Shown piece by piece: positions 1-64,000 of a stretch of 64,000 nucleotides of DNA; position 1 is the stretch's first letter, and each line of letters begins with the position of its first letter. The notes under the pieces are model-generated. The model was not told where the DNA came from. It was given only the letters and a program-made list of their open reading frames with translations, and did not search any database. The stretch covers positions 62,001 through 126,000 of the forward strand of contig NZ_LR722657.1 of the NCBI RefSeq assembly GCF_902500225.1. The letters are read 5' to 3'. The translations under genes were made by a program, and so were the position numbers. Source of the DNA: Buttiauxella massiliensis. Its GTDB lineage: Bacteria; Pseudomonadota; Gammaproteobacteria; Enterobacterales; Enterobacteriaceae.

Positions 1-47
1 TGCGGTCAAAAGCTGCATCCGGGGTTCGAATCCCCGCCTCACCGCCA
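1..47 (+). tRNA. serV: tRNA-Ser(GCU), 3' part only
   Basis: The first 47 bases are the variable arm, T arm, acceptor 3' strand and encoded CCA of a serine tRNA; the 5' half with the anticodon lies outside the window. The T-arm GGTTCGAATCC and the end CGCCTCACCGCCA agree with E. coli serV, which also directly precedes the argVYZQ cluster, so the GCU anticodon is inferred from synteny and not seen. Confidence 0.88.
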
Positions 48-51
48 TTTT

Positions 52-128
52 GCACCCATAGCTCAGCTGGATAGAGTACTCGGCTACGAACCGAGCGGTC
101 GGAAGTTCGAATCTTCCTGGGTGCACCA
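52..128 (+). tRNA. argV: tRNA-Arg(ACG), copy 1
   Basis: A 77-nt tRNA with encoded CCA. The acceptor stem GCACCCA pairs with TGGGTGC, the anticodon loop reads CTACGAA (anticodon ACG), and the T loop is TTCGAAT. It begins 4 nt after the serine tRNA, as in the E. coli serV-argV transcript. E. coli has GCATCCG/CGGATGC in the acceptor stem; here both strands have changed in a compensating way. Confidence 0.96.
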
Positions 129-324
129 TTCTTCCTACTACCATTTTGCGACGGTAGTGTTCCAAAGAAAGTTAATTTCTTAAGGAGCGACAGGGAGAAA
201 ACGTTGCTTTAGCAACGGCCCGTTTGGGCAAGCACCGTGAGTAACTCTCCGGATGCACCATCTAGTTTGATGTTGTTTAGAACAACAAACAGCATTAAGT
301 CAGCAGTAAAAGAAGTAATCCTGT
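129..324 (+). repeat. tRNA spacer repeat unit A, ending in a tRNA-Arg 3' fragment
   Basis: The spacer between the first two tRNA-Arg genes holds a segment (about 160-260) resembling one after the fourth tRNA (about 709-815). Both carry AACGTTGCTT-AGCAACGGCCCG, a hairpin-forming stretch, then GTGAGTAA or GCGAGTAA, and end in a copy of a tRNA-Arg 3' end. Here the tail is CTCTCCGGATGCACCA (245-260), closer to the E. coli tRNA-Arg end than to the local genes. The layout recalls the tyrT/rtT repeats, which also end in 19 nt of tRNA. Confidence 0.65.
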
Positions 325-401
325 GCACCCATAGCTCAGCTGGATAGAGTACTCGGCTACGAACCGAGCGGTCGGAAGTTCGAATCTTCCTGGGTGCACC
401 A
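325..401 (+). tRNA. argY: tRNA-Arg(ACG), copy 2
   Basis: Identical in all 77 nt to the first copy, with anticodon ACG and encoded CCA. It lies in a tandem array with spacers of 196, 62 and 64 nt. The copy name is assigned by order only, because identical genes cannot be told apart. Confidence 0.95.
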
Positions 402-463
402 TTCTTCTTCGATATTGTAGTAAGTTCAACGACATTGAATCAGCAGTAAAGTAATACCCCGAT

Positions 464-540
464 GCACCCATAGCTCAGCTGGATAGAGTACTCGGCTACG
501 AACCGAGCGGTCGGAAGTTCGAATCTTCCTGGGTGCACCA
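464..540 (+). tRNA. argZ: tRNA-Arg(ACG), copy 3
   Basis: Identical 77-nt tRNA-Arg with anticodon ACG. The spacers before copies 3 and 4 are themselves alike (both contain ATTCTTCTTCGAT, AGTTCA and CAGAAGT/CAGCAGT stretches), so the repeating unit is tRNA plus spacer, about 139-141 nt. This suggests amplification by unequal crossing over. Confidence 0.95.
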
Positions 541-604
541 TTCTTCTTCGATGTTACGGCAAGTTCAGTAATATCGAGTCAGAAGTCAAAAGCAGTAACC
601 CGAT

Positions 605-681
605 GCACCCATAGCTCAGCTGGATAGAGTACTCGGCTACGAACCGAGCGGTCGGAAGTTCGAATCTTCCTGGGTGCACCA
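605..681 (+). tRNA. argQ: tRNA-Arg(ACG), copy 4
   Basis: Last full tRNA-Arg(ACG) of the array, identical to the other three. It is followed by repeat unit B rather than a typical terminator. Confidence 0.95.
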
Positions 682-708
682 TATTTCCTCCAAATACCAG
701 TAATGGTA

Positions 709-815
709 GCGCTTCAGAGAAATTCGATTTCTCAGCAAGCACAAGGGAAGATAACGTTGCTTCAGCAACGGCCCGAAGGGTGAGCCTTCGGCGAGTAATC
801 TTCCTGGGTGCACCA
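709..815 (+). repeat. tRNA spacer repeat unit B, ending in 19 nt of tRNA-Arg
   Basis: Second copy of the spacer repeat. The tail AATCTTCCTGGGTGCACCA (797-815) is exactly the last 19 nt of the local tRNA-Arg genes. Upstream are AACGTTGCTTCAGCAACGGC and the inverted pair CCGAAGG/CCTTCGG. A processed RNA with a tRNA-like 3' end, as in rtT, is conceivable but not shown. The remaining leader up to yqaB (816-976) holds no recognisable feature. Confidence 0.65.
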
Positions 816-976
816 TCTTTTCCAAGTTTTACCTCCTGAATTTCAAAAACAAAATCCCCTATAGCGCCATATTTACCCATTAGTCACCTTCTGAACTATC
901 TCAATTACAAATAAGCGACAATATTATTGGTTTACGATAAAGTAACGCCTCAATATTGAGTGATGTGAGGGATGAG

Positions 977-1543
977 ATGTACGAACGTTACGAAGGTCTA
1001 ATTTTCGATATGGACGGAACCATCCTCGATACCGAACCTACACATCGCAAGGCGTGGCGTGAGACGCTGGCAGGCTATGGCATGCAATTCGATGAACAAG
1101 CAATGGTTGCGTTGAATGGTTCACCTACCTGGCGTATTGCACAGGCAATTATCGAACTCAATCGTGCAGATCTTGACCCTCATCGCCTGGCGCAAGAAAA
1201 GACGCAAGCCGTGAGAGCTATGCTTCTTGATACTGTGCGCCCACTTCCCCTCATTGATATTGTCAAATCCTGGCATGGGCGTCGCCCAATGGCTGTAGGT
1301 ACGGGCAGTGAAAGCGATATCGCCGAAGCGCTGCTCAACCATTTAGGCTTACGGCAGTATTTCTCTGCTGTTGTTGCCGCAGACCATGTCAAAAATCACA
1401 AACCCGCTCCCGATACTTTTTTGCTGTGCGCTGAATTAATGGGCGTCGCACCAAATAAATGTGTGGTGTTTGAAGATGCAGATTTTGGCCTGGAAGCTGC
1501 AAGAGCGGCGGGAATGGATGGCGTGGACGTCCGTTTGCTGTGA
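977..1543 (+). CDS. yqaB: HAD-family sugar phosphatase YqaB
   Basis: A 188-residue HAD hydrolase. Motif I is FDMDGT near the N-terminus, with the conserved lysine in the HKPAPD stretch and motif IV in VFEDADFG. The family dephosphorylates fructose-1-phosphate and similar sugar phosphates. The ATG at 977 is preferred to the TTG at 956 because it follows AGGGATGAG and gives the E. coli protein length and N-terminus (MYERY). It overlaps yqaA by 4 bp (GTGA), so the two are translationally coupled. It lies downstream of the tRNA cluster, as in E. coli. Confidence 0.95.
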   Translation: MYERYEGLIFDMDGTILDTEPTHRKAWRETLAGYGMQFDEQAMVALNGSPTWRIAQAIIELNRADLDPHRLAQEKTQAVRAMLLDTVRPLPLIDIVKSWHGRRPMAVGTGSESDIAEALLNHLGLRQYFSAVVAADHVKNHKPAPDTFLLCAELMGVAPNKCVVFEDADFGLEAARAAGMDGVDVRLL

Positions 1544-1968
1544 GTGAAGGACTATCACTTTTTTCATTATTTACCAGTAGCTTTCTAAGCGCTACGTTAT
1601 TGCCAGGAAGTTCCGAAGTGGTGCTGGTAGCACTATTAGTTGCAGGCTCTGGCCCAACCTGGCTACTCATCTTAATAGCAACAATGGGTAATAGCCTTGG
1701 CGGCTTAACTAACGTTATTCTGGGGCGCTTTTTTCCATTGCGGGAACAATCGCGCTGGTATGGGAAAGCAACTGGCTGGCTGGTACGTTTCGGCCCGGCA
1801 ACATTATTACTCAGTTGGCTGCCTGTAGTAGGCGATCTACTGTGCCTGTTAGCTGGCTTATTACGAATGAACTGGGGACCGGTAATCTTTTTTTTATGCC
1901 TTGGTAAAGCGCTTCGCTATATCGTTGTAGCGGCTGCAACGGTACAGGGCATCGCGTGGTGGCACTAA
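1540..1968 (+). CDS. yqaA: SNARE-associated-type inner-membrane protein YqaA
   Basis: A 142-residue membrane protein, the same length as E. coli YqaA and of the YqaA/DedA-like family. An N-terminal hydrophobic segment is followed by the conserved LPG-SEVVL stretch, a GNSLGGLTN loop and further hydrophobic segments around PVVGDLLCLLAG and GPVIFFLCLGKALRY. The start is GTG inside the end of yqaB. The biochemical role is not established; family members are thought to handle lipids or small solutes at the inner membrane. Confidence 0.93.
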   Translation: MSEGLSLFSLFTSSFLSATLLPGSSEVVLVALLVAGSGPTWLLILIATMGNSLGGLTNVILGRFFPLREQSRWYGKATGWLVRFGPATLLLSWLPVVGDLLCLLAGLLRMNWGPVIFFLCLGKALRYIVVAAATVQGIAWWH

Positions 1969-1982
1969 TTGCATGGACTGAA

Positions 1983-2106
1983 ATACCCGTTATCTTTCAA
2001 GCTGCAGGTGTGTTGGCTGCAATCGCAAACCCAGTTACTTACTCAAGTAAGCTCCTGGGCATTTGCTCTCTTGCCGCCTTCCTGCAGCTCGAAATCTAAA
2101 GGGTAT
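1983..2106. repeat. ERIC element (about 124 bp) upstream of gshA
   Basis: An imperfect palindrome from ATACCCG to GGGTAT in the yqaA-gshA gap. The core AGTTACTTACTCAAGTAAGC followed by TCCTGGG matches the ERIC consensus in inverse orientation, and the two arms (CAAGCTGCAG / CTGCAGCTCG) complement each other. ERICs are non-autonomous intergenic elements of enterobacteria. Its end abuts the probable gshA leader, so it may influence gshA transcript structure. Confidence 0.85.
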
Positions 2107-2171
2107 AATTATCATCGCCATTTAAAACAATTATGCTTAATAAAAATGAATTCGACAGGCGGGAGGTCAAT

Positions 2172-3728
2172 TTGATCCCGAACGTATCACAGGCGCTGGC
2201 CTGGCTGGAACAGCATCCTCAGGCAGTTAAAGGTATTTGTCGTGGTCTTGAGCGTGAAACGCTGCGAGTCACACCAGATGGTCAGTTGGCAACAACAGGC
2301 CACCCGGAAAGCCTTGGTTCAGCGCTGACACACAAATGGATTACTACTGATTTCGCGGAAGCGCTACTGGAGTTTATTACTCCAGTTGATGGTGATATCG
2401 ACCATATGCTGACATTCATGCGCGATCTCCATCGCCATACAGCCCGTGAACTGGGTGATGAGCGTATGTGGCCGCTTAGCATGCCGTGTTATATCAACGA
2501 TGGTCAGAATATCGAACTGGCGCAGTATGGCTCGTCCAACAACGGGCGTTTTAAAACGTTATACCGTGAAGGTTTGAAAAACCGTTACGGTGCGTTGATG
2601 CAGACTATTTCGGGCGTGCACTACAACTTTTCGCTGCCGCTAGAGTTCTGGAAGGCGCGTCTGGGTGTTGAAGATGCTGAAAGCGGCAAGGAAGCGATTT
2701 CCGCCGGGTACTTCCGCCTGATTCGTAACTATTACCGTTTTGGTTGGGTTATCCCATATTTGTTCGGAGCATCGCCGGCGATTTGCTCCTCCTTCCTGCA
2801 AGGGAAAGAGAGTGCACTGCCATTTGAAAAGACCGAATGTGGCATGAATTACCTGCCATATGCGACTTCATTGCGACTGAGCGACCTGGGCTACACCAAT
2901 AAATCCCAGAGTAACCTTGGTATTACGTTTAATAATCTGGAGACTTATGTCGCCGGGTTGAAGCGAGCGATTAAAACGCCATCGGAAGAGTATGCGCAGA
3001 TGGGCGTTGAGAAAGATGGCAAGCGCCTTCAAATCAACACCAACGTGCTGCAAATTGAAAATGAACTCTATGCACCTATTCGCCCTAAACGCGTTACAGG
3101 GCCTGGCGAGTCGCCTTCTGATGCATTGATGCGCGGCGGGATTGAATATATTGAAGTGCGTTCACTTGATATCAATCCGTTCTCACCAATTGGTGTTGAT
3201 GAGCAGCAGGTTCGTTTCCTCGACCTGTTCATGATTTGGTGTGTGCTGGCAGATGCGCCTGAAATGAGCAGCGACGAATTGCTTTGCACCCGCACAAACT
3301 GGAATCGTGTGATTCTGGAAGGGCGCAAACCGGGCCTGACGCTGGGTATCGGTTGTGAAACTGCTCAGCATCCGTTGGCTAAAGTGGGCAAAGATTTGTT
3401 CACAGATTTACGCCGTGTTGCCGAAACGCTCGATGGCATCGCCGGGAATAGTGAATATCAGGATGTGTGTGACCAACTGGTTGCCTGCTTCGACGATCCA
3501 GAATTAACGTACTCAGCACGTATTCTGCGGTCTATGATTGATAATGGTATCGGCGGTACAGGTCTTGCCCTTGCTGAGCAATATCGTCAGATTTTGGTAC
3601 AAGAGCCGCTGGAGATTTTGACAGAAGACGTGTTGCAGAAAGAACATGATGCTTCCTGGCAACGCCAGCGTGATATCGAAGCGAGTGATACCGAGCCGTT
3701 TGATGTGTGGCTTGAGAAACACGCTTAG
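2172..3728 (+). CDS. gshA: Glutamate-cysteine ligase GshA
   Basis: First enzyme of glutathione synthesis, joining L-glutamate and L-cysteine with ATP in the cytoplasm. The 518 residues equal the E. coli length. Conserved blocks include [10 protein letters not shown] near the N-terminus (glutamate and Mg binding), [13 protein letters not shown], and [15 protein letters not shown]. The start is taken as TTG at 2172, as in E. coli, because it follows GGGAGG and gives the [13 protein letters not shown]-terminus; an upstream in-frame ATG at 2133 would add 13 poorly conserved residues. micA and luxS follow. Confidence 0.97.
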
Positions 3729-3735
3729 TAGAAAA

Positions 3736-3810
3736 GAAAAAGGCCACAATCAGTGTGGCCAAAATATACATCTCTGAATCAGGGATGATGATAACAAATG
3801 CGCGTCTTTC
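3736..3810 (-). ncRNA. micA: MicA sigmaE-dependent small RNA
   Basis: On the minus strand between gshA and luxS a 75-nt RNA reads GAAAGACGCGCATTTGTTAT at its 5' end and finishes in the hairpin GGCCACA/TGTGGCC followed by TTTTTC. The 5' part with the unpaired seed, the CATCATCCCTGA-TTCAGAGATG stem and the gshA-luxS location are those of E. coli MicA, an Hfq-dependent repressor of ompA and other envelope mRNAs. The 3' hairpin (3742-3760) is its rho-independent terminator. Confidence 0.95.
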
Positions 3811-3816
3811 ATATAC

Positions 3817-3843
3817 TCAGAGTAGTGTGAGAAAGAATGGTTC
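3817..3843 (-). promoter_or_regulatory. sigmaE promoter of micA
   Basis: Reading leftward, GAACCA (3843-3838), a 16-bp spacer and TCTGA (3821-3817) lie just upstream of the micA 5' end. This agrees with the sigmaE pattern GAACTT-N16-TCTGA apart from the last two -35 bases, and with the known RpoE control of micA. Confidence 0.8.
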
Positions 3844-3882
3844 ATTTTATTTTTAAAAAAATCACTTATCGGAGGTGATCAG

Positions 3883-4398
3883 ATGCCGTTGTTGGATAGC
3901 TTCACAGTTGACCATACCCGCATGGGCGCACCAGCAGTGCGTGTAGCGAAAACGATGAATACGCCTCATGGCGATACTATCACTGTATTTGATCTGCGTT
4001 TTTGCATCCCGAACAAGGAAGTGATGCCAGAAAAAGGGATTCATACTCTTGAACACCTGTTTGCTGGTTTTATGCGTGACCACCTGAATGGGAATGGCGT
4101 AGAGATTATTGATATTTCGCCAATGGGCTGCCGTACGGGCTTCTACATGAGCTTGATTGGTGTACCTGAAGAGACTCGCGTTGCTGATGCATGGAAAGCG
4201 GCAATGGAAGATGTGCTGAAGGTGAAAGAGCAAAACCAGATCCCTGAGCTGAATGTTTACCAGTGTGGCACTTACCACATGCACTCGCTGCAAGAAGCAC
4301 AGGATATCGCACGTCATATCCTTGAGCATGGTGTGAGCGTAAACAGCAATGAAGAGCTGGCTCTGCCGAAAGAGACGCTCAAAGAGCTGCATATTTAG
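3883..4398 (+). CDS. luxS: S-ribosylhomocysteine lyase LuxS
   Basis: Cleaves S-ribosylhomocysteine to homocysteine and DPD, the precursor of autoinducer-2, in the activated methyl cycle. The 171 residues match the family length. The metal ligands are visible: HTLEH (His54, His58) and Cys128 in YQCGT; the catalytic Cys83 is in MGCRTG. The RBS GGAGGTG precedes ATG 3883. A bidirectional terminator separates it from the convergent emrB. Confidence 0.98.
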
Positions 4399-4425
4399 TC
4401 TTGCTGGACTGTGAGTTAAAAGTAA

Positions 4426-4447
4426 AAAGGGGCCAATCGGCCCCTTT
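4426..4447. terminator. Bidirectional terminator between luxS and emrB
   Basis: A perfect 9-bp stem AAAGGGGCC/GGCCCCTTT with loop AATC, with A-rich and T-rich flanks on the two sides. It can end luxS transcripts rightward and emrAB transcripts leftward. Confidence 0.85.
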
Positions 4448-4459
4448 AGTATTTCTGAC

Positions 4460-5998
4460 TTAGTGCGCTCCGCCACCACCACCACCGGCACCAAACGGTG
4501 GTCTGGCAAACCAGATTAAACCCAGCAATAGAATAAATATTCCTGCAGAAACCCAGAAAATCTCATTGGCTGAGATAATCAGCCCCTGATTGGTAATCTG
4601 CTGCGCAATATAGCCAGAGGCTTGTTGCGGTGACATCCCCAGATTTTCCAGTTTTGAATACATCTCCTGCGCATTTGGGTTAAACGGTGAAACGGACTCC
4701 GTTAACTGCGCGTGGTGTAACGCCTCGCGGTTAGTCCAGAGCGTCGTGGTTATCGACGTACCAATCGAACCAGCAAGGGTTCGGGTAAAGTTCGACAAAC
4801 TCGATGCAGCGGCCATACGCTCAGGCGGCAACCCGGAAAGCGTAATTGTCGTCAGTGGCATAAAGAAACATGCCACAGCGAAGCCCTGAATAAACTGCGG
4901 CCAGGCCGATGCGCCGAAATCCATTCCCGGCTCGAAGGTATATGCACGCCAGTAGAAACAGACGGCGTACATAATAAAGCTGAATGTCACCAGCCTTCGC
5001 ATATCGAGCTTATGAGCAAAACGCCCGATAATCGGCGACAGCAGCACAGGAAGAAGCCCGACCGGTGCCGATGCCAGACCTGCCCAGGTTGCCGTGTAGC
5101 CATATACCTCCTGCAATAGCTGCGGCAGTAACACAATTGCGCCGAAGTAGAGCATGTAGGCGAGACTGATACACAAGCAACCAATGGTGAAGTTTCGCGA
5201 CTTAAACAACGACAAGTCGACTATCGGGTTGTCGTCCGTTAGCTCCCAGACAATCAAGAAACTTATCGTCACCACCGCGACGATTGTCAGAACAACCACT
5301 TCTGTTGAGTTAAACCAATCCAGCTCTTTACCGCGGTCGAGCATGATTTGCAGGCTACCAATACCCACCACCAACAGCGCAAGGCCGATGGCATCAATAC
5401 GGCGCTGCTCGGTTTTGGTTTCACGACCACGCAAGGTTTGCATCGTCAGCAGAACGACCAGCGCACCGATTGGCACGTTGATAAAGAAGATCCAACCCCA
5501 GTGGTAGTTATCACTGATAAAACCACCGAGAATTGGCCCACAAATCGGTGCCACGATGACTGTCATCGACCACAGCGCCAGCGCGATACTTCGCTTAGCA
5601 GGCGGGTAGTTATTGAGCAGCAGACTTTGCGACAGCGGAATCAACGGCCCGGCAACGATCCCCTGGATAACGCGGAAGAAGATCAGCATCTCCAGACTTT
5701 TGGACACGCCGCAAGCCCATGAAGCCAGCACGAACAGAATCGTCGACCACATAAACAACTTCACTTCACCAAAGCGCTTAGCAAGCCACCCGGTGATAGG
5801 AATTGAGATGGCGTTGGCCACCCCAAATGAAGTGATAACCCAGGTCCCCTGGCTCAGAGATGAGCCAAGGTTACCGGCAATGGTCGGAATGGCCACGTTG
5901 GCGATGGTAGAATCCAGCACCTGCATAAAGGTCGCCAATGACAAGGCGATGGTCATGATGACCAGCGGTGCCCCTTCTAGCGGTTTTTGTTGTGCCAT
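4460..5998 (-). CDS. emrB: Multidrug efflux MFS transporter subunit EmrB
   Basis: A 14-TM-type drug:H+ antiporter (DHA2 family), 512 residues as in E. coli. DHA2 signatures are visible: TFMQVLDSTIANVA in the first TM segment, the loop motif GWLAKRFGE, and PLIPLSQSLLLNNYPPAKR. The C-terminus ends in a run of glycines (GAGGGGGGAH). With EmrA and TolC it exports hydrophobic agents such as uncouplers and nalidixic acid. It lies 15 bp downstream of emrA in the emrRAB operon. Confidence 0.97.
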   Translation of the reverse strand: MAQQKPLEGAPLVIMTIALSLATFMQVLDSTIANVAIPTIAGNLGSSLSQGTWVITSFGVANAISIPITGWLAKRFGEVKLFMWSTILFVLASWACGVSKSLEMLIFFRVIQGIVAGPLIPLSQSLLLNNYPPAKRSIALALWSMTVIVAPICGPILGGFISDNYHWGWIFFINVPIGALVVLLTMQTLRGRETKTEQRRIDAIGLALLVVGIGSLQIMLDRGKELDWFNSTEVVVLTIVAVVTISFLIVWELTDDNPIVDLSLFKSRNFTIGCLCISLAYMLYFGAIVLLPQLLQEVYGYTATWAGLASAPVGLLPVLLSPIIGRFAHKLDMRRLVTFSFIMYAVCFYWRAYTFEPGMDFGASAWPQFIQGFAVACFFMPLTTITLSGLPPERMAAASSLSNFTRTLAGSIGTSITTTLWTNREALHHAQLTESVSPFNPNAQEMYSKLENLGMSPQQASGYIAQQITNQGLIISANEIFWVSAGIFILLLGLIWFARPPFGAGGGGGGAH

Positions 5999-6013
5999 AC
6001 AACCTCCGCTTTG

Positions 6014-7186
6014 TTAACCCGCATTGGCCTGGATGATGTTATTAATCAGCTCATTAGCAGGTGCCAGGTTAAGTTCGCGTGCGTTACTTTCATACACCGG
6101 AGAGTGACGCGTCTCGTTAGCCAGAATACTGCCTTCACGGTTGCTGGTATCCACGGTAACTAATGTGGATAGGCCAATACGTAGTGGATGTTCTTGAAGT
6201 TGCTTCGCATCAAGCTCAATACGTACTGGCAGGCGCTGAACGACTTTGATCCAGTTGCCGGTAGCGTTTTGTGCCGGGAGCAGTGAAAACGCGCTGCCGG
6301 TGCCCATGTCCAGGCCTACGACCTTGCCAGTGTATTCAATTTTGTCGCCGTAAATATCACTGACAACCGTTGCAGGTTGGCCGATACGTATATGCGCAAG
6401 CTGCGTCTCTTTAAAGTTCGCATCTACCCACAAACCACTTGCTGGCACGATAGCCATCAGAGGAGTTGTTGGGCTAATTTGCGCACCAACCTGAACAACG
6501 CGGCGTGAAACATAGCCGGTCATTGGGCTGACAATTTTGGTGCGGGCTAGCGCCATCCATGCGTTACGCAACTCGGCAGCCGCTTGTTTAACACTTGGCT
6601 GTTCTTCGAGTTTGCTACCCAGAACCATGGCCTGGTTTGCATTGTATTGTTGAATGGCAACATCCAGTTGCGCTTGAGCCGTCGCGACGGCATCTCGGGC
6701 GTGTTGCAATTCTTCACGGCCAATCAGGTTTGCGTTACCTAAAGGTACGCGGCGATTAAGGTCGCTTTGAGCTTGAGCAAGCGAAGTCTTTTGCAGCGCA
6801 ATATTGGCCTGCAACTGCTTACTGTTAATCATTAACTGACGTGTCTGGCGCACGCTTGAAGCCAACACGGTTTGTGCCTGCTCAAAAGCTTGCTCAGCGT
6901 CAGCCTGGTCTAACGTCACCAGAACATCGCCCTGTTTAACGAAGTCGGTATTTTCAGCCCAAACTTTGGTTACGCTTCCGGAAACCTGGGACATTATCTG
7001 TACCTGATTACCGGCCACATACGCATCATCCGTATTTTCGTAGTGACGTAACACCAAAAACCAATAAATCCCATATGCCACAGCAATAATTACAAACAGC
7101 AGGGTCAACACAAGTAAGGCACCTTTACGTTTGCCTTTCTTGTTACCCGGCTGTTGCGGGGTTTGAGTCTCCGCATGTGCGCTCAT
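6014..7186 (-). CDS. emrA: Multidrug efflux periplasmic adaptor EmrA
   Basis: Membrane-fusion protein linking EmrB to TolC, 390 residues from the chosen ATG, the same as E. coli. There is a cytoplasmic basic stretch, one TM segment at about 25-45, the lipoyl half-motif (DDAYVAG-QVQIMSQVSG), a coiled-coil hairpin rich in Gln/Ala, and beta-barrel blocks ending PAQNATGNWIKVVQRLPVRI. The ATG at 7186 follows GGAGATAAGC and gives MSAHAETQTPQQP; an in-frame codon at 7198 would overlap that RBS. Confidence 0.96.
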   Translation of the reverse strand: MSAHAETQTPQQPGNKKGKRKGALLVLTLLFVIIAVAYGIYWFLVLRHYENTDDAYVAGNQVQIMSQVSGSVTKVWAENTDFVKQGDVLVTLDQADAEQAFEQAQTVLASSVRQTRQLMINSKQLQANIALQKTSLAQAQSDLNRRVPLGNANLIGREELQHARDAVATAQAQLDVAIQQYNANQAMVLGSKLEEQPSVKQAAAELRNAWMALARTKIVSPMTGYVSRRVVQVGAQISPTTPLMAIVPASGLWVDANFKETQLAHIRIGQPATVVSDIYGDKIEYTGKVVGLDMGTGSAFSLLPAQNATGNWIKVVQRLPVRIELDAKQLQEHPLRIGLSTLVTVDTSNREGSILANETRHSPVYESNARELNLAPANELINNIIQANAG

Positions 7187-7242
7187 GCTTATCTCCACAC
7201 TTTTTTATTATAGTGATCGGCTGAGCCGACCTGTTAGACCCA

Positions 7243-7272
7243 ACAGGCCAGCAAGGTAAGTTGCTGGCCTGT
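7243..7272. other. Strong hairpin in the emrR-emrA intergenic RNA
   Basis: A perfect 12-bp inverted repeat, ACAGGCCAGCAA / TTGCTGGCCTGT, with loop GGTAAG, lies between emrR and emrA in the operon mRNA. No U-run follows leftward, so it is not a classic terminator. It may stabilise the emrR message or act as a partial attenuator that lowers emrAB expression relative to emrR. Confidence 0.65.
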
Positions 7273-7320
7273 CGGTATTCATCTTTTTTGGGGTATTACG
7301 ATTTCACGCGATGACAGCAC

Positions 7321-7851
7321 TTAGCGCACGGCTTCAAGTACAGTCTGGTTTTCGTCCATTTCATCAAGGCGGGTCAGCAGTTTGCGGGTAATATTTTCCA
7401 ACTGCTCTTTCTCCGTACCGCTCAGCGCAGACCACAGCTCATGCAGGCAGTGGTGTTGCGGCGGTAACACCTGACGTATGAATTCCTGACCTTTTTCGGT
7501 CAAATGCAGATGCAGGCAGCGGCGATCGTTATCGCTTTCACGGCGTTCGATCCAGCCACGCTTTTCAAGCTCATCGGCAATACGGGTCGCATTGGTACGG
7601 GAAGAACCCAAAGCACAGCTCAATTCTGAAGGCTGAATACTGTGGCTTTCCTGTGATTCAAGAGTGATCAACGCCATAAATAGCGTCTCGTTAATGCCCT
7701 GAGCTTTCAGCATTTTATTGCGGTTTTCCAAAAGCTTGCCCTGCATGTGCATGCACAGGCGCGTCAGCAGAACTTCCTGATATGGGAATTCCTCGTAGCG
7801 TTTGGCGCGAAATTTTAGCATTTGTTCAATGGGCGTAAACGAACTATCCAT
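7321..7851 (-). CDS. emrR: MarR-family repressor EmrR (MprA)
   Basis: A 176-residue MarR-type winged-helix repressor of emrRAB, the E. coli length. The DNA-binding part is around [32 protein letters not shown], followed by the wing [15 protein letters not shown]. Family members are released from DNA by drugs and phenolics. It heads the operon emrR-emrA-emrB and should control its own promoter in the 84-bp gap before ygaH. Confidence 0.96.
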
Positions 7852-7935
7852 TTTGGCATAACCTCATTAGTTGCGGTCGATATAATAACGATGGTGACAA
7901 ATAAAGTAAATGTATTGTTTATACGTTTTTTATCG

Positions 7936-8277
7936 TCAGACGGTGATCACCATCATGAGTTTCCAGGTTAATCCATAACCCAGAGCACTTAATAACGTCG
8001 GGATAATAATGCTGCGAGTCTTGTAATAACTCAGCCCGAGAATGATAAAGCCCATTAACGTCGGGACCAGACGCTGCGCATCGTGCATGATCTCAGGCAC
8101 ACTTGAGACCACCAGCAGAGCGCAAATTGACGCGATACCAATGCTATCGAGCAGTACGCCAGTCGCACCACGTTTGGCTGGGCGTGTCGAATTTGCCCTA
8201 ATACGCAGAGGTAAATAGCGGAATAGATAGTTGGCAAGCCCGACCAGCAGACCCAGCAAAAGTACTTGTGTACTCAT
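7936..8277 (-). CDS. ygaH: L-valine exporter subunit YgaH (AzlD-like)
   Basis: A 113-residue small membrane protein of the AzlD family with about four hydrophobic segments. It overlaps ygaZ by 4 bp. In E. coli, YgaZH exports L-valine and other branched-chain amino acids. The sequence opens [21 protein letters not shown] with the conserved [11 protein letters not shown] turn. It is last in the ygaZH pair and reads toward emrR. Confidence 0.94.
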
Positions 8278-9014
8278 CCCGGTTCTCCTTGATAAAACGC
8301 CTGAATCAGTGCAGCCAGACAGCCACAGACAATGCCTGCGAGAATGGCCGCTGGAATCGAAACCAGCGTGACGCCCAACAGCGCGCCAGCAAGCGATGCG
8401 GTAACAGTCCAGGATTGCTTACGCTGGAATGACGCCAGCAAGAAGCTCAGGAATAGGGCAGGCAGCATAAAGCCTAACGCTGCTTCTACCGCCGGAAATT
8501 TATCCAGCAAACCATTACCAGACCATGAACCTAACGCGGTGCCCAATATCCATGAAAACCACGAACTGAATGCGATGCCGATCATCCAGTTTTCGCTCCA
8601 GCGACGATTATCACGGACCAGTTTCGCTGTTGCAGCAGCAAACACTTCGTCGGTCAGGCCAAAGGCCCAAATCGCGGTTTTAGGTTTACTTAGCTGGCGA
8701 GTGATTCGTTGGCGCAGGGAAGGGCCGTATAAGACGTGGCGCACATCCATTGCCATTACTGTTAATGCTGCAACCCAGAGTGAGCTACCCGCAGCCAGTA
8801 ATGCGGTAATAACAAACTGGCTAGCGCCTGCATAAATAATGCAGGAGAAAAATAGACTTTCGAATGGGGTAAATCCTAGCTTTGTGGCATTCAGCCCAAA
8901 CGCAAATGCTACCGGGATATAACTGATGACAATCGGTAAACTGTCTTTCAGCCCTTCAGCCCAGGTAGCATCGTTTTGATTATTATTTAATGGAACTTCT
9001 GCAGGACTATCCAT
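8274..9014 (-). CDS. ygaZ: L-valine exporter subunit YgaZ (AzlC-like)
   Basis: A 246-residue AzlC-family permease, the large subunit of the branched-chain amino acid exporter. Typical blocks are the first TM region after [27 protein letters not shown], and [15 protein letters not shown]. It overlaps ygaH by an ATGA-type 4-bp junction, which implies coupled synthesis of the two subunits. No Lrp site was identified in the 124-bp upstream gap. Confidence 0.95.
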
Positions 9015-9138
9015 ATTAACTATTTATCTATTTCTGACGTTAATGTCACTCGAATGAACAAACAGGGATAACCTTAACAGACTGGTACGACCCTTAATAC
9101 CCTAAATTATTCAAGGGGAATGTAAAGGATTAGTGCCA

Positions 9139-10314
9139 TCACGGCTGACGGTGATAGCCACGCCACCACACTACTAAATTTAGTAGGGCGATGATGGCAC
9201 CTGCCGCGCAAACGCCATTCCATCCAGCATGTTGATAAGCACTGGCAGAAATAACTGAACCTGCGGCACCACCAATAAAGTAGCTAGTCATGTAACCGGC
9301 TGTCAGGCGATTTCGTGCATCCGGCATCATGCGATAAATAACGGTTTGATTAGTGATATGTACACCCTGAACCGTTAAATCCAGCACCAGAATCCCGACG
9401 ATAAGTGCTATCACAGAGAACTGACCCATGGCGACAGCAATCCACGACAGCAGTAGCAGCACCAGGCCAATTGTGGTGGTGAGATGCGCTTTGCCTTTGT
9501 CGGCAAACCCGCCAGCTGGACGAGCGCCCAGCGCACCCGCGGCACCCGCCAGGCCGAACAGGCCAATCGTAGCTTCAGAGAAGTTAAACGGTGGCGAAGC
9601 CAATAAAAATGCCATCGACGTCCACAGAATGCTGAAGTTGGCAAACGTCAGGCAGCCCAACAGAGCACGCGTTCGCAGCAGCGGGTTTTTGATAAAAAGG
9701 CCGAATACGGAAGAGAGTAATTGGGGATAATTCAGATGCGTTTCAGTCTTCACTTTCGGCAAGCCGCGCCACAGGGCTAAAGCCATCAAAACCATGAGAA
9801 CACTGGCAACCCAGTAAACGGTACGCCATCCGCCGAGACTCGCCAACAACCCTGCAATGGTTCGTGCCAGTAAGATGCCGAGCAGCAGCCCGCTCATAAT
9901 CGTGCCGACGACTTTGCCGCGTTTTTCTGGCTCGGCGAGCGTGGCCGCCAACGGCACCAGAATTTGTGCGACCACCGAGAACAAACCGGTTAGCGCGGTG
10001 CCTAGAATCATCACCCACAACGTCTGGCTCAGTGCGGTGATCACCATGCCGCCTGCGGCAAGCAGCGTCATAAACACAATCAAACTGCGGCGTTCAAACA
10101 TATCGCCCAGTGGCACCAAAAGCAGCAAGCCTGCCGCGTAGCCCAGCTGCGCGGCGGTAACAATAAATCCGGCCTGGTTAATCGACAGGGAAAACGCATT
10201 GGCGATGGTATCGAGCAGCGGTTGCGCGTAGTAGTTGCTGGCAACGGCCAGACCCGTGGCGATAGACATCAGGACGATGAGCGCGGGGCTGAGTCCGTGG
10301 TGAGTATTTTTCAT
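9139..10314 (-). CDS. ygaY: MFS transporter at the ygaY position, intact
   Basis: A full-length 391-residue, 12-TM major facilitator protein with the first-half loop motif PLGDMFERRSLI and the second-half loop GGFADKGKAHL. It belongs to the arabinose-efflux-like MFS group. It sits between ygaZ and proX, where E. coli K-12 has the broken gene ygaY, so this is probably the functional counterpart. The substrate cannot be told from sequence. It lies alone with no co-directional partner close by. Confidence 0.85.
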   Translation of the reverse strand: MKNTHHGLSPALIVLMSIATGLAVASNYYAQPLLDTIANAFSLSINQAGFIVTAAQLGYAAGLLLLVPLGDMFERRSLIVFMTLLAAGGMVITALSQTLWVMILGTALTGLFSVVAQILVPLAATLAEPEKRGKVVGTIMSGLLLGILLARTIAGLLASLGGWRTVYWVASVLMVLMALALWRGLPKVKTETHLNYPQLLSSVFGLFIKNPLLRTRALLGCLTFANFSILWTSMAFLLASPPFNFSEATIGLFGLAGAAGALGARPAGGFADKGKAHLTTTIGLVLLLLSWIAVAMGQFSVIALIVGILVLDLTVQGVHITNQTVIYRMMPDARNRLTAGYMTSYFIGGAAGSVISASAYQHAGWNGVCAAGAIIALLNLVVWWRGYHRQP

Positions 10315-10398
10315 TCTTATTCTTCGGTTGGTAATGACAGGTCGCGAATGATAGCGAAAATTGAGGCTAGCAGGGGTTAGATTGTGCGGTAGGAAATT

Positions 10399-10422
10399 GG
10401 CGGGTGATGTGCATCTCCCGCC
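10399..10422 (-). terminator. Probable terminator after proX
   Basis: An inverted repeat GGCGGG/CCCGCC, with inner pairs GAT/ATC, lies 11 bp beyond the proX stop on the minus strand. The downstream leftward stretch AATTTCC is only weakly U-rich, so termination may be partial. Confidence 0.5.
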
Positions 10423-10432
10423 ATAACAAGTT

Positions 10433-11425
10433 TTACTTCGTCGCTAATGCTTCTTTCACCCAGCCATCAAACTGTGCCTGGTGCGCTTTAATCCAGCCAT
10501 CAACGTGACCCTGAATATCCGCTTCTGAGGATTTACCGTTATGCATCATCGCATTCTCGGCATTGATATCCGCCAGCGGCAGTTTCATCAGGCTAAACAG
10601 TTTCGCCGCCTGCGGGTTTTTCTCGGCCCAGGCCTTGTTTGCCACGATATGCATGGTGTTCACCGGGAAACCATAGTTCGCGCCGTTCGGCAGCTTAGTG
10701 TCGATATTCTTTTGCTCACCCGGCAAGGACGAGAACGGCACCTGCAACCACACCACATCTTTCCCAGGTTTGAGCACATCGCTCACCCAGTATGGCGTCC
10801 AGGTGTAATACAGTACCGGTTTGCCTTCTTTGTAACGCGCAATGGTATCCGCCATCATCGCTGAATAATTACCGTGGCTAACCGTTACCGTATCGGCCAG
10901 CTTATAGGCTTCGTTCTGATGGTTAATCACCGCTTCACAACCCCAACCCGGCGTACAACCCATCATGTCGGCTTTGCCATCGTCGTTGCTGTCGAACAGT
11001 TTGGCAATCTTCGGATCTTTTAACTGCTCAACGTTGGTAATGTGGTATTTATCTGCGGTCTTTTTATCAATGAGATAACCCTGCGCCGCACCGGTCACAT
11101 ACGTGCCTTCGCGATAAAACTTGTTACTGCCACCCGCAGCGGCATACATATCGTCATGCAGTGGCTGCCAGTTCACTGCGGTAAATGTGGCATCGCCGGA
11201 AGCAATCGAGGTGTAACCCACGTTGTAATCCACTTCGCTTGCCGTGTTTACGGTGTAACCCAGTTTTTCAAGGGCACGGCTGACAAGCTGTGTCTGGAAG
11301 GATTCTTCAGAAATGGTGCTTTGAATTGGCTGAACCGTAATGCCTTTACCCGGCAAGTCAGCGGCAAAAGTGCTGGTGGTAACGAGTGTGGCAAGAGCTG
11401 TCGCGAAAAGAGTCGTGTGTCGCAT
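10433..11425 (-). CDS. proX: Glycine betaine/proline betaine-binding protein ProX
   Basis: Periplasmic substrate-binding protein of the ProU osmoprotectant importer, 330 residues. A signal peptide ends at ...[10 protein letters not shown]. The mature protein has the aromatic cage region typical of ProX ([15 protein letters not shown] and [22 protein letters not shown]) and the disulfide-type pair in [12 protein letters not shown]. It is third in proVWX, 54 bp after proW. Confidence 0.97.
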
Positions 11426-11479
11426 CGTTATTCCTGTTTTGGTGGTGGGCGTGAGGCGGCACGAATGCCGCCATCATGT

Positions 11480-12559
11480 TTATTTGATGAAGGGACGGGT
11501 CAAAAGACCAATTGGGCCGGTATTGAACCAGCGGCGGTTGCCACGGCTGCGCGAATCGCGGCCAATGGACTGAGTTAAGCGGTCGAGAATAATGGCCAGT
11601 ATAACGATGCCGACGCCACCGACGGTCGCAAGACCCATATCGAGGCGGCCAATACCGCGCAGAACCATCTGGCCCAGACCACCAACGGCAATCATCGAGG
11701 CGATAACCACCATCGAAAGTGCCAGCATCAGTGTCTGGTTAACGCCCGCCATAATGGTCGGCATCGCCAGCGGTAACTGAACCTTGAACAACATCTGGCG
11801 CGGGCTTGCGCCAAACGAACGCGAGGCTTCAATTAGATCTTCCGGCACCTGCTTAATACCCAGAATCGTCAGGCGCACAATTGGCGGTAGGGCAAAGATA
11901 ATCGTCACCACCACGCCAGGCACGTTACCGATACCGAACAACATTACGATTGGCACCAGATAAACAAACGCTGGGGTGGTTTGCATCGCATCCAATAATG
12001 GGCGAATTATTTTTGCTGCCCGTTCGCTGCGTGCCAGCCAAATCCCCAGCGGCAGGCCGATTATCATGCAGAACATCAGGGCCGTCAGCACCAGCGCCAG
12101 CGTCACCATAGCTTGTGACCAGGCACCAATCGCGCCAATCGCCACCAGTGAAATCAACGTTGCGATACCCATACCCAGGCTCGACATCTGCCAGGCAATC
12201 AGCGCAAACAGGATGATGGCAACTGGTGCAGGCATCCCCAGCAAGAAGTGCTGGAAGCCACTGAGGATGTAATCCACCGGCACGCGAATCCCCTGGAACA
12301 CCGGGCGGAAGTGCGTCACCACCCAGTCGATACCGTGAGTTACCCAGCTATCGAGCGGGATCAGCGTCTTATGAAACGGATCGAGAATATTAAAATGTTC
12401 AGGTGCTGGAGCAGGGGCTGAATTCAGCCAGTCTGCACTGCTACTTGCAGCAGGCGTGGATGCCGCCTGGCTTCCCCACGCATCAGCAGTTGCAGCGGCA
12501 TGGTTGGTTGTTGTGTCGGCAGCCGCACTGCCGGTATCCCACGGATTTGCTTCACTCAT
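11480..12559 (-). CDS. proW: Glycine betaine ABC transporter permease ProW
   Basis: Inner-membrane permease of ProU, 359 residues. The long hydrophilic N-terminus is rich in Ala, Thr and Ser, as in E. coli. The permease core contains the ABC-interaction EAA loop in [23 protein letters not shown]. It overlaps proV by 4 bp. Confidence 0.97.
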
Positions 12560-13755
12560 TGACTTACCCCTTCACGATCTAACGCCTGGAGTAGCACCCC
12601 TTTTGAGATGATACCCACGTACTGACTCTCTTCCCCAATAACCGGAACCGCGCACGGAGCCTGGCCGACATGGGTGAGCAACTCGCTCAGAGATGTATCA
12701 GCGGAAACTGCCGCTGGCGTTTCGAGGTAAGCGGTGTCCAGACCCTCGCCCGCAGCGAGTGCGGCTTTAAGAGAGTCGGTCGAGACAATACCGAGGAATT
12801 TTTGCCCGCGTTCGATGACATAACCGAATTCACGGTCTTCATCTTGCAGCAATTTCAGCGCAGAACGAGGGCCAAAACCGGCGGTTTTACGCAACAGACC
12901 AGCAGGGCTTCGGCGCGCAATATCTTTAGCGCTAAATACCTGACTAATATCCACACCGCGGAAGAAGGTGCGTACATAATCATTTGCCGGATTATTGAGG
13001 ATTTCATCCGGTGTACCGACCTGTATTACTTCACCACCTTGCATAATGGCAATTCGGTCACCAATACGCATTGCTTCATCTAAATCGTGGGAAATAAATA
13101 CAATGGTACGTTGGTGTTTAGCCTGTAATTTAATTAATTCATCCTGCATTTCAGTACGAATTAATGGATCGAGTGCGGAGAAGGCTTCATCCATCAATAA
13201 TATATCTGGATTAATTGCCAATGCACGGGCTAAACCAACACGTTGGCGCATACCGCCAGAAAGCTCATCAGGATAAGCGTGGGAATAATTTTCAAGCCCT
13301 ACCTGACGCAACGCATCCAGCGCTTTTTCCTGACGCTCTTTCAACGGAATTCCCGCTAATTCCATGCCAAAGGAAGTGTTATTTAACACTGTCATATGAG
13401 GCATCAAAGCAAATGACTGGAATACCATGGAGATCTTACTTTTGCGAACCTCGCGGAGTTCTGATTCTGATATTTTGGCGATATCAACGCCATCAATCAG
13501 TACCTGCCCACGGGTTGGTTCAATCAGGCGATTGAGAAGGCGAACCATGGTGGATTTACCGGAACCCGATAACCCCATGATGACAAAAATCTCGCCTTCT
13601 TCAATTGCCAGACTGGCGTCTTTTACGCCAAGCGACAGCCCTGTTTTTTCCAGTAGTTCAGCTTTTGAAATACCCTTTTCAATATATTTAAATGCGCGCT
13701 GTGGGTGCTCACCAAATACCTTATATAAATTCTTCACTTCAAGTTTAATTGCCAT
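12556..13755 (-). CDS. proV: Glycine betaine ABC transporter ATPase ProV
   Basis: ATP-binding subunit of ProU, 399 residues. Walker A is GLSGSGKST, the signature is [15 protein letters not shown], Walker B is [14 protein letters not shown], and tandem CBS domains at the C-terminus sense ionic strength in the family. The OTCN-type long N-terminus precedes Walker A. First gene of the osmotically induced proVWX operon. Confidence 0.98.
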
Positions 13756-14085
13756 GCAATAAAGTTATTCCTGTATTTATATATTTATACACAATTCCTG
13801 ATGGAAATATTCACTGCATATACCCTAACATACTCAGAATCTGAGACAACCCTCGATTTTCGATATATCGAATATCCACGCGGCTTGGGTGGGCAGAATT
13901 TCCCATGAGTAAAGGGCTGAGGGCAAATCAGAGAAAGATGATATTTTTTGTAAGCGAAGGCGAAATTTGCCTGAATAGCACGATATTCAGGCAAAAATGT
14001 AAACAGCAATTTTGTAGTATTTAATTAAAATATCAACGCCAGAAATGTGCGGTTTATTTGGCATAAATTACGTTAAGAAACCAAA
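13756..14085 (-). promoter_or_regulatory. proU leader and P2-type promoter
   Basis: The AT-rich leader of proV. On the minus strand TTGTCT (13849-13844), a 16-bp spacer and TAGGGT (13827-13822) match the position and sequence of the E. coli proU P2 promoter, followed by a roughly 60-nt untranslated leader to proV. AT-richness upstream and within proV fits the H-NS control known in E. coli. No gene is present here; the short leftward ORF at 13785-14009 has no support. Confidence 0.7.
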
Positions 14086-14195
14086 ATAATTCGAGTTGAG
14101 GGAAGGCGACAAAGCCGCAAGTCCCCAGGAGCATAGATAACTATGTGACTGGGGTGCGCGGGTGCAGTCAACGCACCTGCGGCTCGAAGTATGAA
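14086..14195. repeat. ERIC element between nrdF and the proU leader
   Basis: Matches the ERIC core: GTCCCCAGGAGC-ATA-GATAACTATGTGACTGGGGTG, bounded by TTCGAGTT-GAGGGAAGGCG on the left and GCACCTGCGGCTCGAAGTATG on the right, which pair with each other. It lies immediately after the nrdF stop and could shape the 3' end of the nrdHIEF transcript. Confidence 0.88.
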
Positions 14196-14199
14196 GGTT

Positions 14200-15171
<972 letters not shown>

Positions 15172-17319
15172 TTATAAAGCGCAGGACACACAGCCCTGCA
15201 CCTCCGTTCCATCCAGTGCCATCTGGCGCAAGCGAATGTAGTAGAGCGTCTTGATGCCTTTTTTCCAGGCATAAATCTGCGCTTTATTAATGTCACGAGT
15301 GGTGGCGGTATCGCGGAAAAACAGCGTCAGCGATAAACCTTGATCAACGTGGCGAGTGGCTTGCGCATAGGTGTCGATAATTTTTTCCGGGCCGATATCG
15401 TACGCATCCTGGTAAAACTCCAGGTTGTCGTTAGTCATAAACGGAGCCGGATAATAAACGCGCCCGATTTTGCCTTCTTTGCGAATCTCAATACGCGACA
15501 CTATCGGGTGGATGCTTGATGTTGCGTGGTTGATATAAGAGATCGAACCCGTCGGTGGGATAGCCTGCAAATTCTGGTTATACAGGCCGTATTCCATCAC
15601 GTCGTCACGCAACTGTTGCCACTCTTCGCGGGTGGGAATAGCGACCCCAGCTTTGGCAAATAACGCGCGCACCTTCTCGGTTTTTGGCTGCCATGTTTCG
15701 TGCAGATACTGGCGGAAATATTCGCCATTCGCATAACGTGATTGCTCGAAACCAGCGAAGCGCTGTTTGCGTTCTCGTGCCAGTAAATTGGATGTGCGTA
15801 CTGCATGCCAGGTCACGGTATAAAAATAGAAATTGGTAAAATCCAGACCTTCTGGCGAACCGTAAGCAATACCTTCGCGCGCCAGATAACCGTGCAGATT
15901 CATCTGCCCGAGGCCGATGGCATGTGACGCGGCGTTTCCTGCTTCAATCGACGGAACTGAGCGAATGTGGCTCATATCGGAAACCGCCGTCAGCCCGCGA
16001 ATTGCGACTTCGATAGTCTGGCCAAAATCGGGGGAATCCATGGTATGGGCGATATTCAGTGAGCCGAGATTGCAGGAAATATCTTTGCCTGTTTGTTGGT
16101 AATCGAGGTTTTCGTCGTAAGTAGAAGGGCTATTAACCTGCAAGATTTCTGAACACAGGTTGCTCATATTAATACGCCCGGCAATCGGGTTTGCGCGATT
16201 TACCGTGTCTTCAAACATGATGTACGGGTAACCAGACTCAAACTGGATCTCGGCCAGTGTCTGGAAGAAATCACGCGCATTAATAAAGGTTTTGCGAATA
16301 CGCTCGTCCGACAGCATTTCTTCGTAAAGTTCACTGACGGCAATATCACCAAATGGCTTGCCGTAAAGACGCTCGACATCATAAGGCGAGAACAACGCCA
16401 TCGGCTGGTTATCTTTCGCCAACTGGAAAGTGATATCCGGGATCACCACGCCAAGCGAGAGCGATTTGATGCGAATTTTTTCATCAGCATTTTCGCGCTT
16501 GGTGTCGAGAAAACGCAAAATATCGGGATGATGGGCGTGAAGATAAACCGCCCCCGCGCCCTGGCGCGCACCGAGCTGGTTGGCGTACGAAAATGCATCT
16601 TCCAGCATTTTCATCACCGGAATAACACCGGACGACTGGTTTTCGATGCGTTTAATCGGCGCGCCAACTTCACGCAAATTCGACAGCAGGAAAGCTACAC
16701 CTCCGCCACGTTTCGAAAGCTGCAATGCGGAATTTACCGCACGGCCAATCGACTCCATATTGTCTTCAATTCGCAGTAAGAAGCAGGACACCAGTTCGCC
16801 GCGCTGCATTTTCCCGCAGTTCAGAAAAGTGGGCGTGGCAGGCTGGAATCGGCCGCTGAGCATCTCATCCATCAATTGCGTGGCGAGGTTTTCGTTACCC
16901 TGTGCCAGTGTTAACGCCACCATGCACACACGGTCCGGGAAATGTTCCAGATATTCTTTACCGTCGTAAGATTTCAGTGTGTAGCTGGTGTAATACTTCC
17001 ATGCGCCGAGGAACGTTTTGAACTGGAAACCGCTGTTGAGCGCCTTCTCAAACAACGTGACAACAAAACGGCTGTCATAGCGTTGTAGCACGGCATTGTC
17101 GTAATAACCTTCTGCCACCAGGTAGTCGAGGCGAGCTTGCTGGTGGGGAAACTGGCGCGAACGGGGTAGCACATGTTGTTTATGGAATTGCTCTACCGCC
17201 AGCTTATCTTTCTCAAACTGGATATGGCCTGCGGAATCATAAAGATTCAACATGGCGTTGAGTGCGTGATAATCCGCGCTTTCCGTCGCCATTACGCTGA
17301 TAGCTTCTGTCGTTGCCAA
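15172..17319 (-). CDS. nrdE: Class Ib ribonucleotide reductase alpha subunit NrdE
   Basis: Catalytic subunit reducing ribonucleoside diphosphates, 715 residues. Visible are the active-site context [20 protein letters not shown] with its catalytic Asn/Cys/Glu, the radical-transfer tyrosine region near GIKTLYYIR, and the C-terminal redox pair CVSC. It lacks the ATP-cone activity domain, as usual for class Ib. It overlaps nrdI by 28 bp. Confidence 0.98.
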
Positions 17320-17702
17320 AATTCTTTGACTCCCTTACGCACGTTTTCAATATCTTGCTCGGTGCCGAGTAACTCAAAACGATAGAGATACGGTACCTGG
17401 CATTTCTGGGCTATCACGTCACCCGCCCGGCAAAATCCGTCGCCGAAATTACGATTACCGCTGGCAATCACACCGCGCAGTAACGAGCGATTCGTCGGAT
17501 TATTTAAAAATCGAATCACCTGGGCCGGTACGGCACCGGCAATTCCACCACCGCCATAGCTGGGCACTATCAAAATATAAGGTTCTGTCACTTCCAGCCG
17601 CTGTTTGAAATCCAGCGGAATGCGCAGCGCGGGTAATTCCAGGCGTTCGACAAAACGCAGAGTATTTTCCGAGGTGCTTGAGAAGTAGACGAGTTTGCTC
17701 AT
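17292..17702 (-). CDS. nrdI: Flavodoxin-like activator NrdI
   Basis: FMN protein that supplies superoxide to assemble the NrdF dimanganese-tyrosyl cofactor, 136 residues. Flavin-binding loops appear at [32 protein letters not shown] and [13 protein letters not shown]. It overlaps nrdH by 4 bp and nrdE by 28 bp. Confidence 0.97.
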
Positions 17703-17935
17703 GCAGTGGCTCGTAAGCGCAGGCGGTTGATCATATCCGGCCGGAATCCGCTCCAGCTCTCTTGTTCAGTGACCACAACAGGCAACTGGCGAAAACCTTT
17801 TTCCCGTAAATCATCAGCGGCTTCCGGGTGTAAATCGAGGTTAATCAGCTCAAAATCAAACCCACGGCTTTCCATTGCCCGCTTAGTGGCATGGCACTGA
17901 ACACAGTCATTTCGAGTGTATATGGTAATGCGCAT
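17699..17935 (-). CDS. nrdH: Glutaredoxin-like electron donor NrdH
   Basis: A 78-residue NrdH-redoxin that passes electrons from thioredoxin reductase to NrdEF. The active site is CVQC at residues 11-14, and the C-terminal [12 protein letters not shown] is family-typical. First gene of nrdHIEF; its upstream region carries probable NrdR boxes. Confidence 0.97.
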
Positions 17936-17967
17936 GATTCTTATTCTCTCTGTTGTTGAGAATATGA

Positions 17968-18014
17968 ATACTAGATGTGGGTAATAAAATAATCAACCAT
18001 ACAAGATATAGTAT
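17968..18014 (-). promoter_or_regulatory. Pair of probable NrdR boxes upstream of nrdH
   Basis: The sequence ATA-CAAGATATAG-TAT (17999-18014) matches the palindromic NrdR core CwATATATwG at 9 of 10 positions. A weaker copy, CTAGATGTGG (17971-17980), lies 31 bp away, three helical turns. This is the paired arrangement known for NrdR repression of ribonucleotide reductase operons. Confidence 0.6.
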
Positions 18015-18075
18015 TTTTGAATAAGGATAGAAAAGGTGATGAGCGGGGCGGGTTGCGGGAAAAAAGAATTTTTAG

Positions 18076-18101
18076 GGTGGATTAGCGCTAGCGAATCCAC
18101 C
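18076..18101. repeat. Short palindromic repeat / probable terminator
   Basis: The arms GGTGGATT/AATCCACC surround AGCGCTAGCG, flanked by TTTAG and CACTA. It resembles the GTAGGGTGGATTAGCGC-type palindromic repeats common in enterobacterial intergenic DNA (recognised from memory). Read leftward it is followed by a T-rich stretch (TTCTTTTTT), so it could end the 18144-18572 transcript. Confidence 0.55.
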
Positions 18102-18143
18102 ACTATGGTGCGGGCGTCGCTGCGCCAATCCGACCAGAAAAAA

Positions 18144-18572
18144 CTACATACGCATACTGATCGCCAGGCGGTTGAACGCATTCATCAGACTTGCAGTGAA
18201 AGTAAGATCGCTAATCTCTTGTGCGGTGAAGAATTGCAGTAGTGGCTGATAAACCGCATCTTCCGCGCCTTCAGTGATAAGAGTGATGGCTTCGGCCCAG
18301 GCTAATGCCGCGCGCTCTTTTTCACTGAAGTGATTACTCACTTTCCAGCCCGCCAATGCATCTAGCTTGGCCTGGTCTACGCCATCTTTGCGCAGTGCTT
18401 TTGAGTGCATCTCGAGGCAATAGGCGCAGCCGTTAATTTGCGAGACGCGCAGGAAAACAAGTTCAATCAGGGTCGAGCCGAGTGAGCTCGACTCCAGACC
18501 TTTCAGTGCCTGAAGCATTGGCTTGAATACGGCTGGGGAAAGGTCGTAGTAAGGCTGGCGTAGTTCAATCAT
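18144..18572 (-). CDS. Carboxymuconolactone decarboxylase (AhpD-like) family protein
   Basis: A 142-residue alpha-helical protein with the AhpD-type redox motif in the stretch NGCAYCLEMHS (CxxC followed by H), which suggests peroxidase or redox activity and not lactone decarboxylation. The ATG at 18572 is chosen because it follows GAGG and gives the usual MIELRQPYY N-terminus; a start at 18668 would run into the divergent regulator gene. It is divergent from a MocR-type regulator with an 89-bp gap. This pair is absent between nrdH and ygaM in E. coli K-12. Confidence 0.85.
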   Translation of the reverse strand: MIELRQPYYDLSPAVFKPMLQALKGLESSSLGSTLIELVFLRVSQINGCAYCLEMHSKALRKDGVDQAKLDALAGWKVSNHFSEKERAALAWAEAITLITEGAEDAVYQPLLQFFTAQEISDLTFTASLMNAFNRLAISMRM

Positions 18573-18661
18573 GGGGTAATCCTCGTGTTGGTGTGAGGGC
18601 AATTTAACACTATGATGGACTACTAAAGAGAGCCATAAATTAACTAATAAAGCAGGCCATA

Positions 18662-20035
18662 ATGGCAAAGTCGATTGAACCCGTAGTGAGTGCTCACCAT
18701 TCGATTCCGCGTTACCAGCAAATCGCGAGGCAGCTTAAGCAGGCTATCAGTGATGGTGAGCTGGTTGCCGGAAGCCGCTTGCCATCAAGTCGCACCATGG
18801 CGCTGGAACTTGGAGTGGCCCGGGCAACCGTGGAAAATGCCTACGGGGAGCTGGTTGCACAAGGGTGGCTGGAAAGACGCGGCCAGGCAGGGACCTTTGT
18901 CAGCTTGTCGGTGACGAAAGGCGCAAATAACCCCGAGACGACAACCAGCCAACCGCAAGGTACGCCACGTCCATTCCAGGTGGGTTTACCCGCGCTGGAT
19001 GCATTCCCGCGCGCATTGTGGGCGCGAATTATGGGGCGGCGCTTACGTCTGCAAACACGCTACGATCTAGTGTTACCTGAAGCAAACGGGGAGTCGACAT
19101 TACGCCAGGCCATTGCCGATTATTTACGTTTCTCACGCAGCATCGACTGCCAGCCGGAGCAGATTTTCATCACCGCCGGTTTTCAGGCTGCAATGAGACT
19201 GGTTGTGCATACACTTGCCAAACCTGGTGACGGAGTCTGGCTCGAAGATCCCGGTTATCGCTATGTGCGCCCGGTATTTTCAGAAGCGGGCATGGCATTA
19301 CATCCGGTGCCGGTCGATGGTGAAGGGATGCAGATTGATTATGGTATTAACCATTTTCCAGATGCGCGTTTTGCACTATTGACCCCGGCTCATCAAAGCC
19401 CGCTGGGCGTGGCTTTATCACTAACTCGCCGTCGCCAGTTGCTTGACTGGGCTGCGACAAATCATAGCTGGATTGTTGAGGACGATTACGACAGTGAGTT
19501 CCGCTACCACGGAAAACCGCTGCCGCCGATAAAAAGCCTTGATGGTCCGCAGCGCGTTATCTATGCCGGAACGTTCAGCAAATCTTTGTTTCCCGCTTTA
19601 CGCGTCGCCTGGCTGGTGGTGCCGCAACAGGAGGTCGAGGCATTTTCACAGCACACACATTTCCTGCCATGCACTGCCCCATTGTTGATTCAACAAACCA
19701 TTGCAGATTTCCTGCGCGAAGGGCATTTCTGGCGGCATTTGAAAAAGATGCGTATGTGCTACAGCGAGCGAAGAGTATGGCTGGAGAATGCGCTGCAACA
19801 ACAGGGGTTTGATGTCGTCCCGCAGGCGGGAGGCATTCAACTGGTGATGCGAGTAAAGGGTGATGACCGCGTACTGGTGGCTAAAGCCCGCGATGCAGGG
19901 CTTGCGGTACAAGCATTAAGTGACTGGCGAATGGTGGCAACAGGGGAAGGGGGAATATTGATGAGTTTTACTAATCTCACCTCACAAGCTATGGCGTTAA
20001 AAGCCGCGAAACAGCTACGCGATGCGATTAGCTGA
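18662..20035 (+). CDS. MocR/PdxR-type GntR regulator with aminotransferase domain
   Basis: A 457-residue fusion of an N-terminal GntR winged helix (about 12-80; LPSSRTMALELGVARATVENAY) with a fold-type I aminotransferase-like domain. The PLP-binding lysine is in GTFSKSLFPALR and the aspartate/tyrosine context in IVEDDYDSEFRY. Such proteins bind PLP as effector and often control a divergent neighbour, so the AhpD-like gene at 18144-18572 is the likely target. The effector response cannot be read from sequence. Confidence 0.88.
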   Translation: MAKSIEPVVSAHHSIPRYQQIARQLKQAISDGELVAGSRLPSSRTMALELGVARATVENAYGELVAQGWLERRGQAGTFVSLSVTKGANNPETTTSQPQGTPRPFQVGLPALDAFPRALWARIMGRRLRLQTRYDLVLPEANGESTLRQAIADYLRFSRSIDCQPEQIFITAGFQAAMRLVVHTLAKPGDGVWLEDPGYRYVRPVFSEAGMALHPVPVDGEGMQIDYGINHFPDARFALLTPAHQSPLGVALSLTRRRQLLDWAATNHSWIVEDDYDSEFRYHGKPLPPIKSLDGPQRVIYAGTFSKSLFPALRVAWLVVPQQEVEAFSQHTHFLPCTAPLLIQQTIADFLREGHFWRHLKKMRMCYSERRVWLENALQQQGFDVVPQAGGIQLVMRVKGDDRVLVAKARDAGLAVQALSDWRMVATGEGGILMSFTNLTSQAMALKAAKQLRDAIS

Positions 20036-20083
20036 AATCAAATAGCCAACAAAGACGCCGCCTGAGGAGTTAAGGATATAAAA

Positions 20084-20107
20084 AACCCCGGAAGTGGCTC
20101 CGGGGTT
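20084..20107 (-). terminator. Rho-independent terminator of ygaM
   Basis: A 9-bp stem AACCCCGGA/TCCGGGGTT with loop AGTGGC. Leftward it runs into TTTTTTATATCC, giving a good U-tract for the minus strand. The mocR-type gene on the other strand ends 48 bp to the left. Confidence 0.85.
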
Positions 20108-20140
20108 AGACGCATATTTATTATCACTACACTTTTCGGA

Positions 20141-20467
20141 TTATCGACGGGAAGCTAATAGAGCCCCGATGAATATACCTACAGCGGCGCTGATACCCAC
20201 GCTCTGCCATGGTTTATCTCGTACATATGTATCGGCACAACCTACCGCATCACAAGCGGCTTGTTTTACGCGGGTGCGACCATGAAGGCGGGCTCTTGTC
20301 TCTTTAAGCAGAGACTCCGCTTTTTTGCGGGCAGCTTCCCCTTCTTCTTTAACATCGCTACCGAACGATTTAAGAACCTCTTCCAGCGTGTCAGCCAGTT
20401 GGTTCACGTCACGGTTAATATCATCAACGCCTTCGTCTACATCATTTCGATTTACGCGGTTAAACAT
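20141..20467 (-). CDS. ygaM: DUF883 (ElaB/YgaM/YqjD family) membrane-anchored protein YgaM
   Basis: A 108-residue protein with an amphipathic, coiled-coil-like N-terminal part (VDDINRDVNQLADTLEEVLKS), a basic middle and one C-terminal TM segment (SVGISAAVGIFIGALLASRR). YqjD/ElaB relatives are tail-anchored and bind ribosomes in stationary phase; whether YgaM does so is inference. Gene order with ygaC matches E. coli. Confidence 0.94.
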   Translation of the reverse strand: MFNRVNRNDVDEGVDDINRDVNQLADTLEEVLKSFGSDVKEEGEAARKKAESLLKETRARLHGRTRVKQAACDAVGCADTYVRDKPWQSVGISAAVGIFIGALLASRR

Positions 20468-20627
20468 TGGTTTCTCCCTTTTTGCGATGTACTACTCAGT
20501 GTAGACCATAATTTTTAGTAATGAGTCAGTTCACTCTCTTTCACCGTCTTTATGGACTAATCTGAAAGCGTTGCTAATGCTGGTTATTGTAAGGTTGCGC
20601 TGCAATAGAAGATGACGAGGAAAAAAT

Positions 20628-20969
20628 ATGTATTTACGACCTGATGAGGTGGCCCGCGTTCTTGAAAAAGCCGGTTTTACCATGGATATAGTGACACCGA
20701 AAACCTACGGATACCGGCGTGGGGAAAACTACGTTTATGTAAATCGTGAGGCGCGGATGGGGCGAACAGCTTTGATCATTCACCCCACGTTAAAAGAACG
20801 AAGCCAGACTCTGGCAGAGCCTGCGACAGATGTAAAAACCTGCGATCATTATCAGCAATTTCCACTCTATCTGGCTGGTGAAACCCATCAGCATTACGGT
20901 ATTCCGCATGGATTTAGTTCACGCGTCGCCCTGGAACGTTACTTGTCTGGCTTATTTGGCGAGCACTAA
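20628..20969 (+). CDS. ygaC: DUF2002 family protein YgaC
   Basis: A 113-residue soluble protein nearly identical in layout to E. coli YgaC ([17 protein letters not shown]..., [29 protein letters not shown]). In E. coli the gene is Fur-regulated; the 160-bp gap to ygaM was not found to hold a clear Fur box by eye. The RBS GACGAGGAAA precedes the ATG. Confidence 0.95.
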
Positions 20970-21007
20970 TTCGAATGAGGCGTTGTTGGGTTCACACCTC
21001 AACGCTA

Positions 21008-21463
21008 TCACACCTCTGCTTTTGCGCTTCGATAACCGCTGATACGGAATAAGCGACGGCAATAATCAAGAAAATAGCCATACGCAGCGCCCATAAGCAT
21101 CGAGACGATGATATTTGAACTTACTGCCGCGACTATTTGATTCCAGTCTGCTCCGACCGACCACAAAATAGCGACGTACACAGGTGACTGGAAAGTCACG
21201 TAAGCCAGTACATCAGCGAGATTTTTCGCCCAACTGGCCTGGCTGTAGCGTTTGGTAAAACGCATAAATGCATCACGGTAAAAACCGTATGGCCAGGCAA
21301 TCAGGATGTTTACAGGAATGGCGACCAGGCGCGAAGAGAGTGATTGCTCAAAACTCATGCCTGAGAGAAAGATTTCAATCATCATGTTCACAACCGAGCA
21401 ATACACTACCATCGCAAAAGTATCTGCGACTGCATGGCGCAGGCGTGACTCAGGAGAAAACAT
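21008..21463 (-). CDS. alaE: L-alanine exporter AlaE
   Basis: A 151-residue inner-membrane exporter with four hydrophobic segments. Family blocks include [54 protein letters not shown] and [22 protein letters not shown]. It protects cells from alanine build-up. It is convergent with ygaC, 38 bp apart. Confidence 0.95.
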
Positions 21464-21796
21464 TATTCCAACTCCGCATGATAATTAGCGATATACACTG
21501 CCATTTGGTGTAAATGGTAGTGCTAATAAATGATTTGTTTATGGTGGCTAGATTATATCCCTGCATGCAATTAGACAATTAGTGATAAATTTTTATTTAA
21601 AGGCATTTCGTCAATAAAATCCGCTAAATGAGACATCTCAGGCAGAGTTTCCTGATTTTGTCGTTCGGCTATTAATTTTTTATTTAAAATCAAATGGTTA
21701 ATTTTTCATGCATTGCCTCAGTTTTAAGGCTACCCAGGGCCTGAAAAATCGTTATATAATTTGTTATATAGCGATATAATCAACAGGAGCATTCAA
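21464..21796. other. AT-rich intergenic stretch without recognisable gene
   Basis: About 330 bp between the divergent alaE and the yghW-like gene. It is AT-rich with no supported ORF. E. coli carries stpA between alaE and ygaP; no H-NS-like coding sequence remains here. Confidence 0.7.
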
Positions 21797-22084
21797 GTGG
21801 ATAATCATTTTGGAAAGGGATTGATGGCAGGGCTGAAAGCCCGTGAAGCTGACAGTGTCACCAGAGTCACTCGTTTTTGCCCGGACTATAAACGCGGGTT
21901 TGTGCTGGGGTTTAGCCATCGTATTTCAGAACAAACTGGGGACCGCCAACGGGCTGCTTGGGAAGCAGGGGTCTTGACTCGTCGCTACAACCTCGACAAA
22001 GAACTGGTGGCTGATTTTTTCAAAGAAGTGAATGCTGATACTGCAGTGAAATGCTTTTTTGCAGGTTATGAAAGAGGTTACTGA
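21797..22084 (+). CDS. yghW: DUF2623 family protein, YghW-like
   Basis: A 95-residue protein matching E. coli YghW in length and in the stretches [38 protein letters not shown] and [10 protein letters not shown]. Function unknown. The GTG at 21797 is chosen because AGGAG lies 8 nt upstream and it aligns with the E. coli start; an ATG at 21761 would add residues not seen in the family. In E. coli the gene is elsewhere on the chromosome. Confidence 0.88.
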
Positions 22085-22129
22085 GAATAGTTTTTCGGCG
22101 GGCAAAGCAAGACCCGCCTGAGATAAGCA

Positions 22130-22309
22130 TTAGCAAACGCCAAAATCGTCATCTTCTTTATACAGCGCAACGTCTTCTGCCTTTAAGGTGACTGTTTCGC
22201 CTGTCAAAATGCTTCTGGGCGTACAGAACAGAGTATCTCCCTGAACATCCAGAACTTCATATTTTGGGCCGCCTTTTTTGGGCTGCACCAGATCGCCTGC
22301 TTTGAACAT
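22130..22309 (-). CDS. Small DUF2158/YodC-like protein
   Basis: A 59-residue ORF. The protein begins MFKAGDLVQPKKGGPKYEVL and ends KEDDDFGVC. The G-D-x-V-x-x-K-x-G-G-P-x-[YM]-x-V pattern is that of the small DUF2158 (YodC) beta-barrel family. RBS AGAGGAAAACT precedes the ATG. Function unknown; it is convergent with the yghW-like gene and co-directional with ygaP downstream rather than upstream. Confidence 0.82.
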   Translation of the reverse strand: MFKAGDLVQPKKGGPKYEVLDVQGDTLFCTPRSILTGETVTLKAEDVALYKEDDDFGVC

Positions 22310-22392
22310 AGTTTTCCTCTTTCAACGAAGATAAATAAACAACGTCTATCGTTAACCATAGCCCAAAGCGGCAGGGTACATGTCGATTTAAC

Positions 22393-22917
22393 CTAACGTT
22401 TGTTCCACGGCATTTTTTCTAGCAGACGTGCCATGCCACAAAAACCGCTTATGCCTGCAAAGAGCAAACCTGCACCCACAAATCCAGAAAGTAAGAAAAA
22501 ACCCGGATGTCCTGCATAACCCAGCACTACGCCTGCAAGCACCAACGTACCCGCAGCAATTTGTACCTGGCGCATCAAAGGCAATGGTTGTGATTTATCC
22601 GCAAGAATTTCCTGCCCGTCTTTCTTCCAGGCATCCAACCCACCAGTGAGGATCAAAACTTTCGCCGGAGCCATAGCATCAGCCAGCTTTTGTGCATTTT
22701 GAGTCGTGCGCATTCCGGACTGACAATGAAAAATCACGGTATCGAAGGGGTCGAACGGGCCAAGACGGTCACCGTTTTCGATGGCCGAAAGAGAGAGCAA
22801 ATGCGCCTCAGGGATATTCTCACGCGCATGTTCATCCCGCTCGCGGATATCAATCAACGCGGCTCCTTGGGCGACCAGAATTTTGGCCAGCGCCGGGGAA
22901 ATAGTCTCGATAGTCAT
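22393..22917 (-). CDS. ygaP: Membrane-bound rhodanese YgaP
   Basis: A 174-residue sulfurtransferase: a rhodanese domain (about 1-108) with the catalytic Cys65 in HCQSGMR, then two C-terminal TM segments ([29 protein letters not shown]) of the DUF2892 type. It may handle thiosulfate or persulfide at the membrane. The partner regulator gene ygaV of E. coli is not seen upstream; the next gene is a diguanylate cyclase. Confidence 0.94.
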
Positions 22918-23115
22918 GTTGTTCCTATTGGCAATAGAGTGCTTTTACTGAGTTAAGGAGACGATAAAACAAAAAAGAATGCACGGTTTTTTAGAGGTTT
23001 TTGATCGGCAAATTTAAGAATTTGAGTTCATGAGTCGTTTTGTTCTGATGAAGTGTGAAGATCTGGCGTCAAGGCATCAGTATCAGGTTATGGCATTGTT
23101 AAGTGGATTTCAGAC

Positions 23116-24651
23116 ATGGAAGTTAATAAAAAGTCAAGCACAGTAAACAGTTTACTGACCGTATTATTTTTGGTGATGTTAATTCCTTTTATGATGGTTT
23201 CTATTTGGTCATTTGCTAATATACACAAGAATAATATAGAAGTTTTTGAAAATAATCTGACGCGATTTACACATAATACAGCAATGGAAAGTGTTAATCG
23301 CCAGTTAGAAGAGATTGATCTTGTGTTCCAGATTCTGAATGGCCAAATGACATATGCCGGCACTCAGGTTTTTATTAATGAAGAGAAAGGAATCCTTCAT
23401 TCAATTATTGCATCTATTGTTAATACATTATCTTTTTTTGATGCGGCTATTATTTCCGATGTCAAGGATAATTACCGTTCATACCCAGAAATAAAACTAG
23501 ATAGTTACATTCCAAGTAAACGCCCCTGGTATCCAAGTGTTAAAAACCAAAAAGGTATTCATTATTCTGAGCCTTATTCAGATGTCCTTGCTGAGTCTAA
23601 TGATCCTGAAGTTCGTAGTATTACCGTGAGTATGAACCTGTTTGATGAAGAACTACAAAAATATGGAAACATAGGTTTTGACTTGGATATGGATACCATG
23701 AGTTCTGCCTTGATAAATGTGGTGGTTCCTTTTGAGGGGAAGTTTTTAGTCGCCTCAAAAGATGGCACTGTCATTATGAATGCAAATATTAAAGATATTT
23801 TTCGTCAAAAAGTGCCATTAAACTGGGTTGAAAAATCTATTGACTTAGAAGGCCATTTTTACGATGAAGAAACAAAGAAGCATATTTACTACCGCTCTTT
23901 TACCGATCCATATTGGTTAGCGTTTACGATTGTTGATGACGAAAAATATAATGAATTTATTAATGATGCTCCACAATCATTGATATACATCATTTCAGTA
24001 TGCCTAATCATATATATTATTCTGCTTTGCTTATGCCGTGTATACATCAGAGAGATAGTTGGCCGTCTGTATATGGGCGTCAACGGCATTAGTTATGATG
24101 GCCAAACGCAGGATCTGGAAAAGATCTATACTAATATAAAAAATAGCCAGGTTGAACTTAAAGAAGTTCGCCGTATTTCGGGTGAAGATGCTTTAACCGG
24201 AATTGGAACCCGGCGTAAATTTGATGACCGAATGGCTGAGTTGATTGATTGCAATTCTACATTCTATCTGGCAATCCTGGATCTGGATAATTTTAAAAGT
24301 ATCAATGATACGTTTGGTCACACTGTAGGTGATTCGGTGCTTAAATATGTCAGTAAGGTTGGTAAATCTATTATCGAGCCGGACTATGATATTTATCGTT
24401 TTGGTGGGGAAGAATTGGTCGTGCTGTTCCATGGCGGGGAATACGATGTCTACTTTGACTTGCTGGAAACCTGGCGCATGACCATATGCCAGCGGCAATG
24501 GCGAGAAACCACATTGAATGTAACCTTTAGCTGTGGTATCGCGCGTTGGCAGCCAGGTGAAAGTGCACAGGATATTATAACCAAAGCAGATAAAGCGTTA
24601 TATGAGGCGAAGCACTCAGGGAAAAATGCGATTTACACTGCAAATGACTAA
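23116..24651 (+). CDS. dCache-GGDEF diguanylate cyclase (left flank)
   Basis: A 511-residue membrane protein: TM1 about 12-33, a periplasmic dCache-type sensor about 36-285 with the ligand-pocket pattern RPWY (136-139) and SEPYSD, TM2 about 288-308, a linker, and GGDEF about 345-505. The active-site loop is GGEEL (430-434), with the nucleotide-binding DLDNFKSINDTFGHTVGD. The inhibitory I-site RxxD is absent (EPDY in its place), so product inhibition may be missing. It should make cyclic-di-GMP in response to an external ligand. AT-rich compared with the backbone. Two EAL genes follow co-directionally, then the flagellar block. It resembles the protein encoded at 62150-63675. RBS weak. Confidence 0.92.
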   Translation: MEVNKKSSTVNSLLTVLFLVMLIPFMMVSIWSFANIHKNNIEVFENNLTRFTHNTAMESVNRQLEEIDLVFQILNGQMTYAGTQVFINEEKGILHSIIASIVNTLSFFDAAIISDVKDNYRSYPEIKLDSYIPSKRPWYPSVKNQKGIHYSEPYSDVLAESNDPEVRSITVSMNLFDEELQKYGNIGFDLDMDTMSSALINVVVPFEGKFLVASKDGTVIMNANIKDIFRQKVPLNWVEKSIDLEGHFYDEETKKHIYYRSFTDPYWLAFTIVDDEKYNEFINDAPQSLIYIISVCLIIYIILLCLCRVYIREIVGRLYMGVNGISYDGQTQDLEKIYTNIKNSQVELKEVRRISGEDALTGIGTRRKFDDRMAELIDCNSTFYLAILDLDNFKSINDTFGHTVGDSVLKYVSKVGKSIIEPDYDIYRFGGEELVVLFHGGEYDVYFDLLETWRMTICQRQWRETTLNVTFSCGIARWQPGESAQDIITKADKALYEAKHSGKNAIYTAND

Positions 24652-24718
24652 ATAATGAGGTGAATTATGCAGGAATAGGCCGCTTAATAATTAGTCTCAA
24701 TCATGGAAGGAAAATAAA

Positions 24719-25483
24719 ATGATGGTTGATAATGAGGATGTCAGAAAGATACTGGCTAATATTTCTCAGGGAAATCCGGAGCAGTCCCTCGTCATTTATT
24801 TGCAGCCGACTATTAACATGGTTGATGGACAATGTGTGGGCGCTGAGGCGTTAGTGCGTGGGAGAGTTGAGAGCAAGCTTGTGTTCCCGGACCGCTTCAT
24901 TGGTCTGCTGGAACAAAATAAAGATATTCGTAAGGTGGGCGTTCACGTACTGCAACGAGCCATACAGTTCAGTAAAGAACATGAGTTACATCTCCAGGAT
25001 AACTTTAGTCTCAGTAGTAATTTTTCGCCTATCGAAATCAACGACCGAAGTGTCGTTGAGAAAATTAAAAGTATTACTGATGCAAAAGGGTATCCAAGCC
25101 ACAAAGTGACCATTGAGATTACTGAAACAGATATTTCCCTTAGTTCACAAGGCCGGCAGAATGCCTGCTGGTTGCAGCAACAAGGTTTTGTGATTGCCTG
25201 GGATGATATTAGTCATCTCGATGATTTGAGCAAAAACAGCCGTGAATTTTGCAGCAATGTCATTAAGCTCGACCGTAGCCTGCTCAATGAAGAGTGTTTG
25301 CCCCTAGCACGTGAAATCATCTTGTTATGTAAGATCAAAAAATTACAGCTGGTTGCCGAGGGTGTGGAATATGCCTGGCAGCGAGATTGGTTGCTCGAAC
25401 AAGGCGTTACTGCTTGTCAGGGATACTATTATTCCCCGCCTGTAAATAAACAAGTTTTTGCACAAAAATATATCTGTGCCTGA
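24719..25483 (+). CDS. Stand-alone EAL-domain protein 1
   Basis: A 254-residue cytoplasmic EAL protein with no other domain. The motif is EALVRG (43-48), and metal/substrate residues appear at Asn101 (SNFSP), Glu133 (EITE), Asp162-Asp163, Lys183 (KLDRS), Glu214 (AEGVE) and Gln234. Loop 6, usually DDFGTG, reads DDISHLDD, which is unusual and often goes with weak or lost phosphodiesterase activity. It could be a real phosphodiesterase or a YdiV/RflP-type protein-binding regulator. RBS AAGGAAAA; two adjacent ATGs at 24719 and 24722. It lies 67 bp after the cyclase gene. Confidence 0.88.
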   Translation: MMVDNEDVRKILANISQGNPEQSLVIYLQPTINMVDGQCVGAEALVRGRVESKLVFPDRFIGLLEQNKDIRKVGVHVLQRAIQFSKEHELHLQDNFSLSSNFSPIEINDRSVVEKIKSITDAKGYPSHKVTIEITETDISLSSQGRQNACWLQQQGFVIAWDDISHLDDLSKNSREFCSNVIKLDRSLLNEECLPLAREIILLCKIKKLQLVAEGVEYAWQRDWLLEQGVTACQGYYYSPPVNKQVFAQKYICA

Positions 25484-25552
25484 GCCCATTTTTCGCGCTG
25501 AGAGTCCACGTTTGTAGTTTGTCTCTGGCCCATATTATAAAGAGGTAATAAC

Positions 25553-26317
25553 ATGAGCGACATTGGCTCAAATTTTATTCTTAGAAAGATAACCCATAGC
25601 GATTTTTCTAACGTGGTGGACTTTTACGTCCAGCCAATTTTCAACTTGTCATCTTTCCAGTGTGTCGGTGCCGAGGTGCTATTACGTGGGATGCATCGGC
25701 ACAACATCATTCAGCCCGCGCAATTTCTCCAGCAGCTTGAAGAAAATGACGGCATTATTAATGTCGGAAAATATATCATTGGTAAAGCCTTTGAGTTTTT
25801 ACAACTTGAAGTGTTACCACAAAAGCCAGATTTCTTCCTCAGCATCAATCTTGCACCACATCAACTCAATGATGAAAGCTTTTCTGAAAGCATTATTGCG
25901 CTGCAATCCGCGTACGCCATTCCGCCAAAATCTGTGATTTTTGAGATAACGCAGTCTGCTGAAGAATTAGCGGAAAGTGGTGAGAAAAATATTCAGCAAT
26001 TGCAAAATGCTGGGTTTTCTTTTGCTTGGGATGATGTGGGCAGTATTGATGATGTACAAAACAAGCTGGCCCAGTCGGCATGTGATTATATCAAATTGGA
26101 TCGCAGCTGCCTTAAGAACGGTAACAGCGAGAAAACGCCTGAACTCATTCTGGAAGCGCATAAAAATAATGCCTCCATTATTGCAGAAGGGGTTGAAACA
26201 ATGGCGCAAACGTCGATGTTGTTAAAACACAATGTTGAACTGGCTCAGGGGTATCTGTTTTCTCGCCCGCTGAAGAAAATAGATTTTGTAGAAGCTTATA
26301 TTCGTAAATCAAATTAG
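25553..26317 (+). CDS. Stand-alone EAL-domain protein 2
   Basis: A second 254-residue EAL protein, probably a paralog of the preceding one. The signature is EVLLRG (41-46), with Asn99, Glu131, Asp160-Asp161, Lys181 (KLDRS), Glu212 (AEGVE) and Gln232. The EITE motif is EITQ and loop 6 reads DDVGSIDD, so activity is doubtful. RBS AGAGGTAATAAC. It is convergent with lfhA, 36 bp apart, and is probably the last gene of the cyclase-EAL-EAL operon. Confidence 0.87.
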
Positions 26318-26348
26318 CCCAACGCTTTGTTAAATTTAGCGCTGGGCT
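26316..26348. terminator. Hairpin between the EAL gene and lfhA
   Basis: The inverted repeat AGCCCAACGC/GCGCTGGGCT has one mismatch and a 13-nt loop. It begins in the stop codon of EAL gene 2 and ends 6 nt from the lfhA stop. No strong U-tract follows on either side, so it is a possible bidirectional 3'-end structure rather than a confirmed terminator. Confidence 0.45.
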
Positions 26349-26353
26349 ACCCA

Positions 26354-28450
26354 TCAGGCCAGCGTCCCCACAATATTCAGATCCGCTTCATCAGGCACTT
26401 CGTTATAAGACAACACATGCAAACCAGAAGCAAACAGGCGGCCATAGCGAGAAATTAACGGGCGTAATTGTGGCGTTACCAGCAGCAGTGGCGCCATACC
26501 TTGCGCTTTCATATGCTCCTGAATCATTGGCATCGTGTTTTGTAATTGCGTCAGAATATTCGGGTCAACCGGGAAGTTATCCAGCCCAACTTTTCCACTT
26601 TGCTGTGCGTGATTGAGGGCGTTGAGCAGAATGTTTTCCAGTTCATTATCTAGTGTATAAGCCTGAAGGCTGCGCTTTTCTCCGTTGATATTATGGATAA
26701 TGGCGCGGCGCAACGCGAAGCGCACATCCGAGGTTAATAGCACCGGATCTTTCGTCAATGCGGCACTTTCAAGCAGAGTCGCTGCAATGGTATTAATGTC
26801 TTTCAGTGAAATCTGCTCTAATAACAACTGGCGATAAACTCGCAGCAAAAGGCTGTAGTTAAGTTGGGCAATTAAATCCTCTGCCAACTTCGGCGCCTGC
26901 TGGCTCAAACGATGATGCAAATGCGTGATGTCGTCGTAATTAAACAATTCAGGCAAATAATTGCGCGCAATTTTATTGACGTGAGTTGCGACGACGCTTG
27001 CACAATCCACCACTTGATATCCCAGATTCAGCGCCTTCGCTTTTTGCTCCGGTAATATCCAGGTAATCGCCATGCCATAAGCGGGGTCTGTATCCAGCAC
27101 CCCATCGATTTCGCCGTACAATTCCGCCCCTGGAATTGCCATTAACTTGTCGGCATGCACTTCACCGGTCGCAATGCGAATACCGTTGATATGAACTGCG
27201 TACTGAGAGGGCTTCAGGCGGAAGTTTTCTCGAATCCGTATTTCGGGCAACAGCACGCCGCAGGTTTCAGAAATCAGCTGGCGCACGCCACGAATACGTT
27301 GAGAAAGCGGGCTACCTCGAGTGGTATCCACCAGAGTCACCAGCTTATAGCCCAGATTCAAACCAATCGGTTCCACCTGGGGAATGCTGTCCCAGTCAAT
27401 AACCGGTGGATTGTCGTGGGAAATTGCTTCATTGATGGCATCAATTTCAATGATCGGCTGTGGTGCTGCCACTTTTTTGCTCTGTTTCCATCCTGCAAAA
27501 ATCAGCAGTGCGGTAAAACTCAGGAACGCGATGTGCGGCATACCCGGCACGATAGCTAGCACGAACATGACAAACGCGGCGGTATAGAGAATGGAAGGGC
27601 GCGCCAGCAACTGGTTGTTAATTTCGGTGCTGATGTCGTTACCGTCACCGACGCGGGTCACGATAATTGCCGCAGCAGTAGAAAGCAGCAGGGAAGGGAT
27701 TTGCGCGACCAGTCCATCACCGATGGACAGCAAAACATACTGTTTGAATGAGTGGCCAACATCGAGATTATGGGCAAATACACCGATACAGATACCGCCG
27801 ATAATGTTGATTATCAGGATCATAATCCCGGCAATCGCATCGCCGCGCACAAACTTCGATGCACCATCCATTGCACCATAGAAATCTGCTTCACCGGAGA
27901 CATCCTGGCGGCGTTGTCGAGCCTGTTCCTGATTAATTAAGCCCGCGTTCAGGTCAGCATCAATCGCCATTTGCTTGCCTGGAAGCGCATCAAGCGTGAA
28001 TCGTGCGGAGACTTCGGAAATACGCTCCGCACCTTTGGTGACCACCACGAAGTTGATGATCATCAGGATCACAAACACCACGAAGCCGACGACAAAGTTA
28101 CCGCCGATAACCACCTGGCCAAAGGCTTCAATAACTTTACCTGCCGCACCTTCCCCTTCGTGACCATGTAATAACACCACACGAGTGGATGCGACATTCA
28201 GGGTCAGACGCATTAGCGTCGTAATCAGCAAAATGGTCGGGAAAATCGCAAAGTCGAGCGGGCGTTTACTGTTAACCGAAACCAGCAACACCATGACGGC
28301 CAGCACGATATTGAAGGTGAACAGAATATCGAGGATTAACGGCGACAGTGGCAGCATAACCATAGCCAGCACGCAAAGTAATAACAGAGGAATACTCACG
28401 TTACTTCGCCGAATCAGGTTGAAGTAACCCGTAAATTTACCGTTTGCCAT
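26354..28450 (-). CDS. lfhA: Lateral flagellar export gate protein LfhA (FlhA family)
   Basis: Full-length 698-residue export-gate protein of the flagellar type III secretion system. There are about eight N-terminal TM segments, the FHIPEP signature RFTLDALPGKQMAIDADLNAG around residue 140-165, and a large cytoplasmic C-terminal domain. In E. coli K-12 the corresponding fhiA is a truncated remnant of Flag-2; here it is intact. It overlaps lfhB by 14 bp and ends the leftward export operon lfiMNPQR-lfhBA. Confidence 0.95.
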   Translation of the reverse strand: MANGKFTGYFNLIRRSNVSIPLLLLCVLAMVMLPLSPLILDILFTFNIVLAVMVLLVSVNSKRPLDFAIFPTILLITTLMRLTLNVASTRVVLLHGHEGEGAAGKVIEAFGQVVIGGNFVVGFVVFVILMIINFVVVTKGAERISEVSARFTLDALPGKQMAIDADLNAGLINQEQARQRRQDVSGEADFYGAMDGASKFVRGDAIAGIMILIINIIGGICIGVFAHNLDVGHSFKQYVLLSIGDGLVAQIPSLLLSTAAAIIVTRVGDGNDISTEINNQLLARPSILYTAAFVMFVLAIVPGMPHIAFLSFTALLIFAGWKQSKKVAAPQPIIEIDAINEAISHDNPPVIDWDSIPQVEPIGLNLGYKLVTLVDTTRGSPLSQRIRGVRQLISETCGVLLPEIRIRENFRLKPSQYAVHINGIRIATGEVHADKLMAIPGAELYGEIDGVLDTDPAYGMAITWILPEQKAKALNLGYQVVDCASVVATHVNKIARNYLPELFNYDDITHLHHRLSQQAPKLAEDLIAQLNYSLLLRVYRQLLLEQISLKDINTIAATLLESAALTKDPVLLTSDVRFALRRAIIHNINGEKRSLQAYTLDNELENILLNALNHAQQSGKVGLDNFPVDPNILTQLQNTMPMIQEHMKAQGMAPLLLVTPQLRPLISRYGRLFASGLHVLSYNEVPDEADLNIVGTLA

Positions 28451-29570
28451 CTGTTTTCATTACCTCTTTTGGGATGTCCATATGCTTGTTCAATTGCGGC
28501 TTTATATCGCTGCGTCCATTGCGCCACTCTTTAATCTGCATCACGTAGGTGAGCACATGTGCAATGGCGCGAAATAGCTGGGAAGGAATTTGCTGGTTTA
28601 CGCGCGTGCTGTAATAAATGGCACGCGCGAGCGGTGGAAACTCAACGATTTCAATCTGGTTTTGAGTGGCGACTTCTCGAATATACAGGGCGATATCGTC
28701 CATCCCTTTGGCGAGAATATAAGGGGCCTGCGCCTTATTTGGGTCATATTTCAACGCGACGGCATAGTGGGTCGGGTTGGTTAAAATCACGTCAGCGGTC
28801 GGCACGACTTTATTAATCTGACCCTGTGCCATTTGCCGTTGCAACTGGCGAATTCGCCCTTTTACCTGTGGGTTGCCGTCGTTATTTTTATGTTCATCGC
28901 GCACTTCTTGTTTGGTCATGCGCATCTTTTTCATAAACATGAAAATGGATAATGGCACATCAATAAATGCGAAGATGATAATCACGCCGATCAACCACCA
29001 GAATGACTGGCGCAGAATCAGCAAACCTTCTTCAATTCCCTGGCGCAACCAGATGCGCTGCAAGCCCAGCAATTCAGGCAAATTATCCTGAATCAGCGAC
29101 CATAAAACAGCCATCAACACGCTGCATTTCAGCAGCATTTTCAGCACGTCAACATAGTGGCTGGATGAAAACATACGTTTCAGACCACTGATTGGACTTA
29201 TCTTTTTGAAGTCTGGAAGCAGTTTATTAGGTGTGAAAATCCAGCCACCGGGTACCAGCGTTGAAATGATGCAAACCAGCGGAATGGGTACTAACGTCAG
29301 AACGAATTTCAATAGCAACCAGACATGGTGCATCAGGAACTGTTCGAGAGCTGCATCGTCGTTGAGTTTTCCCGCCATGGTCGCAACGGAAAAAAAGGAG
29401 TCCTGAACCAGCTGGCGGTAGAACGGGAAAAAGATCATCAGAGTGATAAGCGATGTGACCAGACCTGCGGCCATCGTCAGATCTTTTGAACGCGCAATAT
29501 CCCCTTTTTCACGCGCTTTACGAAGCTTACCGTGGGTAGCCTTTTCGCTTTTATCTCCCGAACCTGACAT
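28437..29570 (-). CDS. lfhB: Lateral flagellar export switch protein LfhB (FlhB family)
   Basis: A 377-residue inner-membrane protein that switches export specificity from rod/hook to filament substrates. Four TM segments are followed by a cytoplasmic domain with the autocleavage site NPTH in ADVILTNPTHYAVAL. Start and stop codons interlock with lfiR (TGATG). It works with the hook-length ruler, presumably LafE. Confidence 0.95.
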   Translation of the reverse strand: MSGSGDKSEKATHGKLRKAREKGDIARSKDLTMAAGLVTSLITLMIFFPFYRQLVQDSFFSVATMAGKLNDDAALEQFLMHHVWLLLKFVLTLVPIPLVCIISTLVPGGWIFTPNKLLPDFKKISPISGLKRMFSSSHYVDVLKMLLKCSVLMAVLWSLIQDNLPELLGLQRIWLRQGIEEGLLILRQSFWWLIGVIIIFAFIDVPLSIFMFMKKMRMTKQEVRDEHKNNDGNPQVKGRIRQLQRQMAQGQINKVVPTADVILTNPTHYAVALKYDPNKAQAPYILAKGMDDIALYIREVATQNQIEIVEFPPLARAIYYSTRVNQQIPSQLFRAIAHVLTYVMQIKEWRNGRSDIKPQLNKHMDIPKEVMKTDGKR

Positions 29571-30343
29571 CAGTAAACCCGTACCGAATCAAGTTTGCTG
29601 AGAATGTAATTCGTCAGACTGAGATAGTGCTCAGGGATATTACTGACCATCAATGCAAGGCACAGCAGGCCAAACAGCATGCTGATAGGAAATCCTAACG
29701 AAAACAGGTTCAGCGTCGGTGAAATACGGTTCAGTAAGCCGAACGAGCCTTGCACCATTAGCATCACAAAACCGGTCGGTAGCGCGATTAATACGGATGA
29801 GGAAACAAGCCAGCCGAGACTTTGCACCAGGGTTTGCAGCGACAACGAAGTGATTGCTTGCCCTGGCGGCCAATAGGTAAAGCTTTTATAGATGATGGTT
29901 ACGAGCAGCAGGTGCCCGTCCATGGTGAAAAAAAGCAGCACGCTGTAAACAAAAATTATTTGTGAAATCACGGTGGTGGAGTTGCCGTTGCTGGGGTCAT
30001 TCATTACTGCCATACCGAGACCCATATTCATTGAAAGAATATGCCCGGCGGTTTGCAGAGCCACAAAAACCAACTGCAACATGGCACCAAACAGAAAGCC
30101 CCACAGGATCTGCTCACCAATCAGCACAACGCTGCGCATTGAAAGCAATTCAGTTAGCACCACAACTTGATGCAGCATGGGGGAAATGACCGCCGTAAGC
30201 GCAATAGCGAGGCCAATTTTGATGCGCCGGGAAATGGATCGTTGATCAAATACCGGGCTGAAATGGATAAACGACAAAATGCGCACAAACGGCAGAAAAG
30301 CGGCCATCAACGGGGCGATCAGTGTCGGAATGTCAAAGCCCAT
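29570..30343 (-). CDS. lfiR: Lateral flagellar export protein LfiR (FliR family)
   Basis: A 257-residue hydrophobic export-gate subunit with about six TM segments and the family-typical N-terminus (LMAAFLPFVRILSFIHFSPVF) and GMAVMNDPSNGNSTTVISQ. It forms the FliPQR channel. Its stop overlaps the lfhB start by one base; the gap to lfiQ is 6 bp. Confidence 0.95.
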   Translation of the reverse strand: MGFDIPTLIAPLMAAFLPFVRILSFIHFSPVFDQRSISRRIKIGLAIALTAVISPMLHQVVVLTELLSMRSVVLIGEQILWGFLFGAMLQLVFVALQTAGHILSMNMGLGMAVMNDPSNGNSTTVISQIIFVYSVLLFFTMDGHLLLVTIIYKSFTYWPPGQAITSLSLQTLVQSLGWLVSSSVLIALPTGFVMLMVQGSFGLLNRISPTLNLFSLGFPISMLFGLLCLALMVSNIPEHYLSLTNYILSKLDSVRVY

Positions 30344-30349
30344 AATGAT

Positions 30350-30619
30350 TTAGCCAACCAACCGTGCAGCCTGATGGAAAATTTCAATGGTGAAATCAGA
30401 CAGTTTAATCAGCATCCATTTCCCCGCTACCACCAGAACCAGCAATGTAACAACCAGGCGCGGCAAAAAGCTGAGGGTTTGTTCGTTAATCTGCGTGGTC
30501 GCCTGGAAGATACTGACCACCAGGCCAACGAGGAGGCTGGGAACAATCGCTACCACAGAAATAATCAGCACCAGCAAGATGGCACCGGACATAATCTCCC
30601 CGGCGGTGTCCATGGTCAT
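30350..30619 (-). CDS. lfiQ: Lateral flagellar export protein LfiQ (FliQ family)
   Basis: An 89-residue two-TM export-gate subunit with SIFQATTQINEQTLSFLPRL between the segments. The ATG at 30619 is chosen because it overlaps the lfiP stop (TGATG) and gives the standard 89 residues; ATGs at 30622 and 30613 are possible alternatives, and upstream codons in this frame lie inside lfiP. Confidence 0.94.
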   Translation of the reverse strand: MTMDTAGEIMSGAILLVLIISVVAIVPSLLVGLVVSIFQATTQINEQTLSFLPRLVVTLLVLVVAGKWMLIKLSDFTIEIFHQAARLVG

Positions 30620-31380
30620 CATCCTGAAACCCCTTGTACGCTGGTGGTCAGCGTGCTGACAATCAAGTTCCAGCCGTCGCAAAGCACAAACAGCATCAGC
30701 TTAAATGGCAAGGAAACAATCAGCGGTGACAGCATCATCATCCCCATCGCCATCAAAATACTGGCGACAATCAGGTCGATAATCAGGAATGGGATGTAAA
30801 TCATAAAGCCAATCTGGAAGGCAGTTTTCAGCTCGCTCAGCACGAAAGCCGGTACCACGATACTGAGATCCATTTCCATCGGATCGCCTTTCTCACCCGC
30901 AATCGACATGATTTGCGCCATCGAGGTTTTACTGGTTTGCGCCAGCATATATTTCTTAAGCGGTAGCTCGGCGGTGGTCAGTGCCTCTTTAAGCGAAATA
31001 GCATCATTCTGATAGGGAACAATGGCCTGGTCGTAAACTGTGGTCCAAACCGGGCGCATTACCAGCATGGTTAATGCGAGCGCGATCCCCGTCAGAATTT
31101 TATTCGGTGGGCTTTGTTGTAAGCCAAGTGCCTGGCGCAAAATCGCCAGCACAATAATAAAGCGTGTGAAGCAGGTCATCATCAGCACCATGATCGGCAA
31201 AAAGCCGAGCAGGGTCATCAGAATCAGAATTTCAACCTTAACGCTGTAATCCTGGCCGCTGCCGTTGCTGGTGGTGCTGAGCAGGGTAATATCCCCGTTC
31301 GCGGCTAACAGGTGAGGCGAAATAAGCAGCCCGGTTAACAATAATAAACCCAGGCCAGTGCTGCGAAAATTGCGACTCAT
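30619..31380 (-). CDS. lfiP: Lateral flagellar export protein LfiP (FliP family)
   Basis: A 253-residue export-gate subunit with a cleavable signal peptide (...LLISPHLLAANG). FliP signatures are RFIIVLAILRQALGLQQSPPNKILTG and FVLSELKTAFQIGFMIYIPFLIIDLIVASILMAMGMMML. It overlaps lfiN by 4 bp and lfiQ by 1 bp. Confidence 0.96.
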   Translation of the reverse strand: MSRNFRSTGLGLLLLTGLLISPHLLAANGDITLLSTTSNGSGQDYSVKVEILILMTLLGFLPIMVLMMTCFTRFIIVLAILRQALGLQQSPPNKILTGIALALTMLVMRPVWTTVYDQAIVPYQNDAISLKEALTTAELPLKKYMLAQTSKTSMAQIMSIAGEKGDPMEMDLSIVVPAFVLSELKTAFQIGFMIYIPFLIIDLIVASILMAMGMMMLSPLIVSLPFKLMLFVLCDGWNLIVSTLTTSVQGVSG

Positions 31381-31769
31381 TGCGTCAGTTTGCCTAGATC
31401 GTGGTTGCTAAATTCGATGATACGCAGGCCGTATTTATCATTAAGCACTACCACTTCGGCTTTACCGAACTGAATGCCATTCACCTTTAAATCCAGCGGT
31501 TCACCCGCCATCTTATCCAGCTCAATCACGCTGTCGTTGCTGATTGTCATCAGCTCAGCCAATGAAATACTCACCGAAGCAACTTCAAGTGTCAGGTTTA
31601 CCGGAATACGGCTGAACAGCGCCATTTTACGTAGTTGTTCACTACGGCTTTCCGTTGCAGTCTTCTCCACAGATTTCGCGGCGGAAATATCTGCGTCATG
31701 CCCGGCAGTTTCCGGCAGGTCGATTTCGTCCAGATTAAAATCAATGGACAGGTCATTTTGATCACTCAT
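31377..31769 (-). CDS. lfiN: Lateral flagellar switch protein LfiN (FliN family)
   Basis: A 130-residue C-ring protein with an acidic N-terminal tail and a SpoA domain at the C-terminus (IPVNLTLEVASVSISLAELMTI, VIELDKMAGEPLDLKVNGIQFGKAEVVVLNDKYGLRI). It builds the rotor with LfiM and LfiG. It overlaps lfiM by 8 bp. Confidence 0.95.
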   Translation of the reverse strand: MSDQNDLSIDFNLDEIDLPETAGHDADISAAKSVEKTATESRSEQLRKMALFSRIPVNLTLEVASVSISLAELMTISNDSVIELDKMAGEPLDLKVNGIQFGKAEVVVLNDKYGLRIIEFSNHDLGKLTQ

Positions 31770-32640
31770 ACTTCATCTCTGGAGTTTTATCATTAAATTC
31801 AGAAAGATATAACCGTCCTCGTTCTTCCGCGACGACTGAGCTAAAAATCTGTTCATTTTCAATAAAAACCGGTAACGGTTCATTTAAGGAAACGGGAATG
31901 ATGTCACCCGGTCCAATATTTAATAGTTGGGCAACGGTAAGATTAATGGATACCAGGCGACCGGTAAGGGTCAGCGGCATATTGGTAAACATATGTTCTA
32001 TTTGTTCAGAAGAGAGATTCTTAGCCTGTGGCTCACTGCTTTCGCCATCTGCACGTGAAGTGGCAAGAAGTAAATCAACGTGATGCGCATCCAGCAAAAT
32101 AGAAAAGCAATATTCATCATAACCTTCAAGCCAGAACCGAACCGAATAAGGCCATTGATGAATAATCGAGGTGTAATCATTCTTCAGTTCAAGCGTTTCA
32201 TTTAATACTTCCTTGACCATGGTGAGCTGCAAAAGCTCCTGGCCAAGTTTTATTTTTAACCGGTCTTCAGTTTTGGTAACCGATTGGGTGAGATCTAAAG
32301 AGACGGTGTTGCCTTCTTTGCTCAGTCCGTAATAGGTATGCAAAATGCTCAGTAAAAACTTACGATTAATATCGAAGCCAATACTTCCATAAGCTGTTGA
32401 GAATATTTGTGCATTTTTGCAATGATAATCAATATCAAATGTCAGGTTGCTCAGTAGAGCATTGAGGCGATATTTTTTTAAAAAGAAAATACCTAACCTG
32501 GCTTCGATGCTGTCAAATTTAGCGCTGATTATTTTGGGTATCTTGTGATAGGCCCTGCCAAGTTTACTGACATCCAGTCGCGTGAGTTCAGGACAATCAG
32601 AAGCCTGATAAACACGAGTTCTATGCGATGCATTCTGCAT
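31762..32640 (-). CDS. lfiM: Lateral flagellar switch protein LfiM (FliM family)
   Basis: A 292-residue FliM-like C-ring component with a middle CheC-like region and a C-terminal SpoA domain (PLTLTGRLVSINLTVAQLLNIGPGDIIPVSL). The N-terminus is divergent and no clear CheY-binding motif is visible. That would fit a lateral motor not steered by chemotaxis, though this is inference. It is first in the leftward export/switch operon. Confidence 0.92.
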   Translation of the reverse strand: MQNASHRTRVYQASDCPELTRLDVSKLGRAYHKIPKIISAKFDSIEARLGIFFLKKYRLNALLSNLTFDIDYHCKNAQIFSTAYGSIGFDINRKFLLSILHTYYGLSKEGNTVSLDLTQSVTKTEDRLKIKLGQELLQLTMVKEVLNETLELKNDYTSIIHQWPYSVRFWLEGYDEYCFSILLDAHHVDLLLATSRADGESSEPQAKNLSSEQIEHMFTNMPLTLTGRLVSINLTVAQLLNIGPGDIIPVSLNEPLPVFIENEQIFSSVVAEERGRLYLSEFNDKTPEMKYE

Positions 32641-33097
32641 GATGTGTCCATTATCATTCAGTGTGCTTACGTTAACGCTTCTTTAATATGCGGCGTTGTG
32701 CTGACGAGTAAATCAATAACCACGATGCGTGATGATTATTTTTTTGACGTGTTGCAGGTTACGTATGCAGCAATATATTACGGGCGTAAAGTATGTCGTT
32801 TGTACATGTTTAGTTCAAGTGTTAGCAGCTCATTAATACATTAATTATTTAAGTTTCTTGTTAATTAATCTGCATTAATTAATCTATAAGATATTGATTT
32901 TAAATGATTTTATTTTTGTTTCTGTTAATTGTTCTTTAATGGGGGTTAATGAGGGGACAAGCGTCGGCACTTAGGTATACTTCTGCTGGGAAAATTCTTA
33001 TTAGGGTTTTGAAACCAACTTTTATTGAGAGCCTACGCATTATTGACCGGGATGGTTAGCTAGTCATTTAGACTCCCATTAATGCGATGAGATACTT
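32641..33097. promoter_or_regulatory. Divergent regulatory region between lfiM and lafK
   Basis: An AT-rich 457-bp gap that must hold the start signals of the leftward lfiM-lfhA operon and of lafK. No gene and no sigma54 -24/-12 pair was found on either strand, so these first-tier genes are probably read by another sigma factor. Confidence 0.55.
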
Positions 33098-34129
33098 GTG
33101 GATTTAGATATGGATAGTTTAACTCAGGATAGCATTGCAAACAGCCACGGGTTTATTGCTCATGCGCCTGCCAGTGTAAATGCTTTTAATTTGGCAAAAA
33201 GAGTAGCCGAATTTAATGTTGCAACCATTATTACCGGTGAAACAGGAACCGGTAAAGAATGTATCGCACGTACCATCCATCATTACAGCGTGGGTATGAA
33301 TGCTCCGTATGTTGCGGTAAATTGTGCGGCAATTCCTGAGACGATGCTTGAATCCATTTTATTTGGTCACGTAAAAGGTGCTTTTACGGGGGCGCTCAGT
33401 AGCATGCCGGGGAAGTTTGAACTGGCAAATAATGGCGTACTATTGCTTGATGAAATTGGCGATATGCCTCTGAGTCTGCAAGCTAAATTATTACGGGTTT
33501 TGCAGGAGCAGGAAGTAGAGCGCCTGGGAAGCCATAAAAAGATCCCCCTCGATATTCGTGTCATCGCTTCTACAAATAAAGATTTACCCACTGAAATTGC
33601 TGAAGGGCGCTTTCGCCAGGATCTGTATTATCGTTTGGCTGTGGTTCCTATTCATGTTTCTCCTCTGCGTGAAAGACCAGAAGATATCATTCCGTTGGCA
33701 TTGAATTTCATCAAGAAATATCAGTCGAGACATCTACAAAATAAAAAACTCAGTGATGATGCACGCTTTGCGTTATTAAAATATTCATGGCCAGGAAATA
33801 TTCGCGAGTTGGAAAACGTTATTCAACGCGGATTGATTCTGAGCACCAGTGACGTGATTCAGGCACAGGACTTGTCATTGCCTGTATCGCACGAAAATAC
33901 CCGTGCAAATAACACATGGGGTAGCGGTAGCCCGACTTTAGTCACTCCAGTTTGTGACGCGATTCGTGGTGTGAAAGTCCACGGACGGTTGGCGGAATAT
34001 CAGTACATTATTGATTTACTTAAACAACACAACGGCAATAAATCACGTACAGCGCAGTCACTGGGCATTACACCGCGTGCATTACGTTATCGCCTGGCAA
34101 CCATGCGTGGCGATGGAATTTACGCCTGA
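33098..34129 (+). CDS. lafK: Sigma54-dependent lateral flagellar activator LafK
   Basis: A 343-residue AAA+ enhancer-binding protein. Walker A is GETGTGKE (47-54), the sigma54-contact loop is GAFTGA (94-99), Walker B is LLLDEIGDM (115-123), and a Fis-type HTH lies at the C-terminus (NKSRTAQSLGITPRALRYRL). There is no receiver domain, so control by phosphorylation is unlikely. Consistent targets are the -24/-12 promoters before lfgB and lafB. The GTG at 33098 is taken; ATG at 33110 is an alternative. Confidence 0.94.
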   Translation: MDLDMDSLTQDSIANSHGFIAHAPASVNAFNLAKRVAEFNVATIITGETGTGKECIARTIHHYSVGMNAPYVAVNCAAIPETMLESILFGHVKGAFTGALSSMPGKFELANNGVLLLDEIGDMPLSLQAKLLRVLQEQEVERLGSHKKIPLDIRVIASTNKDLPTEIAEGRFRQDLYYRLAVVPIHVSPLRERPEDIIPLALNFIKKYQSRHLQNKKLSDDARFALLKYSWPGNIRELENVIQRGLILSTSDVIQAQDLSLPVSHENTRANNTWGSGSPTLVTPVCDAIRGVKVHGRLAEYQYIIDLLKQHNGNKSRTAQSLGITPRALRYRLATMRGDGIYA

Positions 34130-34162
34130 CTGGGTTCTAAGCTTCACAGGAAGAAATAATAA

Positions 34163-34537
34163 ATGGATAAAATTCAGTTGGTTGCTTTCTCATCCGCGCA
34201 GCAGGCAATGCTGCAACGAATGCAGCAAAACATGCTCACTACTTCACAAGGCATTATTGCTCCAGCGCAGCATATCGGCGGTGAATTTTCTGCCTCTTCC
34301 CTCTCTGGCTCATCCGCGGGTTCGTTCAGCCAAATGATGAACGAAGCCGTAAATCGTGTGGATGCCATACAGCACAGTGCGGCCGCGCAACAGATAGCCG
34401 TGGAAACAGGTATCAGCGACGATTTGACGGGCGCAATGGTCGAAAGCCAAAAAGCCAGTGTCGCGTTTTCGGCGATGGTGCAGGTGCGCAATAAGCTCAC
34501 ATCTGCCCTCGACGAAGTCATGAATATGGCTGTGTAA
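34163..34537 (+). CDS. lfiE: Lateral flagellar MS-ring/rod adaptor LfiE (FliE family)
   Basis: A 124-residue FliE protein joining MS ring and rod. The C-terminal family core is DDLTGAMVESQKASVAFSAMVQVRNKLTSALDEVMNMAV, with a Ser/Gln-rich N-terminal region. RBS ACAGGAAGAAA. It is first in lfiEFGHIJ, 33 bp after lafK, and may be co-transcribed with it. Confidence 0.94.
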   Translation: MDKIQLVAFSSAQQAMLQRMQQNMLTTSQGIIAPAQHIGGEFSASSLSGSSAGSFSQMMNEAVNRVDAIQHSAAAQQIAVETGISDDLTGAMVESQKASVAFSAMVQVRNKLTSALDEVMNMAV

Positions 34538-34546
34538 GGTTTTGAT

Positions 34547-36244
34547 GTGATAGATAAAATAAAACAAAGATTCCCGATGACCTTTGAACATGGGCTCACG
34601 GGAAACAAAAAAAACATGCTGCTGGCTGCTGCGGGCTTGATGCTCGCCAGCGCTATCGTCACATCTCTGTGGATGACCAACCACAATTATGTGGCGCTGT
34701 TTGGCTCCCAGGAAAACGTGCCGGTGAAGCAGGTTGTTGATGTTCTGGGTAGCCAGACCATTGATTACCGTATCGACCCTGCCAGCGGCATCATTATGGT
34801 CGACAGCAGTAAACTGGCAAAAGCACGTATGGCGCTGGCGGAACAGGGTGTGACGGCCATTATGCCTGGCGGCTACGAATTAATGGATAAAGACGAATTG
34901 CTTGGCAGCAGCCAGTTTATTCAGAACGTCCGTTATAAGCGCAGTATTGAAGGTGAACTGGCACAAAGCATTATGGGGCTTGACCCGGTAGAGGCTGCGC
35001 GAGTGCATTTGGGATTGATGGAGTCCAGTTCGTTTGTACTCACTAACCAACCGCAAAGCAGCGCGTCCGTGATGGTGCGTTTACGTGCGGGGCAGCATCT
35101 TAACGACCAGCAAGTGGCATCGATTGTGCAACTGGTGGCTGGCAGCGTTCCTGGCTTAAACGCAGGGCAGGTGCGGGTTGTGGATCAAACCGGTAATCTT
35201 CTCTCTGAAGGTATCGAAACTGATAACGGCCAGATGGCAGGTATCACCAAAGTTCGTGACATCAGCCAGCAGATCAAAAGTGAAACCGAAAAGAACATCG
35301 CCAATTTGCTCAACTCTATCGTTGGGCAGGGGAATTTCCGTACTAGTGTCGTGCCGCAAGTTGATTTCAGCGCAATCGAAGAGACGCAAGAACGTTATGC
35401 GGGCGACCCACGAATCAGCGACGAAAGTATTAACCAGGAAAACGCCACCGATGAGTTAGCGATGGGCATTCCTGGTTCATTGAGTAACCGTGCACCCGCG
35501 GCGGCACCTGCACAACCACCGGCCACTGCTGCGGCAGCGACAACACCCGCCACACCCGCAACCACTAATCCTCAAGCACTCTCGAGTCGCAGCCAGACTC
35601 AGCGTAAATATGCCTATGACCGCGATGTACGCCATATCAAACATCCGGTCTACAAACTCGAAAAAATGTCCATTGCCGTGGTGTTGAATCAGTCGGCACC
35701 CGCACTGGAGAAATGGACGCCGGAACAATTCACCGCGCTCAATAAGCTTATTGAAGATGCGGCCGGGGTAGACAAGCAACGCGGGGATTCACTGACCCTC
35801 GACCGCCTGGTCTTCACGCCAGCGGGTTCCCTGGATATCCCATCAATGAAATGGTGGCAGGATCCGGATATTCGCGATTGGGGGCAGATGGGCGGTATTG
35901 GGTTCCTTGCTTTACTGCTACTGCTGCTTGGAGTTCGCCCACTGGCGCGACGCTTTACGCCAAATTCGCAGCAGCAGGTTGCCAACTTGCAGGATGAAAA
36001 CAGCGGTGTGCTGTTGGAAGGCGAAACCTCAAGCGACGAAGAATCACTGGTACAGGCGTTGCCGAAGTCCTCCTTCCAGGTTGAGGATAATCTCCCGCCG
36101 CAAAGTTCAGGGCTTGAGACGAAAGTGGAATTCTTACAGACGCTAGCGCAAGGCGAAACCGAGCGCGTGGCTGAAGTGTTAAAACAATGGATAAATAGCA
36201 ATGAGCGAAATAGCGCAGCCGCAACCGCAAACAAACAAGACTAA
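34547..36244 (+). CDS. lfiF: Lateral flagellar MS-ring protein LfiF (FliF family)
   Basis: A 565-residue MS-ring protein with two TM segments (about 27-45 and 452-470) around a periplasmic part containing the secretin-like block EGELAQSIMGLDPVEAARVHL. A Pro/Ala/Thr low-complexity stretch lies at about 312-345 (SNRAPAAAPAQPPATAA region). The C-terminus that binds FliG ends NSNERNSAAATANKQD. It overlaps lfiG by 44 bp. Confidence 0.95.
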   Translation: MIDKIKQRFPMTFEHGLTGNKKNMLLAAAGLMLASAIVTSLWMTNHNYVALFGSQENVPVKQVVDVLGSQTIDYRIDPASGIIMVDSSKLAKARMALAEQGVTAIMPGGYELMDKDELLGSSQFIQNVRYKRSIEGELAQSIMGLDPVEAARVHLGLMESSSFVLTNQPQSSASVMVRLRAGQHLNDQQVASIVQLVAGSVPGLNAGQVRVVDQTGNLLSEGIETDNGQMAGITKVRDISQQIKSETEKNIANLLNSIVGQGNFRTSVVPQVDFSAIEETQERYAGDPRISDESINQENATDELAMGIPGSLSNRAPAAAPAQPPATAAAATTPATPATTNPQALSSRSQTQRKYAYDRDVRHIKHPVYKLEKMSIAVVLNQSAPALEKWTPEQFTALNKLIEDAAGVDKQRGDSLTLDRLVFTPAGSLDIPSMKWWQDPDIRDWGQMGGIGFLALLLLLLGVRPLARRFTPNSQQQVANLQDENSGVLLEGETSSDEESLVQALPKSSFQVEDNLPPQSSGLETKVEFLQTLAQGETERVAEVLKQWINSNERNSAAATANKQD

Positions 36245-37259
36245 TCGCACACCGGCGAGCGCAGCCAATAATGGGCGCAGCCGTCTGGAGCAAGCGGCTA
36301 TTTTGCTGCTCAGTATTGGCGAAGAAGCCGCTGCGACAGTGATGGCGAAACTGAGCCGTGAAGAAGTGGTTCGCGTCAGTGAAACGATGGCGCGTTTACA
36401 CGGCATCAAAGTGACGCATGCCCGGAATGCGATGAATAACTTCTTCCAGGATTACCGGGAGCAGAGCGGTATTAATGGCGCTTCCCGTAACTATCTGAAG
36501 AACATTCTTGATAAAGCGCTGGGTAGTGAGATTTCCCGTAGCGTGATTAATGGCATCTACGGCGATGAAGTGCGTTACCGCATGGCGCGGCTGCAATGGG
36601 TTGATACGCCGCAGCTCGCAAGCCTGATTGACCAGGAACACTTACAGCTACAAGCCGTTTTCCTTGCGTTCTTGCCACCGGATGTTGCGGCCAATGTATT
36701 GAGCTGCCTTGAAGAGTCGCGCCGTGATGAAATTATCTATCGTATTGCGCGGCTCGATGATGTTAACCGGGATGTGATTGACGAGCTGGATCGCATTATC
36801 GAACGCGGTGTGGCGGTGTTGTCTGAACACGGTTCAAAACTGGTGGGGATTAAACATGCGGCGGACATCGTCAACCGCATTCCGACTAACCAGCAGGAAC
36901 TGCTAGAACAGTTGCGCATTCGCGATGAGGACGTGGTTAACGAACTCAAAGACCAAATGTACGAATTCTTCATTCTCAGCCGCCAGACCCCTGCGGTGCT
37001 GCAACGTCTGATAGATGAAATCCCGCTTGAAGAGTGGGCGGTTGCGCTAAAAGGCACCGAGCCAGTTCTGCGCCAGGCGATTTATAGCGCGATGCCAAAA
37101 CGCCAGGTTCAGTTATTACAAAGTACCGGGACCCGTTTAGGCCCGGTTCCAGCAAGCCGTGTTGAGCAGGTGCGCAAAGAGATTATGGCAACTGTTCGTG
37201 AACTGGCAGAAGAGGGTGAGATTCAGGTTCGTCTCTTCTCTGAAGTGACGATGGAGTAA
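36201..37259 (+). CDS. lfiG: Lateral flagellar switch protein LfiG (FliG family)
   Basis: A 352-residue rotor protein. The N-domain block is EQAAILLLSIGEEAAATVMAKL, the middle domain carries IYRIARLDDVNRDVIDELD, and the C-terminal torque helix region is around QMYEFFILSRQTPAVLQRLIDEIPLEEWAVALKG. The start lies 44 bp inside lfiF; no later Met fits before the conserved N-domain. Confidence 0.94.
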   Translation: MSEIAQPQPQTNKTNRTPASAANNGRSRLEQAAILLLSIGEEAAATVMAKLSREEVVRVSETMARLHGIKVTHARNAMNNFFQDYREQSGINGASRNYLKNILDKALGSEISRSVINGIYGDEVRYRMARLQWVDTPQLASLIDQEHLQLQAVFLAFLPPDVAANVLSCLEESRRDEIIYRIARLDDVNRDVIDELDRIIERGVAVLSEHGSKLVGIKHAADIVNRIPTNQQELLEQLRIRDEDVVNELKDQMYEFFILSRQTPAVLQRLIDEIPLEEWAVALKGTEPVLRQAIYSAMPKRQVQLLQSTGTRLGPVPASRVEQVRKEIMATVRELAEEGEIQVRLFSEVTME

Positions 37260-37262
37260 CGG

Positions 37263-38012
37263 ATGAGCCAGCCAACAAAATCGCTATTTGCCAAACCTCT
37301 TGCGGCAACCGCCCGGCCAAGAGTGCATAAATTTCCGCCGCTACACCGCAACCGCCAACTTGTCGATGGCGCGCTGGGCGACGCCGGGTTCAATGCGCCG
37401 TTCCTCGATAACGCCAGTCTGCAACAACAGCTTGCTGATGGCTTTCAGGAAGGCATGAAGCAAGGGTTTGAACAGGGCCTGGAAGAAGGGCGCGGCGAAG
37501 GTTATCAGGAAGGTGTGCGTTTGGGCTTTGACGAAGGTATGCGCAAAGGTCACGACGAAGGCAAAGTTGCCGGTCGGCAACTGTTTATTGAAGCATCCCA
37601 ACCATTAGATAGCGTCACCGAACAGGTTAAGCAGTATCTGGCCGATTATGAAACACGGCGACGTAATGAGTTGCTGCAACTGGTGGAAAAAGTCACCCGC
37701 CAGGTGATTCGCTGTGAACTCACTTTGCACCCAACGCAACTGCTAACCCTGGTAGAAGAAGCCATCGGCAGCCTCGCCAAAACGCCGGAACAGTTGAAAG
37801 TTTGCCTGAATGCGGAAGAGTATCGCCGTATTAGCGAAGCGGAACCTGAACGTTCGAAAGAGTGGGGACTGTGTGCCGATCCGCACATGCAGCCGGGGGA
37901 GTGCCGGGTAGTAACCGAAACCACGGAAATGGACATTGGTTGCGAGCATCGCCTGGAACAATGCATGGACGTGCTAAAAGATACTCTCCTGCCGGAGACG
38001 CAGGATGCATAA
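37263..38012 (+). CDS. lfiH: Lateral flagellar ATPase regulator LfiH (FliH family)
   Basis: A 249-residue stator of the export ATPase. The central helix shows the FliH hallmark of repeated GxxxG steps (GFQEGMKQGFEQGLEEG, continuing to about residue 105), followed by the FliH/SctL C-terminal domain. It overlaps lfiI by 8 bp. Confidence 0.94.
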   Translation: MSQPTKSLFAKPLAATARPRVHKFPPLHRNRQLVDGALGDAGFNAPFLDNASLQQQLADGFQEGMKQGFEQGLEEGRGEGYQEGVRLGFDEGMRKGHDEGKVAGRQLFIEASQPLDSVTEQVKQYLADYETRRRNELLQLVEKVTRQVIRCELTLHPTQLLTLVEEAIGSLAKTPEQLKVCLNAEEYRRISEAEPERSKEWGLCADPHMQPGECRVVTETTEMDIGCEHRLEQCMDVLKDTLLPETQDA

Positions 38013-39321
38013 CATTGATTTCGAACAAGCGCTCAAATCGATTGAGAATATTAACCTCGCCCGTGTAGCGGGGCGCCTTGTTCGGGTCAATGGTTTGCTG
38101 CTGGAATGCGTCGGCTGTGTGCTGGCTATTGGTCAGCATTGCCGTATAGAAAGCCACGACGGCAGCATGATGGATGCTCAGGTTGTCGGTTTCGACCGTG
38201 AAATTACTCACCTGATGCCGTTTAAGCACCCGGTTGGCCTGATTGCCGGAGCCAAGGTTTACCCCGCCGAAAAAGAAGAATCGGTGATGGTGGGGATGCA
38301 ATGGCTTGGGCGTGTGGTCAACGGCCTGGGTGAACCACTGGATCAAAAAGGTAAATTACAGGGTGATACCCCGTTACCCCGCCATATTGCGCAAATTCAC
38401 CCACTGACCCGCCGCTCGGTTGATGAACCGCTTGATGTGGGTGTGCGGGCTATCAACGGTCTGCTGACCATCGGTAAAGGTCAGCGTGTTGGCCTGATGG
38501 CAGGCAGTGGCGTAGGCAAAAGTGTGCTGCTGGGCATGATCACTCGTTACACCCGCGCAGATGTGGTCGTGGTGGGGTTGATTGGCGAGCGTGGCCGCGA
38601 AGTTAAAGAGTTTATCGAACATTCGCTGGGTGAAAGTGGGCTGGCAAAATCAGTGGTTGTTGCTGCTCCGGCGGATGAATCACCACTGATGCGCCTGAAA
38701 GCGACTGAACTGTGCCACGCCATCGCCAGCTACTATCGCGATCGCGGTCTGGATGTGTTGCTGCTGGTCGATTCCCTGACGCGTTATGCGATGGCCCAGC
38801 GTGAAATTGCGCTCTCACTCGGTGAGCCTCCAGCCACAAAAGGCTATCCACCGTCTGCTTTTGGTCTGATCCCAAAACTGGTGGAAAGCGCCGGAAACAG
38901 TGAGGGGCAAGGCACGATGACGGCAATCTATACCGTGTTGGCTGAAGGTGACGATCAACAAGATCCGATCGTCGACTGCGCCCGTGCAGTTTTGGATGGG
39001 CACATTGTACTTTCAAGGCATCTGGCGGAAGCCGGGCACTATCCGGCTATCGATATTTCCCAGTCGATCAGTCGCTGTATGTCGCAGATCGTCACTACCG
39101 ACCACCAACGCGCCGCGCGTACCTTAAAACAACTGTACGGCGAATACATGAATATCAAACCTATGTTGCCGCTTGGGGGATACGTTGCAGGCAGTGACCC
39201 ACTGGTGGATCGTGCGGTCGGGATGGCTCCTGCTATCCACCACTATTTACAACAGGAAGTTGGCTTTGGTGCGACGCTTGAAAATACCATCGAGGATTTA
39301 CAGTCGTTGGTTCAGCGTTAA
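38005..39321 (+). CDS. lfiI: Lateral flagellar export ATPase LfiI (FliI family)
   Basis: A 438-residue hexameric ATPase that unfolds export substrates. Walker A is GLMAGSGVGKSVLLG, then GERGREVKEF, Walker B is VLLLVDSLTRYAMAQREI with GYPPSAF after it. The length is close to that of E. coli FliI. Confidence 0.97.
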   Translation: MHNIDFEQALKSIENINLARVAGRLVRVNGLLLECVGCVLAIGQHCRIESHDGSMMDAQVVGFDREITHLMPFKHPVGLIAGAKVYPAEKEESVMVGMQWLGRVVNGLGEPLDQKGKLQGDTPLPRHIAQIHPLTRRSVDEPLDVGVRAINGLLTIGKGQRVGLMAGSGVGKSVLLGMITRYTRADVVVVGLIGERGREVKEFIEHSLGESGLAKSVVVAAPADESPLMRLKATELCHAIASYYRDRGLDVLLLVDSLTRYAMAQREIALSLGEPPATKGYPPSAFGLIPKLVESAGNSEGQGTMTAIYTVLAEGDDQQDPIVDCARAVLDGHIVLSRHLAEAGHYPAIDISQSISRCMSQIVTTDHQRAARTLKQLYGEYMNIKPMLPLGGYVAGSDPLVDRAVGMAPAIHHYLQQEVGFGATLENTIEDLQSLVQR

Positions 39322-39344
39322 ATCGAGTGACAAAGAGGTAAAGG

Positions 39345-39776
39345 ATGCCAAGAACCATCAGAACGCTTGAACACCTGGTACAGATGCGCGCCCGCACGGT
39401 GAAAGATCTCAGTGGAAAATTATCGTCCCAAAAGCAGCTGTGCCAGCGTTATGAAAACAATATCCAGGCGCTGAATAATCTGGCGGTGGTGCCCGTGGGG
39501 GCGGTAAATACCCATGCCGCCATGATGACCAATCAGGCGCATTATAAGAAAAACATCCAACGTATTATCAACTGGCAAAAGCAAGAGCAGACGCTTGCGG
39601 ATATGAAAATGCAGGAGATCCAACAGAATTTACTGCATGAAGCGCGCCGTGAGCGCGGATATCAACTGGTGCTTGAGCAACGGCAGGATAAATTCGCCAG
39701 TGAAGAAGCGCGCAAAGATCAGAAAACTACAGATGCGATGTCGACCCAAAGCTGGATGCGACGCTTACGATCTTGA
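39345..39776 (+). CDS. lfiJ: Lateral flagellar export chaperone LfiJ (FliJ family)
   Basis: A 143-residue coiled-coil protein, Lys/Gln/Glu-rich over most of its length, placed directly after the export ATPase gene as FliJ genes are. FliJ acts as the central stalk of the ATPase ring. It is last in lfiEFGHIJ and convergent with lfgN (5 bp between stops). Confidence 0.9.
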   Translation: MPRTIRTLEHLVQMRARTVKDLSGKLSSQKQLCQRYENNIQALNNLAVVPVGAVNTHAAMMTNQAHYKKNIQRIINWQKQEQTLADMKMQEIQQNLLHEARRERGYQLVLEQRQDKFASEEARKDQKTTDAMSTQSWMRRLRS

Positions 39777-39781
39777 TTTTC

Positions 39782-40210
39782 TCAGTAGAGCCAGTCTGCG
39801 GGCTGGCCTGCGTTAACCACATTTTCCATAACCTGCTGCTGCATATGCAACACCATGCCATTGCGTTCATTTAATTGTTGGCATAGCTGAGCGTGGCGTT
39901 GTAAATCTTCCCAAAGCGCACTGATTTTTCCCTGATGCTGCTCGGGTAACCGTTGAATAAATTGCCGCAACCCCGCTTTGTCCGCGCTAAAACCCAGTGT
40001 CTGTAATGACTGCTGGCGGCTCGTTGCGCTATCAGTAAGCTGCTGGTAAATCTGCATCAATTCCTGATTCACACGGCTGAGTTGCTCACTATTGCGCTCC
40101 AGCAACAACGTGCGTTGTTCTTCGAGTAAATTCTTCAGCATGATATAGCGCAGCCTGTCTTGCACCATATCCTGCAACAAAGCGGTCATCCGTTGGCCTG
40201 TTGTTATCAT
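39782..40210 (-). CDS. lfgN: Lateral flagellar chaperone LfgN (FlgN family)
   Basis: A 142-residue, largely helical protein in the FlgN position after lfgM. The core is MLKNLLEEQRTLLLERNSEQL. FlgN chaperones the hook-filament junction proteins, here LfgK and LfgL. It lies 5 bp after lfgM on the minus strand. Confidence 0.91.
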   Translation of the reverse strand: MITTGQRMTALLQDMVQDRLRYIMLKNLLEEQRTLLLERNSEQLSRVNQELMQIYQQLTDSATSRQQSLQTLGFSADKAGLRQFIQRLPEQHQGKISALWEDLQRHAQLCQQLNERNGMVLHMQQQVMENVVNAGQPADWLY

Positions 40211-40215
40211 GTTGA

Positions 40216-40491
40216 TTACCGTTGAAAGTATTTCTGAATAGAGAGCGTCAAATCATCAAGATTGACGTGCAACTGACCATTGCTAATCGCTTGCTTCATT
40301 TCCGCTACGCGGTCCATATCTACTTCCGGCAGGTTTTGCAGTGCTTTCTGAGCATCACCCAAAACAGGGTCAACGGATGCAATCGGTGCGCTGCGAAGCG
40401 GGGCTGACGCTTTCGTTTCACCTAATTCTTTGGTGGCCTGGCTGTTTTGCGTTGGCTGGATTTGCGCGTAGTGGTTTTGGTTAATTTTCAT
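40216..40491 (-). CDS. lfgM: Lateral anti-sigma28 factor LfgM (FlgM family)
   Basis: A 91-residue FlgM-like anti-sigma factor. The N-terminus is unstructured and the C-terminal helical part (DRVAEMKQAISNGQLHVNLDDLTLSIQKYF) would bind sigma28, here presumably LafS. It would hold LafS until the hook is complete and then be exported. A sigma28-like promoter lies upstream. Confidence 0.94.
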   Translation of the reverse strand: MKINQNHYAQIQPTQNSQATKELGETKASAPLRSAPIASVDPVLGDAQKALQNLPEVDMDRVAEMKQAISNGQLHVNLDDLTLSIQKYFQR

Positions 40492-40546
40492 TTTTCTCTC
40501 CCGAGGTAAACCAGGTTCAGCTGCAAAGATTTTCTTCTGTCAGTAT

Positions 40547-40574
40547 AAAGCGACGGAAATCTTCGAAAACTTTA
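40547..40574 (-). promoter_or_regulatory. Sigma28-like promoter upstream of lfgM
   Basis: Leftward, a perfect -35 TAAAGTTT (40574-40567) is followed after 12 bp by GTCGCTTT (40554-40547), a partial match to the -10 GCCGATAA. Class-3 transcription of lfgMN by LafS would mirror flgMN. The weak -10 keeps confidence low. Confidence 0.45.
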
Positions 40575-40596
40575 ATCCTTGAATAAAAAATGACGG

Positions 40597-41355
40597 TTAT
40601 CGAGTAGCAACAAGAATATGCACCACACCAGGCGATACCACTATTGCATCAACGGTGCGCTGGCTGCTGATGTTCTTCACTCGAATCACATCCCCTTTAC
40701 GCCCCTGTTTCATCGCTTCTCCCGAAGTACTGGCTTCGATTCCATTCTGGCGAGCCACCATCAACACGCTTTGCCCACGCTCCACCATTATCGGCTGCTC
40801 TAACTGAGCGGAATTCACAATTTGCGCAGATGTTATGCGGCGCTTGACCGTTTGGCCGATTGCTTCCTCTGTCGTGGTAAAGAACTGGGTATTGAGTGGC
40901 GCAATATCCTGAACACGCAGAACCACATCCTGTGCATCAATCACACGCCCGCGGTCCAGCGTTTGCATGGCAACAACGATAGGCAGATTGACCGCTGTTT
41001 TAACTGCCACCGTCTGCGTCCAGCCTTGTGCGTCTGGGCATGTGACATCGTAGCGAAGCCGGTACAACGTGCGTCTGGCGGTTGGCGTTGTCAGCAGATT
41101 TTTTTTACATACGGGCAGAGTTGATGCTTCGGCGGGAAGCACCGTTTCAAGCTGTAAGTCATATTTCCCCCAGCCTTGATTTTGCGCCATCTCTTTGACT
41201 TCTGCCTGCGCGCTTTTACTGGCGATTTTATCGAGCTGATGAGTCGCATCTGCGGCATTTGCTGCACTGCATACCAGACTCAGCCCGGCAAAAAACAGGG
41301 GGAAGAGGATTTTCCGCATTGGGGCGAGCGAAGATGCTATTTGTTTTGAAATCAT
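40597..41355 (-). CDS. lfgA: Lateral P-ring assembly chaperone LfgA (FlgA family)
   Basis: A 252-residue periplasmic chaperone for P-ring assembly, with a signal peptide ending LVCSAANAAD and a C-terminal SAF domain (RGRVIDAQDVVLRVQDIAP, KQGRKGDVIRVKN). The start is uncertain: ATG 41355 or ATG 41319, the latter giving a more usual signal peptide (MRKILFPLFFAG). It is divergent from lfgB. Confidence 0.93.
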   Translation of the reverse strand: MISKQIASSLAPMRKILFPLFFAGLSLVCSAANAADATHQLDKIASKSAQAEVKEMAQNQGWGKYDLQLETVLPAEASTLPVCKKNLLTTPTARRTLYRLRYDVTCPDAQGWTQTVAVKTAVNLPIVVAMQTLDRGRVIDAQDVVLRVQDIAPLNTQFFTTTEEAIGQTVKRRITSAQIVNSAQLEQPIMVERGQSVLMVARQNGIEASTSGEAMKQGRKGDVIRVKNISSQRTVDAIVVSPGVVHILVATR

Positions 41356-41368
41356 GTCTTTATAAACC

Positions 41369-41384
41369 TGGCACGTAAATTGCT
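41369..41384 (+). promoter_or_regulatory. Sigma54 promoter of the lfgB-L operon
   Basis: TGGCAC-GTAAA-TTGCT is a full match to the -24/-12 consensus TGGCAC-N5-TTGCW. It lies 70 bp upstream of the lfgB start in the lfgA-lfgB gap. It is the natural target of LafK and would drive the rod, ring and hook operon. Confidence 0.9.
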
Positions 41385-41453
41385 TTTAAAAGGATTCCTC
41401 TGAGAGAAATCTGTGCCAGGAGTACAGAGGACGCAGGACTGTAAGGAGTGACA

Positions 41454-41804
41454 GTGAGCATTAGTTTTGACAAGGCATTAGGCGTACATCCACAGGCATT
41501 GCAGCTCAGACTGACCAGGGCAGAGCTGTTATCCACCAATCTTGCCAACGTGGATACCCCTAATTTCAAGGCTAAAGATATTGATTTTGACGCGCAGATG
41601 CAACGTTCAAAACAGTCGTTGTTTTCGGGGGCGCAAACCGAGGTGAAATATCGCCTGCCATATCAACCCTCTGCGGATGGGAATACGGTGGCGCTGGATG
41701 TAGAACAGGCTGCATTCGCCAAGAACAGCATGGACTACCAAATGAGCCTGACGTTTCTGAAGATGAAATTTTCGGGATTGCGGGCTGCCATCGAAGGCAA
41801 ATAA
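41454..41804 (+). CDS. lfgB: Lateral proximal rod protein LfgB (FlgB family)
   Basis: A 116-residue rod protein with the N-terminal rod signature LRLTRAELLSTNLANVDTPNFKAKDIDF. The GTG at 41454 is preferred because AAGGAG ends 5 nt upstream; the GTG at 41448 overlaps that RBS. First gene of the operon under the sigma54 promoter. Confidence 0.94.
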   Translation: MSISFDKALGVHPQALQLRLTRAELLSTNLANVDTPNFKAKDIDFDAQMQRSKQSLFSGAQTEVKYRLPYQPSADGNTVALDVEQAAFAKNSMDYQMSLTFLKMKFSGLRAAIEGK

Positions 41805-41822
41805 TTCGTTCAGGAAGAAAGT

Positions 41823-42248
41823 ATGGCTTTTACGGACATTTATCGAATTTCTAGTTCTGCGATGACGGCGCAAACCGTCAGGCTGAACACCATCGCCAGT
41901 AACATGGCTAACGCCGATGCTGCATCTGAAAGCGCGGACACGGTGTACAAAGCACGCCGCCCCGTTTTTGCGTCTGTCTACCAGAACAGCCAACTTGCCG
42001 GAAACAACGCCTTTGCAGGTGCCCGTGTGCAGATCATGGACGTGGTAGAAACCGGCCAGGCTGTTACCCGTTACGAGCCGCATCACCCGATGGCGAATAG
42101 CCAGGGTTATGTTTATTACCCGGATATCAACGTGGTGGAGGAGATGGCAGACATGATGTCGGCGTCTCGCGGTTTTGAAACCAGCGCTGAAGTTCTCAGC
42201 AATGTCAAAAGCATGCAGCAAAGTGTGCTGCGTCTTGGTGAGGTGTAA
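41823..42248 (+). CDS. lfgC: Lateral rod protein LfgC (FlgC family)
   Basis: A 141-residue rod protein: RLNTIASNMANADA near the N-terminus and the C-terminal block NVVEEMADMMSASRGFETSAEVL. RBS CAGGAAGAAAGT. It sits 18 bp after lfgB. Confidence 0.95.
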   Translation: MAFTDIYRISSSAMTAQTVRLNTIASNMANADAASESADTVYKARRPVFASVYQNSQLAGNNAFAGARVQIMDVVETGQAVTRYEPHHPMANSQGYVYYPDINVVEEMADMMSASRGFETSAEVLSNVKSMQQSVLRLGEV

Positions 42249-42251
42249 TTG

Positions 42252-42932
42252 ATGAATGTAACGGATACCTCCACTTTCGCGACGGATACCAGCGGAAGTT
42301 CTATTTCCGCTAATGGGCAATCGGCATCAGGCATGAACGATATGTTCCTGAAATTGCTGGTGGCACAGGTGCAAAACCAGGACCCACTCAATCCAACTGA
42401 TGGCACGGAATATGTCGGGCAACTGGCACAGCTTTCTCAGGTGCAGTCGATGGAGAAGGTCGCCAGCCTGATGCAAAACAGCAGCATCATGATGGACAAC
42501 TTGCAGACGCTCACCACCGCTAATCTGGTGGGGCAGAACGTGATGGTGCAAACCGACCGCGTGGAATTGCAGGGTGACTCGGTACTTAATGGCCGCCTGA
42601 CGCTGGAACACCCCGCGTCATCGGTAACGGTGCATGTTAAAGACGCCAGCGGCAATGAGCACAAGGTTGATTTGGGCCGCCAACAAGCCGGACTGGTGGA
42701 CTTTACTCTAGATGCTAAAAAACTGGGTTTACCGGAAGGTAAATACACGCTGAGTGCTGTCACCGATACCGCTGAGAAGTCCATTCCAATGGAAATTGGC
42801 GGCACAGTAAGCAACGTGCGTATCCCATTAAAAGGCGGCGTCACGATGCTGAAAATCGCCGGACTTGGAGAAGTCCCGTACAGCAGTATCAGTCAATTTG
42901 GTGGACAGGCTTCCGGCACGCGTCGGACGTAA
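42252..42932 (+). CDS. lfgD: Lateral hook-capping protein LfgD (FlgD family)
   Basis: A 226-residue hook scaffold cap. The N-terminal signature is MNDMFLKLLVAQVQNQDPLNPTDGTEYVGQLAQLSQV, followed by a FlgD Ig-like/tudor region. The ATG at 42252 follows GAGG; a TTG at 42249 would only add one residue. Confidence 0.95.
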   Translation: MNVTDTSTFATDTSGSSISANGQSASGMNDMFLKLLVAQVQNQDPLNPTDGTEYVGQLAQLSQVQSMEKVASLMQNSSIMMDNLQTLTTANLVGQNVMVQTDRVELQGDSVLNGRLTLEHPASSVTVHVKDASGNEHKVDLGRQQAGLVDFTLDAKKLGLPEGKYTLSAVTDTAEKSIPMEIGGTVSNVRIPLKGGVTMLKIAGLGEVPYSSISQFGGQASGTRRT

Positions 42933-42957
42933 CAACTTTTGTAATCAGGATGAAATC

Positions 42958-44148
42958 ATGAGTTTTAGCATCGCAACGTCAGGTCTTAACGCTATTAGCC
43001 AGCAGCTTGGGGCTATCAGTAACAATATCGCCAACACCGGGACGGTAGGATACAAGTCCGGCCGTGCGGAGTTTGCTGCTCTTTATGCACAGTCTCAGCC
43101 TTTGGGCGTGGGCGTGACTGGCGTCACGCAAAGTATTACCCGTGGCGGCAATATCATTAGCTCCAGCAACTCACTGGATTTAGCGATTTCCGGTAATGGC
43201 TTTTTTGTCGTTCGTGACAGCACTGGCACCACTTCCTACACCCGTGCCGGGTATTTCGGTACGGATAAAGACGGCAATCTGGTGAATAACCTGGGCATGA
43301 ACATGCAAGGTTACCCGGTAGATGCCAACGGGAATTTGCAGGTGGGCACAGTCAGTAACCTGAGCATTATGAGCGGTTCTATTCCGGCAAAAGCGACATC
43401 TGGTGCGAGCTTCACGGCTAACTTTGACGCCAATGCGAAAATGCCAACCACGACGTTTGATCCCACCGACGACACTTCTTACAACAACACCTACACCACG
43501 CAGGTTTTTGACTCGTTAGGCCGGGAACATACCCTGACGCAGTACTTTGTTAAAACTGCCGATAACCAATGGGGCGTCCACTATTACATGGACGGCAACA
43601 GCATTGGCGATGAAACCTTAAACTTTGGTCCCAACGGCAATATGGCGAACTTCGCCAACAATTCTACCTCGAGAGATTTGACGTTTGCGCCTACCGGCGC
43701 GTCACCGATCAAAATCAAACTGAATTACGCCGGTACCACCCAATATGGCTCCGACTTTTCCGTCAGCCGTAACCAGGGTGATGGCTACGCCTCTGGTGAG
43801 TGTACCGGGCAGCAAGTCGATGAGAAAGGTAACGTTTATGCGACCTTCTCTAACGGCGAACGTATGTTGCAGGGCCAGCTTATCATCGCCAACTTTGCCA
43901 ACCCGAACGGCCTACAATCACAAGATGGCACCACATGGGCACAAACCGGCTCCTCAGGTTCACCATTGACTGGCGCTCCGGGCAGCGGCCTTTTGGGTTA
44001 CATCAAATCCAATGCGCTGGAAGAGTCCAACGTCGATTTGACCTCAGAACTGGTGGGGTTGATGAGTGCGCAGCGTAACTACCAGGCGAATACCAAAGTT
44101 ATCAGCACCAATGACAACATGATGAACGCATTGATGCAGGCTGTGTAA
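42958..44148 (+). CDS. lfgE: Lateral hook protein LfgE (FlgE family)
   Basis: A 396-residue hook subunit with the N-terminal ISQQLGAISNNIANTGTVGYKS, central hook domains, and the C-terminal ELVGLMSAQRNYQANTKVISTNDNMMNAL. The ATG at 42958 is chosen because it begins the conserved MSFSIATSGLNAI; the frame is open upstream but overlaps lfgD. Confidence 0.96.
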   Translation: MSFSIATSGLNAISQQLGAISNNIANTGTVGYKSGRAEFAALYAQSQPLGVGVTGVTQSITRGGNIISSSNSLDLAISGNGFFVVRDSTGTTSYTRAGYFGTDKDGNLVNNLGMNMQGYPVDANGNLQVGTVSNLSIMSGSIPAKATSGASFTANFDANAKMPTTTFDPTDDTSYNNTYTTQVFDSLGREHTLTQYFVKTADNQWGVHYYMDGNSIGDETLNFGPNGNMANFANNSTSRDLTFAPTGASPIKIKLNYAGTTQYGSDFSVSRNQGDGYASGECTGQQVDEKGNVYATFSNGERMLQGQLIIANFANPNGLQSQDGTTWAQTGSSGSPLTGAPGSGLLGYIKSNALEESNVDLTSELVGLMSAQRNYQANTKVISTNDNMMNALMQAV

Positions 44149-44879
44149 TGGATCATCTCATTTATACCGCGATGAGTGGTGCCAGCCGCAGCCTGCAGCA
44201 GCAGCAGGTTCACGCTAATAACCTCTCTAACGTCAACACCAGCGGCTTTCGTGGTGACCTGGATAAAGCGATGTCCACGAAGGTTGCGGGTAGCGGCTAT
44301 GACTCTCGTCATATGGTGCAAAACGCCAGCGGCGGCGTGGATATGACATCAGGATCGCTTGATGAAACTGGGCGTGACCTGGATGTCGGTATTGTCGGTA
44401 ACGGGCTGATTGCGCTGCAAATGGGCGGTCGTGAAGTGTTCACGCGTAACGGACATATTGATGTCAGTGAGGATGGCGATCTGACGATAAACGGCCAGCC
44501 GGTGATCGGCGAGGGTGGGCCGATTGTGCTGCCGCCGTTTGCCCAGGTTTCCATTGCTAACGACGGCACCATTTCCATCGTTCCGCAGGACGGGGATATC
44601 AACGCGCTGATGGATGTTGACCGTATCAAGCTGGTGGACGTGGCAACCAGCCAGCTCAGCAAAGATAACAACGGTTTTCTGGTCACCAACAACCGCGAGG
44701 AACCGCGTAGCGAAAACATCTCGCTTGCCAGCAAACATCTGGAAAGCAGCAACGTTTCCGCGATAAGCGAAATGATCTCCAGTCTGTCGCTGAACCGCAG
44801 TTTTGAAACGCAGATCAAAATGATGAAAGTGGCAGAAGATCTTGCCCAAGCCGGGAATCGCGTGATCCGCGCGACCTGA
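44148..44879 (+). CDS. lfgF: Lateral proximal rod protein LfgF (FlgF family)
   Basis: A 243-residue rod protein with the N-terminal rod motif QQQVHANNLSNVNTSGFRGDL and the C-terminal NVSAISEMISSLSLNRSFETQIKMMKVAED. Its ATG overlaps the lfgE stop (TAATG). Confidence 0.95.
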   Translation: MDHLIYTAMSGASRSLQQQQVHANNLSNVNTSGFRGDLDKAMSTKVAGSGYDSRHMVQNASGGVDMTSGSLDETGRDLDVGIVGNGLIALQMGGREVFTRNGHIDVSEDGDLTINGQPVIGEGGPIVLPPFAQVSIANDGTISIVPQDGDINALMDVDRIKLVDVATSQLSKDNNGFLVTNNREEPRSENISLASKHLESSNVSAISEMISSLSLNRSFETQIKMMKVAEDLAQAGNRVIRAT

Positions 44880-44902
44880 TTTGACTATTAAGGGAATAAA
44901 CA

Positions 44903-45688
44903 ATGAATCCAGCATTATGGATCAGTAAAACCGGTCTGGCGGCGCAGGACGCCAAAATGAACGCGGTTTCCAATAACCTCGCCAACGTGAATACCACCGG
45001 GTTTAAGCGCGACCGCGTGGTCTTTGAAGACCTGTTTTATCAGAACATGCGTGCACCCGGCGTGCAGGCAAACCAGGACACCGCAACACCGGGCGGTATG
45101 CAGTACGGCAGCGGGGTAAAAGTGGTAGGCACGCAGAAGTCCTTTACCGTGGGCAGTATGCAAGTCACCAACCAGAAAATGGATGTGGCGATTGCCGGCC
45201 AGGGTTTCTTCCAGATTGAAATGTCCGATGGCACCGTGGGCTATACCCGTTCGGGCAATCTGCAAGTGAACAGTGAAGGTGTGGTTACCACGGCCCAAGG
45301 CCAGCCGCTGATCCCGCAGATCGAAATGCCGGTGAACACCAAAGAGGTGAACATCGCTAAAGACGGCACCGTTTCCGTGCTGGTGGCAGATGAAGTGGAC
45401 CCGGTTGAACTGGGGCAAATCACGCTGGTTAACTTTGTCAATCCAGCCGGTCTTTCAGCCATTGGCGGCAATCTTTATCGTGAAACCGCAGCCAGCGGTG
45501 CGCCCGTTGAAGGTGTTCCAGGTGAAGAAGCATTAGGCCAACTTGAGCAGGGAACACTGGAAGGTTCCAACGTGCAAGTGGTGGAAGAGATGGTCGATAT
45601 GATCACCGTCCAACGCGCCTACGAGATGAATGCCAAAATGGTTTCCGCGGCTGACGACATGCTGAAATTCGTCACGCAAACGCTATAA
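44903..45688 (+). CDS. lfgG: Lateral distal rod protein LfgG (FlgG family)
   Basis: A 261-residue distal rod protein, the standard length. N-terminal NAVSNNLANVNTTGFKRDRVVFEDLFYQ and C-terminal EEMVDMITVQRAYEMNAKMVSAADDMLKFV are family-typical. Confidence 0.96.
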   Translation: MNPALWISKTGLAAQDAKMNAVSNNLANVNTTGFKRDRVVFEDLFYQNMRAPGVQANQDTATPGGMQYGSGVKVVGTQKSFTVGSMQVTNQKMDVAIAGQGFFQIEMSDGTVGYTRSGNLQVNSEGVVTTAQGQPLIPQIEMPVNTKEVNIAKDGTVSVLVADEVDPVELGQITLVNFVNPAGLSAIGGNLYRETAASGAPVEGVPGEEALGQLEQGTLEGSNVQVVEEMVDMITVQRAYEMNAKMVSAADDMLKFVTQTL

Positions 45689-45715
45689 AACGCAGGGATT
45701 GCGATTAAGAAGTGA

Positions 45716-46387
45716 ATGGAAATGAAAAAGAAAATGCTTGTTGGGCTGTTAGCCCTGGTTTTGGCGGGTTGTGAAAGCCCAGCTCTTTTCGTGAAAAAAG
45801 ACGATGCAGCCTACGCACCACCGGAAGAACCGGCGACCGCCACACCCGCAATTTCGGGCGGTGGCCTGTATAACAGCGGTTACAGCTGGTCTTTAGTTCA
45901 GGATCGCCGCGCCTATCGCGTTGGGGACATTTTGACCGTCAACCTGGATGAATCCACTCAGTCCAGCAAGCAGGCCACCACCAATTTTGGCAAGGAAAAC
46001 GACGTGACGATAGGCGTGCCGGAGGTGTTCGGCAAAACGCTGGATAAAGCCAGCGCCTCTATTAGTGGCGATCGTAACTTCAAAGGTGCGGCTAATTCTG
46101 CACAGCAAAATATGCTGCGCGGTGCCATCACCGTTGCGGTGCATAAAGTTTTGCCTAATGGCGTGATGGAAGTGCGCGGCGAAAAATGGCTGACCCTTAA
46201 CCAGGGCGACGAATATATGCGCGTGTCGGGACTGGTCAGGCCGGAAGATGTCTCGCAATCGAACACGATTTCATCCCAGCGTATTGCTAACGCACGTATC
46301 TCGTATGCCGGGCGCGGTGCGCTTAGTGATGCGAACGCTGCAGGGTGGCTGACGCGCTTCTTTAACCATCCACTGTTCCCGATTTAA
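45716..46387 (+). CDS. lfgH: Lateral L-ring lipoprotein LfgH (FlgH family)
   Basis: A 223-residue outer-membrane ring lipoprotein with lipobox LAGC after a short signal (LVGLLALVLAGCESP). The FlgH core includes YRVGDILTVNLDESTQSSKQA and the C-terminal RYAGRGALSDANAAGWLTRFFNHP-like end. Starts at 45716 or 45722 are both possible. Confidence 0.95.
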   Translation: MEMKKKMLVGLLALVLAGCESPALFVKKDDAAYAPPEEPATATPAISGGGLYNSGYSWSLVQDRRAYRVGDILTVNLDESTQSSKQATTNFGKENDVTIGVPEVFGKTLDKASASISGDRNFKGAANSAQQNMLRGAITVAVHKVLPNGVMEVRGEKWLTLNQGDEYMRVSGLVRPEDVSQSNTISSQRIANARISYAGRGALSDANAAGWLTRFFNHPLFPI

Positions 46388-46399
46388 CAGGAGAAACCC

Positions 46400-47494
46400 A
46401 TGCGTAACGTGGTGTCAGGTTTTTTGCTCCTGCTGGTGTGTATCGGCCAGGTTCATGCCGAGCGGTTAGGGAATATCGTTGATATTCAGGGTGTGCGTGG
46501 CAACCAGCTGGTGGGATATAGCCTGGTGGTCGGGCTGGATGGGACAGGGGATAAAAACCAGGTCAAATTCACCAGCCAGTCGGTCACCAATATGCTGCGC
46601 CAGTTTGGCGTCCAGATGCCGGCCAAAATTGACCCGAAAGTGAAAAACGTGGCGGCGGTTGCCATCAGCGCCACGCTGCCGCCGATGTACGCCCGTGGGC
46701 AATCCATTGATATTACTGTCTCCTCGATTGGCGATGCGAAAAGCCTGCGTGGAGGCACGCTGTTATTGACTCAGTTGCGTGGTGCCGATGGCGAAGTTTA
46801 CGCCCTGGCGCAAGGCAACGTCGTAGTCGGCGGCTTTAAGGCCGAAGGTGATAGCGGTTCAAGCATTACCATGAATACCCCAACCGTGGGTCGTGTGCCT
46901 AACGGTGCGAGTGTGGAGCGGGAAATCCCTACTGATTTTCAGGCCAACAGCCAGGTGGTGCTTAACCTGAAGCGACCAAGTTTTAAAACTGCCAACAATG
47001 TTGCTTTGGCAATAAACCAAGCGTTTGGCTCAATTGCGACCGCGCAAAGCGCCACCAACGTGATGGTACGTGCGCCGGAACAACCTGGCGCGCGCGTGGC
47101 GTTTATGTCCACCCTCGAAGATTTGCAAATCACCACCGGTAAGCAGCAGCCGCGTGTAGTGTTTAACGCCAGAACTGGCACGATTGTGATTGGCGATGGT
47201 GTGGTGGTTCGTGCGGCAGCCGTTTCTCATGGCAACCTGACCGTTTCGATTCAGGAAACACCGCAAGTCAGCCAGCCTGCGCCATTCGGCCAGGGAACGA
47301 CAACTGTGACACCCAATTCGAATATTAATGTTAATCGCGAACGTGGACAGATGGTAGTGGTGCCTGCCGGAACCAGCCTGAGAAATATCGTCAACACGCT
47401 AAACAGCCTGGGGGCATCACCGGATGACACGATGGCGATTTTGCAGGCGCTGAGCGAGGCCGGTGCAATGGATGCAGAACTGGTAGTGATTTAA
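46400..47494 (+). CDS. lfgI: Lateral P-ring protein LfgI (FlgI family)
   Basis: A 364-residue periplasmic ring protein with a signal peptide ending [10 protein letters not shown]. The hallmark [19 protein letters not shown] and the C-terminal [34 protein letters not shown]-like block are present. RBS AACAGGAGAAA. Confidence 0.96.
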
Positions 47495-47503
47495 GGAAAG
47501 ATA

Positions 47504-47902
47504 ATGATCGACTCGCTGACTACAAGAACCCATACCATTCCGGGAGATTTTACCGGAACGCAAAAAGCGCAGAACCTCGAGCAGGCGGCGGAACAGTTTG
47601 AAGCGCTATTTTTACGATCCATGCTCAGCCAGATGCGTAAGGCTTCGGATGTGTTAACGGCAGGGGATAATCCGTTTTCCAGCAAGCAGGAAACGATGAT
47701 GCGCGATTTTTATGATGACAAACTCGCCTCTTTGCTGGCTTCACAGCGTAGTAGTGGCATTGCGTCGCTCATCATAAAGCAGATGGGGCCGCAAGCAGCA
47801 GGCATGGAACGCGCGCTTAAGTTAACCGGGCCTGGGGTCGCTTTACCTGTTAAAGAGAAGGAATTGACTCCACCCATAACGCGCTCAGAGCAAGGATCAT
47901 AA
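47504..47902 (+). CDS. lfgJ: Lateral rod-cap protein LfgJ (FlgJ N-domain only)
   Basis: A 132-residue protein covering only the rod-capping domain of FlgJ (AAEQFEALFLRSMLSQMRKASDVL). The C-terminal muramidase domain of E. coli FlgJ (about 313 residues) is missing, as in many lateral and alpha-proteobacterial systems. A separate wall-cutting enzyme must open the peptidoglycan. The stop overlaps the lfgK start (TAATG). Confidence 0.93.
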   Translation: MIDSLTTRTHTIPGDFTGTQKAQNLEQAAEQFEALFLRSMLSQMRKASDVLTAGDNPFSSKQETMMRDFYDDKLASLLASQRSSGIASLIIKQMGPQAAGMERALKLTGPGVALPVKEKELTPPITRSEQGS

Positions 47903-49269
47903 TGAACATTATCAATATCGCTTTTTCGGGCGCGCAGGCTGCGCGGCAGGGCATGAGTACCACGTCAATGAACGTGGCAAACTACCTTACGCCGGGTTAT
48001 AGCCGTCAGGGCATTATCCAAAGTGCCATCGGCACCAACGGCGACAGTTTCTCCGCCGGCAACGGGGTGCGTGTCGATAGCATTCGCCGTATCTCCGATC
48101 AGTATCTGGTCAATCAGGTCTGGCATAGCAACACGCGTGCGGAATATTACGACGCCGGGCAGAAATATTTAGGGGCGCTGGAAAGCGTCATTGGCACTGA
48201 CAGCACTAGTCTGGGCGGTGGGCTGGACAAATTTTTCGCCGCACTGAATGCGTTAACCACGCAGCCAGATTCACCTGCGTTGCGCCAACAATTGCTTAAT
48301 GAAGGCCAGTCTCTGGCGACGCGTTTTAACAACGTCGACAGTTTCATCAGCAGCCAGAAAGTGTCTATTAACACCCAGCGTGATGCGCTGGTTGGTAACG
48401 TCAATGTGCTCAGTAAAAACATCGCCAGTTACAACCAGCAAATCGCCGATCAGGAAGCGACGGGCGGCAATGCCAGCGTTTTGCGTGACCAGCGTGATGA
48501 ACTGGTAAAAGAGCTGAGCAGCATGGTTAGCGTGAAAGTTTCTGAGGATGCATCCGGCCGCTACAACGTTTCTTTAAACGATGGCCAACCGTTGGTGAAT
48601 GGTCGCAATTTCGGGCAGCTCAAATCCACCATGAACCAGCAAGGTGAGCCGGAAGTTTCGCTAGAATTTCTTAATACTACTTTCGGTGTTTCTTCGGCTA
48701 TCGGCGGGCAGTTAGGTGCACTCAATGACTACGAGCACGGCACGCTGAAAACCATGCAAAGCGCGGTGCGTGATATGGCTGAGCAATTTGCTAAAGAGTT
48801 CAATGCACAGTTGGAGGACGGTTTTGACTTGAATGGTGTGGTGGGTAAGCCGCTGTTTGTCTTTGATCTCACCAGCGGTAAAGGCATGTTGCAGATGAGC
48901 GACCTGAAAGCGGATGAGCTGGCGCTGTCAGACAAAGCCGATGAAAGTGGCAATGGTAACAACCTGAAAGCGCTTATCGAGCTTAAGAACAAAAAAATTG
49001 CCATCGGCAATATGGGCAATATGAGCGTCAACGAAGCCGCTGCGGCGATTATCAGCACCGTGGGAATTGCCAGCCGCCAGAATAAAACTGAGCTGGAGGC
49101 GGCGACAACCGTCTCATATCAGGCGCAAACACAGCGCGATAATCTGAGTGCGGTTAACCAGGATGAAGAGGCCATGAACCTCCAGGTTTATATGCAGGCC
49201 TATCAGTCCAACCTGAAAGTGATCGCCACCGGCAACCAGATTTTCAGCGATTTGCTGATGCTGTTCTGA
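47902..49269 (+). CDS. lfgK: Lateral hook-filament junction protein LfgK (FlgK family)
   Basis: A 455-residue hook-associated protein 1. The N-terminus has GAQAARQGMSTTSMNVANYLTPGYSRQ, and the C-terminal DEEAMNLQVYMQAYQSNLKVIATGNQIFSDLLMLF is family-typical. It is shorter than E. coli FlgK (547). Confidence 0.95.
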   Translation: MNIINIAFSGAQAARQGMSTTSMNVANYLTPGYSRQGIIQSAIGTNGDSFSAGNGVRVDSIRRISDQYLVNQVWHSNTRAEYYDAGQKYLGALESVIGTDSTSLGGGLDKFFAALNALTTQPDSPALRQQLLNEGQSLATRFNNVDSFISSQKVSINTQRDALVGNVNVLSKNIASYNQQIADQEATGGNASVLRDQRDELVKELSSMVSVKVSEDASGRYNVSLNDGQPLVNGRNFGQLKSTMNQQGEPEVSLEFLNTTFGVSSAIGGQLGALNDYEHGTLKTMQSAVRDMAEQFAKEFNAQLEDGFDLNGVVGKPLFVFDLTSGKGMLQMSDLKADELALSDKADESGNGNNLKALIELKNKKIAIGNMGNMSVNEAAAAIISTVGIASRQNKTELEAATTVSYQAQTQRDNLSAVNQDEEAMNLQVYMQAYQSNLKVIATGNQIFSDLLMLF

Positions 49270-49290
49270 TAACAGAAAAAGGAATTTATC

Positions 49291-50199
49291 ATGCGTATCA
49301 GCAGTCTTTACCACTCGTCCGCCATGTTGCACCAGATGAATAACAACGGCGCGCGGCTGAGTAAATTAGTGGAACAAATGGCGACACAAAAGCGCGTCAA
49401 TGTGCCTTCAGACGACCCCGTTGCCAGCAGCCGTCTGGTGCAATTAAACCGTGAGCAGTCGGCAATCGACCAGTATCAAAGCAACATCTCGCGTTTGTCT
49501 GGCAACCTGTCGATTCAGGAATCCCACGTCACCGCGATGAGTGACCAACTGCTGGCGTTGAGCGACAAACTGTTGGCGGCCAGCAATGACACCTATAGCG
49601 AAAAAGATATGGCAGGGTTTTCAGCTGAAATATCTCAAATGCTCGAATCGCTGGTGTCCTCGATGAATGCTAAAAATGAAGACGGGCACTACATTTTTGC
49701 AGGCACCAAAACCAATACCCATCCGGTGGTTTTTGATAGCACAACTGGGACTTACAGTTACGCCGGGAACGATGCAACGCGTTCAACTACGGTGGCAAAT
49801 GGCATTGAGATTGCGGAAAACACCAGCATCAGCAAAGCTTTTTCTGGCAGCGACAACGATCTTAGCATGCTGAACTTGCTTAAAAGCGTGAGCGGCAAAA
49901 TGGCAACGCCAGGCGTGGATTACAAGGACGATTTAAAGTTGTTGCTGGGTGAAACAAAAGCTGCCAGCGATAAGATAGCCGGGGTTTATACCGACTTGGG
50001 TGGCAAACAAAACCGCTTGTCGCTTATAGATGATGCTCATTCCGATATCAAAATTTCCCATGGACAGGTCATTCAGGAGCTATCGTCAGTTGATGCCGCT
50101 ACCAGCTACGTCAATATTCAGCTCTACACGCAGGCGGTTCAGGCGTCGAACAAATCGTTCATGATGATAAGCCAACTTTCCCTCTTTAATCAGATGTAA
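49291..50199 (+). CDS. lfgL: Lateral hook-filament junction protein LfgL (FlgL family)
   Basis: A 302-residue hook-associated protein 3 with flagellin-like ends: QMATQKRVNVPSDDPVASSRLVQLNREQSA and the C-terminal AVQASNKSFMMISQLSLFNQM. Confidence 0.94.
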   Translation: MRISSLYHSSAMLHQMNNNGARLSKLVEQMATQKRVNVPSDDPVASSRLVQLNREQSAIDQYQSNISRLSGNLSIQESHVTAMSDQLLALSDKLLAASNDTYSEKDMAGFSAEISQMLESLVSSMNAKNEDGHYIFAGTKTNTHPVVFDSTTGTYSYAGNDATRSTTVANGIEIAENTSISKAFSGSDNDLSMLNLLKSVSGKMATPGVDYKDDLKLLLGETKAASDKIAGVYTDLGGKQNRLSLIDDAHSDIKISHGQVIQELSSVDAATSYVNIQLYTQAVQASNKSFMMISQLSLFNQM

Positions 50200-50204
50200 T
50201 CATT

Positions 50205-51242
50205 ATGCAGGTTGGATTAAACCAGGCAGGACTTCCTTTAGCGACGCCTTCGAAAATGACTCCTTCGAACCTTGGGGGAGTGAAACAGAACGCGGCGGTG
50301 GCAAAGCAGGCACAGCCGCGTGCACGAAATACTGATAACCGGTTCCCGGAATCACCGCTCATTTCTACACGCCCGCTGCGTTATAACGTGCAGCTTAATC
50401 AGCAACTGACGTCAGTCCAGCAGGCGGATAATTATTTATCGCAGGTTGAAAGCCAACTCTTACAGCTGCGTTATGCGGTTGGCCATGGCTTACTGCGTGG
50501 GGATGCCACAAACGACGCTGCCCGTTCCCTTTCTGCACTCTTGAGTCAACGCCCGGATCTAACGGCGGGCACTGTCGACAGGCATCTGGAGGTTGACCCA
50601 GAGCAGACCGCGCAGGTGCATTTTACGCTGCCAGCGGCTGGGCGAATTTTGCAAAATGATGAAAGCGAAACGCTGATTTTCTCGCTTGCCGGACAGCGCA
50701 GAGAAATGGTGGCGGTATCCCTCGAGGCAGGTGCCACACCTCGTCAGAATGTGATGCGGTTAAACCAAGGGCTGGGGCGATTTGGTATTCATGCAAGCTT
50801 AGATAAGCAACAGTCGTTGGCATTTAGCGTGGATGAAAAAAACTGGCCGCAGGTCAGTAGCCAGTTAAGCGTGCGTGGGGAAGGAAAGCGCTTTTCCGCC
50901 AATGAATTCACTGCGCTGTTGGCTCGCCCGGAACCAGCCGTGACCGATACGCTCAGCCAGTTGGCACAACAACCTGCGCTGATGCGTGAGTATCAAGGGG
51001 AGGTTCAGCAAGCGCTGGAACAAGTCACTCAGCAGCGCGGCCAGTTGTACAACCACCAGGATAATGTGCGCCGAAGAATCAATGAGATGGCGACGCAATA
51101 CCGCCCTACGGAAGCGTTGGAACATGCCCGCGCGCTGCGTGTGCATTTACAAAATAGTGACCAGGATTATGCCGCAACTGCCAGAGCGTTAGGCGCACAG
51201 GCAAATTTGCGACAGGGTACGGTCAGCAATTTACTGCGTTAA
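50205..51242 (+). CDS. lafW: Lateral hook-associated-like protein LafW
   Basis: A 345-residue protein, Gln-rich and largely helical, with a flagellin/FlgL-like N-terminal region (SVQQADNYLSQVESQLLQLRYAVG) and a C-terminal coiled coil. It lies 5 bp after lfgL and occupies the lafW position known from the E. coli Flag-2 cluster, where it is called a hook-associated protein homologue. The role is inferred from context. Its stop overlaps the convergent gene at 51239. Confidence 0.75.
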   Translation: MQVGLNQAGLPLATPSKMTPSNLGGVKQNAAVAKQAQPRARNTDNRFPESPLISTRPLRYNVQLNQQLTSVQQADNYLSQVESQLLQLRYAVGHGLLRGDATNDAARSLSALLSQRPDLTAGTVDRHLEVDPEQTAQVHFTLPAAGRILQNDESETLIFSLAGQRREMVAVSLEAGATPRQNVMRLNQGLGRFGIHASLDKQQSLAFSVDEKNWPQVSSQLSVRGEGKRFSANEFTALLARPEPAVTDTLSQLAQQPALMREYQGEVQQALEQVTQQRGQLYNHQDNVRRRINEMATQYRPTEALEHARALRVHLQNSDQDYAATARALGAQANLRQGTVSNLLR

Positions 51243-51718
51243 TGAGTAATCAGGTCACTCAGCGGAAACAAAAACATCATCCCACTTTGCCCAATGACTA
51301 ACGGTTTTTTGTTCACGGTCATTGGGTAAACCCACACCACGTTATGACGCAGGAAGTCGATAAAACTGAAAATCAGTTTGTGGTTTTCAGGGTTGCTATA
51401 ACGAATCGGGACGTAATCGTAAAACACCCGCCCACGCTTACGTATAACTTCATCAAGCTTGCCACGCAGTACAAACATCGCATCATCTTTGCGCGTTAAT
51501 GTGAACAGCAGTGCTTCATCCATATCCATAATCTGCGCCTGGTATACTTCGCGCTGATCGGACATTAAATCGTAAAAACCTATCTCCATCGTCCCTTTTA
51601 TCGGGGTAATTTTGGCCTTCGCCGAGCTGGCATGAAGGTGTGATATTCCGCCAAAAAACAGGGCAATCAGGATTGCGACCAGGCTGAGATTAAGATTTTT
51701 TACACGGTGCAATTTCAT
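51239..51718 (-). CDS. Small envelope protein overlapping lafZ
   Basis: A 159-residue protein of no family I recognise. An N-terminal hydrophobic segment at about 11-28 (LSLVAILIALFFGGISHLHA) acts as signal or anchor, and the remaining 130 residues should be periplasmic. It overlaps the end of lafZ by 29 bp. A membrane-bound winged-helix regulator followed by an overlapping small envelope gene is the layout of ToxR-ToxS and TcpP-TcpH, so it may stabilise or tune LafZ. Sequence similarity to ToxS is not evident. Confidence 0.8.
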   Translation of the reverse strand: MKLHRVKNLNLSLVAILIALFFGGISHLHASSAKAKITPIKGTMEIGFYDLMSDQREVYQAQIMDMDEALLFTLTRKDDAMFVLRGKLDEVIRKRGRVFYDYVPIRYSNPENHKLIFSFIDFLRHNVVWVYPMTVNKKPLVIGQSGMMFLFPLSDLITH

Positions 51719-52619
51719 TTAATTTTCGCTCGGTTTCGCCAAAAATGGTGTTAGTGAGTTTCTGGTTATCAACACGCCAGTGATAAAGCGTCATTGCCAG
51801 TTGCTGGTTTGCGCAGGTGGTTTCAATGGAGAAGGTATAATTAAGCACTTGCTCATCGGCCCGGTAATAAACAGTCATCCATGCATCGCGTGCAATAAGT
51901 TTTTGGTTCAGCATTTTCAGTGCGGAGTTGAATTTGAGGATGTCTTCATTGTTCATTTCATCCACGGCGGCGGCGATACGGAACACGCGGATATTGCTGT
52001 ACTGATTTTTCTGTTGCTCTTGAGCGACCATCTCGTCGCAACTCTTATGGAAAAATATTAACCAAACACTGAGCGTGAACATGCAAATCAATAATAAAAA
52101 TGACAGGATTTGCCATGGAGGCAAAGGGTAACGTCTGTGTTTCGCCACAGGTGCCGTAATATCTTCAGCCACTGGAATATTATTCGTTGGCGCTGTTTCT
52201 GCCATCTCCGACGGTATTAAGTATTTTGCTTCAGGTAAATTTGCTGTGTTTGAAACTGGTGTTGGCAAAGACGCAATGTCGGCTTCAGGTTCAATCAACT
52301 GGCAAAACTCAGAATCAAGCAAGTAGCCTTTTTTCGGAATCGTTTTGATTACCCGCTGCTGCTTACCGTCATCCTCAAGAGCTGCGCGCAAGGCATGGAT
52401 AGCATTCGACAAGCTGTTATCGCCAATAACCCTGCGTTCCCAGACCAGGCTGGTCAGTTCATTGCGCGATAACGTTTGCCCTGCATGCTCAATCAGACAG
52501 TCCAATAACTTAAGCTGATATTCACCGAGTCGACGGATTTCCCCGGACTGACGATGGACAATGGCGCTCGATGTGTAATCCAGCAACCAATTATTAACAG
52601 AATAGCGAGGTTTACTCAT
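51690..52619 (-). CDS. lafZ: Membrane-bound winged-helix regulator LafZ (ToxR/CadC-like)
   Basis: A 309-residue protein with an N-terminal OmpR/PhoB-type winged helix (about 10-102; LGEYQLKLLDCLIEHAGQTLSRNELTSLVWERRVIGDNSLSNAIHALRAALEDD region), a linker, one TM segment at about 168-191 and a periplasmic domain with Cys194 and two further cysteines. It matches the place of lafZ in the E. coli Flag-2 locus. It reads away from lafA, whose promoter region is shared, so lafA or the whole cluster may be the target. Confidence 0.85.
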   Translation of the reverse strand: MSKPRYSVNNWLLDYTSSAIVHRQSGEIRRLGEYQLKLLDCLIEHAGQTLSRNELTSLVWERRVIGDNSLSNAIHALRAALEDDGKQQRVIKTIPKKGYLLDSEFCQLIEPEADIASLPTPVSNTANLPEAKYLIPSEMAETAPTNNIPVAEDITAPVAKHRRYPLPPWQILSFLLLICMFTLSVWLIFFHKSCDEMVAQEQQKNQYSNIRVFRIAAAVDEMNNEDILKFNSALKMLNQKLIARDAWMTVYYRADEQVLNYTFSIETTCANQQLAMTLYHWRVDNQKLTNTIFGETERKLNEIAPCKKS

Positions 52620-53161
52620 AAGTTTTAAAATTTCAGGTGTGCTATATCAATTACAAATAGACAAAAAAACAGGTTTAATTACTTGTTTTTTTGGGATTGT
52701 TATAGTGGTTATGGCTGATGTATCTGATTTTATAATAGTAAAAATTTTCAATTATTTAGAATGGTGGTGCTTTTGTGTGGCTATTATATTTGATGTTGTA
52801 AAAATATGCATTAAAATAAAAATTCATTTAAATACAGTTGGTTGCATGTGAGGCTTGATGTAACGACTATCTGTTAAATAAAGTCGTCAAATTGGTATAA
52901 TTTATACATTATTTTATTAATTAGGGTTTAAGTCTGCATGCAAATTTGTCGCATTGTTATATCTAATGCATTCTCATTAACAATGTCCATTTTTGCGGAA
53001 ATTATTCTTTCGGTTTTCACTCATTCGCCGATCAGATGAAAAGATAAAATTTTCATATGAATATTTTTTCATTGGCGTTTAATTTCTCGATCAAACGTGT
53101 CGTTTTCTCTTAGTACACAGGCAAACACTGCCTAAAAACATAATCCTCAAGGAGAGAACAA
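52620..53161. promoter_or_regulatory. Divergent lafZ-lafA regulatory region
   Basis: A 542-bp, strongly AT-rich gap holding the lafA promoter and presumably the lafZ promoter. A hydrophobic 70-codon frame at 52639-52851 has no RBS and an AT-driven composition, so it is not called. The AT-richness would suit H-NS silencing. Confidence 0.6.
53008..53034 (+). promoter_or_regulatory. Sigma28-type promoter of lafA
   Basis: GCCGATCA (53027-53034) matches the -10 consensus GCCGATAA at 7 of 8 positions. Eleven bp upstream, TTTCGGTT (53008-53015) is a weak -35. It would give a leader of about 120 nt before lafA, transcribed by LafS. Confidence 0.55.
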
Positions 53162-53992
53162 ATGGCACTTTCAATTTTCACCAGCGGCGCGGCAATGTCT
53201 TCCACCAACGCTCTGAACAAATCTAACAGCATCCTGTCCACAGCGATGGAACGTCTGGGTACCGGTAAACGCATTAACTCTGCGGCTGATGATGCGGCTG
53301 GTCTGCAAATTGCCACCCGTCTTCAGGGCCAGGTTAACGGTATGGGTGTTGCCCAGCGTAACGTGGCCGATGCGACCGCGATGCTGCAAACCGCTGAAGG
53401 CGCATTCGATGAAGTTAGCAACATTATGTATCGCATGAAAGACCTCGCCACTCAGGCCGCAAGTGATACAAACTCTGCAGAAGATCGCGAAGCGATGACA
53501 GCTGAGATGACAGAGTTAACAGCTGAACTGACAAGCATTATGGATAATACCCGCTTTGGTCAAAGGGAATTATTTGGTGCTGATGGTCTGGAAATCGCAT
53601 TGACTTTCCAGATTGGTTCTAGTGCAGATGAGCAGTTAACTCTTGATATCTCAGGTGATCTTGGTACAGCTAAAACTGCTGCGACCACTGCGTATGACAT
53701 AGATAGTGCGACTGCTGCGGCAACTTCAATTACATCACTTGAAACTGCGCTGGGTGATGTAGGTAAAGTTCGTTCTGCGCTGGGTGCCAATATTAACCGC
53801 TTAGGCCACACATCTGCCAACCTGTCTAACATGAAAGACAACACTACTCTGGCATTGGGCAATATCCGTGATGCAGACTTCGCCACCGAAGCGACTAATA
53901 TGACCCGCAACCAGATGCTGGCGCAGACCAGTATGTCGATGCTCAAACAGGCGAACAGCATGTCCGGCATGGTAATGTCGCTGCTGGGTTAA
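53162..53992 (+). CDS. lafA: Lateral flagellin LafA
   Basis: A short 276-residue flagellin with conserved D0/D1 ends (SSTNALNKSNSILSTAMERLGTGKRINSAADDAAGLQIA and RDADFATEATNMTRNQMLAQTSMSMLKQAN) and almost no variable D2/D3 centre. That resembles lateral flagellins and differs from the ~500-residue FliC of E. coli. RBS AAGGAGAGAACAA. It is monocistronic, with its own sigma28-type promoter and strong terminator. No methylase gene (lafV) was seen in the cluster. Confidence 0.96.
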   Translation: MALSIFTSGAAMSSTNALNKSNSILSTAMERLGTGKRINSAADDAAGLQIATRLQGQVNGMGVAQRNVADATAMLQTAEGAFDEVSNIMYRMKDLATQAASDTNSAEDREAMTAEMTELTAELTSIMDNTRFGQRELFGADGLEIALTFQIGSSADEQLTLDISGDLGTAKTAATTAYDIDSATAAATSITSLETALGDVGKVRSALGANINRLGHTSANLSNMKDNTTLALGNIRDADFATEATNMTRNQMLAQTSMSMLKQANSMSGMVMSLLG

Positions 53993-54004
53993 TCCCTTCT
54001 TGTG

Positions 54005-54033
54005 AAAAACACCGCCGCGGCGGTGTTTTTTTT
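54005..54033 (+). terminator. Strong terminator of lafA
   Basis: A perfect stem AAAACACCGCC/GGCGGTGTTTT with loop GC, and an eight-base T run. It isolates the flagellin transcript from lafB. Confidence 0.95.
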
Positions 54034-54104
54034 CCGCTTCCGCTAAGGCGGAAGGTGATTTTCCCATCTGTTTATAACCTACTGAATTTAATTAATATAA
54101 AAGT

Positions 54105-54120
54105 TGGCATAACTATTGCT
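54105..54120 (+). promoter_or_regulatory. Sigma54 promoter of lafB-U
   Basis: TGGCAT-AACTA-TTGCT differs from the -24/-12 consensus at one base (C to T at the end of the -24 box) and keeps the invariant GG-N10-GC. It lies 42 bp before lafB. It would place the cap, chaperones, sigma28 LafS and stator under LafK. Confidence 0.82.
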
Positions 54121-54161
54121 ATTACTAGCCTCAGGACATAGCAGTATGCCAGGGAGGAAGG

Positions 54162-55466
54162 ATGACCGATTTTAGCAGTATTGACCCGCAGTCAATGGCG
54201 ACCCAGCTCGCCGGCTTTGACGTGCAGACCCTGCAAAGCCAGCTGAAAACGCAAAAAGCGCGTTTAACCGCGCAGCAAAATGCCCTCAAAGCGCTGAAAA
54301 GTGGCCTGACGGATTTTCGCACCTCGCTGACTAACCTCAATAAAACTACCAGTGGGATGCTGAAAACCAGCGCCAGCATGAGCGTTGAAAATATGGTTAA
54401 AGCGACCACCACCTCCGATGCGCGCAAAGGCACCTATAACCTGTTTATTGAGCGGCTGGCTTCTTCACATCAGCTGGCCTATGACGGACTTAAAGATAGT
54501 GACGTCAAAGATGCAACCGGCACCATGACCATTGGTGTTAACGGTAAGTCTATTGATATCGATATGGATGGTATTGATAGCCTGGCAGGCCTGGCTAAAG
54601 CGATTAACGGTATGGATGACAACCCGGGCGTTACTGCCTCGCTGGTCCGCACCGGCGGTGAAGTGCGCTTAATGCTCAGCAGTGATAAAAGCGGTGAGGA
54701 AAATGCGATTACGCTAAGTGGTGGCCCCTCCGCAATGAGTAGCGTTGTGAGAACCATATCGGCAGCTCAGGATGCCAAAGTCTGGCTCGGTGACCAGAAC
54801 GGCGGGATGCTAATAACCAATAGCACCAATACGTTGACCGATTTGATAGACGGCGTGACCCTCGAATTAAATCAGACCCATAAAGCAGGCGACGCGCCAC
54901 TGCGTATTAATGTCGGTGTTGATACCACCGAAACCCAGAACCAGGTTAATAGCTTCATTGAGGCTTACAATAAACTGATTGGAACGCTCGGCTCGTTAAC
55001 CGCTTCTGGTTCCAGCAGTACTGAGCGCGGTGCCTTTGCTGGCGATGCCAGCATCAGCGGGTTGCGTCGCGAATTAAACGATATGCTACGCACCTCTATT
55101 GATGGCCTCGATATTACCCAGTTTGGCCTCACGGCAGATAAAGACGGCAAGCTCACGCTCGACAGCGACAAGCTTAAAGAAAAGCTGACTGACGACCCCG
55201 GCAAGCTTAATGCGCTGTTTAACGGTAGCAATGGTCTGTTGCGCAAAATGGATAAATCCATGGATAGGCTTCTTAGCTCGGCCACTGGCGATATCAAAAA
55301 CCGTGAAGAGACCAACCGCCGCCGTGAAAACGAATTAAGCGATCGCAGCGACAAAATCAGTACCCGTTATGACACTGCCTATAACCGCTATTTGCAGCAG
55401 TTCACCCGGATGCAGAGCGTGTTACAGCAGATGAACAACACCGCCAGTATGTTTGGCTTAGTCTAA
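54162..55466 (+). CDS. lafB: Lateral filament cap protein LafB (FliD family)
   Basis: A 434-residue filament cap. N-terminal FliD coiled coil (ATQLAGFDVQTLQSQLKTQKARLTAQQNALKALKSGLTDFRTSL region), the FliD-C block and a C-terminal helical end (YNRYLQQFTRMQSVLQQMNNTASMFGLV). RBS GGGAGGAAGG. First gene of the lafBCDEFSTU operon. Confidence 0.94.
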   Translation: MTDFSSIDPQSMATQLAGFDVQTLQSQLKTQKARLTAQQNALKALKSGLTDFRTSLTNLNKTTSGMLKTSASMSVENMVKATTTSDARKGTYNLFIERLASSHQLAYDGLKDSDVKDATGTMTIGVNGKSIDIDMDGIDSLAGLAKAINGMDDNPGVTASLVRTGGEVRLMLSSDKSGEENAITLSGGPSAMSSVVRTISAAQDAKVWLGDQNGGMLITNSTNTLTDLIDGVTLELNQTHKAGDAPLRINVGVDTTETQNQVNSFIEAYNKLIGTLGSLTASGSSSTERGAFAGDASISGLRRELNDMLRTSIDGLDITQFGLTADKDGKLTLDSDKLKEKLTDDPGKLNALFNGSNGLLRKMDKSMDRLLSSATGDIKNREETNRRRENELSDRSDKISTRYDTAYNRYLQQFTRMQSVLQQMNNTASMFGLV

Positions 55467-55480
55467 GGAAGGAGAAGGAC

Positions 55481-55876
55481 ATGTACGGAAACACCCAAGA
55501 AGGATATGGCGAGTATTACCAGTCTGATATGGCGGCACAGGTGGCTGCGGCAACGCCACATCAACTGGTGCTGATGCTCTTTAACGGCTTAACCGATGAG
55601 CTGGTGCGCGCCAAAAGCCATATCGAAGCAAAACGCTACGAGCGCAAAGCCCAAAGCATCAATAAATGCATCGATATTCTCAATGCCTTGACCAGCGCAC
55701 TGGACTACGAGAAAGGCGGTGAGCTGGCAAAGAACCTCGCGAATTTGTACGACTACTGCGTTTATCGCTTATACGACGGTAGCAATAATCTCTCTGTTTC
55801 TGCCATTGAAGAAGTTGAAACCATCCTCGGCGAATTACGCGAAGGCTGGGAAGAAATGGGTAAACGCCATGGATGA
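55481..55876 (+). CDS. lafC: Lateral flagellin chaperone LafC (FliS family)
   Basis: A 131-residue FliS protein, with the family motifs AATPHQLVLMLFNGLTDELVRAK and KCIDILNALTSALDYEKGGELAKNLANLYDYCVYRL. It should bind the LafA C-terminus and block premature polymerisation. It overlaps lafD by 8 bp. Confidence 0.95.
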   Translation: MYGNTQEGYGEYYQSDMAAQVAAATPHQLVLMLFNGLTDELVRAKSHIEAKRYERKAQSINKCIDILNALTSALDYEKGGELAKNLANLYDYCVYRLYDGSNNLSVSAIEEVETILGELREGWEEMGKRHG

Positions 55877-56192
55877 TTTGCAATTAATTGACTGGCAGAC
55901 GCGAGCACTTGCGGCAGCAGGTAAGCGCCAGGATTGGGAAAAAATCCAGCAGCTCGATAGCGATATCGCAGCCCTGCTGTGCAGTTTGCATGGCCGTGAA
56001 ATTAGCCAACATAAACGCGAAGCGCTAAACAAACTCCAGCAAGTTCATCAGCAGGTGCACCAATTAGTGCGCCAGAAACGCGATGAACTGAGTAAAGAAA
56101 TGACCCAGCAGCGCAATCAGCGCGAAGGGGCACTTTCTTACGCACAGTTCATGGATAGAGAGTTGGATGAGGGGCTGGTCGTCAATGAGTGA
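55869..56192 (+). CDS. lafD: Lateral cap chaperone LafD (FliT-like)
   Basis: A 107-residue, charged, helical protein in the FliT position after fliS. The ATG at 55869 (MDDLQLIDWQTRAL) overlaps the lafC stop; the frame is open further upstream but within lafC. FliT-like assignment rests mainly on size, helicity and place. Confidence 0.85.
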   Translation: MDDLQLIDWQTRALAAAGKRQDWEKIQQLDSDIAALLCSLHGREISQHKREALNKLQQVHQQVHQLVRQKRDELSKEMTQQRNQREGALSYAQFMDRELDEGLVVNE

Positions 56193-57240
56193 TTTTCTCG
56201 CATACACGGCATCGGACTCGAGCGGCTTACTCCCGCAGACTGCACACCCGCAGACGTTGCTGGCTCCGGCAACAGCTGCTTTGTTGGAAGTCGATGAGAC
56301 GCAGGACGTTAATGCTGGCGAGATGTTATTTGAAGAACTGCTGTTAGCCACCAGTTCGGTTTCCATTGCCACGGACGAAGAAGTGGTTCAGCCGCAAGAA
56401 GCCAGCACGCTGGATGAGGTGCTGGCTGAATTACCGGATGAGCAAGTGGAGCAGATGGCTCAGCAATTTTTGGCGTCTTTGGTCAACCGCGAAGTGCCGA
56501 TGCTGATGACTACGACAGCAGCCGTATTGCCAGTCGCCGCAGAACAACCAGTTGCTCGCCCGCTGAATGTCCAAATACAAACGGATAAAGCCGAGCCTGC
56601 TGCAATAGAAATGCAGCCTACGGCACACACGGCTGATGCACAAAACCGGCATGTTCGAGTTGCTTCGACGCAGCCTGCAGAAATTGTTTTGCCTAAAAAA
56701 GCCTTCTCCCCCGCAACGGCAGAAACGCTGCGCCTGGCGGGGCTGAATACGGCACCTGCGGCCAATATTCCGGTTATTTCAGCTGGGCAACCGCAGGCCC
56801 AGGTTAATGCACCGATGCGTGCTGATGGCAGTGGCCAGGCTTTGTCTGCGCAACTGCAACATGCGTTAGGCGAGCGCCTGAATCTGCAAATTAATAACCA
56901 GATTCAGCACGCGACAATTCGTCTTGATCCGCCTGACATGGGGCGCATCGAGATTGTGGTGCAGATTGAAGCCGGGAAAATTCAGGTGCAGATCAACGCC
57001 GGGCAAAGCGACGTTTATCGGGCACTACAGCAGGTGAGTAACGACCTGCGCCAGGCGTTGACGGAACAGCACTTTGTTGATGTTGACGTCCGTTTGTCGA
57101 ACCAGAACCAGCAGCAAAACCCAGGCCAACGTCAGCACCATGCTGGTCGTGAAAATGAACTCATTCTGGCAAATGAACAACCCGATACCGCGCGCGAGAC
57201 CCGAACGCGGGACGATAAATCTATTTTGATGACTGTATAA
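56185..57240 (+). CDS. lafE: Lateral hook-length control protein LafE (FliK family)
   Basis: A 351-residue ruler protein. The N-terminal two thirds is low-complexity and Ala/Pro/Gln-rich. The C-terminal FliK domain has LNLQINNQIQHATIRLDPPDMGRIEI and the VQINAGQSDVYRALQQVSNDLRQAL end. It would trigger the LfhB switch. ATG 56185 follows GAGGGG and overlaps the lafD stop. Confidence 0.92.
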   Translation: MSDFLAYTASDSSGLLPQTAHPQTLLAPATAALLEVDETQDVNAGEMLFEELLLATSSVSIATDEEVVQPQEASTLDEVLAELPDEQVEQMAQQFLASLVNREVPMLMTTTAAVLPVAAEQPVARPLNVQIQTDKAEPAAIEMQPTAHTADAQNRHVRVASTQPAEIVLPKKAFSPATAETLRLAGLNTAPAANIPVISAGQPQAQVNAPMRADGSGQALSAQLQHALGERLNLQINNQIQHATIRLDPPDMGRIEIVVQIEAGKIQVQINAGQSDVYRALQQVSNDLRQALTEQHFVDVDVRLSNQNQQQNPGQRQHHAGRENELILANEQPDTARETRTRDDKSILMTV

Positions 57241-57256
57241 GAAACTGAATAACTCT

Positions 57257-57760
57257 ATGACGATTAAAACTTTTTCGATGGGGCTAGCAATCGCCATTAT
57301 CTCTTCTGTGCTGGCTGCGGTATTGGCAGTTATGGGGACTCAACACTTTGCTAAATCGGCTGTCGCCGACGAAATCGAAGTGCCAGCGACCCACTCAGTC
57401 TGGCAAAAATTCACCCATCTATTTTCTTCGGCAGAAGAGGAAACTCAGGTTCTGTTCGTTGAAATCAACAACATCGTCATCACCCTGAAAAGCGACGGTG
57501 GCAGAGAGCGCTACATGCTTCTCGAGCTGGCATTAACCGCGGCAACAGAAGATGCGGTTAAACAAACTGAAATGATGATCCCTGCTATTCGCGGGGCAAC
57601 GGTCTCTCTATTAACCGAAAAAGATTACAGCTTGGTTCGCACATTAACTGTGAAAGACATACACGATGAATTGATGAGTGCTTATAAAGAACGCTTTAAG
57701 CAACTCAATTCGCGGATGCCATTTAATGACGTGATTATCAGCAAAATGTTGTTGCAGTAG
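57257..57760 (+). CDS. lafF: Lateral stator-associated protein LafF (FliL family)
   Basis: A 167-residue inner-membrane protein with one N-terminal TM segment (about 6-27) and a periplasmic FliL domain (VEINNIVITLKSDGGRERYMLLELALTAATEDAVK). It should assist stator function. It lies 16 bp after lafE. Confidence 0.88.
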   Translation: MTIKTFSMGLAIAIISSVLAAVLAVMGTQHFAKSAVADEIEVPATHSVWQKFTHLFSSAEEETQVLFVEINNIVITLKSDGGRERYMLLELALTAATEDAVKQTEMMIPAIRGATVSLLTEKDYSLVRTLTVKDIHDELMSAYKERFKQLNSRMPFNDVIISKMLLQ

Positions 57761-57780
57761 AAACAGGGAAGGAACGCACA

Positions 57781-58479
57781 ATGGAATGCAGCACCTTTAT
57801 CTCCAGTGAAACGCTAACGCCTGCGGAAGAGTCGCGTTACGTTTCCCAATATCTGCCTCTGGTAAAGCGGGTCGTGAAACAGCTTTCATGGCAGGCGCAG
57901 AGCGTTATCGACAGCGAAGATATGCAGCAAATTGCCCTGATGGGTTTACTCAGTTCTTTGCGCCGCTACGGCAGGCCTGATGAGCAGTTTGCCGCTTTTG
58001 CGGCTCAGCGAGTACGCGGCGCGATACTTGATGAATTACGTGTGCTGGACTGGCGGCCTCGCCGGTTGCGCCAGAAAGCGCACAAGATTAATGACGCTAT
58101 CAGAGAACTCAGCCGCAAGCTTGGTAAAGATGTTGATTTTGAAGAGATAAAGCAACATCTGGAGATTACTCCTGAAGAGTATCAGGAGTACTTATTGCTC
58201 GACAGCGCCAGCGCTATTCATAGCCTGGATGAGATGCTTTCCGCGGATTCCGACCTCAGCTTCAACAGCCGTAACCTAGAAGATGAAATCATTATCAGCG
58301 ATTCATTGCGTGCGGCTCTGGCCGGGCTTGATGAGCGGGAACAACTGATTCTGAGTCTCTATTACCAACACGAAATGAGCCTGAAAGAAATCGCGCTGGT
58401 TCTGGATCTCACTGAGGCCAGGATTTGCCAGCTGAATAAGAAAATCACGCAAAAAATTAAAGATGCCGTAGCGCAGTGA
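57781..58479 (+). CDS. lafS: Lateral flagellar sigma28 factor LafS (FliA family)
   Basis: A 232-residue sigma factor with region 2 (YLPLVKRVVKQL, DSEDMQQIALMGLLSSLRRY, FAAQRVRGAILDELRVLDWRPR) and region 4 (GLDEREQLILSLYYQHEMSLKEIALVLDLTEARICQLNKKI region). It should direct lafA and lfgMN transcription and be held by LfgM. It is encoded inside the sigma54-driven lafB operon. Confidence 0.96.
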   Translation: MECSTFISSETLTPAEESRYVSQYLPLVKRVVKQLSWQAQSVIDSEDMQQIALMGLLSSLRRYGRPDEQFAAFAAQRVRGAILDELRVLDWRPRRLRQKAHKINDAIRELSRKLGKDVDFEEIKQHLEITPEEYQEYLLLDSASAIHSLDEMLSADSDLSFNSRNLEDEIIISDSLRAALAGLDEREQLILSLYYQHEMSLKEIALVLDLTEARICQLNKKITQKIKDAVAQ

Positions 58480-58486
58480 GACCTTG

Positions 58487-59350
58487 ATGCAAAAATTACT
58501 CGGAATAGTGATCATTTTTGGCTGTGTAGTGGGCGGCTTTATTGAATCTGGTGGACGGCTGGCCGCATTTTGGGTGCCGGGCGAGCTGATGATTATCATT
58601 GGCGCGGGGATCGGGGCCATGGTGCTCGCCAACCCGAAACCGGTGCTTATCGAAATGTGGCGGCAGGTCAAAAGCGCCATGCGTAAAAACAGTTACACCG
58701 CAGACTACCAACGCCAGTTGCTGATGTTGCTCTATGAACTGTTGGAACTGGTACAGGATGGCGGGTTAAAGGTGCTTGATGAACATATCGAATCTCCTGA
58801 AAAAAGTGACCTTTTTCAAAAGTATCCGTTAGTTCTGGAAGACCATGCGCTGATCACTTTTATCTCCGATAACTTCCGGTTAATGGCGATGGGCAAGATC
58901 AACGAGCATGAGCTGGAAGGCATTCTGGAGCAAGAGCTTGGCGCTATGGAAGAAGAGCTGCTCAGACCCTCTCGCTCAATGCAGCGCACCGCTGAAGCGA
59001 TGCCTGGATTTGGTATCTGCGCGGCGGTACTTGGAATTATCATCACCATGCAATCCATCGACGGCTCAATTGCTGTGGTTGGCGTAAAAGTTGCGGCCGC
59101 GCTGGTGGGGACGTTCCTCGGCGTATTTATCTGTTACTGCCTGCTTGATCCATTAGCTAACGCCATGGAACAGCAGACTAAAAAACAGATGGCTGCCCTT
59201 GAATGTGTGCGCACGGTACTAGTGAACCAGGTCGCCGGGAAACCGACACTGCTGGCTGTGGATGCCGGGCGTAAAATGCTGCCAATGGATACTAAACCAA
59301 CGTTTGCCACCCTTGATGGTTGGGTTAATGAACTGATTGGTGAAGGTTGA
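58487..59350 (+). CDS. lafT: Lateral motor stator LafT (MotA family)
   Basis: A 287-residue stator subunit with four TM segments and the MotA motif AEAMPGFGICAAVLGIIITM. ATG 58487 is chosen; TTG 58484 would add one residue. The stop overlaps the lafU start by 4 bp. The length and motifs resemble proton-type MotA. Confidence 0.95.
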   Translation: MQKLLGIVIIFGCVVGGFIESGGRLAAFWVPGELMIIIGAGIGAMVLANPKPVLIEMWRQVKSAMRKNSYTADYQRQLLMLLYELLELVQDGGLKVLDEHIESPEKSDLFQKYPLVLEDHALITFISDNFRLMAMGKINEHELEGILEQELGAMEEELLRPSRSMQRTAEAMPGFGICAAVLGIIITMQSIDGSIAVVGVKVAAALVGTFLGVFICYCLLDPLANAMEQQTKKQMAALECVRTVLVNQVAGKPTLLAVDAGRKMLPMDTKPTFATLDGWVNELIGEG

Positions 59351-60276
59351 TGCGTAGCAAGAAACAAGGCCACACCACGATAATCAAACGAGCTTCGCGT
59401 CGTGAACATCACGCACCACATGGTGGGGCGTGGAAAGTGGCGTTTGCCGACTTTACGCTCGCCATGATGGCCCTGTTTATGGTGCTGTGGATCATGAGTT
59501 CAGTCACCGAAGAAGAGCGAAAAGAGGTAGTGGCGACCCTTACTGGGGAATCCATTTTTGATGGCGTGGCGATGTCGCCGTTATCTTCCGGCGGCAAAGC
59601 GAAGAATGGCCCCAATATGATTATTCCTGGCAAACAGGGCGGCGCGCCGACAACCGAAGATTTTACCAAACAGATCGAGCAGATGGATCTGGCAAGCAAA
59701 GCTACGGAATCGCTGGAAGATGTGAATAAACGATCACAACAGGAAATGATCGAGCTCGCGCGGGTGATTACGGAAATCACCAAAGCCTTTGACGCGCAAT
59801 CAAACCTCGAAATGGAGATCATTCCACAGGGATTACGCATTCTGATTCAGGATGATCAGAAGCGGGAAATGTTCCAGCGCAGCAGTGCGATTCTGACACC
59901 CTTCTTCCAGCGTTTACTGACTCAATTAGCACCGGTATTTAATAAAATTGATAACAAAGTGATCATCACCGGACATACGGACTCTTCTATGTACCGGGAT
60001 CAGACGCGTTATAACAACTGGAACTTGTCTGGTGACCGCGCGTTGGCCGCACGAATAGCGTTAGAGCAGGGCGGCATGGCGGGGGACAAAGTGATTCAGG
60101 TGAATGCGATGGCGGACAAAATGCTGCTTAAACCGGACCAACCACTAAGTGCCGCAAACCGCCGCATTGAAATCATGGTGCTTACCCACGCGGCTGCGGA
60201 CTCGCTTTATCAATTCTTTGGCACGCCAGGCGTGGATGTAGTGCAACCTGCGAGTAGTGCTAAAACCGCGCAATAA
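59347..60276 (+). CDS. lafU: Lateral motor stator LafU (MotB family)
   Basis: A 309-residue stator anchor. The single TM carries the ion-binding Asp in VAFADFTLAMMALFMVLWIMS, followed by a plug region and an OmpA-like peptidoglycan-binding domain (VIITGHTDSS...NWNLSGDRALAARIAL). E. coli K-12 keeps only the remnant mbhA. Last gene of the lafBCDEFSTU set. Confidence 0.95.
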   Translation: MMRSKKQGHTTIIKRASRREHHAPHGGAWKVAFADFTLAMMALFMVLWIMSSVTEEERKEVVATLTGESIFDGVAMSPLSSGGKAKNGPNMIIPGKQGGAPTTEDFTKQIEQMDLASKATESLEDVNKRSQQEMIELARVITEITKAFDAQSNLEMEIIPQGLRILIQDDQKREMFQRSSAILTPFFQRLLTQLAPVFNKIDNKVIITGHTDSSMYRDQTRYNNWNLSGDRALAARIALEQGGMAGDKVIQVNAMADKMLLKPDQPLSAANRRIEIMVLTHAAADSLYQFFGTPGVDVVQPASSAKTAQ

Positions 60277-60283
60277 TTTTTTT

Positions 60284-60308
60284 CCGGCGGAGTCAGGGAC
60301 TCCGCCGG
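60284..60308. other. Perfect hairpin after lafU
   Basis: A perfect 11-bp stem, CCGGCGGAGTC/GACTCCGCCGG, with loop AGG. The T run lies before it (for the + strand), and only TGTATTTT follows, so rightward termination may be partial. It lies between lafU and the next gene and overlaps that gene's upstream region. Confidence 0.6.
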
Positions 60309-60327
60309 TGTATTTTGAGAGGAACTC

Positions 60328-61473
60328 ATGTCGGTTATTGCCCAGTATTATTACCGTCAACAAGCAAAAAACACCCCTTCGCCCGTGGAAAAGCCTGTTG
60401 TTTCAGCTTCTACGGCAAATACCGACCCCGCTAAAAGTGTAAGCACGGCGTCTACCAGTACGGCATCTTTTCAGCAGGCGCTTTCGGCCTCACAAAAACT
60501 ACAAGCGGAAAACGTAAAAGCGGCGGCAGCTCCGCCACGATCTGAAACGACTCGGCCAGTTCAAACAGCCAGCACCACGCCGACGCTTGAACAACTGGTG
60601 AAATTCGCCAAAAGCCAGGGGTGGAGTGAAAAGCAAATCTCCCTCATGAAGCGGTTGTCGGTGCGTAAAAATAGCCGCACCGGTAAACCCTGGAATGAAA
60701 GCGGGCAAACCGCTACACGCACAGCTTCGCGTGAAGTACGGGAGAAAGGCTTGTTGGCAAGGGCTGCAGATGCCGGGAACATTCGTGGAATTCGTAATAA
60801 TAATCCCGGTAACCTCGAAGCCAGTGAGCTGTTCGAATGGCAGGGGCAAACGGGCAATGACGGGCGTTTCGCTACATTTTCATCCCCGGAACACGGCATT
60901 CGGGCGCTAGGGATGAACCTGCTTTCGTATCATCGCCGTGGGCTGGACACCATCAGCAAGGTTATTTCACGATGGGCACCCGCTTCAGACAATAACGACA
61001 CTTCCAGCTATATCAGCAAAGTAAGCCAGGCGCTGGGGGTTTCTCCTCATCAACGGCTCGACCTTACCGCTCCGTCGGTATTAAGTGCGTTAAGCAAAGC
61101 AATTATTCGCCATGAAAATGGCACCATCCCGTTTGATGAAAACGTGATTAGTAGTGGGATATTTTCAGCATTGGGGCTTGAGAACCTTCCCGGAACAAAA
61201 CAGACGCCTCAAACCATTGCTCAGGCGATACCGGGGAAGTCAGTTTTCCCTATGCAGGCAAGTTTAATGAACCCAATGGAATTAAAAGCGTTACGTCAGT
61301 CATTAAGTAAACAGCTGCAAGCAGTAAAAATTGTTATTCAGGCGGGTGGAGAGGCGACTAATATTCCCAGCAAAGCGGAGCTCGTTGCAGCATGGGGATA
61401 TACAGAAGGATCTCGTCGCTTCGATGAGCTTAAAATGGTCTCTGCATCACATTCTCGTAAAGTGGGTGCCTAA
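60328..61473 (+). CDS. Protein with phage-like NNPGN domain
   Basis: A 381-residue protein not part of the Flag-2 clusters I know. Residues 1-90 are a low-complexity Ser/Thr/Ala/Gln-rich region with no signal peptide. Residues 151-265 form a conserved domain: GIRNNNPGN (154-162), WQGQTG (171-176), the FATFSSPEHGIRAL stretch, and RWAP (215-218) with a following YISKVSQALGV. This pattern is familiar from phage virion and wall-associated proteins. Cell-wall cleavage is a possibility, not shown. RBS AGAGGAACTC. Because LfgJ lacks a muramidase domain, this protein could supply that function after export through the flagellar secretion system. Confidence 0.75.
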   Translation: MSVIAQYYYRQQAKNTPSPVEKPVVSASTANTDPAKSVSTASTSTASFQQALSASQKLQAENVKAAAAPPRSETTRPVQTASTTPTLEQLVKFAKSQGWSEKQISLMKRLSVRKNSRTGKPWNESGQTATRTASREVREKGLLARAADAGNIRGIRNNNPGNLEASELFEWQGQTGNDGRFATFSSPEHGIRALGMNLLSYHRRGLDTISKVISRWAPASDNNDTSSYISKVSQALGVSPHQRLDLTAPSVLSALSKAIIRHENGTIPFDENVISSGIFSALGLENLPGTKQTPQTIAQAIPGKSVFPMQASLMNPMELKALRQSLSKQLQAVKIVIQAGGEATNIPSKAELVAAWGYTEGSRRFDELKMVSASHSRKVGA

Positions 61474-61555
61474 GTAGTTCATATCACTCTTAATTTGTTC
61501 AGTTTTTGTGTCGTAGTTATTAATAGCTACCCATCAATTATCTGGATATTTCATA

Positions 61556-61831
61556 ATGAAGATAGACTCGACGCCTTATCATTATGGCTCTGGCTTCAAT
61601 GTTGACGGTTCACAGGAAACAACGGGCCGAAAACCATTAGGCTATCACCAATATAGCGGAACGCTTTGCCAACAAAGTGGAGTGTGGAGTGCCGCAGTCA
61701 ATGCGGTAACTCAGGTTGTGAGTGTTGAGAAAGGAAACATCATGCCTTATCACTCTGGTCATACGATTAACTGGCAATTAATGGATTACAGTATCAGCGA
61801 AAATATTATACAAAAATCCCCAGCGGTTTAA
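61556..61831 (+). CDS. Hypothetical 91-residue protein
   Basis: A small ORF of no family I recognise. The protein begins MKIDSTPYHYGSGFNVDGSQ and contains two PYHxG-type stretches (TPYHYGSG, MPYHSGHT). There is no signal peptide or membrane segment and no convincing RBS (ATATTTCATA before the ATG). A good terminator follows 29 bp after the stop, which supports a transcription unit here. An internal ATG at 61742 is an alternative. Confidence 0.45.
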   Translation: MKIDSTPYHYGSGFNVDGSQETTGRKPLGYHQYSGTLCQQSGVWSAAVNAVTQVVSVEKGNIMPYHSGHTINWQLMDYSISENIIQKSPAV

Positions 61832-61860
61832 CTTCTCCCTCACATTTAATTTTACATTCA

Positions 61861-61893
61861 AGCCTCGATTTATTATCGGGGCTTTGTTTTTTT
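61861..61893 (+). terminator. Rho-independent terminator
   Basis: AGCCTCGAT pairs with ATCGGGGCT (one G-T pair, 5-base loop) and is followed by TTGTTTTTTTT. It ends transcription coming from the lafU/NNPGN side before the second cyclase gene. The rest of the 318-bp gap to 62149 is AT-rich with nothing recognised. Confidence 0.85.
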
Positions 61894-62149
61894 TATTTAC
61901 TGACAATAATAAATTATATCGGGGTAGCTAATACATTAGCATTGCTTGCTATTTTAATGAGTTATACGATAATGGCTGCCCGAATAACTGGGTATTTATA
62001 ATGTCTGGGAGTGTTAAAAAGTGATTGATTTGTTATTGGTTTAGAATGCAAAAGTTAAATTATAGACATCAAGTCTATTTAATGGTTATTATGTTGTGAT
62101 GAGATGAAAGTATACATCATCTTTGCATAACAACTAAGAATTCCTCATC

Positions 62150-63675
62150 ATGTTAACATTAACTTCAAAACGCGCTCTGGCAATAACAATTTCTGTTGTA
62201 CTTGCACCGTTTTTATTAATTTCTATATATTCATTTTTTTACATTCGCATCAATACAGAAAATAATTTTGATGAAACCATGTTCAGGTTTACATCAAACA
62301 GCGCCCATAACTGCATTGAAAACCCAATACGAAAAATCAATGTCCTGTTTAGCTCCCTTTCGGGCATGATAGAGAAACATGACATAATCGAGTATATCTC
62401 ACCTAATCACTCTGAGTTGAATCTGCTCATTCCATCCTTAGTTAATGCCAATGAAATGCTGGCGAGTGTCCTCATTTCTGACAATCAAGATAACTACAAA
62501 ATTTATCCGCCTTTTGAATTAGAAAATTATAAACCAAGCTCACGCCCTTGGTATCACAGAGATGGCTTTAAAGATCAAGTGTTCTACTCTGAACCTTATA
62601 TTTCGGCAAAAAAACCAACTCTGAACAAAAGAAAGAAAAATCGATAAGCGTGAGTATGAATCTTTTTGATAAACATTCTGAATTTATCGGTAATATTGCC
62701 TTTGATCTGAATTTTATTGCTATAAGTAATAATTTGCAGGGGCTTATCGTTCCCTATAATGGTCGCTTCAAGGTTGCAGCGATGGATGGCTCTGTGATTA
62801 TGTCCTCAAATACTAAGGATATTTTCACCCGGACTGTACCGGCTTCATGGATTAGTGAAGCAAAGGACTCTACGGGTTATTTCAGGGATGAGATAAATAA
62901 AAAGATTGTTTTTTACCAGACGTATCAAAACCCTGACTGGATTGCCTTCACCTCAGTTGATATGAAAGAGTACAATAAATTATTAAATGACTCCTATATT
63001 GTCCTGGTGTACGTCATTCTAGCCTGTATATTCTGCTACTTTATTATGGCCTTGATTTGCAGAACATACTTTAAACAGTGGATAGATACACTGTATAAAA
63101 ATATTAATGGTGATGATGCAAACGATTTACCACATAACTTCGCTGGGCTTTGCCAGGGGCTGGCTAAAAAAAATGAAACTCTGAAAGAGGCAGTACAAGC
63201 TGCAAGTACCGACACCCTTACGAAAATAGGTTCCCGCCGCAGGTTTGAAGAGGACTCCCTCAACCTGGTTCGTTCAAATACTCCTTTTCATCTGGCGATG
63301 ATTGATTTAGATAACTTTAAAAAAATCAATGATACCTATGGTCACCCGACAGGGGATTTTGTTTTACAACATGTCAGTAAGGTTGGGCTTGAACGTTTAG
63401 GTGGTACACATTCTATTTATCGCTTTGGCGGTGAAGAGCTGGTCGCCATCTTTTGCGGAATCACATTTGCTGAATGCTATGAAATTGTTGATAGCTGGCG
63501 TTATACCGTCAGCCGCAGAAAATGGCGTGAGCAAAATCTAACGGTTACATTTAGCTGTGGAATAGCCAGTTCCGGGGATGGTAAAAAACTGGATGAAATT
63601 ATTGCTTCAGCAGATAAGTCTTTATATGAAGCGAAGGAATCAGGAAAGAACTGTATTTATCCACCGTTAAGTTGA
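62150..63675 (+). pseudogene. dCache-GGDEF diguanylate cyclase, split by a -1 frameshift at A7
   Basis: Two abutting frames (62150-62647 and about 62614-63675) together make one 508-residue protein with the same layout as the cyclase at 23116: TM1, dCache with RPWY and SEPY, TM2, and GGDEF with GGEEL. The break is at A7 (62608-62614); in zero frame GCA AAA AAA is a canonical -1 slippery heptamer. A -1 slip there gives SAKKTNSEQKKEKSISVSMNLF, which lines up with the intact protein. It may be a plain mutation, a phase-variable tract, or programmed slippage. No I-site RxxD is seen. The GGDEF half could also be translated alone from ATG 62650. Confidence 0.82.
62608..62614 (+). other. A7 slippery tract in the second cyclase gene
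   Basis: Seven A residues read as gcA AAA AAA in the upstream frame. One more A would restore the full-length cyclase. The tract is the point where homology to the left-flank cyclase passes from one frame to the other. Confidence 0.75.
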
Positions 63676-63716
63676 GGGGAGTTGCCCTTAACCGTCTGTC
63701 TTAAAAAGACAAAAAT

Positions 63717-63742
63717 GCCCGCATAACTTCTGCTATGCGGGC
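63717..63742. terminator. Bidirectional terminator between the cyclase gene and the RIO-like gene
   Basis: A 9-bp stem GCCCGCATA/TATGCGGGC with an 8-nt loop. Leftward it runs into ATTTTTGTC, and rightward into GTTTTGATT. It lies 11 bp beyond the stop of the leftward gene. Confidence 0.88.
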
Positions 63743-63753
63743 GTTTTGATTCA

Positions 63754-64000
63754 TCATTCGTACTGTTGGTCGCGTTCTTTGGCCGCCCGCTGACGATCGT
63801 AATACTCATCTTCCGCGGTAATGATTTCATCAATCAATGAATCCATATCCACGTCATGGATCTCTTCGACGAAAAGCCCGGTCAACGGTGTTTCTGGCGT
63901 TAATTTCCCGTCTTCATATAACGCCCAGATCTCTTTTGCATAGCGTGTCTTCAACAGATGCGGGGCGAACTGGCCGTAGTATTCAGTGATATTATTCACA
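63754..64000 (-). CDS. C-terminal part of a probable RIO1-like protein kinase
   Basis: The 82 visible C-terminal residues come from a leftward gene that begins beyond the window. The frame is open to the edge; the GTG there codes an internal Val. The stretch YGQFAPHLLKTRYAKEIWALYEDGKLTPETPLTGLF, followed by an acidic helix, recalls the C-terminus of the PA4780-type RIO1-like kinases found in several enterobacteria. The catalytic domain is not in view, so the assignment is tentative. It marks the return to backbone-like sequence. Confidence 0.6.
   Translation of the reverse strand, partial: VNNITEYYGQFAPHLLKTRYAKEIWALYEDGKLTPETPLTGLFVEEIHDVDMDSLIDEIITAEDEYYDRQRAAKERDQQYE

Follow-up and report, generated by a model that had tools for sequence, protein, structure and literature searches.

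A probable c-di-GMP gene cassette linked to the Flag-2 lateral flagellar locus of Buttiauxella

Introduction

PdeH/YhjH, the stand-alone EAL phosphodiesterase of flagella, is a protein of ~255 aa. In Vibrio parahaemolyticus, the lateral flagellar (laf) genes are repressed by c-di-GMP, and the ScrABC system lowers c-di-GMP (PMC8630636). In Shewanella putrefaciens, MotL slows the lateral motors at high c-di-GMP (PMC8203827). RflP (formerly YdiV) is a degenerate EAL protein that acts on FlhDC (PMC5930307). The function of Flag-2 is described as largely uncharacterised, and its loci as hotspots for cargo genes (PMC6993521).

Here, we analysed a 64,000-nucleotide stretch of a Buttiauxella genome (the window), in which a dCache-GGDEF cyclase followed by two stand-alone EAL genes (positions 23116-26317; the cassette) precedes a Flag-2 locus (26354-60276) with no broken core genes seen. 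A sequence-only reading had proposed that these genes, together with a second cyclase at the opposite edge, form a control circuit carried with the flagella.

Results

The Flag-2 locus was recognised by its three clusters, lfhA to lfiJ, lfgN to lfgL and lafW to lafU, along with LafK and LafA (Table 1). Its gene order agrees in alignment with that of three other species, and most of the single gene names between lfiE and lfgL were taken from the published order (PMC6993521). The models matched were those for export and switch proteins, FliD, FliS, FliK, FliL, MotA, MotB, FlgN and a sigma factor, as well as LafA, FlgA and FlgI, the LafA model scoring 343.6 bits, below its cut-off of 365.

Table 1. 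Features of the window around the Flag-2 locus
Feature	Positions	Strand	Description	Basis or remark
Cassette leader	22918-23115	+		Sequence conservation across 4 species
DGC_L	23116-24651	+	dCache-GGDEF diguanylate cyclase, 511 aa	Pfam
EAL1	24719-25483	+	Stand-alone EAL protein, 254 aa	Pfam, residue table
EAL2	25553-26317	+	Stand-alone EAL protein, 254 aa	Pfam, residue table, trees
lfhAB-lfiRQPNM	26354-32640	-		Pfam and alignment with three other species (lfiQ by Pfam only)
LafK	33098-34129	+	Sigma-54-type activator of Flag-2
lfiEFGHIJ, lfgNMABCDEFGHIJKL	34163-50199	mixed		lfgN, lfgM and lfgA on minus
lfgM	40216-40491	-	ORF	Assigned by place only
Flag-2 cluster 3	50205-60276	mixed	lafW, unnamed ORF and lafZ (minus); lafA flagellin, lafBCD, lafE (FliK), lafF (FliL), lafS, lafT (MotA), lafU (MotB)
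381-aa protein	60328-61473	+	Phage endolysin-type C-terminal half	Full-length copies in exactly the 4/12 genomes that have Flag-2
Right cyclase, first piece	62150-62647	+	165 aa	Carries RPWY and SEPY
Right cyclase, second piece	62650-63675	+	341 aa	Other frame; carries VSMNLFD and GGDEF motifs

Pfam bore out the cyclase-EAL-EAL order given by the sequence-only reading. The cassette consists of these three genes alone, none of which encodes both a GGDEF and an EAL domain on one protein. The GGDEF domain of DGC_L (E 9.6e-30; 103.9 bits, cut-off 23.8) marks it as a putative diguanylate cyclase, while its dCache_1 match (E 2.1e-10) lies below the cut-off, at 41 bits versus 45. The GGEEL active site is kept in all four DGC_L orthologues, and inspection by eye found no RxxD inhibitory site in DGC_L at the usual spacing. 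For the EAL proteins, we compared what we take to be the metal and catalytic positions in RocR numbering. All nine are present in the four copies of EAL1, which is predicted to be an active phosphodiesterase, but the loop following its DD pair deviates from DFG. In EAL2, the Glu of the ExTE motif is replaced by Q/R in 4/4 Buttiauxella copies, the remaining eight compared positions being kept. The low dN/dS values against the nearest species (0.106 for DGC_L, 0.092 for EAL1 and 0.064 for EAL2) indicate that all three genes are under purifying selection.

The Flag-2 marker LafK is found in 4 of 12 Buttiauxella genomes, and orthologues of the left cyclase (at least 66%) occur in the identical set. 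In each of the four, the cassette lies beside lfhA, in the same order and convergent with it, and this holds at two chromosomal sites. In genome G005, the cassette, Flag-2 and the 381-aa gene form one block at the other site, reaching from the tRNA-Ser/yccA side to agp/wrbA/putA (neighbours we named by recognition), and the RIO-kinase/rhodanese site of this genome is without Flag-2. In G004, both the cassette and Flag-2 are gone, apparently lost jointly, and what remains is a stretch of 92 identical bases of the leader together with pieces of lfhA. The pattern of 4/4 versus 0/8 requires at least three changes on a one-gene tree and comprises three independent pairs, one of them on well-supported branches; since the genomes are related and such pairs few, it falls short of significance. 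Linkage, gene order, occurrence at two sites and apparent joint loss together show that the left cassette is linked to Flag-2 in Buttiauxella, as the sequence-only reading had suggested for these genes.

The leader holds ~100 bases conserved in the four species despite the two chromosomal sites. It gave no Rfam match over its length, and a search of the window found no second copy of its motif. Unlike lfgB and lafB, DGC_L has no close sigma-54 or sigma-28 match in its leader.

The picture at the right edge is different from that of the left cassette. The sequence-only reading would call the link accidental if the cyclases occurred at the same backbone sites in strains without Flag-2, or did not co-occur with it; judged in this way, the left cassette comes out as linked, whereas the right cyclase does not belong to a conserved circuit. 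The sequence-only reading had placed two similar cyclases at the outer edges of Flag-2, and the motifs it listed are indeed present in both, yet the right one is split between two frames; in a relative (L083), the gene is unbroken and encodes 512 aa. Left and right proteins share 43% identity over left residues 161-508 and 33% over residues 12-157, in keeping with a paralogous relationship. Two trees, one of 42 GGDEF domains and one of 29 long proteins in which the intact copy stood in for the right cyclase, nevertheless place them in different supported groups, so by these comparisons they are paralogues without being each other's closest relatives. The tree also led us to reject a recent duplication that would have brought one cyclase to both Flag-2 ends. 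The position of the two cyclases at both edges in the window and the likeness of their domains favour a single circuit of both cyclases and Flag-2, a reading we now regard as highly improbable. In G004, where Flag-2 has been deleted, the same backbone site holds an intact 94% orthologue of the right gene, which is frame-broken in the window. It is also missing from the right Flag-2 edge in G007 and G005 (G011 is readable there for ~1 kb only), and the next closest relatives are found at other places in genomes, as well as on a contig of 124 kb. As a gene of the backbone site, the right cyclase is a bystander and not a member of a conserved circuit; recognising this look-alike neighbour as such corrects the original picture.

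How much weight a neighbouring GGDEF or EAL gene can bear depends on how common such genes are. The window genome has 27 GGDEF and 30 EAL matches, which averages to roughly one in every 108 kb, and a third dCache-GGDEF-type paralogue lies elsewhere in it (G000:C23, 38%). A single gene of this kind near a Flag-2 end is therefore weak evidence; a cyclase, an EAL and an EAL gene in a row are stronger evidence.

The wider searches covered 392 genomes of the family, among them 6 of the 12 Buttiauxella. EAL1 was found at E<=1e-50 in three of the 392, with a fourth copy in G011. In a second genus, 9 of 61 genomes hold the cyclase of a cyclase-EAL-EAL cassette at E<=1e-90; in all nine it is found past lfhA, at a distance of 1.5-2.4 kb, and is followed by two EAL genes, although both orientation and cyclase lineage differ from those in Buttiauxella. 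Most other Flag-2 flanks that were readable in the family are without such a cassette. LafK was matched in 38 genomes outside Buttiauxella; the lfhA side was available for all 38 (in one, 102 bases of it) and the lafU side for 35. lfhA had a usable flank in 31, with GGDEF/EAL genes within ~13 kb in three (G154, G144 and G078); lafU was seen in 23 (flanks from <1 kb upwards), again with such genes in three (G154, G152 and G020). By the 108-kb yardstick, a rough one taken from the window genome alone, these numbers are close to chance, so we rejected the idea that GGDEF/EAL genes are simply more frequent near the ends of Flag-2 loci in the family as a whole; the signal lies in gene identity and order, not in number. 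Three genomes (G252, G165 and G014) matched LafK with neither lfhA nor lafU seen, which makes a LafK match alone an imperfect marker outside Buttiauxella. A point against the link is that G339 carries a left-type cyclase (49%, in two pieces) and an EAL gene at a umuDC site, with no LafK match. E. coli genomes gave no match to the window cassette in a close search or to the second genus's EAL pair in a distant one. In plasmid records, cassette proteins matched only at <60% identity; stand-alone EAL genes adjoin fimbriae on plasmids (L249).

EAL2, the first EAL of the second genus and one Flag-2-adjacent EAL of a third genus form one clade (support 99/95) in a 61-row tree, which includes all 26 own-genome EAL matches other than EAL1, EAL2 and two fragments. 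The clade persists (98/96) in a tree to which seven plasmid EALs were added; left out of this tree were five EAL domains of the window genome that were too divergent, and six rows of the second genus that nearly duplicated others. In each of the three genera this lineage adjoins Flag-2, though not always at one site or one end. In all its rows that were compared, another residue takes the place of the ExTE Glu; in the second (9/9) and third (1/1) genera, the DD pair has lost its second Asp too.

Discussion

Taken together, these results suggest that DGC_L-EAL1-EAL2 is probably a c-di-GMP cassette and, in evolutionary terms, a part of the Buttiauxella Flag-2 block. The mechanism that we consider most likely, from its enzyme activities to its signal, its effector and its influence on Flag-2, is inferred. 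The periplasmic dCache domain of DGC_L would respond to a small molecule or to a surface condition, DGC_L would make c-di-GMP, and EAL1 would remove it. EAL2, altered in its catalytic region, would be chiefly a receptor, or an enzyme of low activity, and would convey this local state to the Flag-2 apparatus. Lateral-flagella motility would be favoured when c-di-GMP is low, and attachment when it is high. In this way the cassette may place the lateral flagella under c-di-GMP control.

If Flag-2 edges gather cargo, the cassette could instead be a hitch-hiker that regulates, for instance, general biofilm formation. The status of Flag-2 loci as cargo hotspots (PMC6993521) fits this, as do the fimbria-associated EAL genes of plasmids, the cassette's absence from most readable Flag-2 flanks outside two genera and the lack of a promoter type common to cassette and Flag-2. 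However, the three-gene order is retained in two genera under purifying selection, one EAL lineage adjoins Flag-2 in three genera at varied sites and ends, and cassette and Flag-2 were apparently lost jointly in G004; we consider a mere passenger possible but on the whole unlikely.

A further alternative concerns EAL2, which might bind a flagellar activator, possibly LafK, and through this contact govern how much of the activator there is or how active it is, whether or not c-di-GMP takes part. RflP offers a precedent (PMC5930307), and the replacement of the ExTE Glu (plus the DD Asp in two genera) in a gene under purifying selection is consistent with such a role. Retention of the other compared catalytic residues would be odd if c-di-GMP were no longer handled; we draw the parallel with RflP from published descriptions, the binding is putative, and we find this reading doubtful. 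Another candidate that we considered for the c-di-GMP effector is LafK, by analogy with FleQ. The two proteins align well, and of the Arg-Asn pair after Walker A, presumably the one relevant to c-di-GMP in FleQ, LafK keeps the Arg and has Thr in place of the Asn.

Beyond the cassette of Buttiauxella, one may speculate, with low confidence, that the Flag-2 systems of several Enterobacteriaceae genera have their own dedicated c-di-GMP switch, in which a dCache cyclase and an active phosphodiesterase would act with an altered EAL2-lineage protein, either a Flag-2-specific c-di-GMP receptor or a LafK contact regulator, kept adjacent across sites, cyclase lineages and orientations. With a linked cassette in two genera and one of its EAL lineages in a third, three genes can now be tested for a part in the c-di-GMP timing of the second flagella, and EAL2, as an altered EAL protein, is possibly a new kind of flagellar regulator.

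How, then, does the cassette compare with known systems? EAL1 and EAL2 are stand-alone EAL proteins similar in size to PdeH/YhjH, but against NF008617, which we take to be the PdeH equivalog model, EAL2 scored 26.5 bits (cut-off 190) and EAL1 was not listed. RflP is likewise an altered EAL protein near flagellar control, whereas EAL2 keeps most catalytic residues. Like MotL (PMC8203827), the cassette is a lateral-specific c-di-GMP element that borders on a cluster of lateral flagellar genes; MotL, however, is a PilZ receptor, and a Pfam scan of 21 Flag-2-block proteins revealed no PilZ domain, and hence no effector of the MotL/YcgR type among them. With ScrABC it shares the tie of a c-di-GMP module to lateral flagella and the choice between swarming and attachment (PMC8630636). 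We liken the two by position, not function, and do not class the cassette as a ScrABC system: ScrC is one GGDEF-EAL protein run by ScrA and ScrB, whereas the cassette encodes three separate proteins with a dCache sensor. Finally, as with the Flag-2 cargo genes, extra genes ride along with the same flagellar locus (PMC6993521). The main text of that study contains none of the terms GGDEF, EAL, diguanylate or c-di-GMP, and the hotspots it describes, VR1 and VR2, are inside the Flag-2 locus, whereas the cassette lies outside lfhA.

A cyclase-EAL-EAL cassette is linked to Flag-2 in Buttiauxella

The window (G000:C33:62001-126000, genome size 4.88 Mb) holds a Flag-2 locus whose genes, where compared, align with their counterparts in other species along the whole of their length or most of it, and whose proteins, where scanned, match flagellar models, except for lafW and an unnamed ORF beside lafZ, neither of which matched a Pfam family; lfgM was assigned from its position in the locus alone. 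G005, another Buttiauxella genome, has several tandem lafA flagellin copies (stretches L066-L067), compared with one in the window. To the left of Flag-2, convergent with lfhA across a 36-base gap, lie a dCache-GGDEF gene (DGC_L) and two EAL genes (EAL1 and EAL2); to its right stand a 381-aa gene and then a second dCache-GGDEF gene, the right cyclase. The sequence-only reading had taken the two cyclases, as paralogues, and the EAL genes to bracket Flag-2 as an apparent built-in c-di-GMP control circuit.

Positions of the features discussed, in the window unless a fetched stretch (L-number) is named
Feature	Position	Strand	Remarks
Rhodanese gene	22393-22917
DGC_L	23116-24651	plus	dCache-GGDEF
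EAL1	24719-25483	plus
EAL2	25553-26317	plus
Flag-2 locus	lfhA (26354) to lafU (60276)	lfhA minus	gene order as in the locus described in the available text of PMC6993521
381-aa gene	60328-61473		past lafU; C-terminal half resembles phage endolysins/tape-measure proteins (PHROGs)
Small ORF	about 61556-61831
Right cyclase	62150-62647 + 62650-63675		two pieces
RIO-kinase gene	just beyond 63700
Small ORF, G144	L112 8052-8309		near lfhA end
Cyclase-EAL pair, G339	L155 10181-12537		umuDC site
NlpC/P60-looking ORFs	L168 14541-15335; L171 7773-8630; L162 5877-6641		other genera
EAL domains, G002 and G005	L216 2507-3121; L222 3947-4561		far side of RIO-kinase gene
GGDEF gene, 364 aa	L001 3809-4903		past the window
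Type I secretion-like genes	L001 11209-14982		past the window

In print, the terms GGDEF, EAL, diguanylate, c-di-GMP and phosphodiesterase are absent from the main text of two Flag-2 surveys (PMC6993521, PMC7526173), and no paper title found in the open-access literature for Flag-2 with diguanylate cyclase or c-di-GMP indicated such a cassette. Flag-2 and c-di-GMP are handled separately in the available text of PMC2266911, and that of PMC13268207 lists EAL genes but no cyclase-EAL-EAL cassette by lateral flagella.

Among 12 Buttiauxella genomes, LafK, the sigma-54-type activator that marks Flag-2, was found at 88% identity or above in four (G000, G007, G011 and G005), the next match in any genome being 49%, aside from partial-protein matches of 50-51%. 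Orthologues of the left cyclase (66-100%) occur in the same four and in none of the eight others; its remaining matches at E<=1e-60 in the 12 genomes are paralogues of 37-43%. The order DGC_L-EAL1-EAL2-lfhA is identical in all four. Genes of the alaE-nrd region adjoin the block in three of them, as in the window, and G005 carries it at a different site, between what we take to be a tRNA-Ser/yccA region on one side and agp/wrbA/putA on the other, its own RIO-kinase/rhodanese site being without Flag-2. EAL1 matches at E<=1e-50 came from 3 of 392 family genomes (a sample without G011), all three Buttiauxella with LafK. G004 has had its Flag-2 locus deleted: what is left is 92 bases of leader that match the window exactly, together with several fragments of lfhA. 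Nothing of the three cassette genes turned up at the site except a cross-match due to the right cyclase itself. On a one-backbone-gene tree of Buttiauxella, Flag-2 was gained or lost in at least three changes, and the cassette follows it in every independent pair; since there are only three such pairs, one of them on well-supported branches, this test is too small for significance. The left arm of the bracket thus held up: with orthologues in the same genomes, in the same order and at two sites, the left cassette really is linked to Flag-2 in Buttiauxella.

The right cyclase is a bystander, broken in the window

The right cyclase is broken in the window into two open frames. Its closest relative (94%) occurs in G004, the genome that lost Flag-2, as an intact 512-aa gene at the same place, adjoining the RIO-kinase gene. 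In G007, with Flag-2 at the window's site, the 381-aa gene and then a small ORF lead up to the RIO-kinase gene, with no cyclase in between; nor is there a right cyclase beside Flag-2 in G005. The right edge of G011 was readable for about 1 kb, to the contig end. At the backbone site the right cyclase is absent from the other seven Buttiauxella genomes without Flag-2, and its next relatives (65-67%), on a large and a 124-kb contig of G005 and another contig of G007, all lie elsewhere. When the right cyclase was put through the independent-pair test against Flag-2, a fraction of 0.2 of the pairings went the same way, 0.1 went the opposite way and 0.7 showed no difference. Intact where Flag-2 is gone and missing from the Flag-2 edges of G007 and G005, the right cyclase is not the partner it had been read as; by the criterion set in the sequence-only reading, its place beside Flag-2 is accidental.

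A similar cassette lies beside Flag-2 in a second genus, and EAL genes in two more

We scanned the flanks of 38 LafK-positive genomes outside Buttiauxella with home-made GGDEF and EAL profiles; the lfhA flank was usable in 31, and lafU was seen in 23. G154, of a second genus, has a dCache-GGDEF gene immediately outside lfhA, together with a pair of EAL genes. This type of cyclase (66-100% identity) was present in 9 of 61 genomes of that genus, in all nine at an ssb-uvrA site, 1.5-2.4 kb beyond lfhA and followed by two EAL genes, the cassette being oriented away from lfhA. By this placement, a similar cassette is linked to Flag-2 in the second genus. Its cyclase forms a long separate branch in the cyclase tree, and the N-terminal part of G154's second EAL looks membrane-like by eye. 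In G152, of a third genus, an EAL pair stands 2.6 kb past lafU, and the stretch read showed no recognisable cyclase; G144, of a fourth, has a second-type EAL only, 1.6 kb from lfhA.

We built a tree of 61 EAL domains, among them every other usable one of the window's genome (26); it placed EAL1, EAL2, the second genus's first EAL (9 rows), a G152 EAL and one EAL of G339 in one clade (100/100), with EAL2, the second genus's first EAL and the G152 EAL as a sub-clade (99/95). Both were kept (100/99; 98/96) after we added seven plasmid EAL domains, chosen from the best-match lists of plasmid searches. Another group (100/99) unites the G144 protein, the second G152 protein and the second EAL of the second genus. 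The reference set being small, members of these clades may also exist away from Flag-2. G339 is one: it falls outside the LafK-positive genomes of the family search and its left-type cyclase, split into two pieces, adjoins a stand-alone EAL, perhaps a leftover cassette.

Cassette genes are selected for protein retention

At what we take to be the catalytic positions by RocR numbering, EAL1 retains all nine compared in 4/4 sequences, and in EAL2, also in 4/4, the Glu of ExTE is replaced by Q or R. In all nine sequences of the second genus's first EAL this Glu is D, and the second Asp of the DD pair is G in eight and S in one; the G152 EAL carries Q and G at these two positions. Judging from these residues, it seems that in every full cassette a canonical-looking EAL is joined by an altered one. 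Against the nearest species, dN/dS was 0.106 for DGC_L, 0.092 for EAL1 and 0.064 for EAL2, compared with 0.029 for lfhA and 0.045 for lafK; second-genus cassette genes gave 0.071-0.100 where dS was unsaturated (4 sequences per gene, from 9 genomes). The cassette genes are thus all selected for protein retention, evolving faster than the core flagellar genes they were compared with.

The window's Flag-2 occupies an insertion hotspot

The gap between the rhodanese and RIO-kinase genes is an insertion hotspot in Buttiauxella: it spans <1 kb in G002, G005 and G010, is filled with other DNA (3-9 kb) in G001, G003, G006, G008 and G009, and holds Flag-2 in G000 and G007. An EAL domain with 33-34% identity to the second genus's second EAL lies across the RIO-kinase gene in G002 and G005. 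Past the window lie a further GGDEF gene and genes resembling, by eye, a type I secretion system.

The four of 12 Buttiauxella genomes that have Flag-2 are also those that carry the 381-aa gene at full length; it has no Pfam match, and G010 and G004 gave partial matches to it. The window's lfgJ comprises the rod-binding part only; the 381-aa product may therefore be the wall-cutting enzyme of the Flag-2 flagellum, for which it is a candidate. Directly after lafU in three other-genus loci is an ORF that looks NlpC/P60-like by eye, occupying the position of the endolysin-like gene in Buttiauxella, a possible slot for wall-cutting enzymes. In the window, G007 and G011, a small ORF (85-91 aa, start MKIDS) comes after the 381-aa gene, and a similar one occurs in G144.

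Proposed control by c-di-GMP

About 100 bases upstream of DGC_L are conserved in all four Flag-2 Buttiauxella species and matched no Rfam family. Sigma-54-like sites precede lfgB (41369) and lafB (54105); the cassette is without sites of this kind, and its expression is therefore predicted to be, probably, independent of LafK. Pfam scans of 21 proteins from the Flag-2 block found no PilZ domain. Going by the anatomy, DGC_L and EAL1 would set a local c-di-GMP balance, which EAL2 or LafK would sense. A regulatory role of the left cassette over Flag-2 is plausible. Control of lateral flagella by c-di-GMP is published for other bacteria: as described in the available text of the respective papers, deletion of scrABC in V. 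parahaemolyticus raises c-di-GMP and represses laf (PMC8630636), and MotL of S. putrefaciens slows lateral motors when c-di-GMP is high (PMC8203827).
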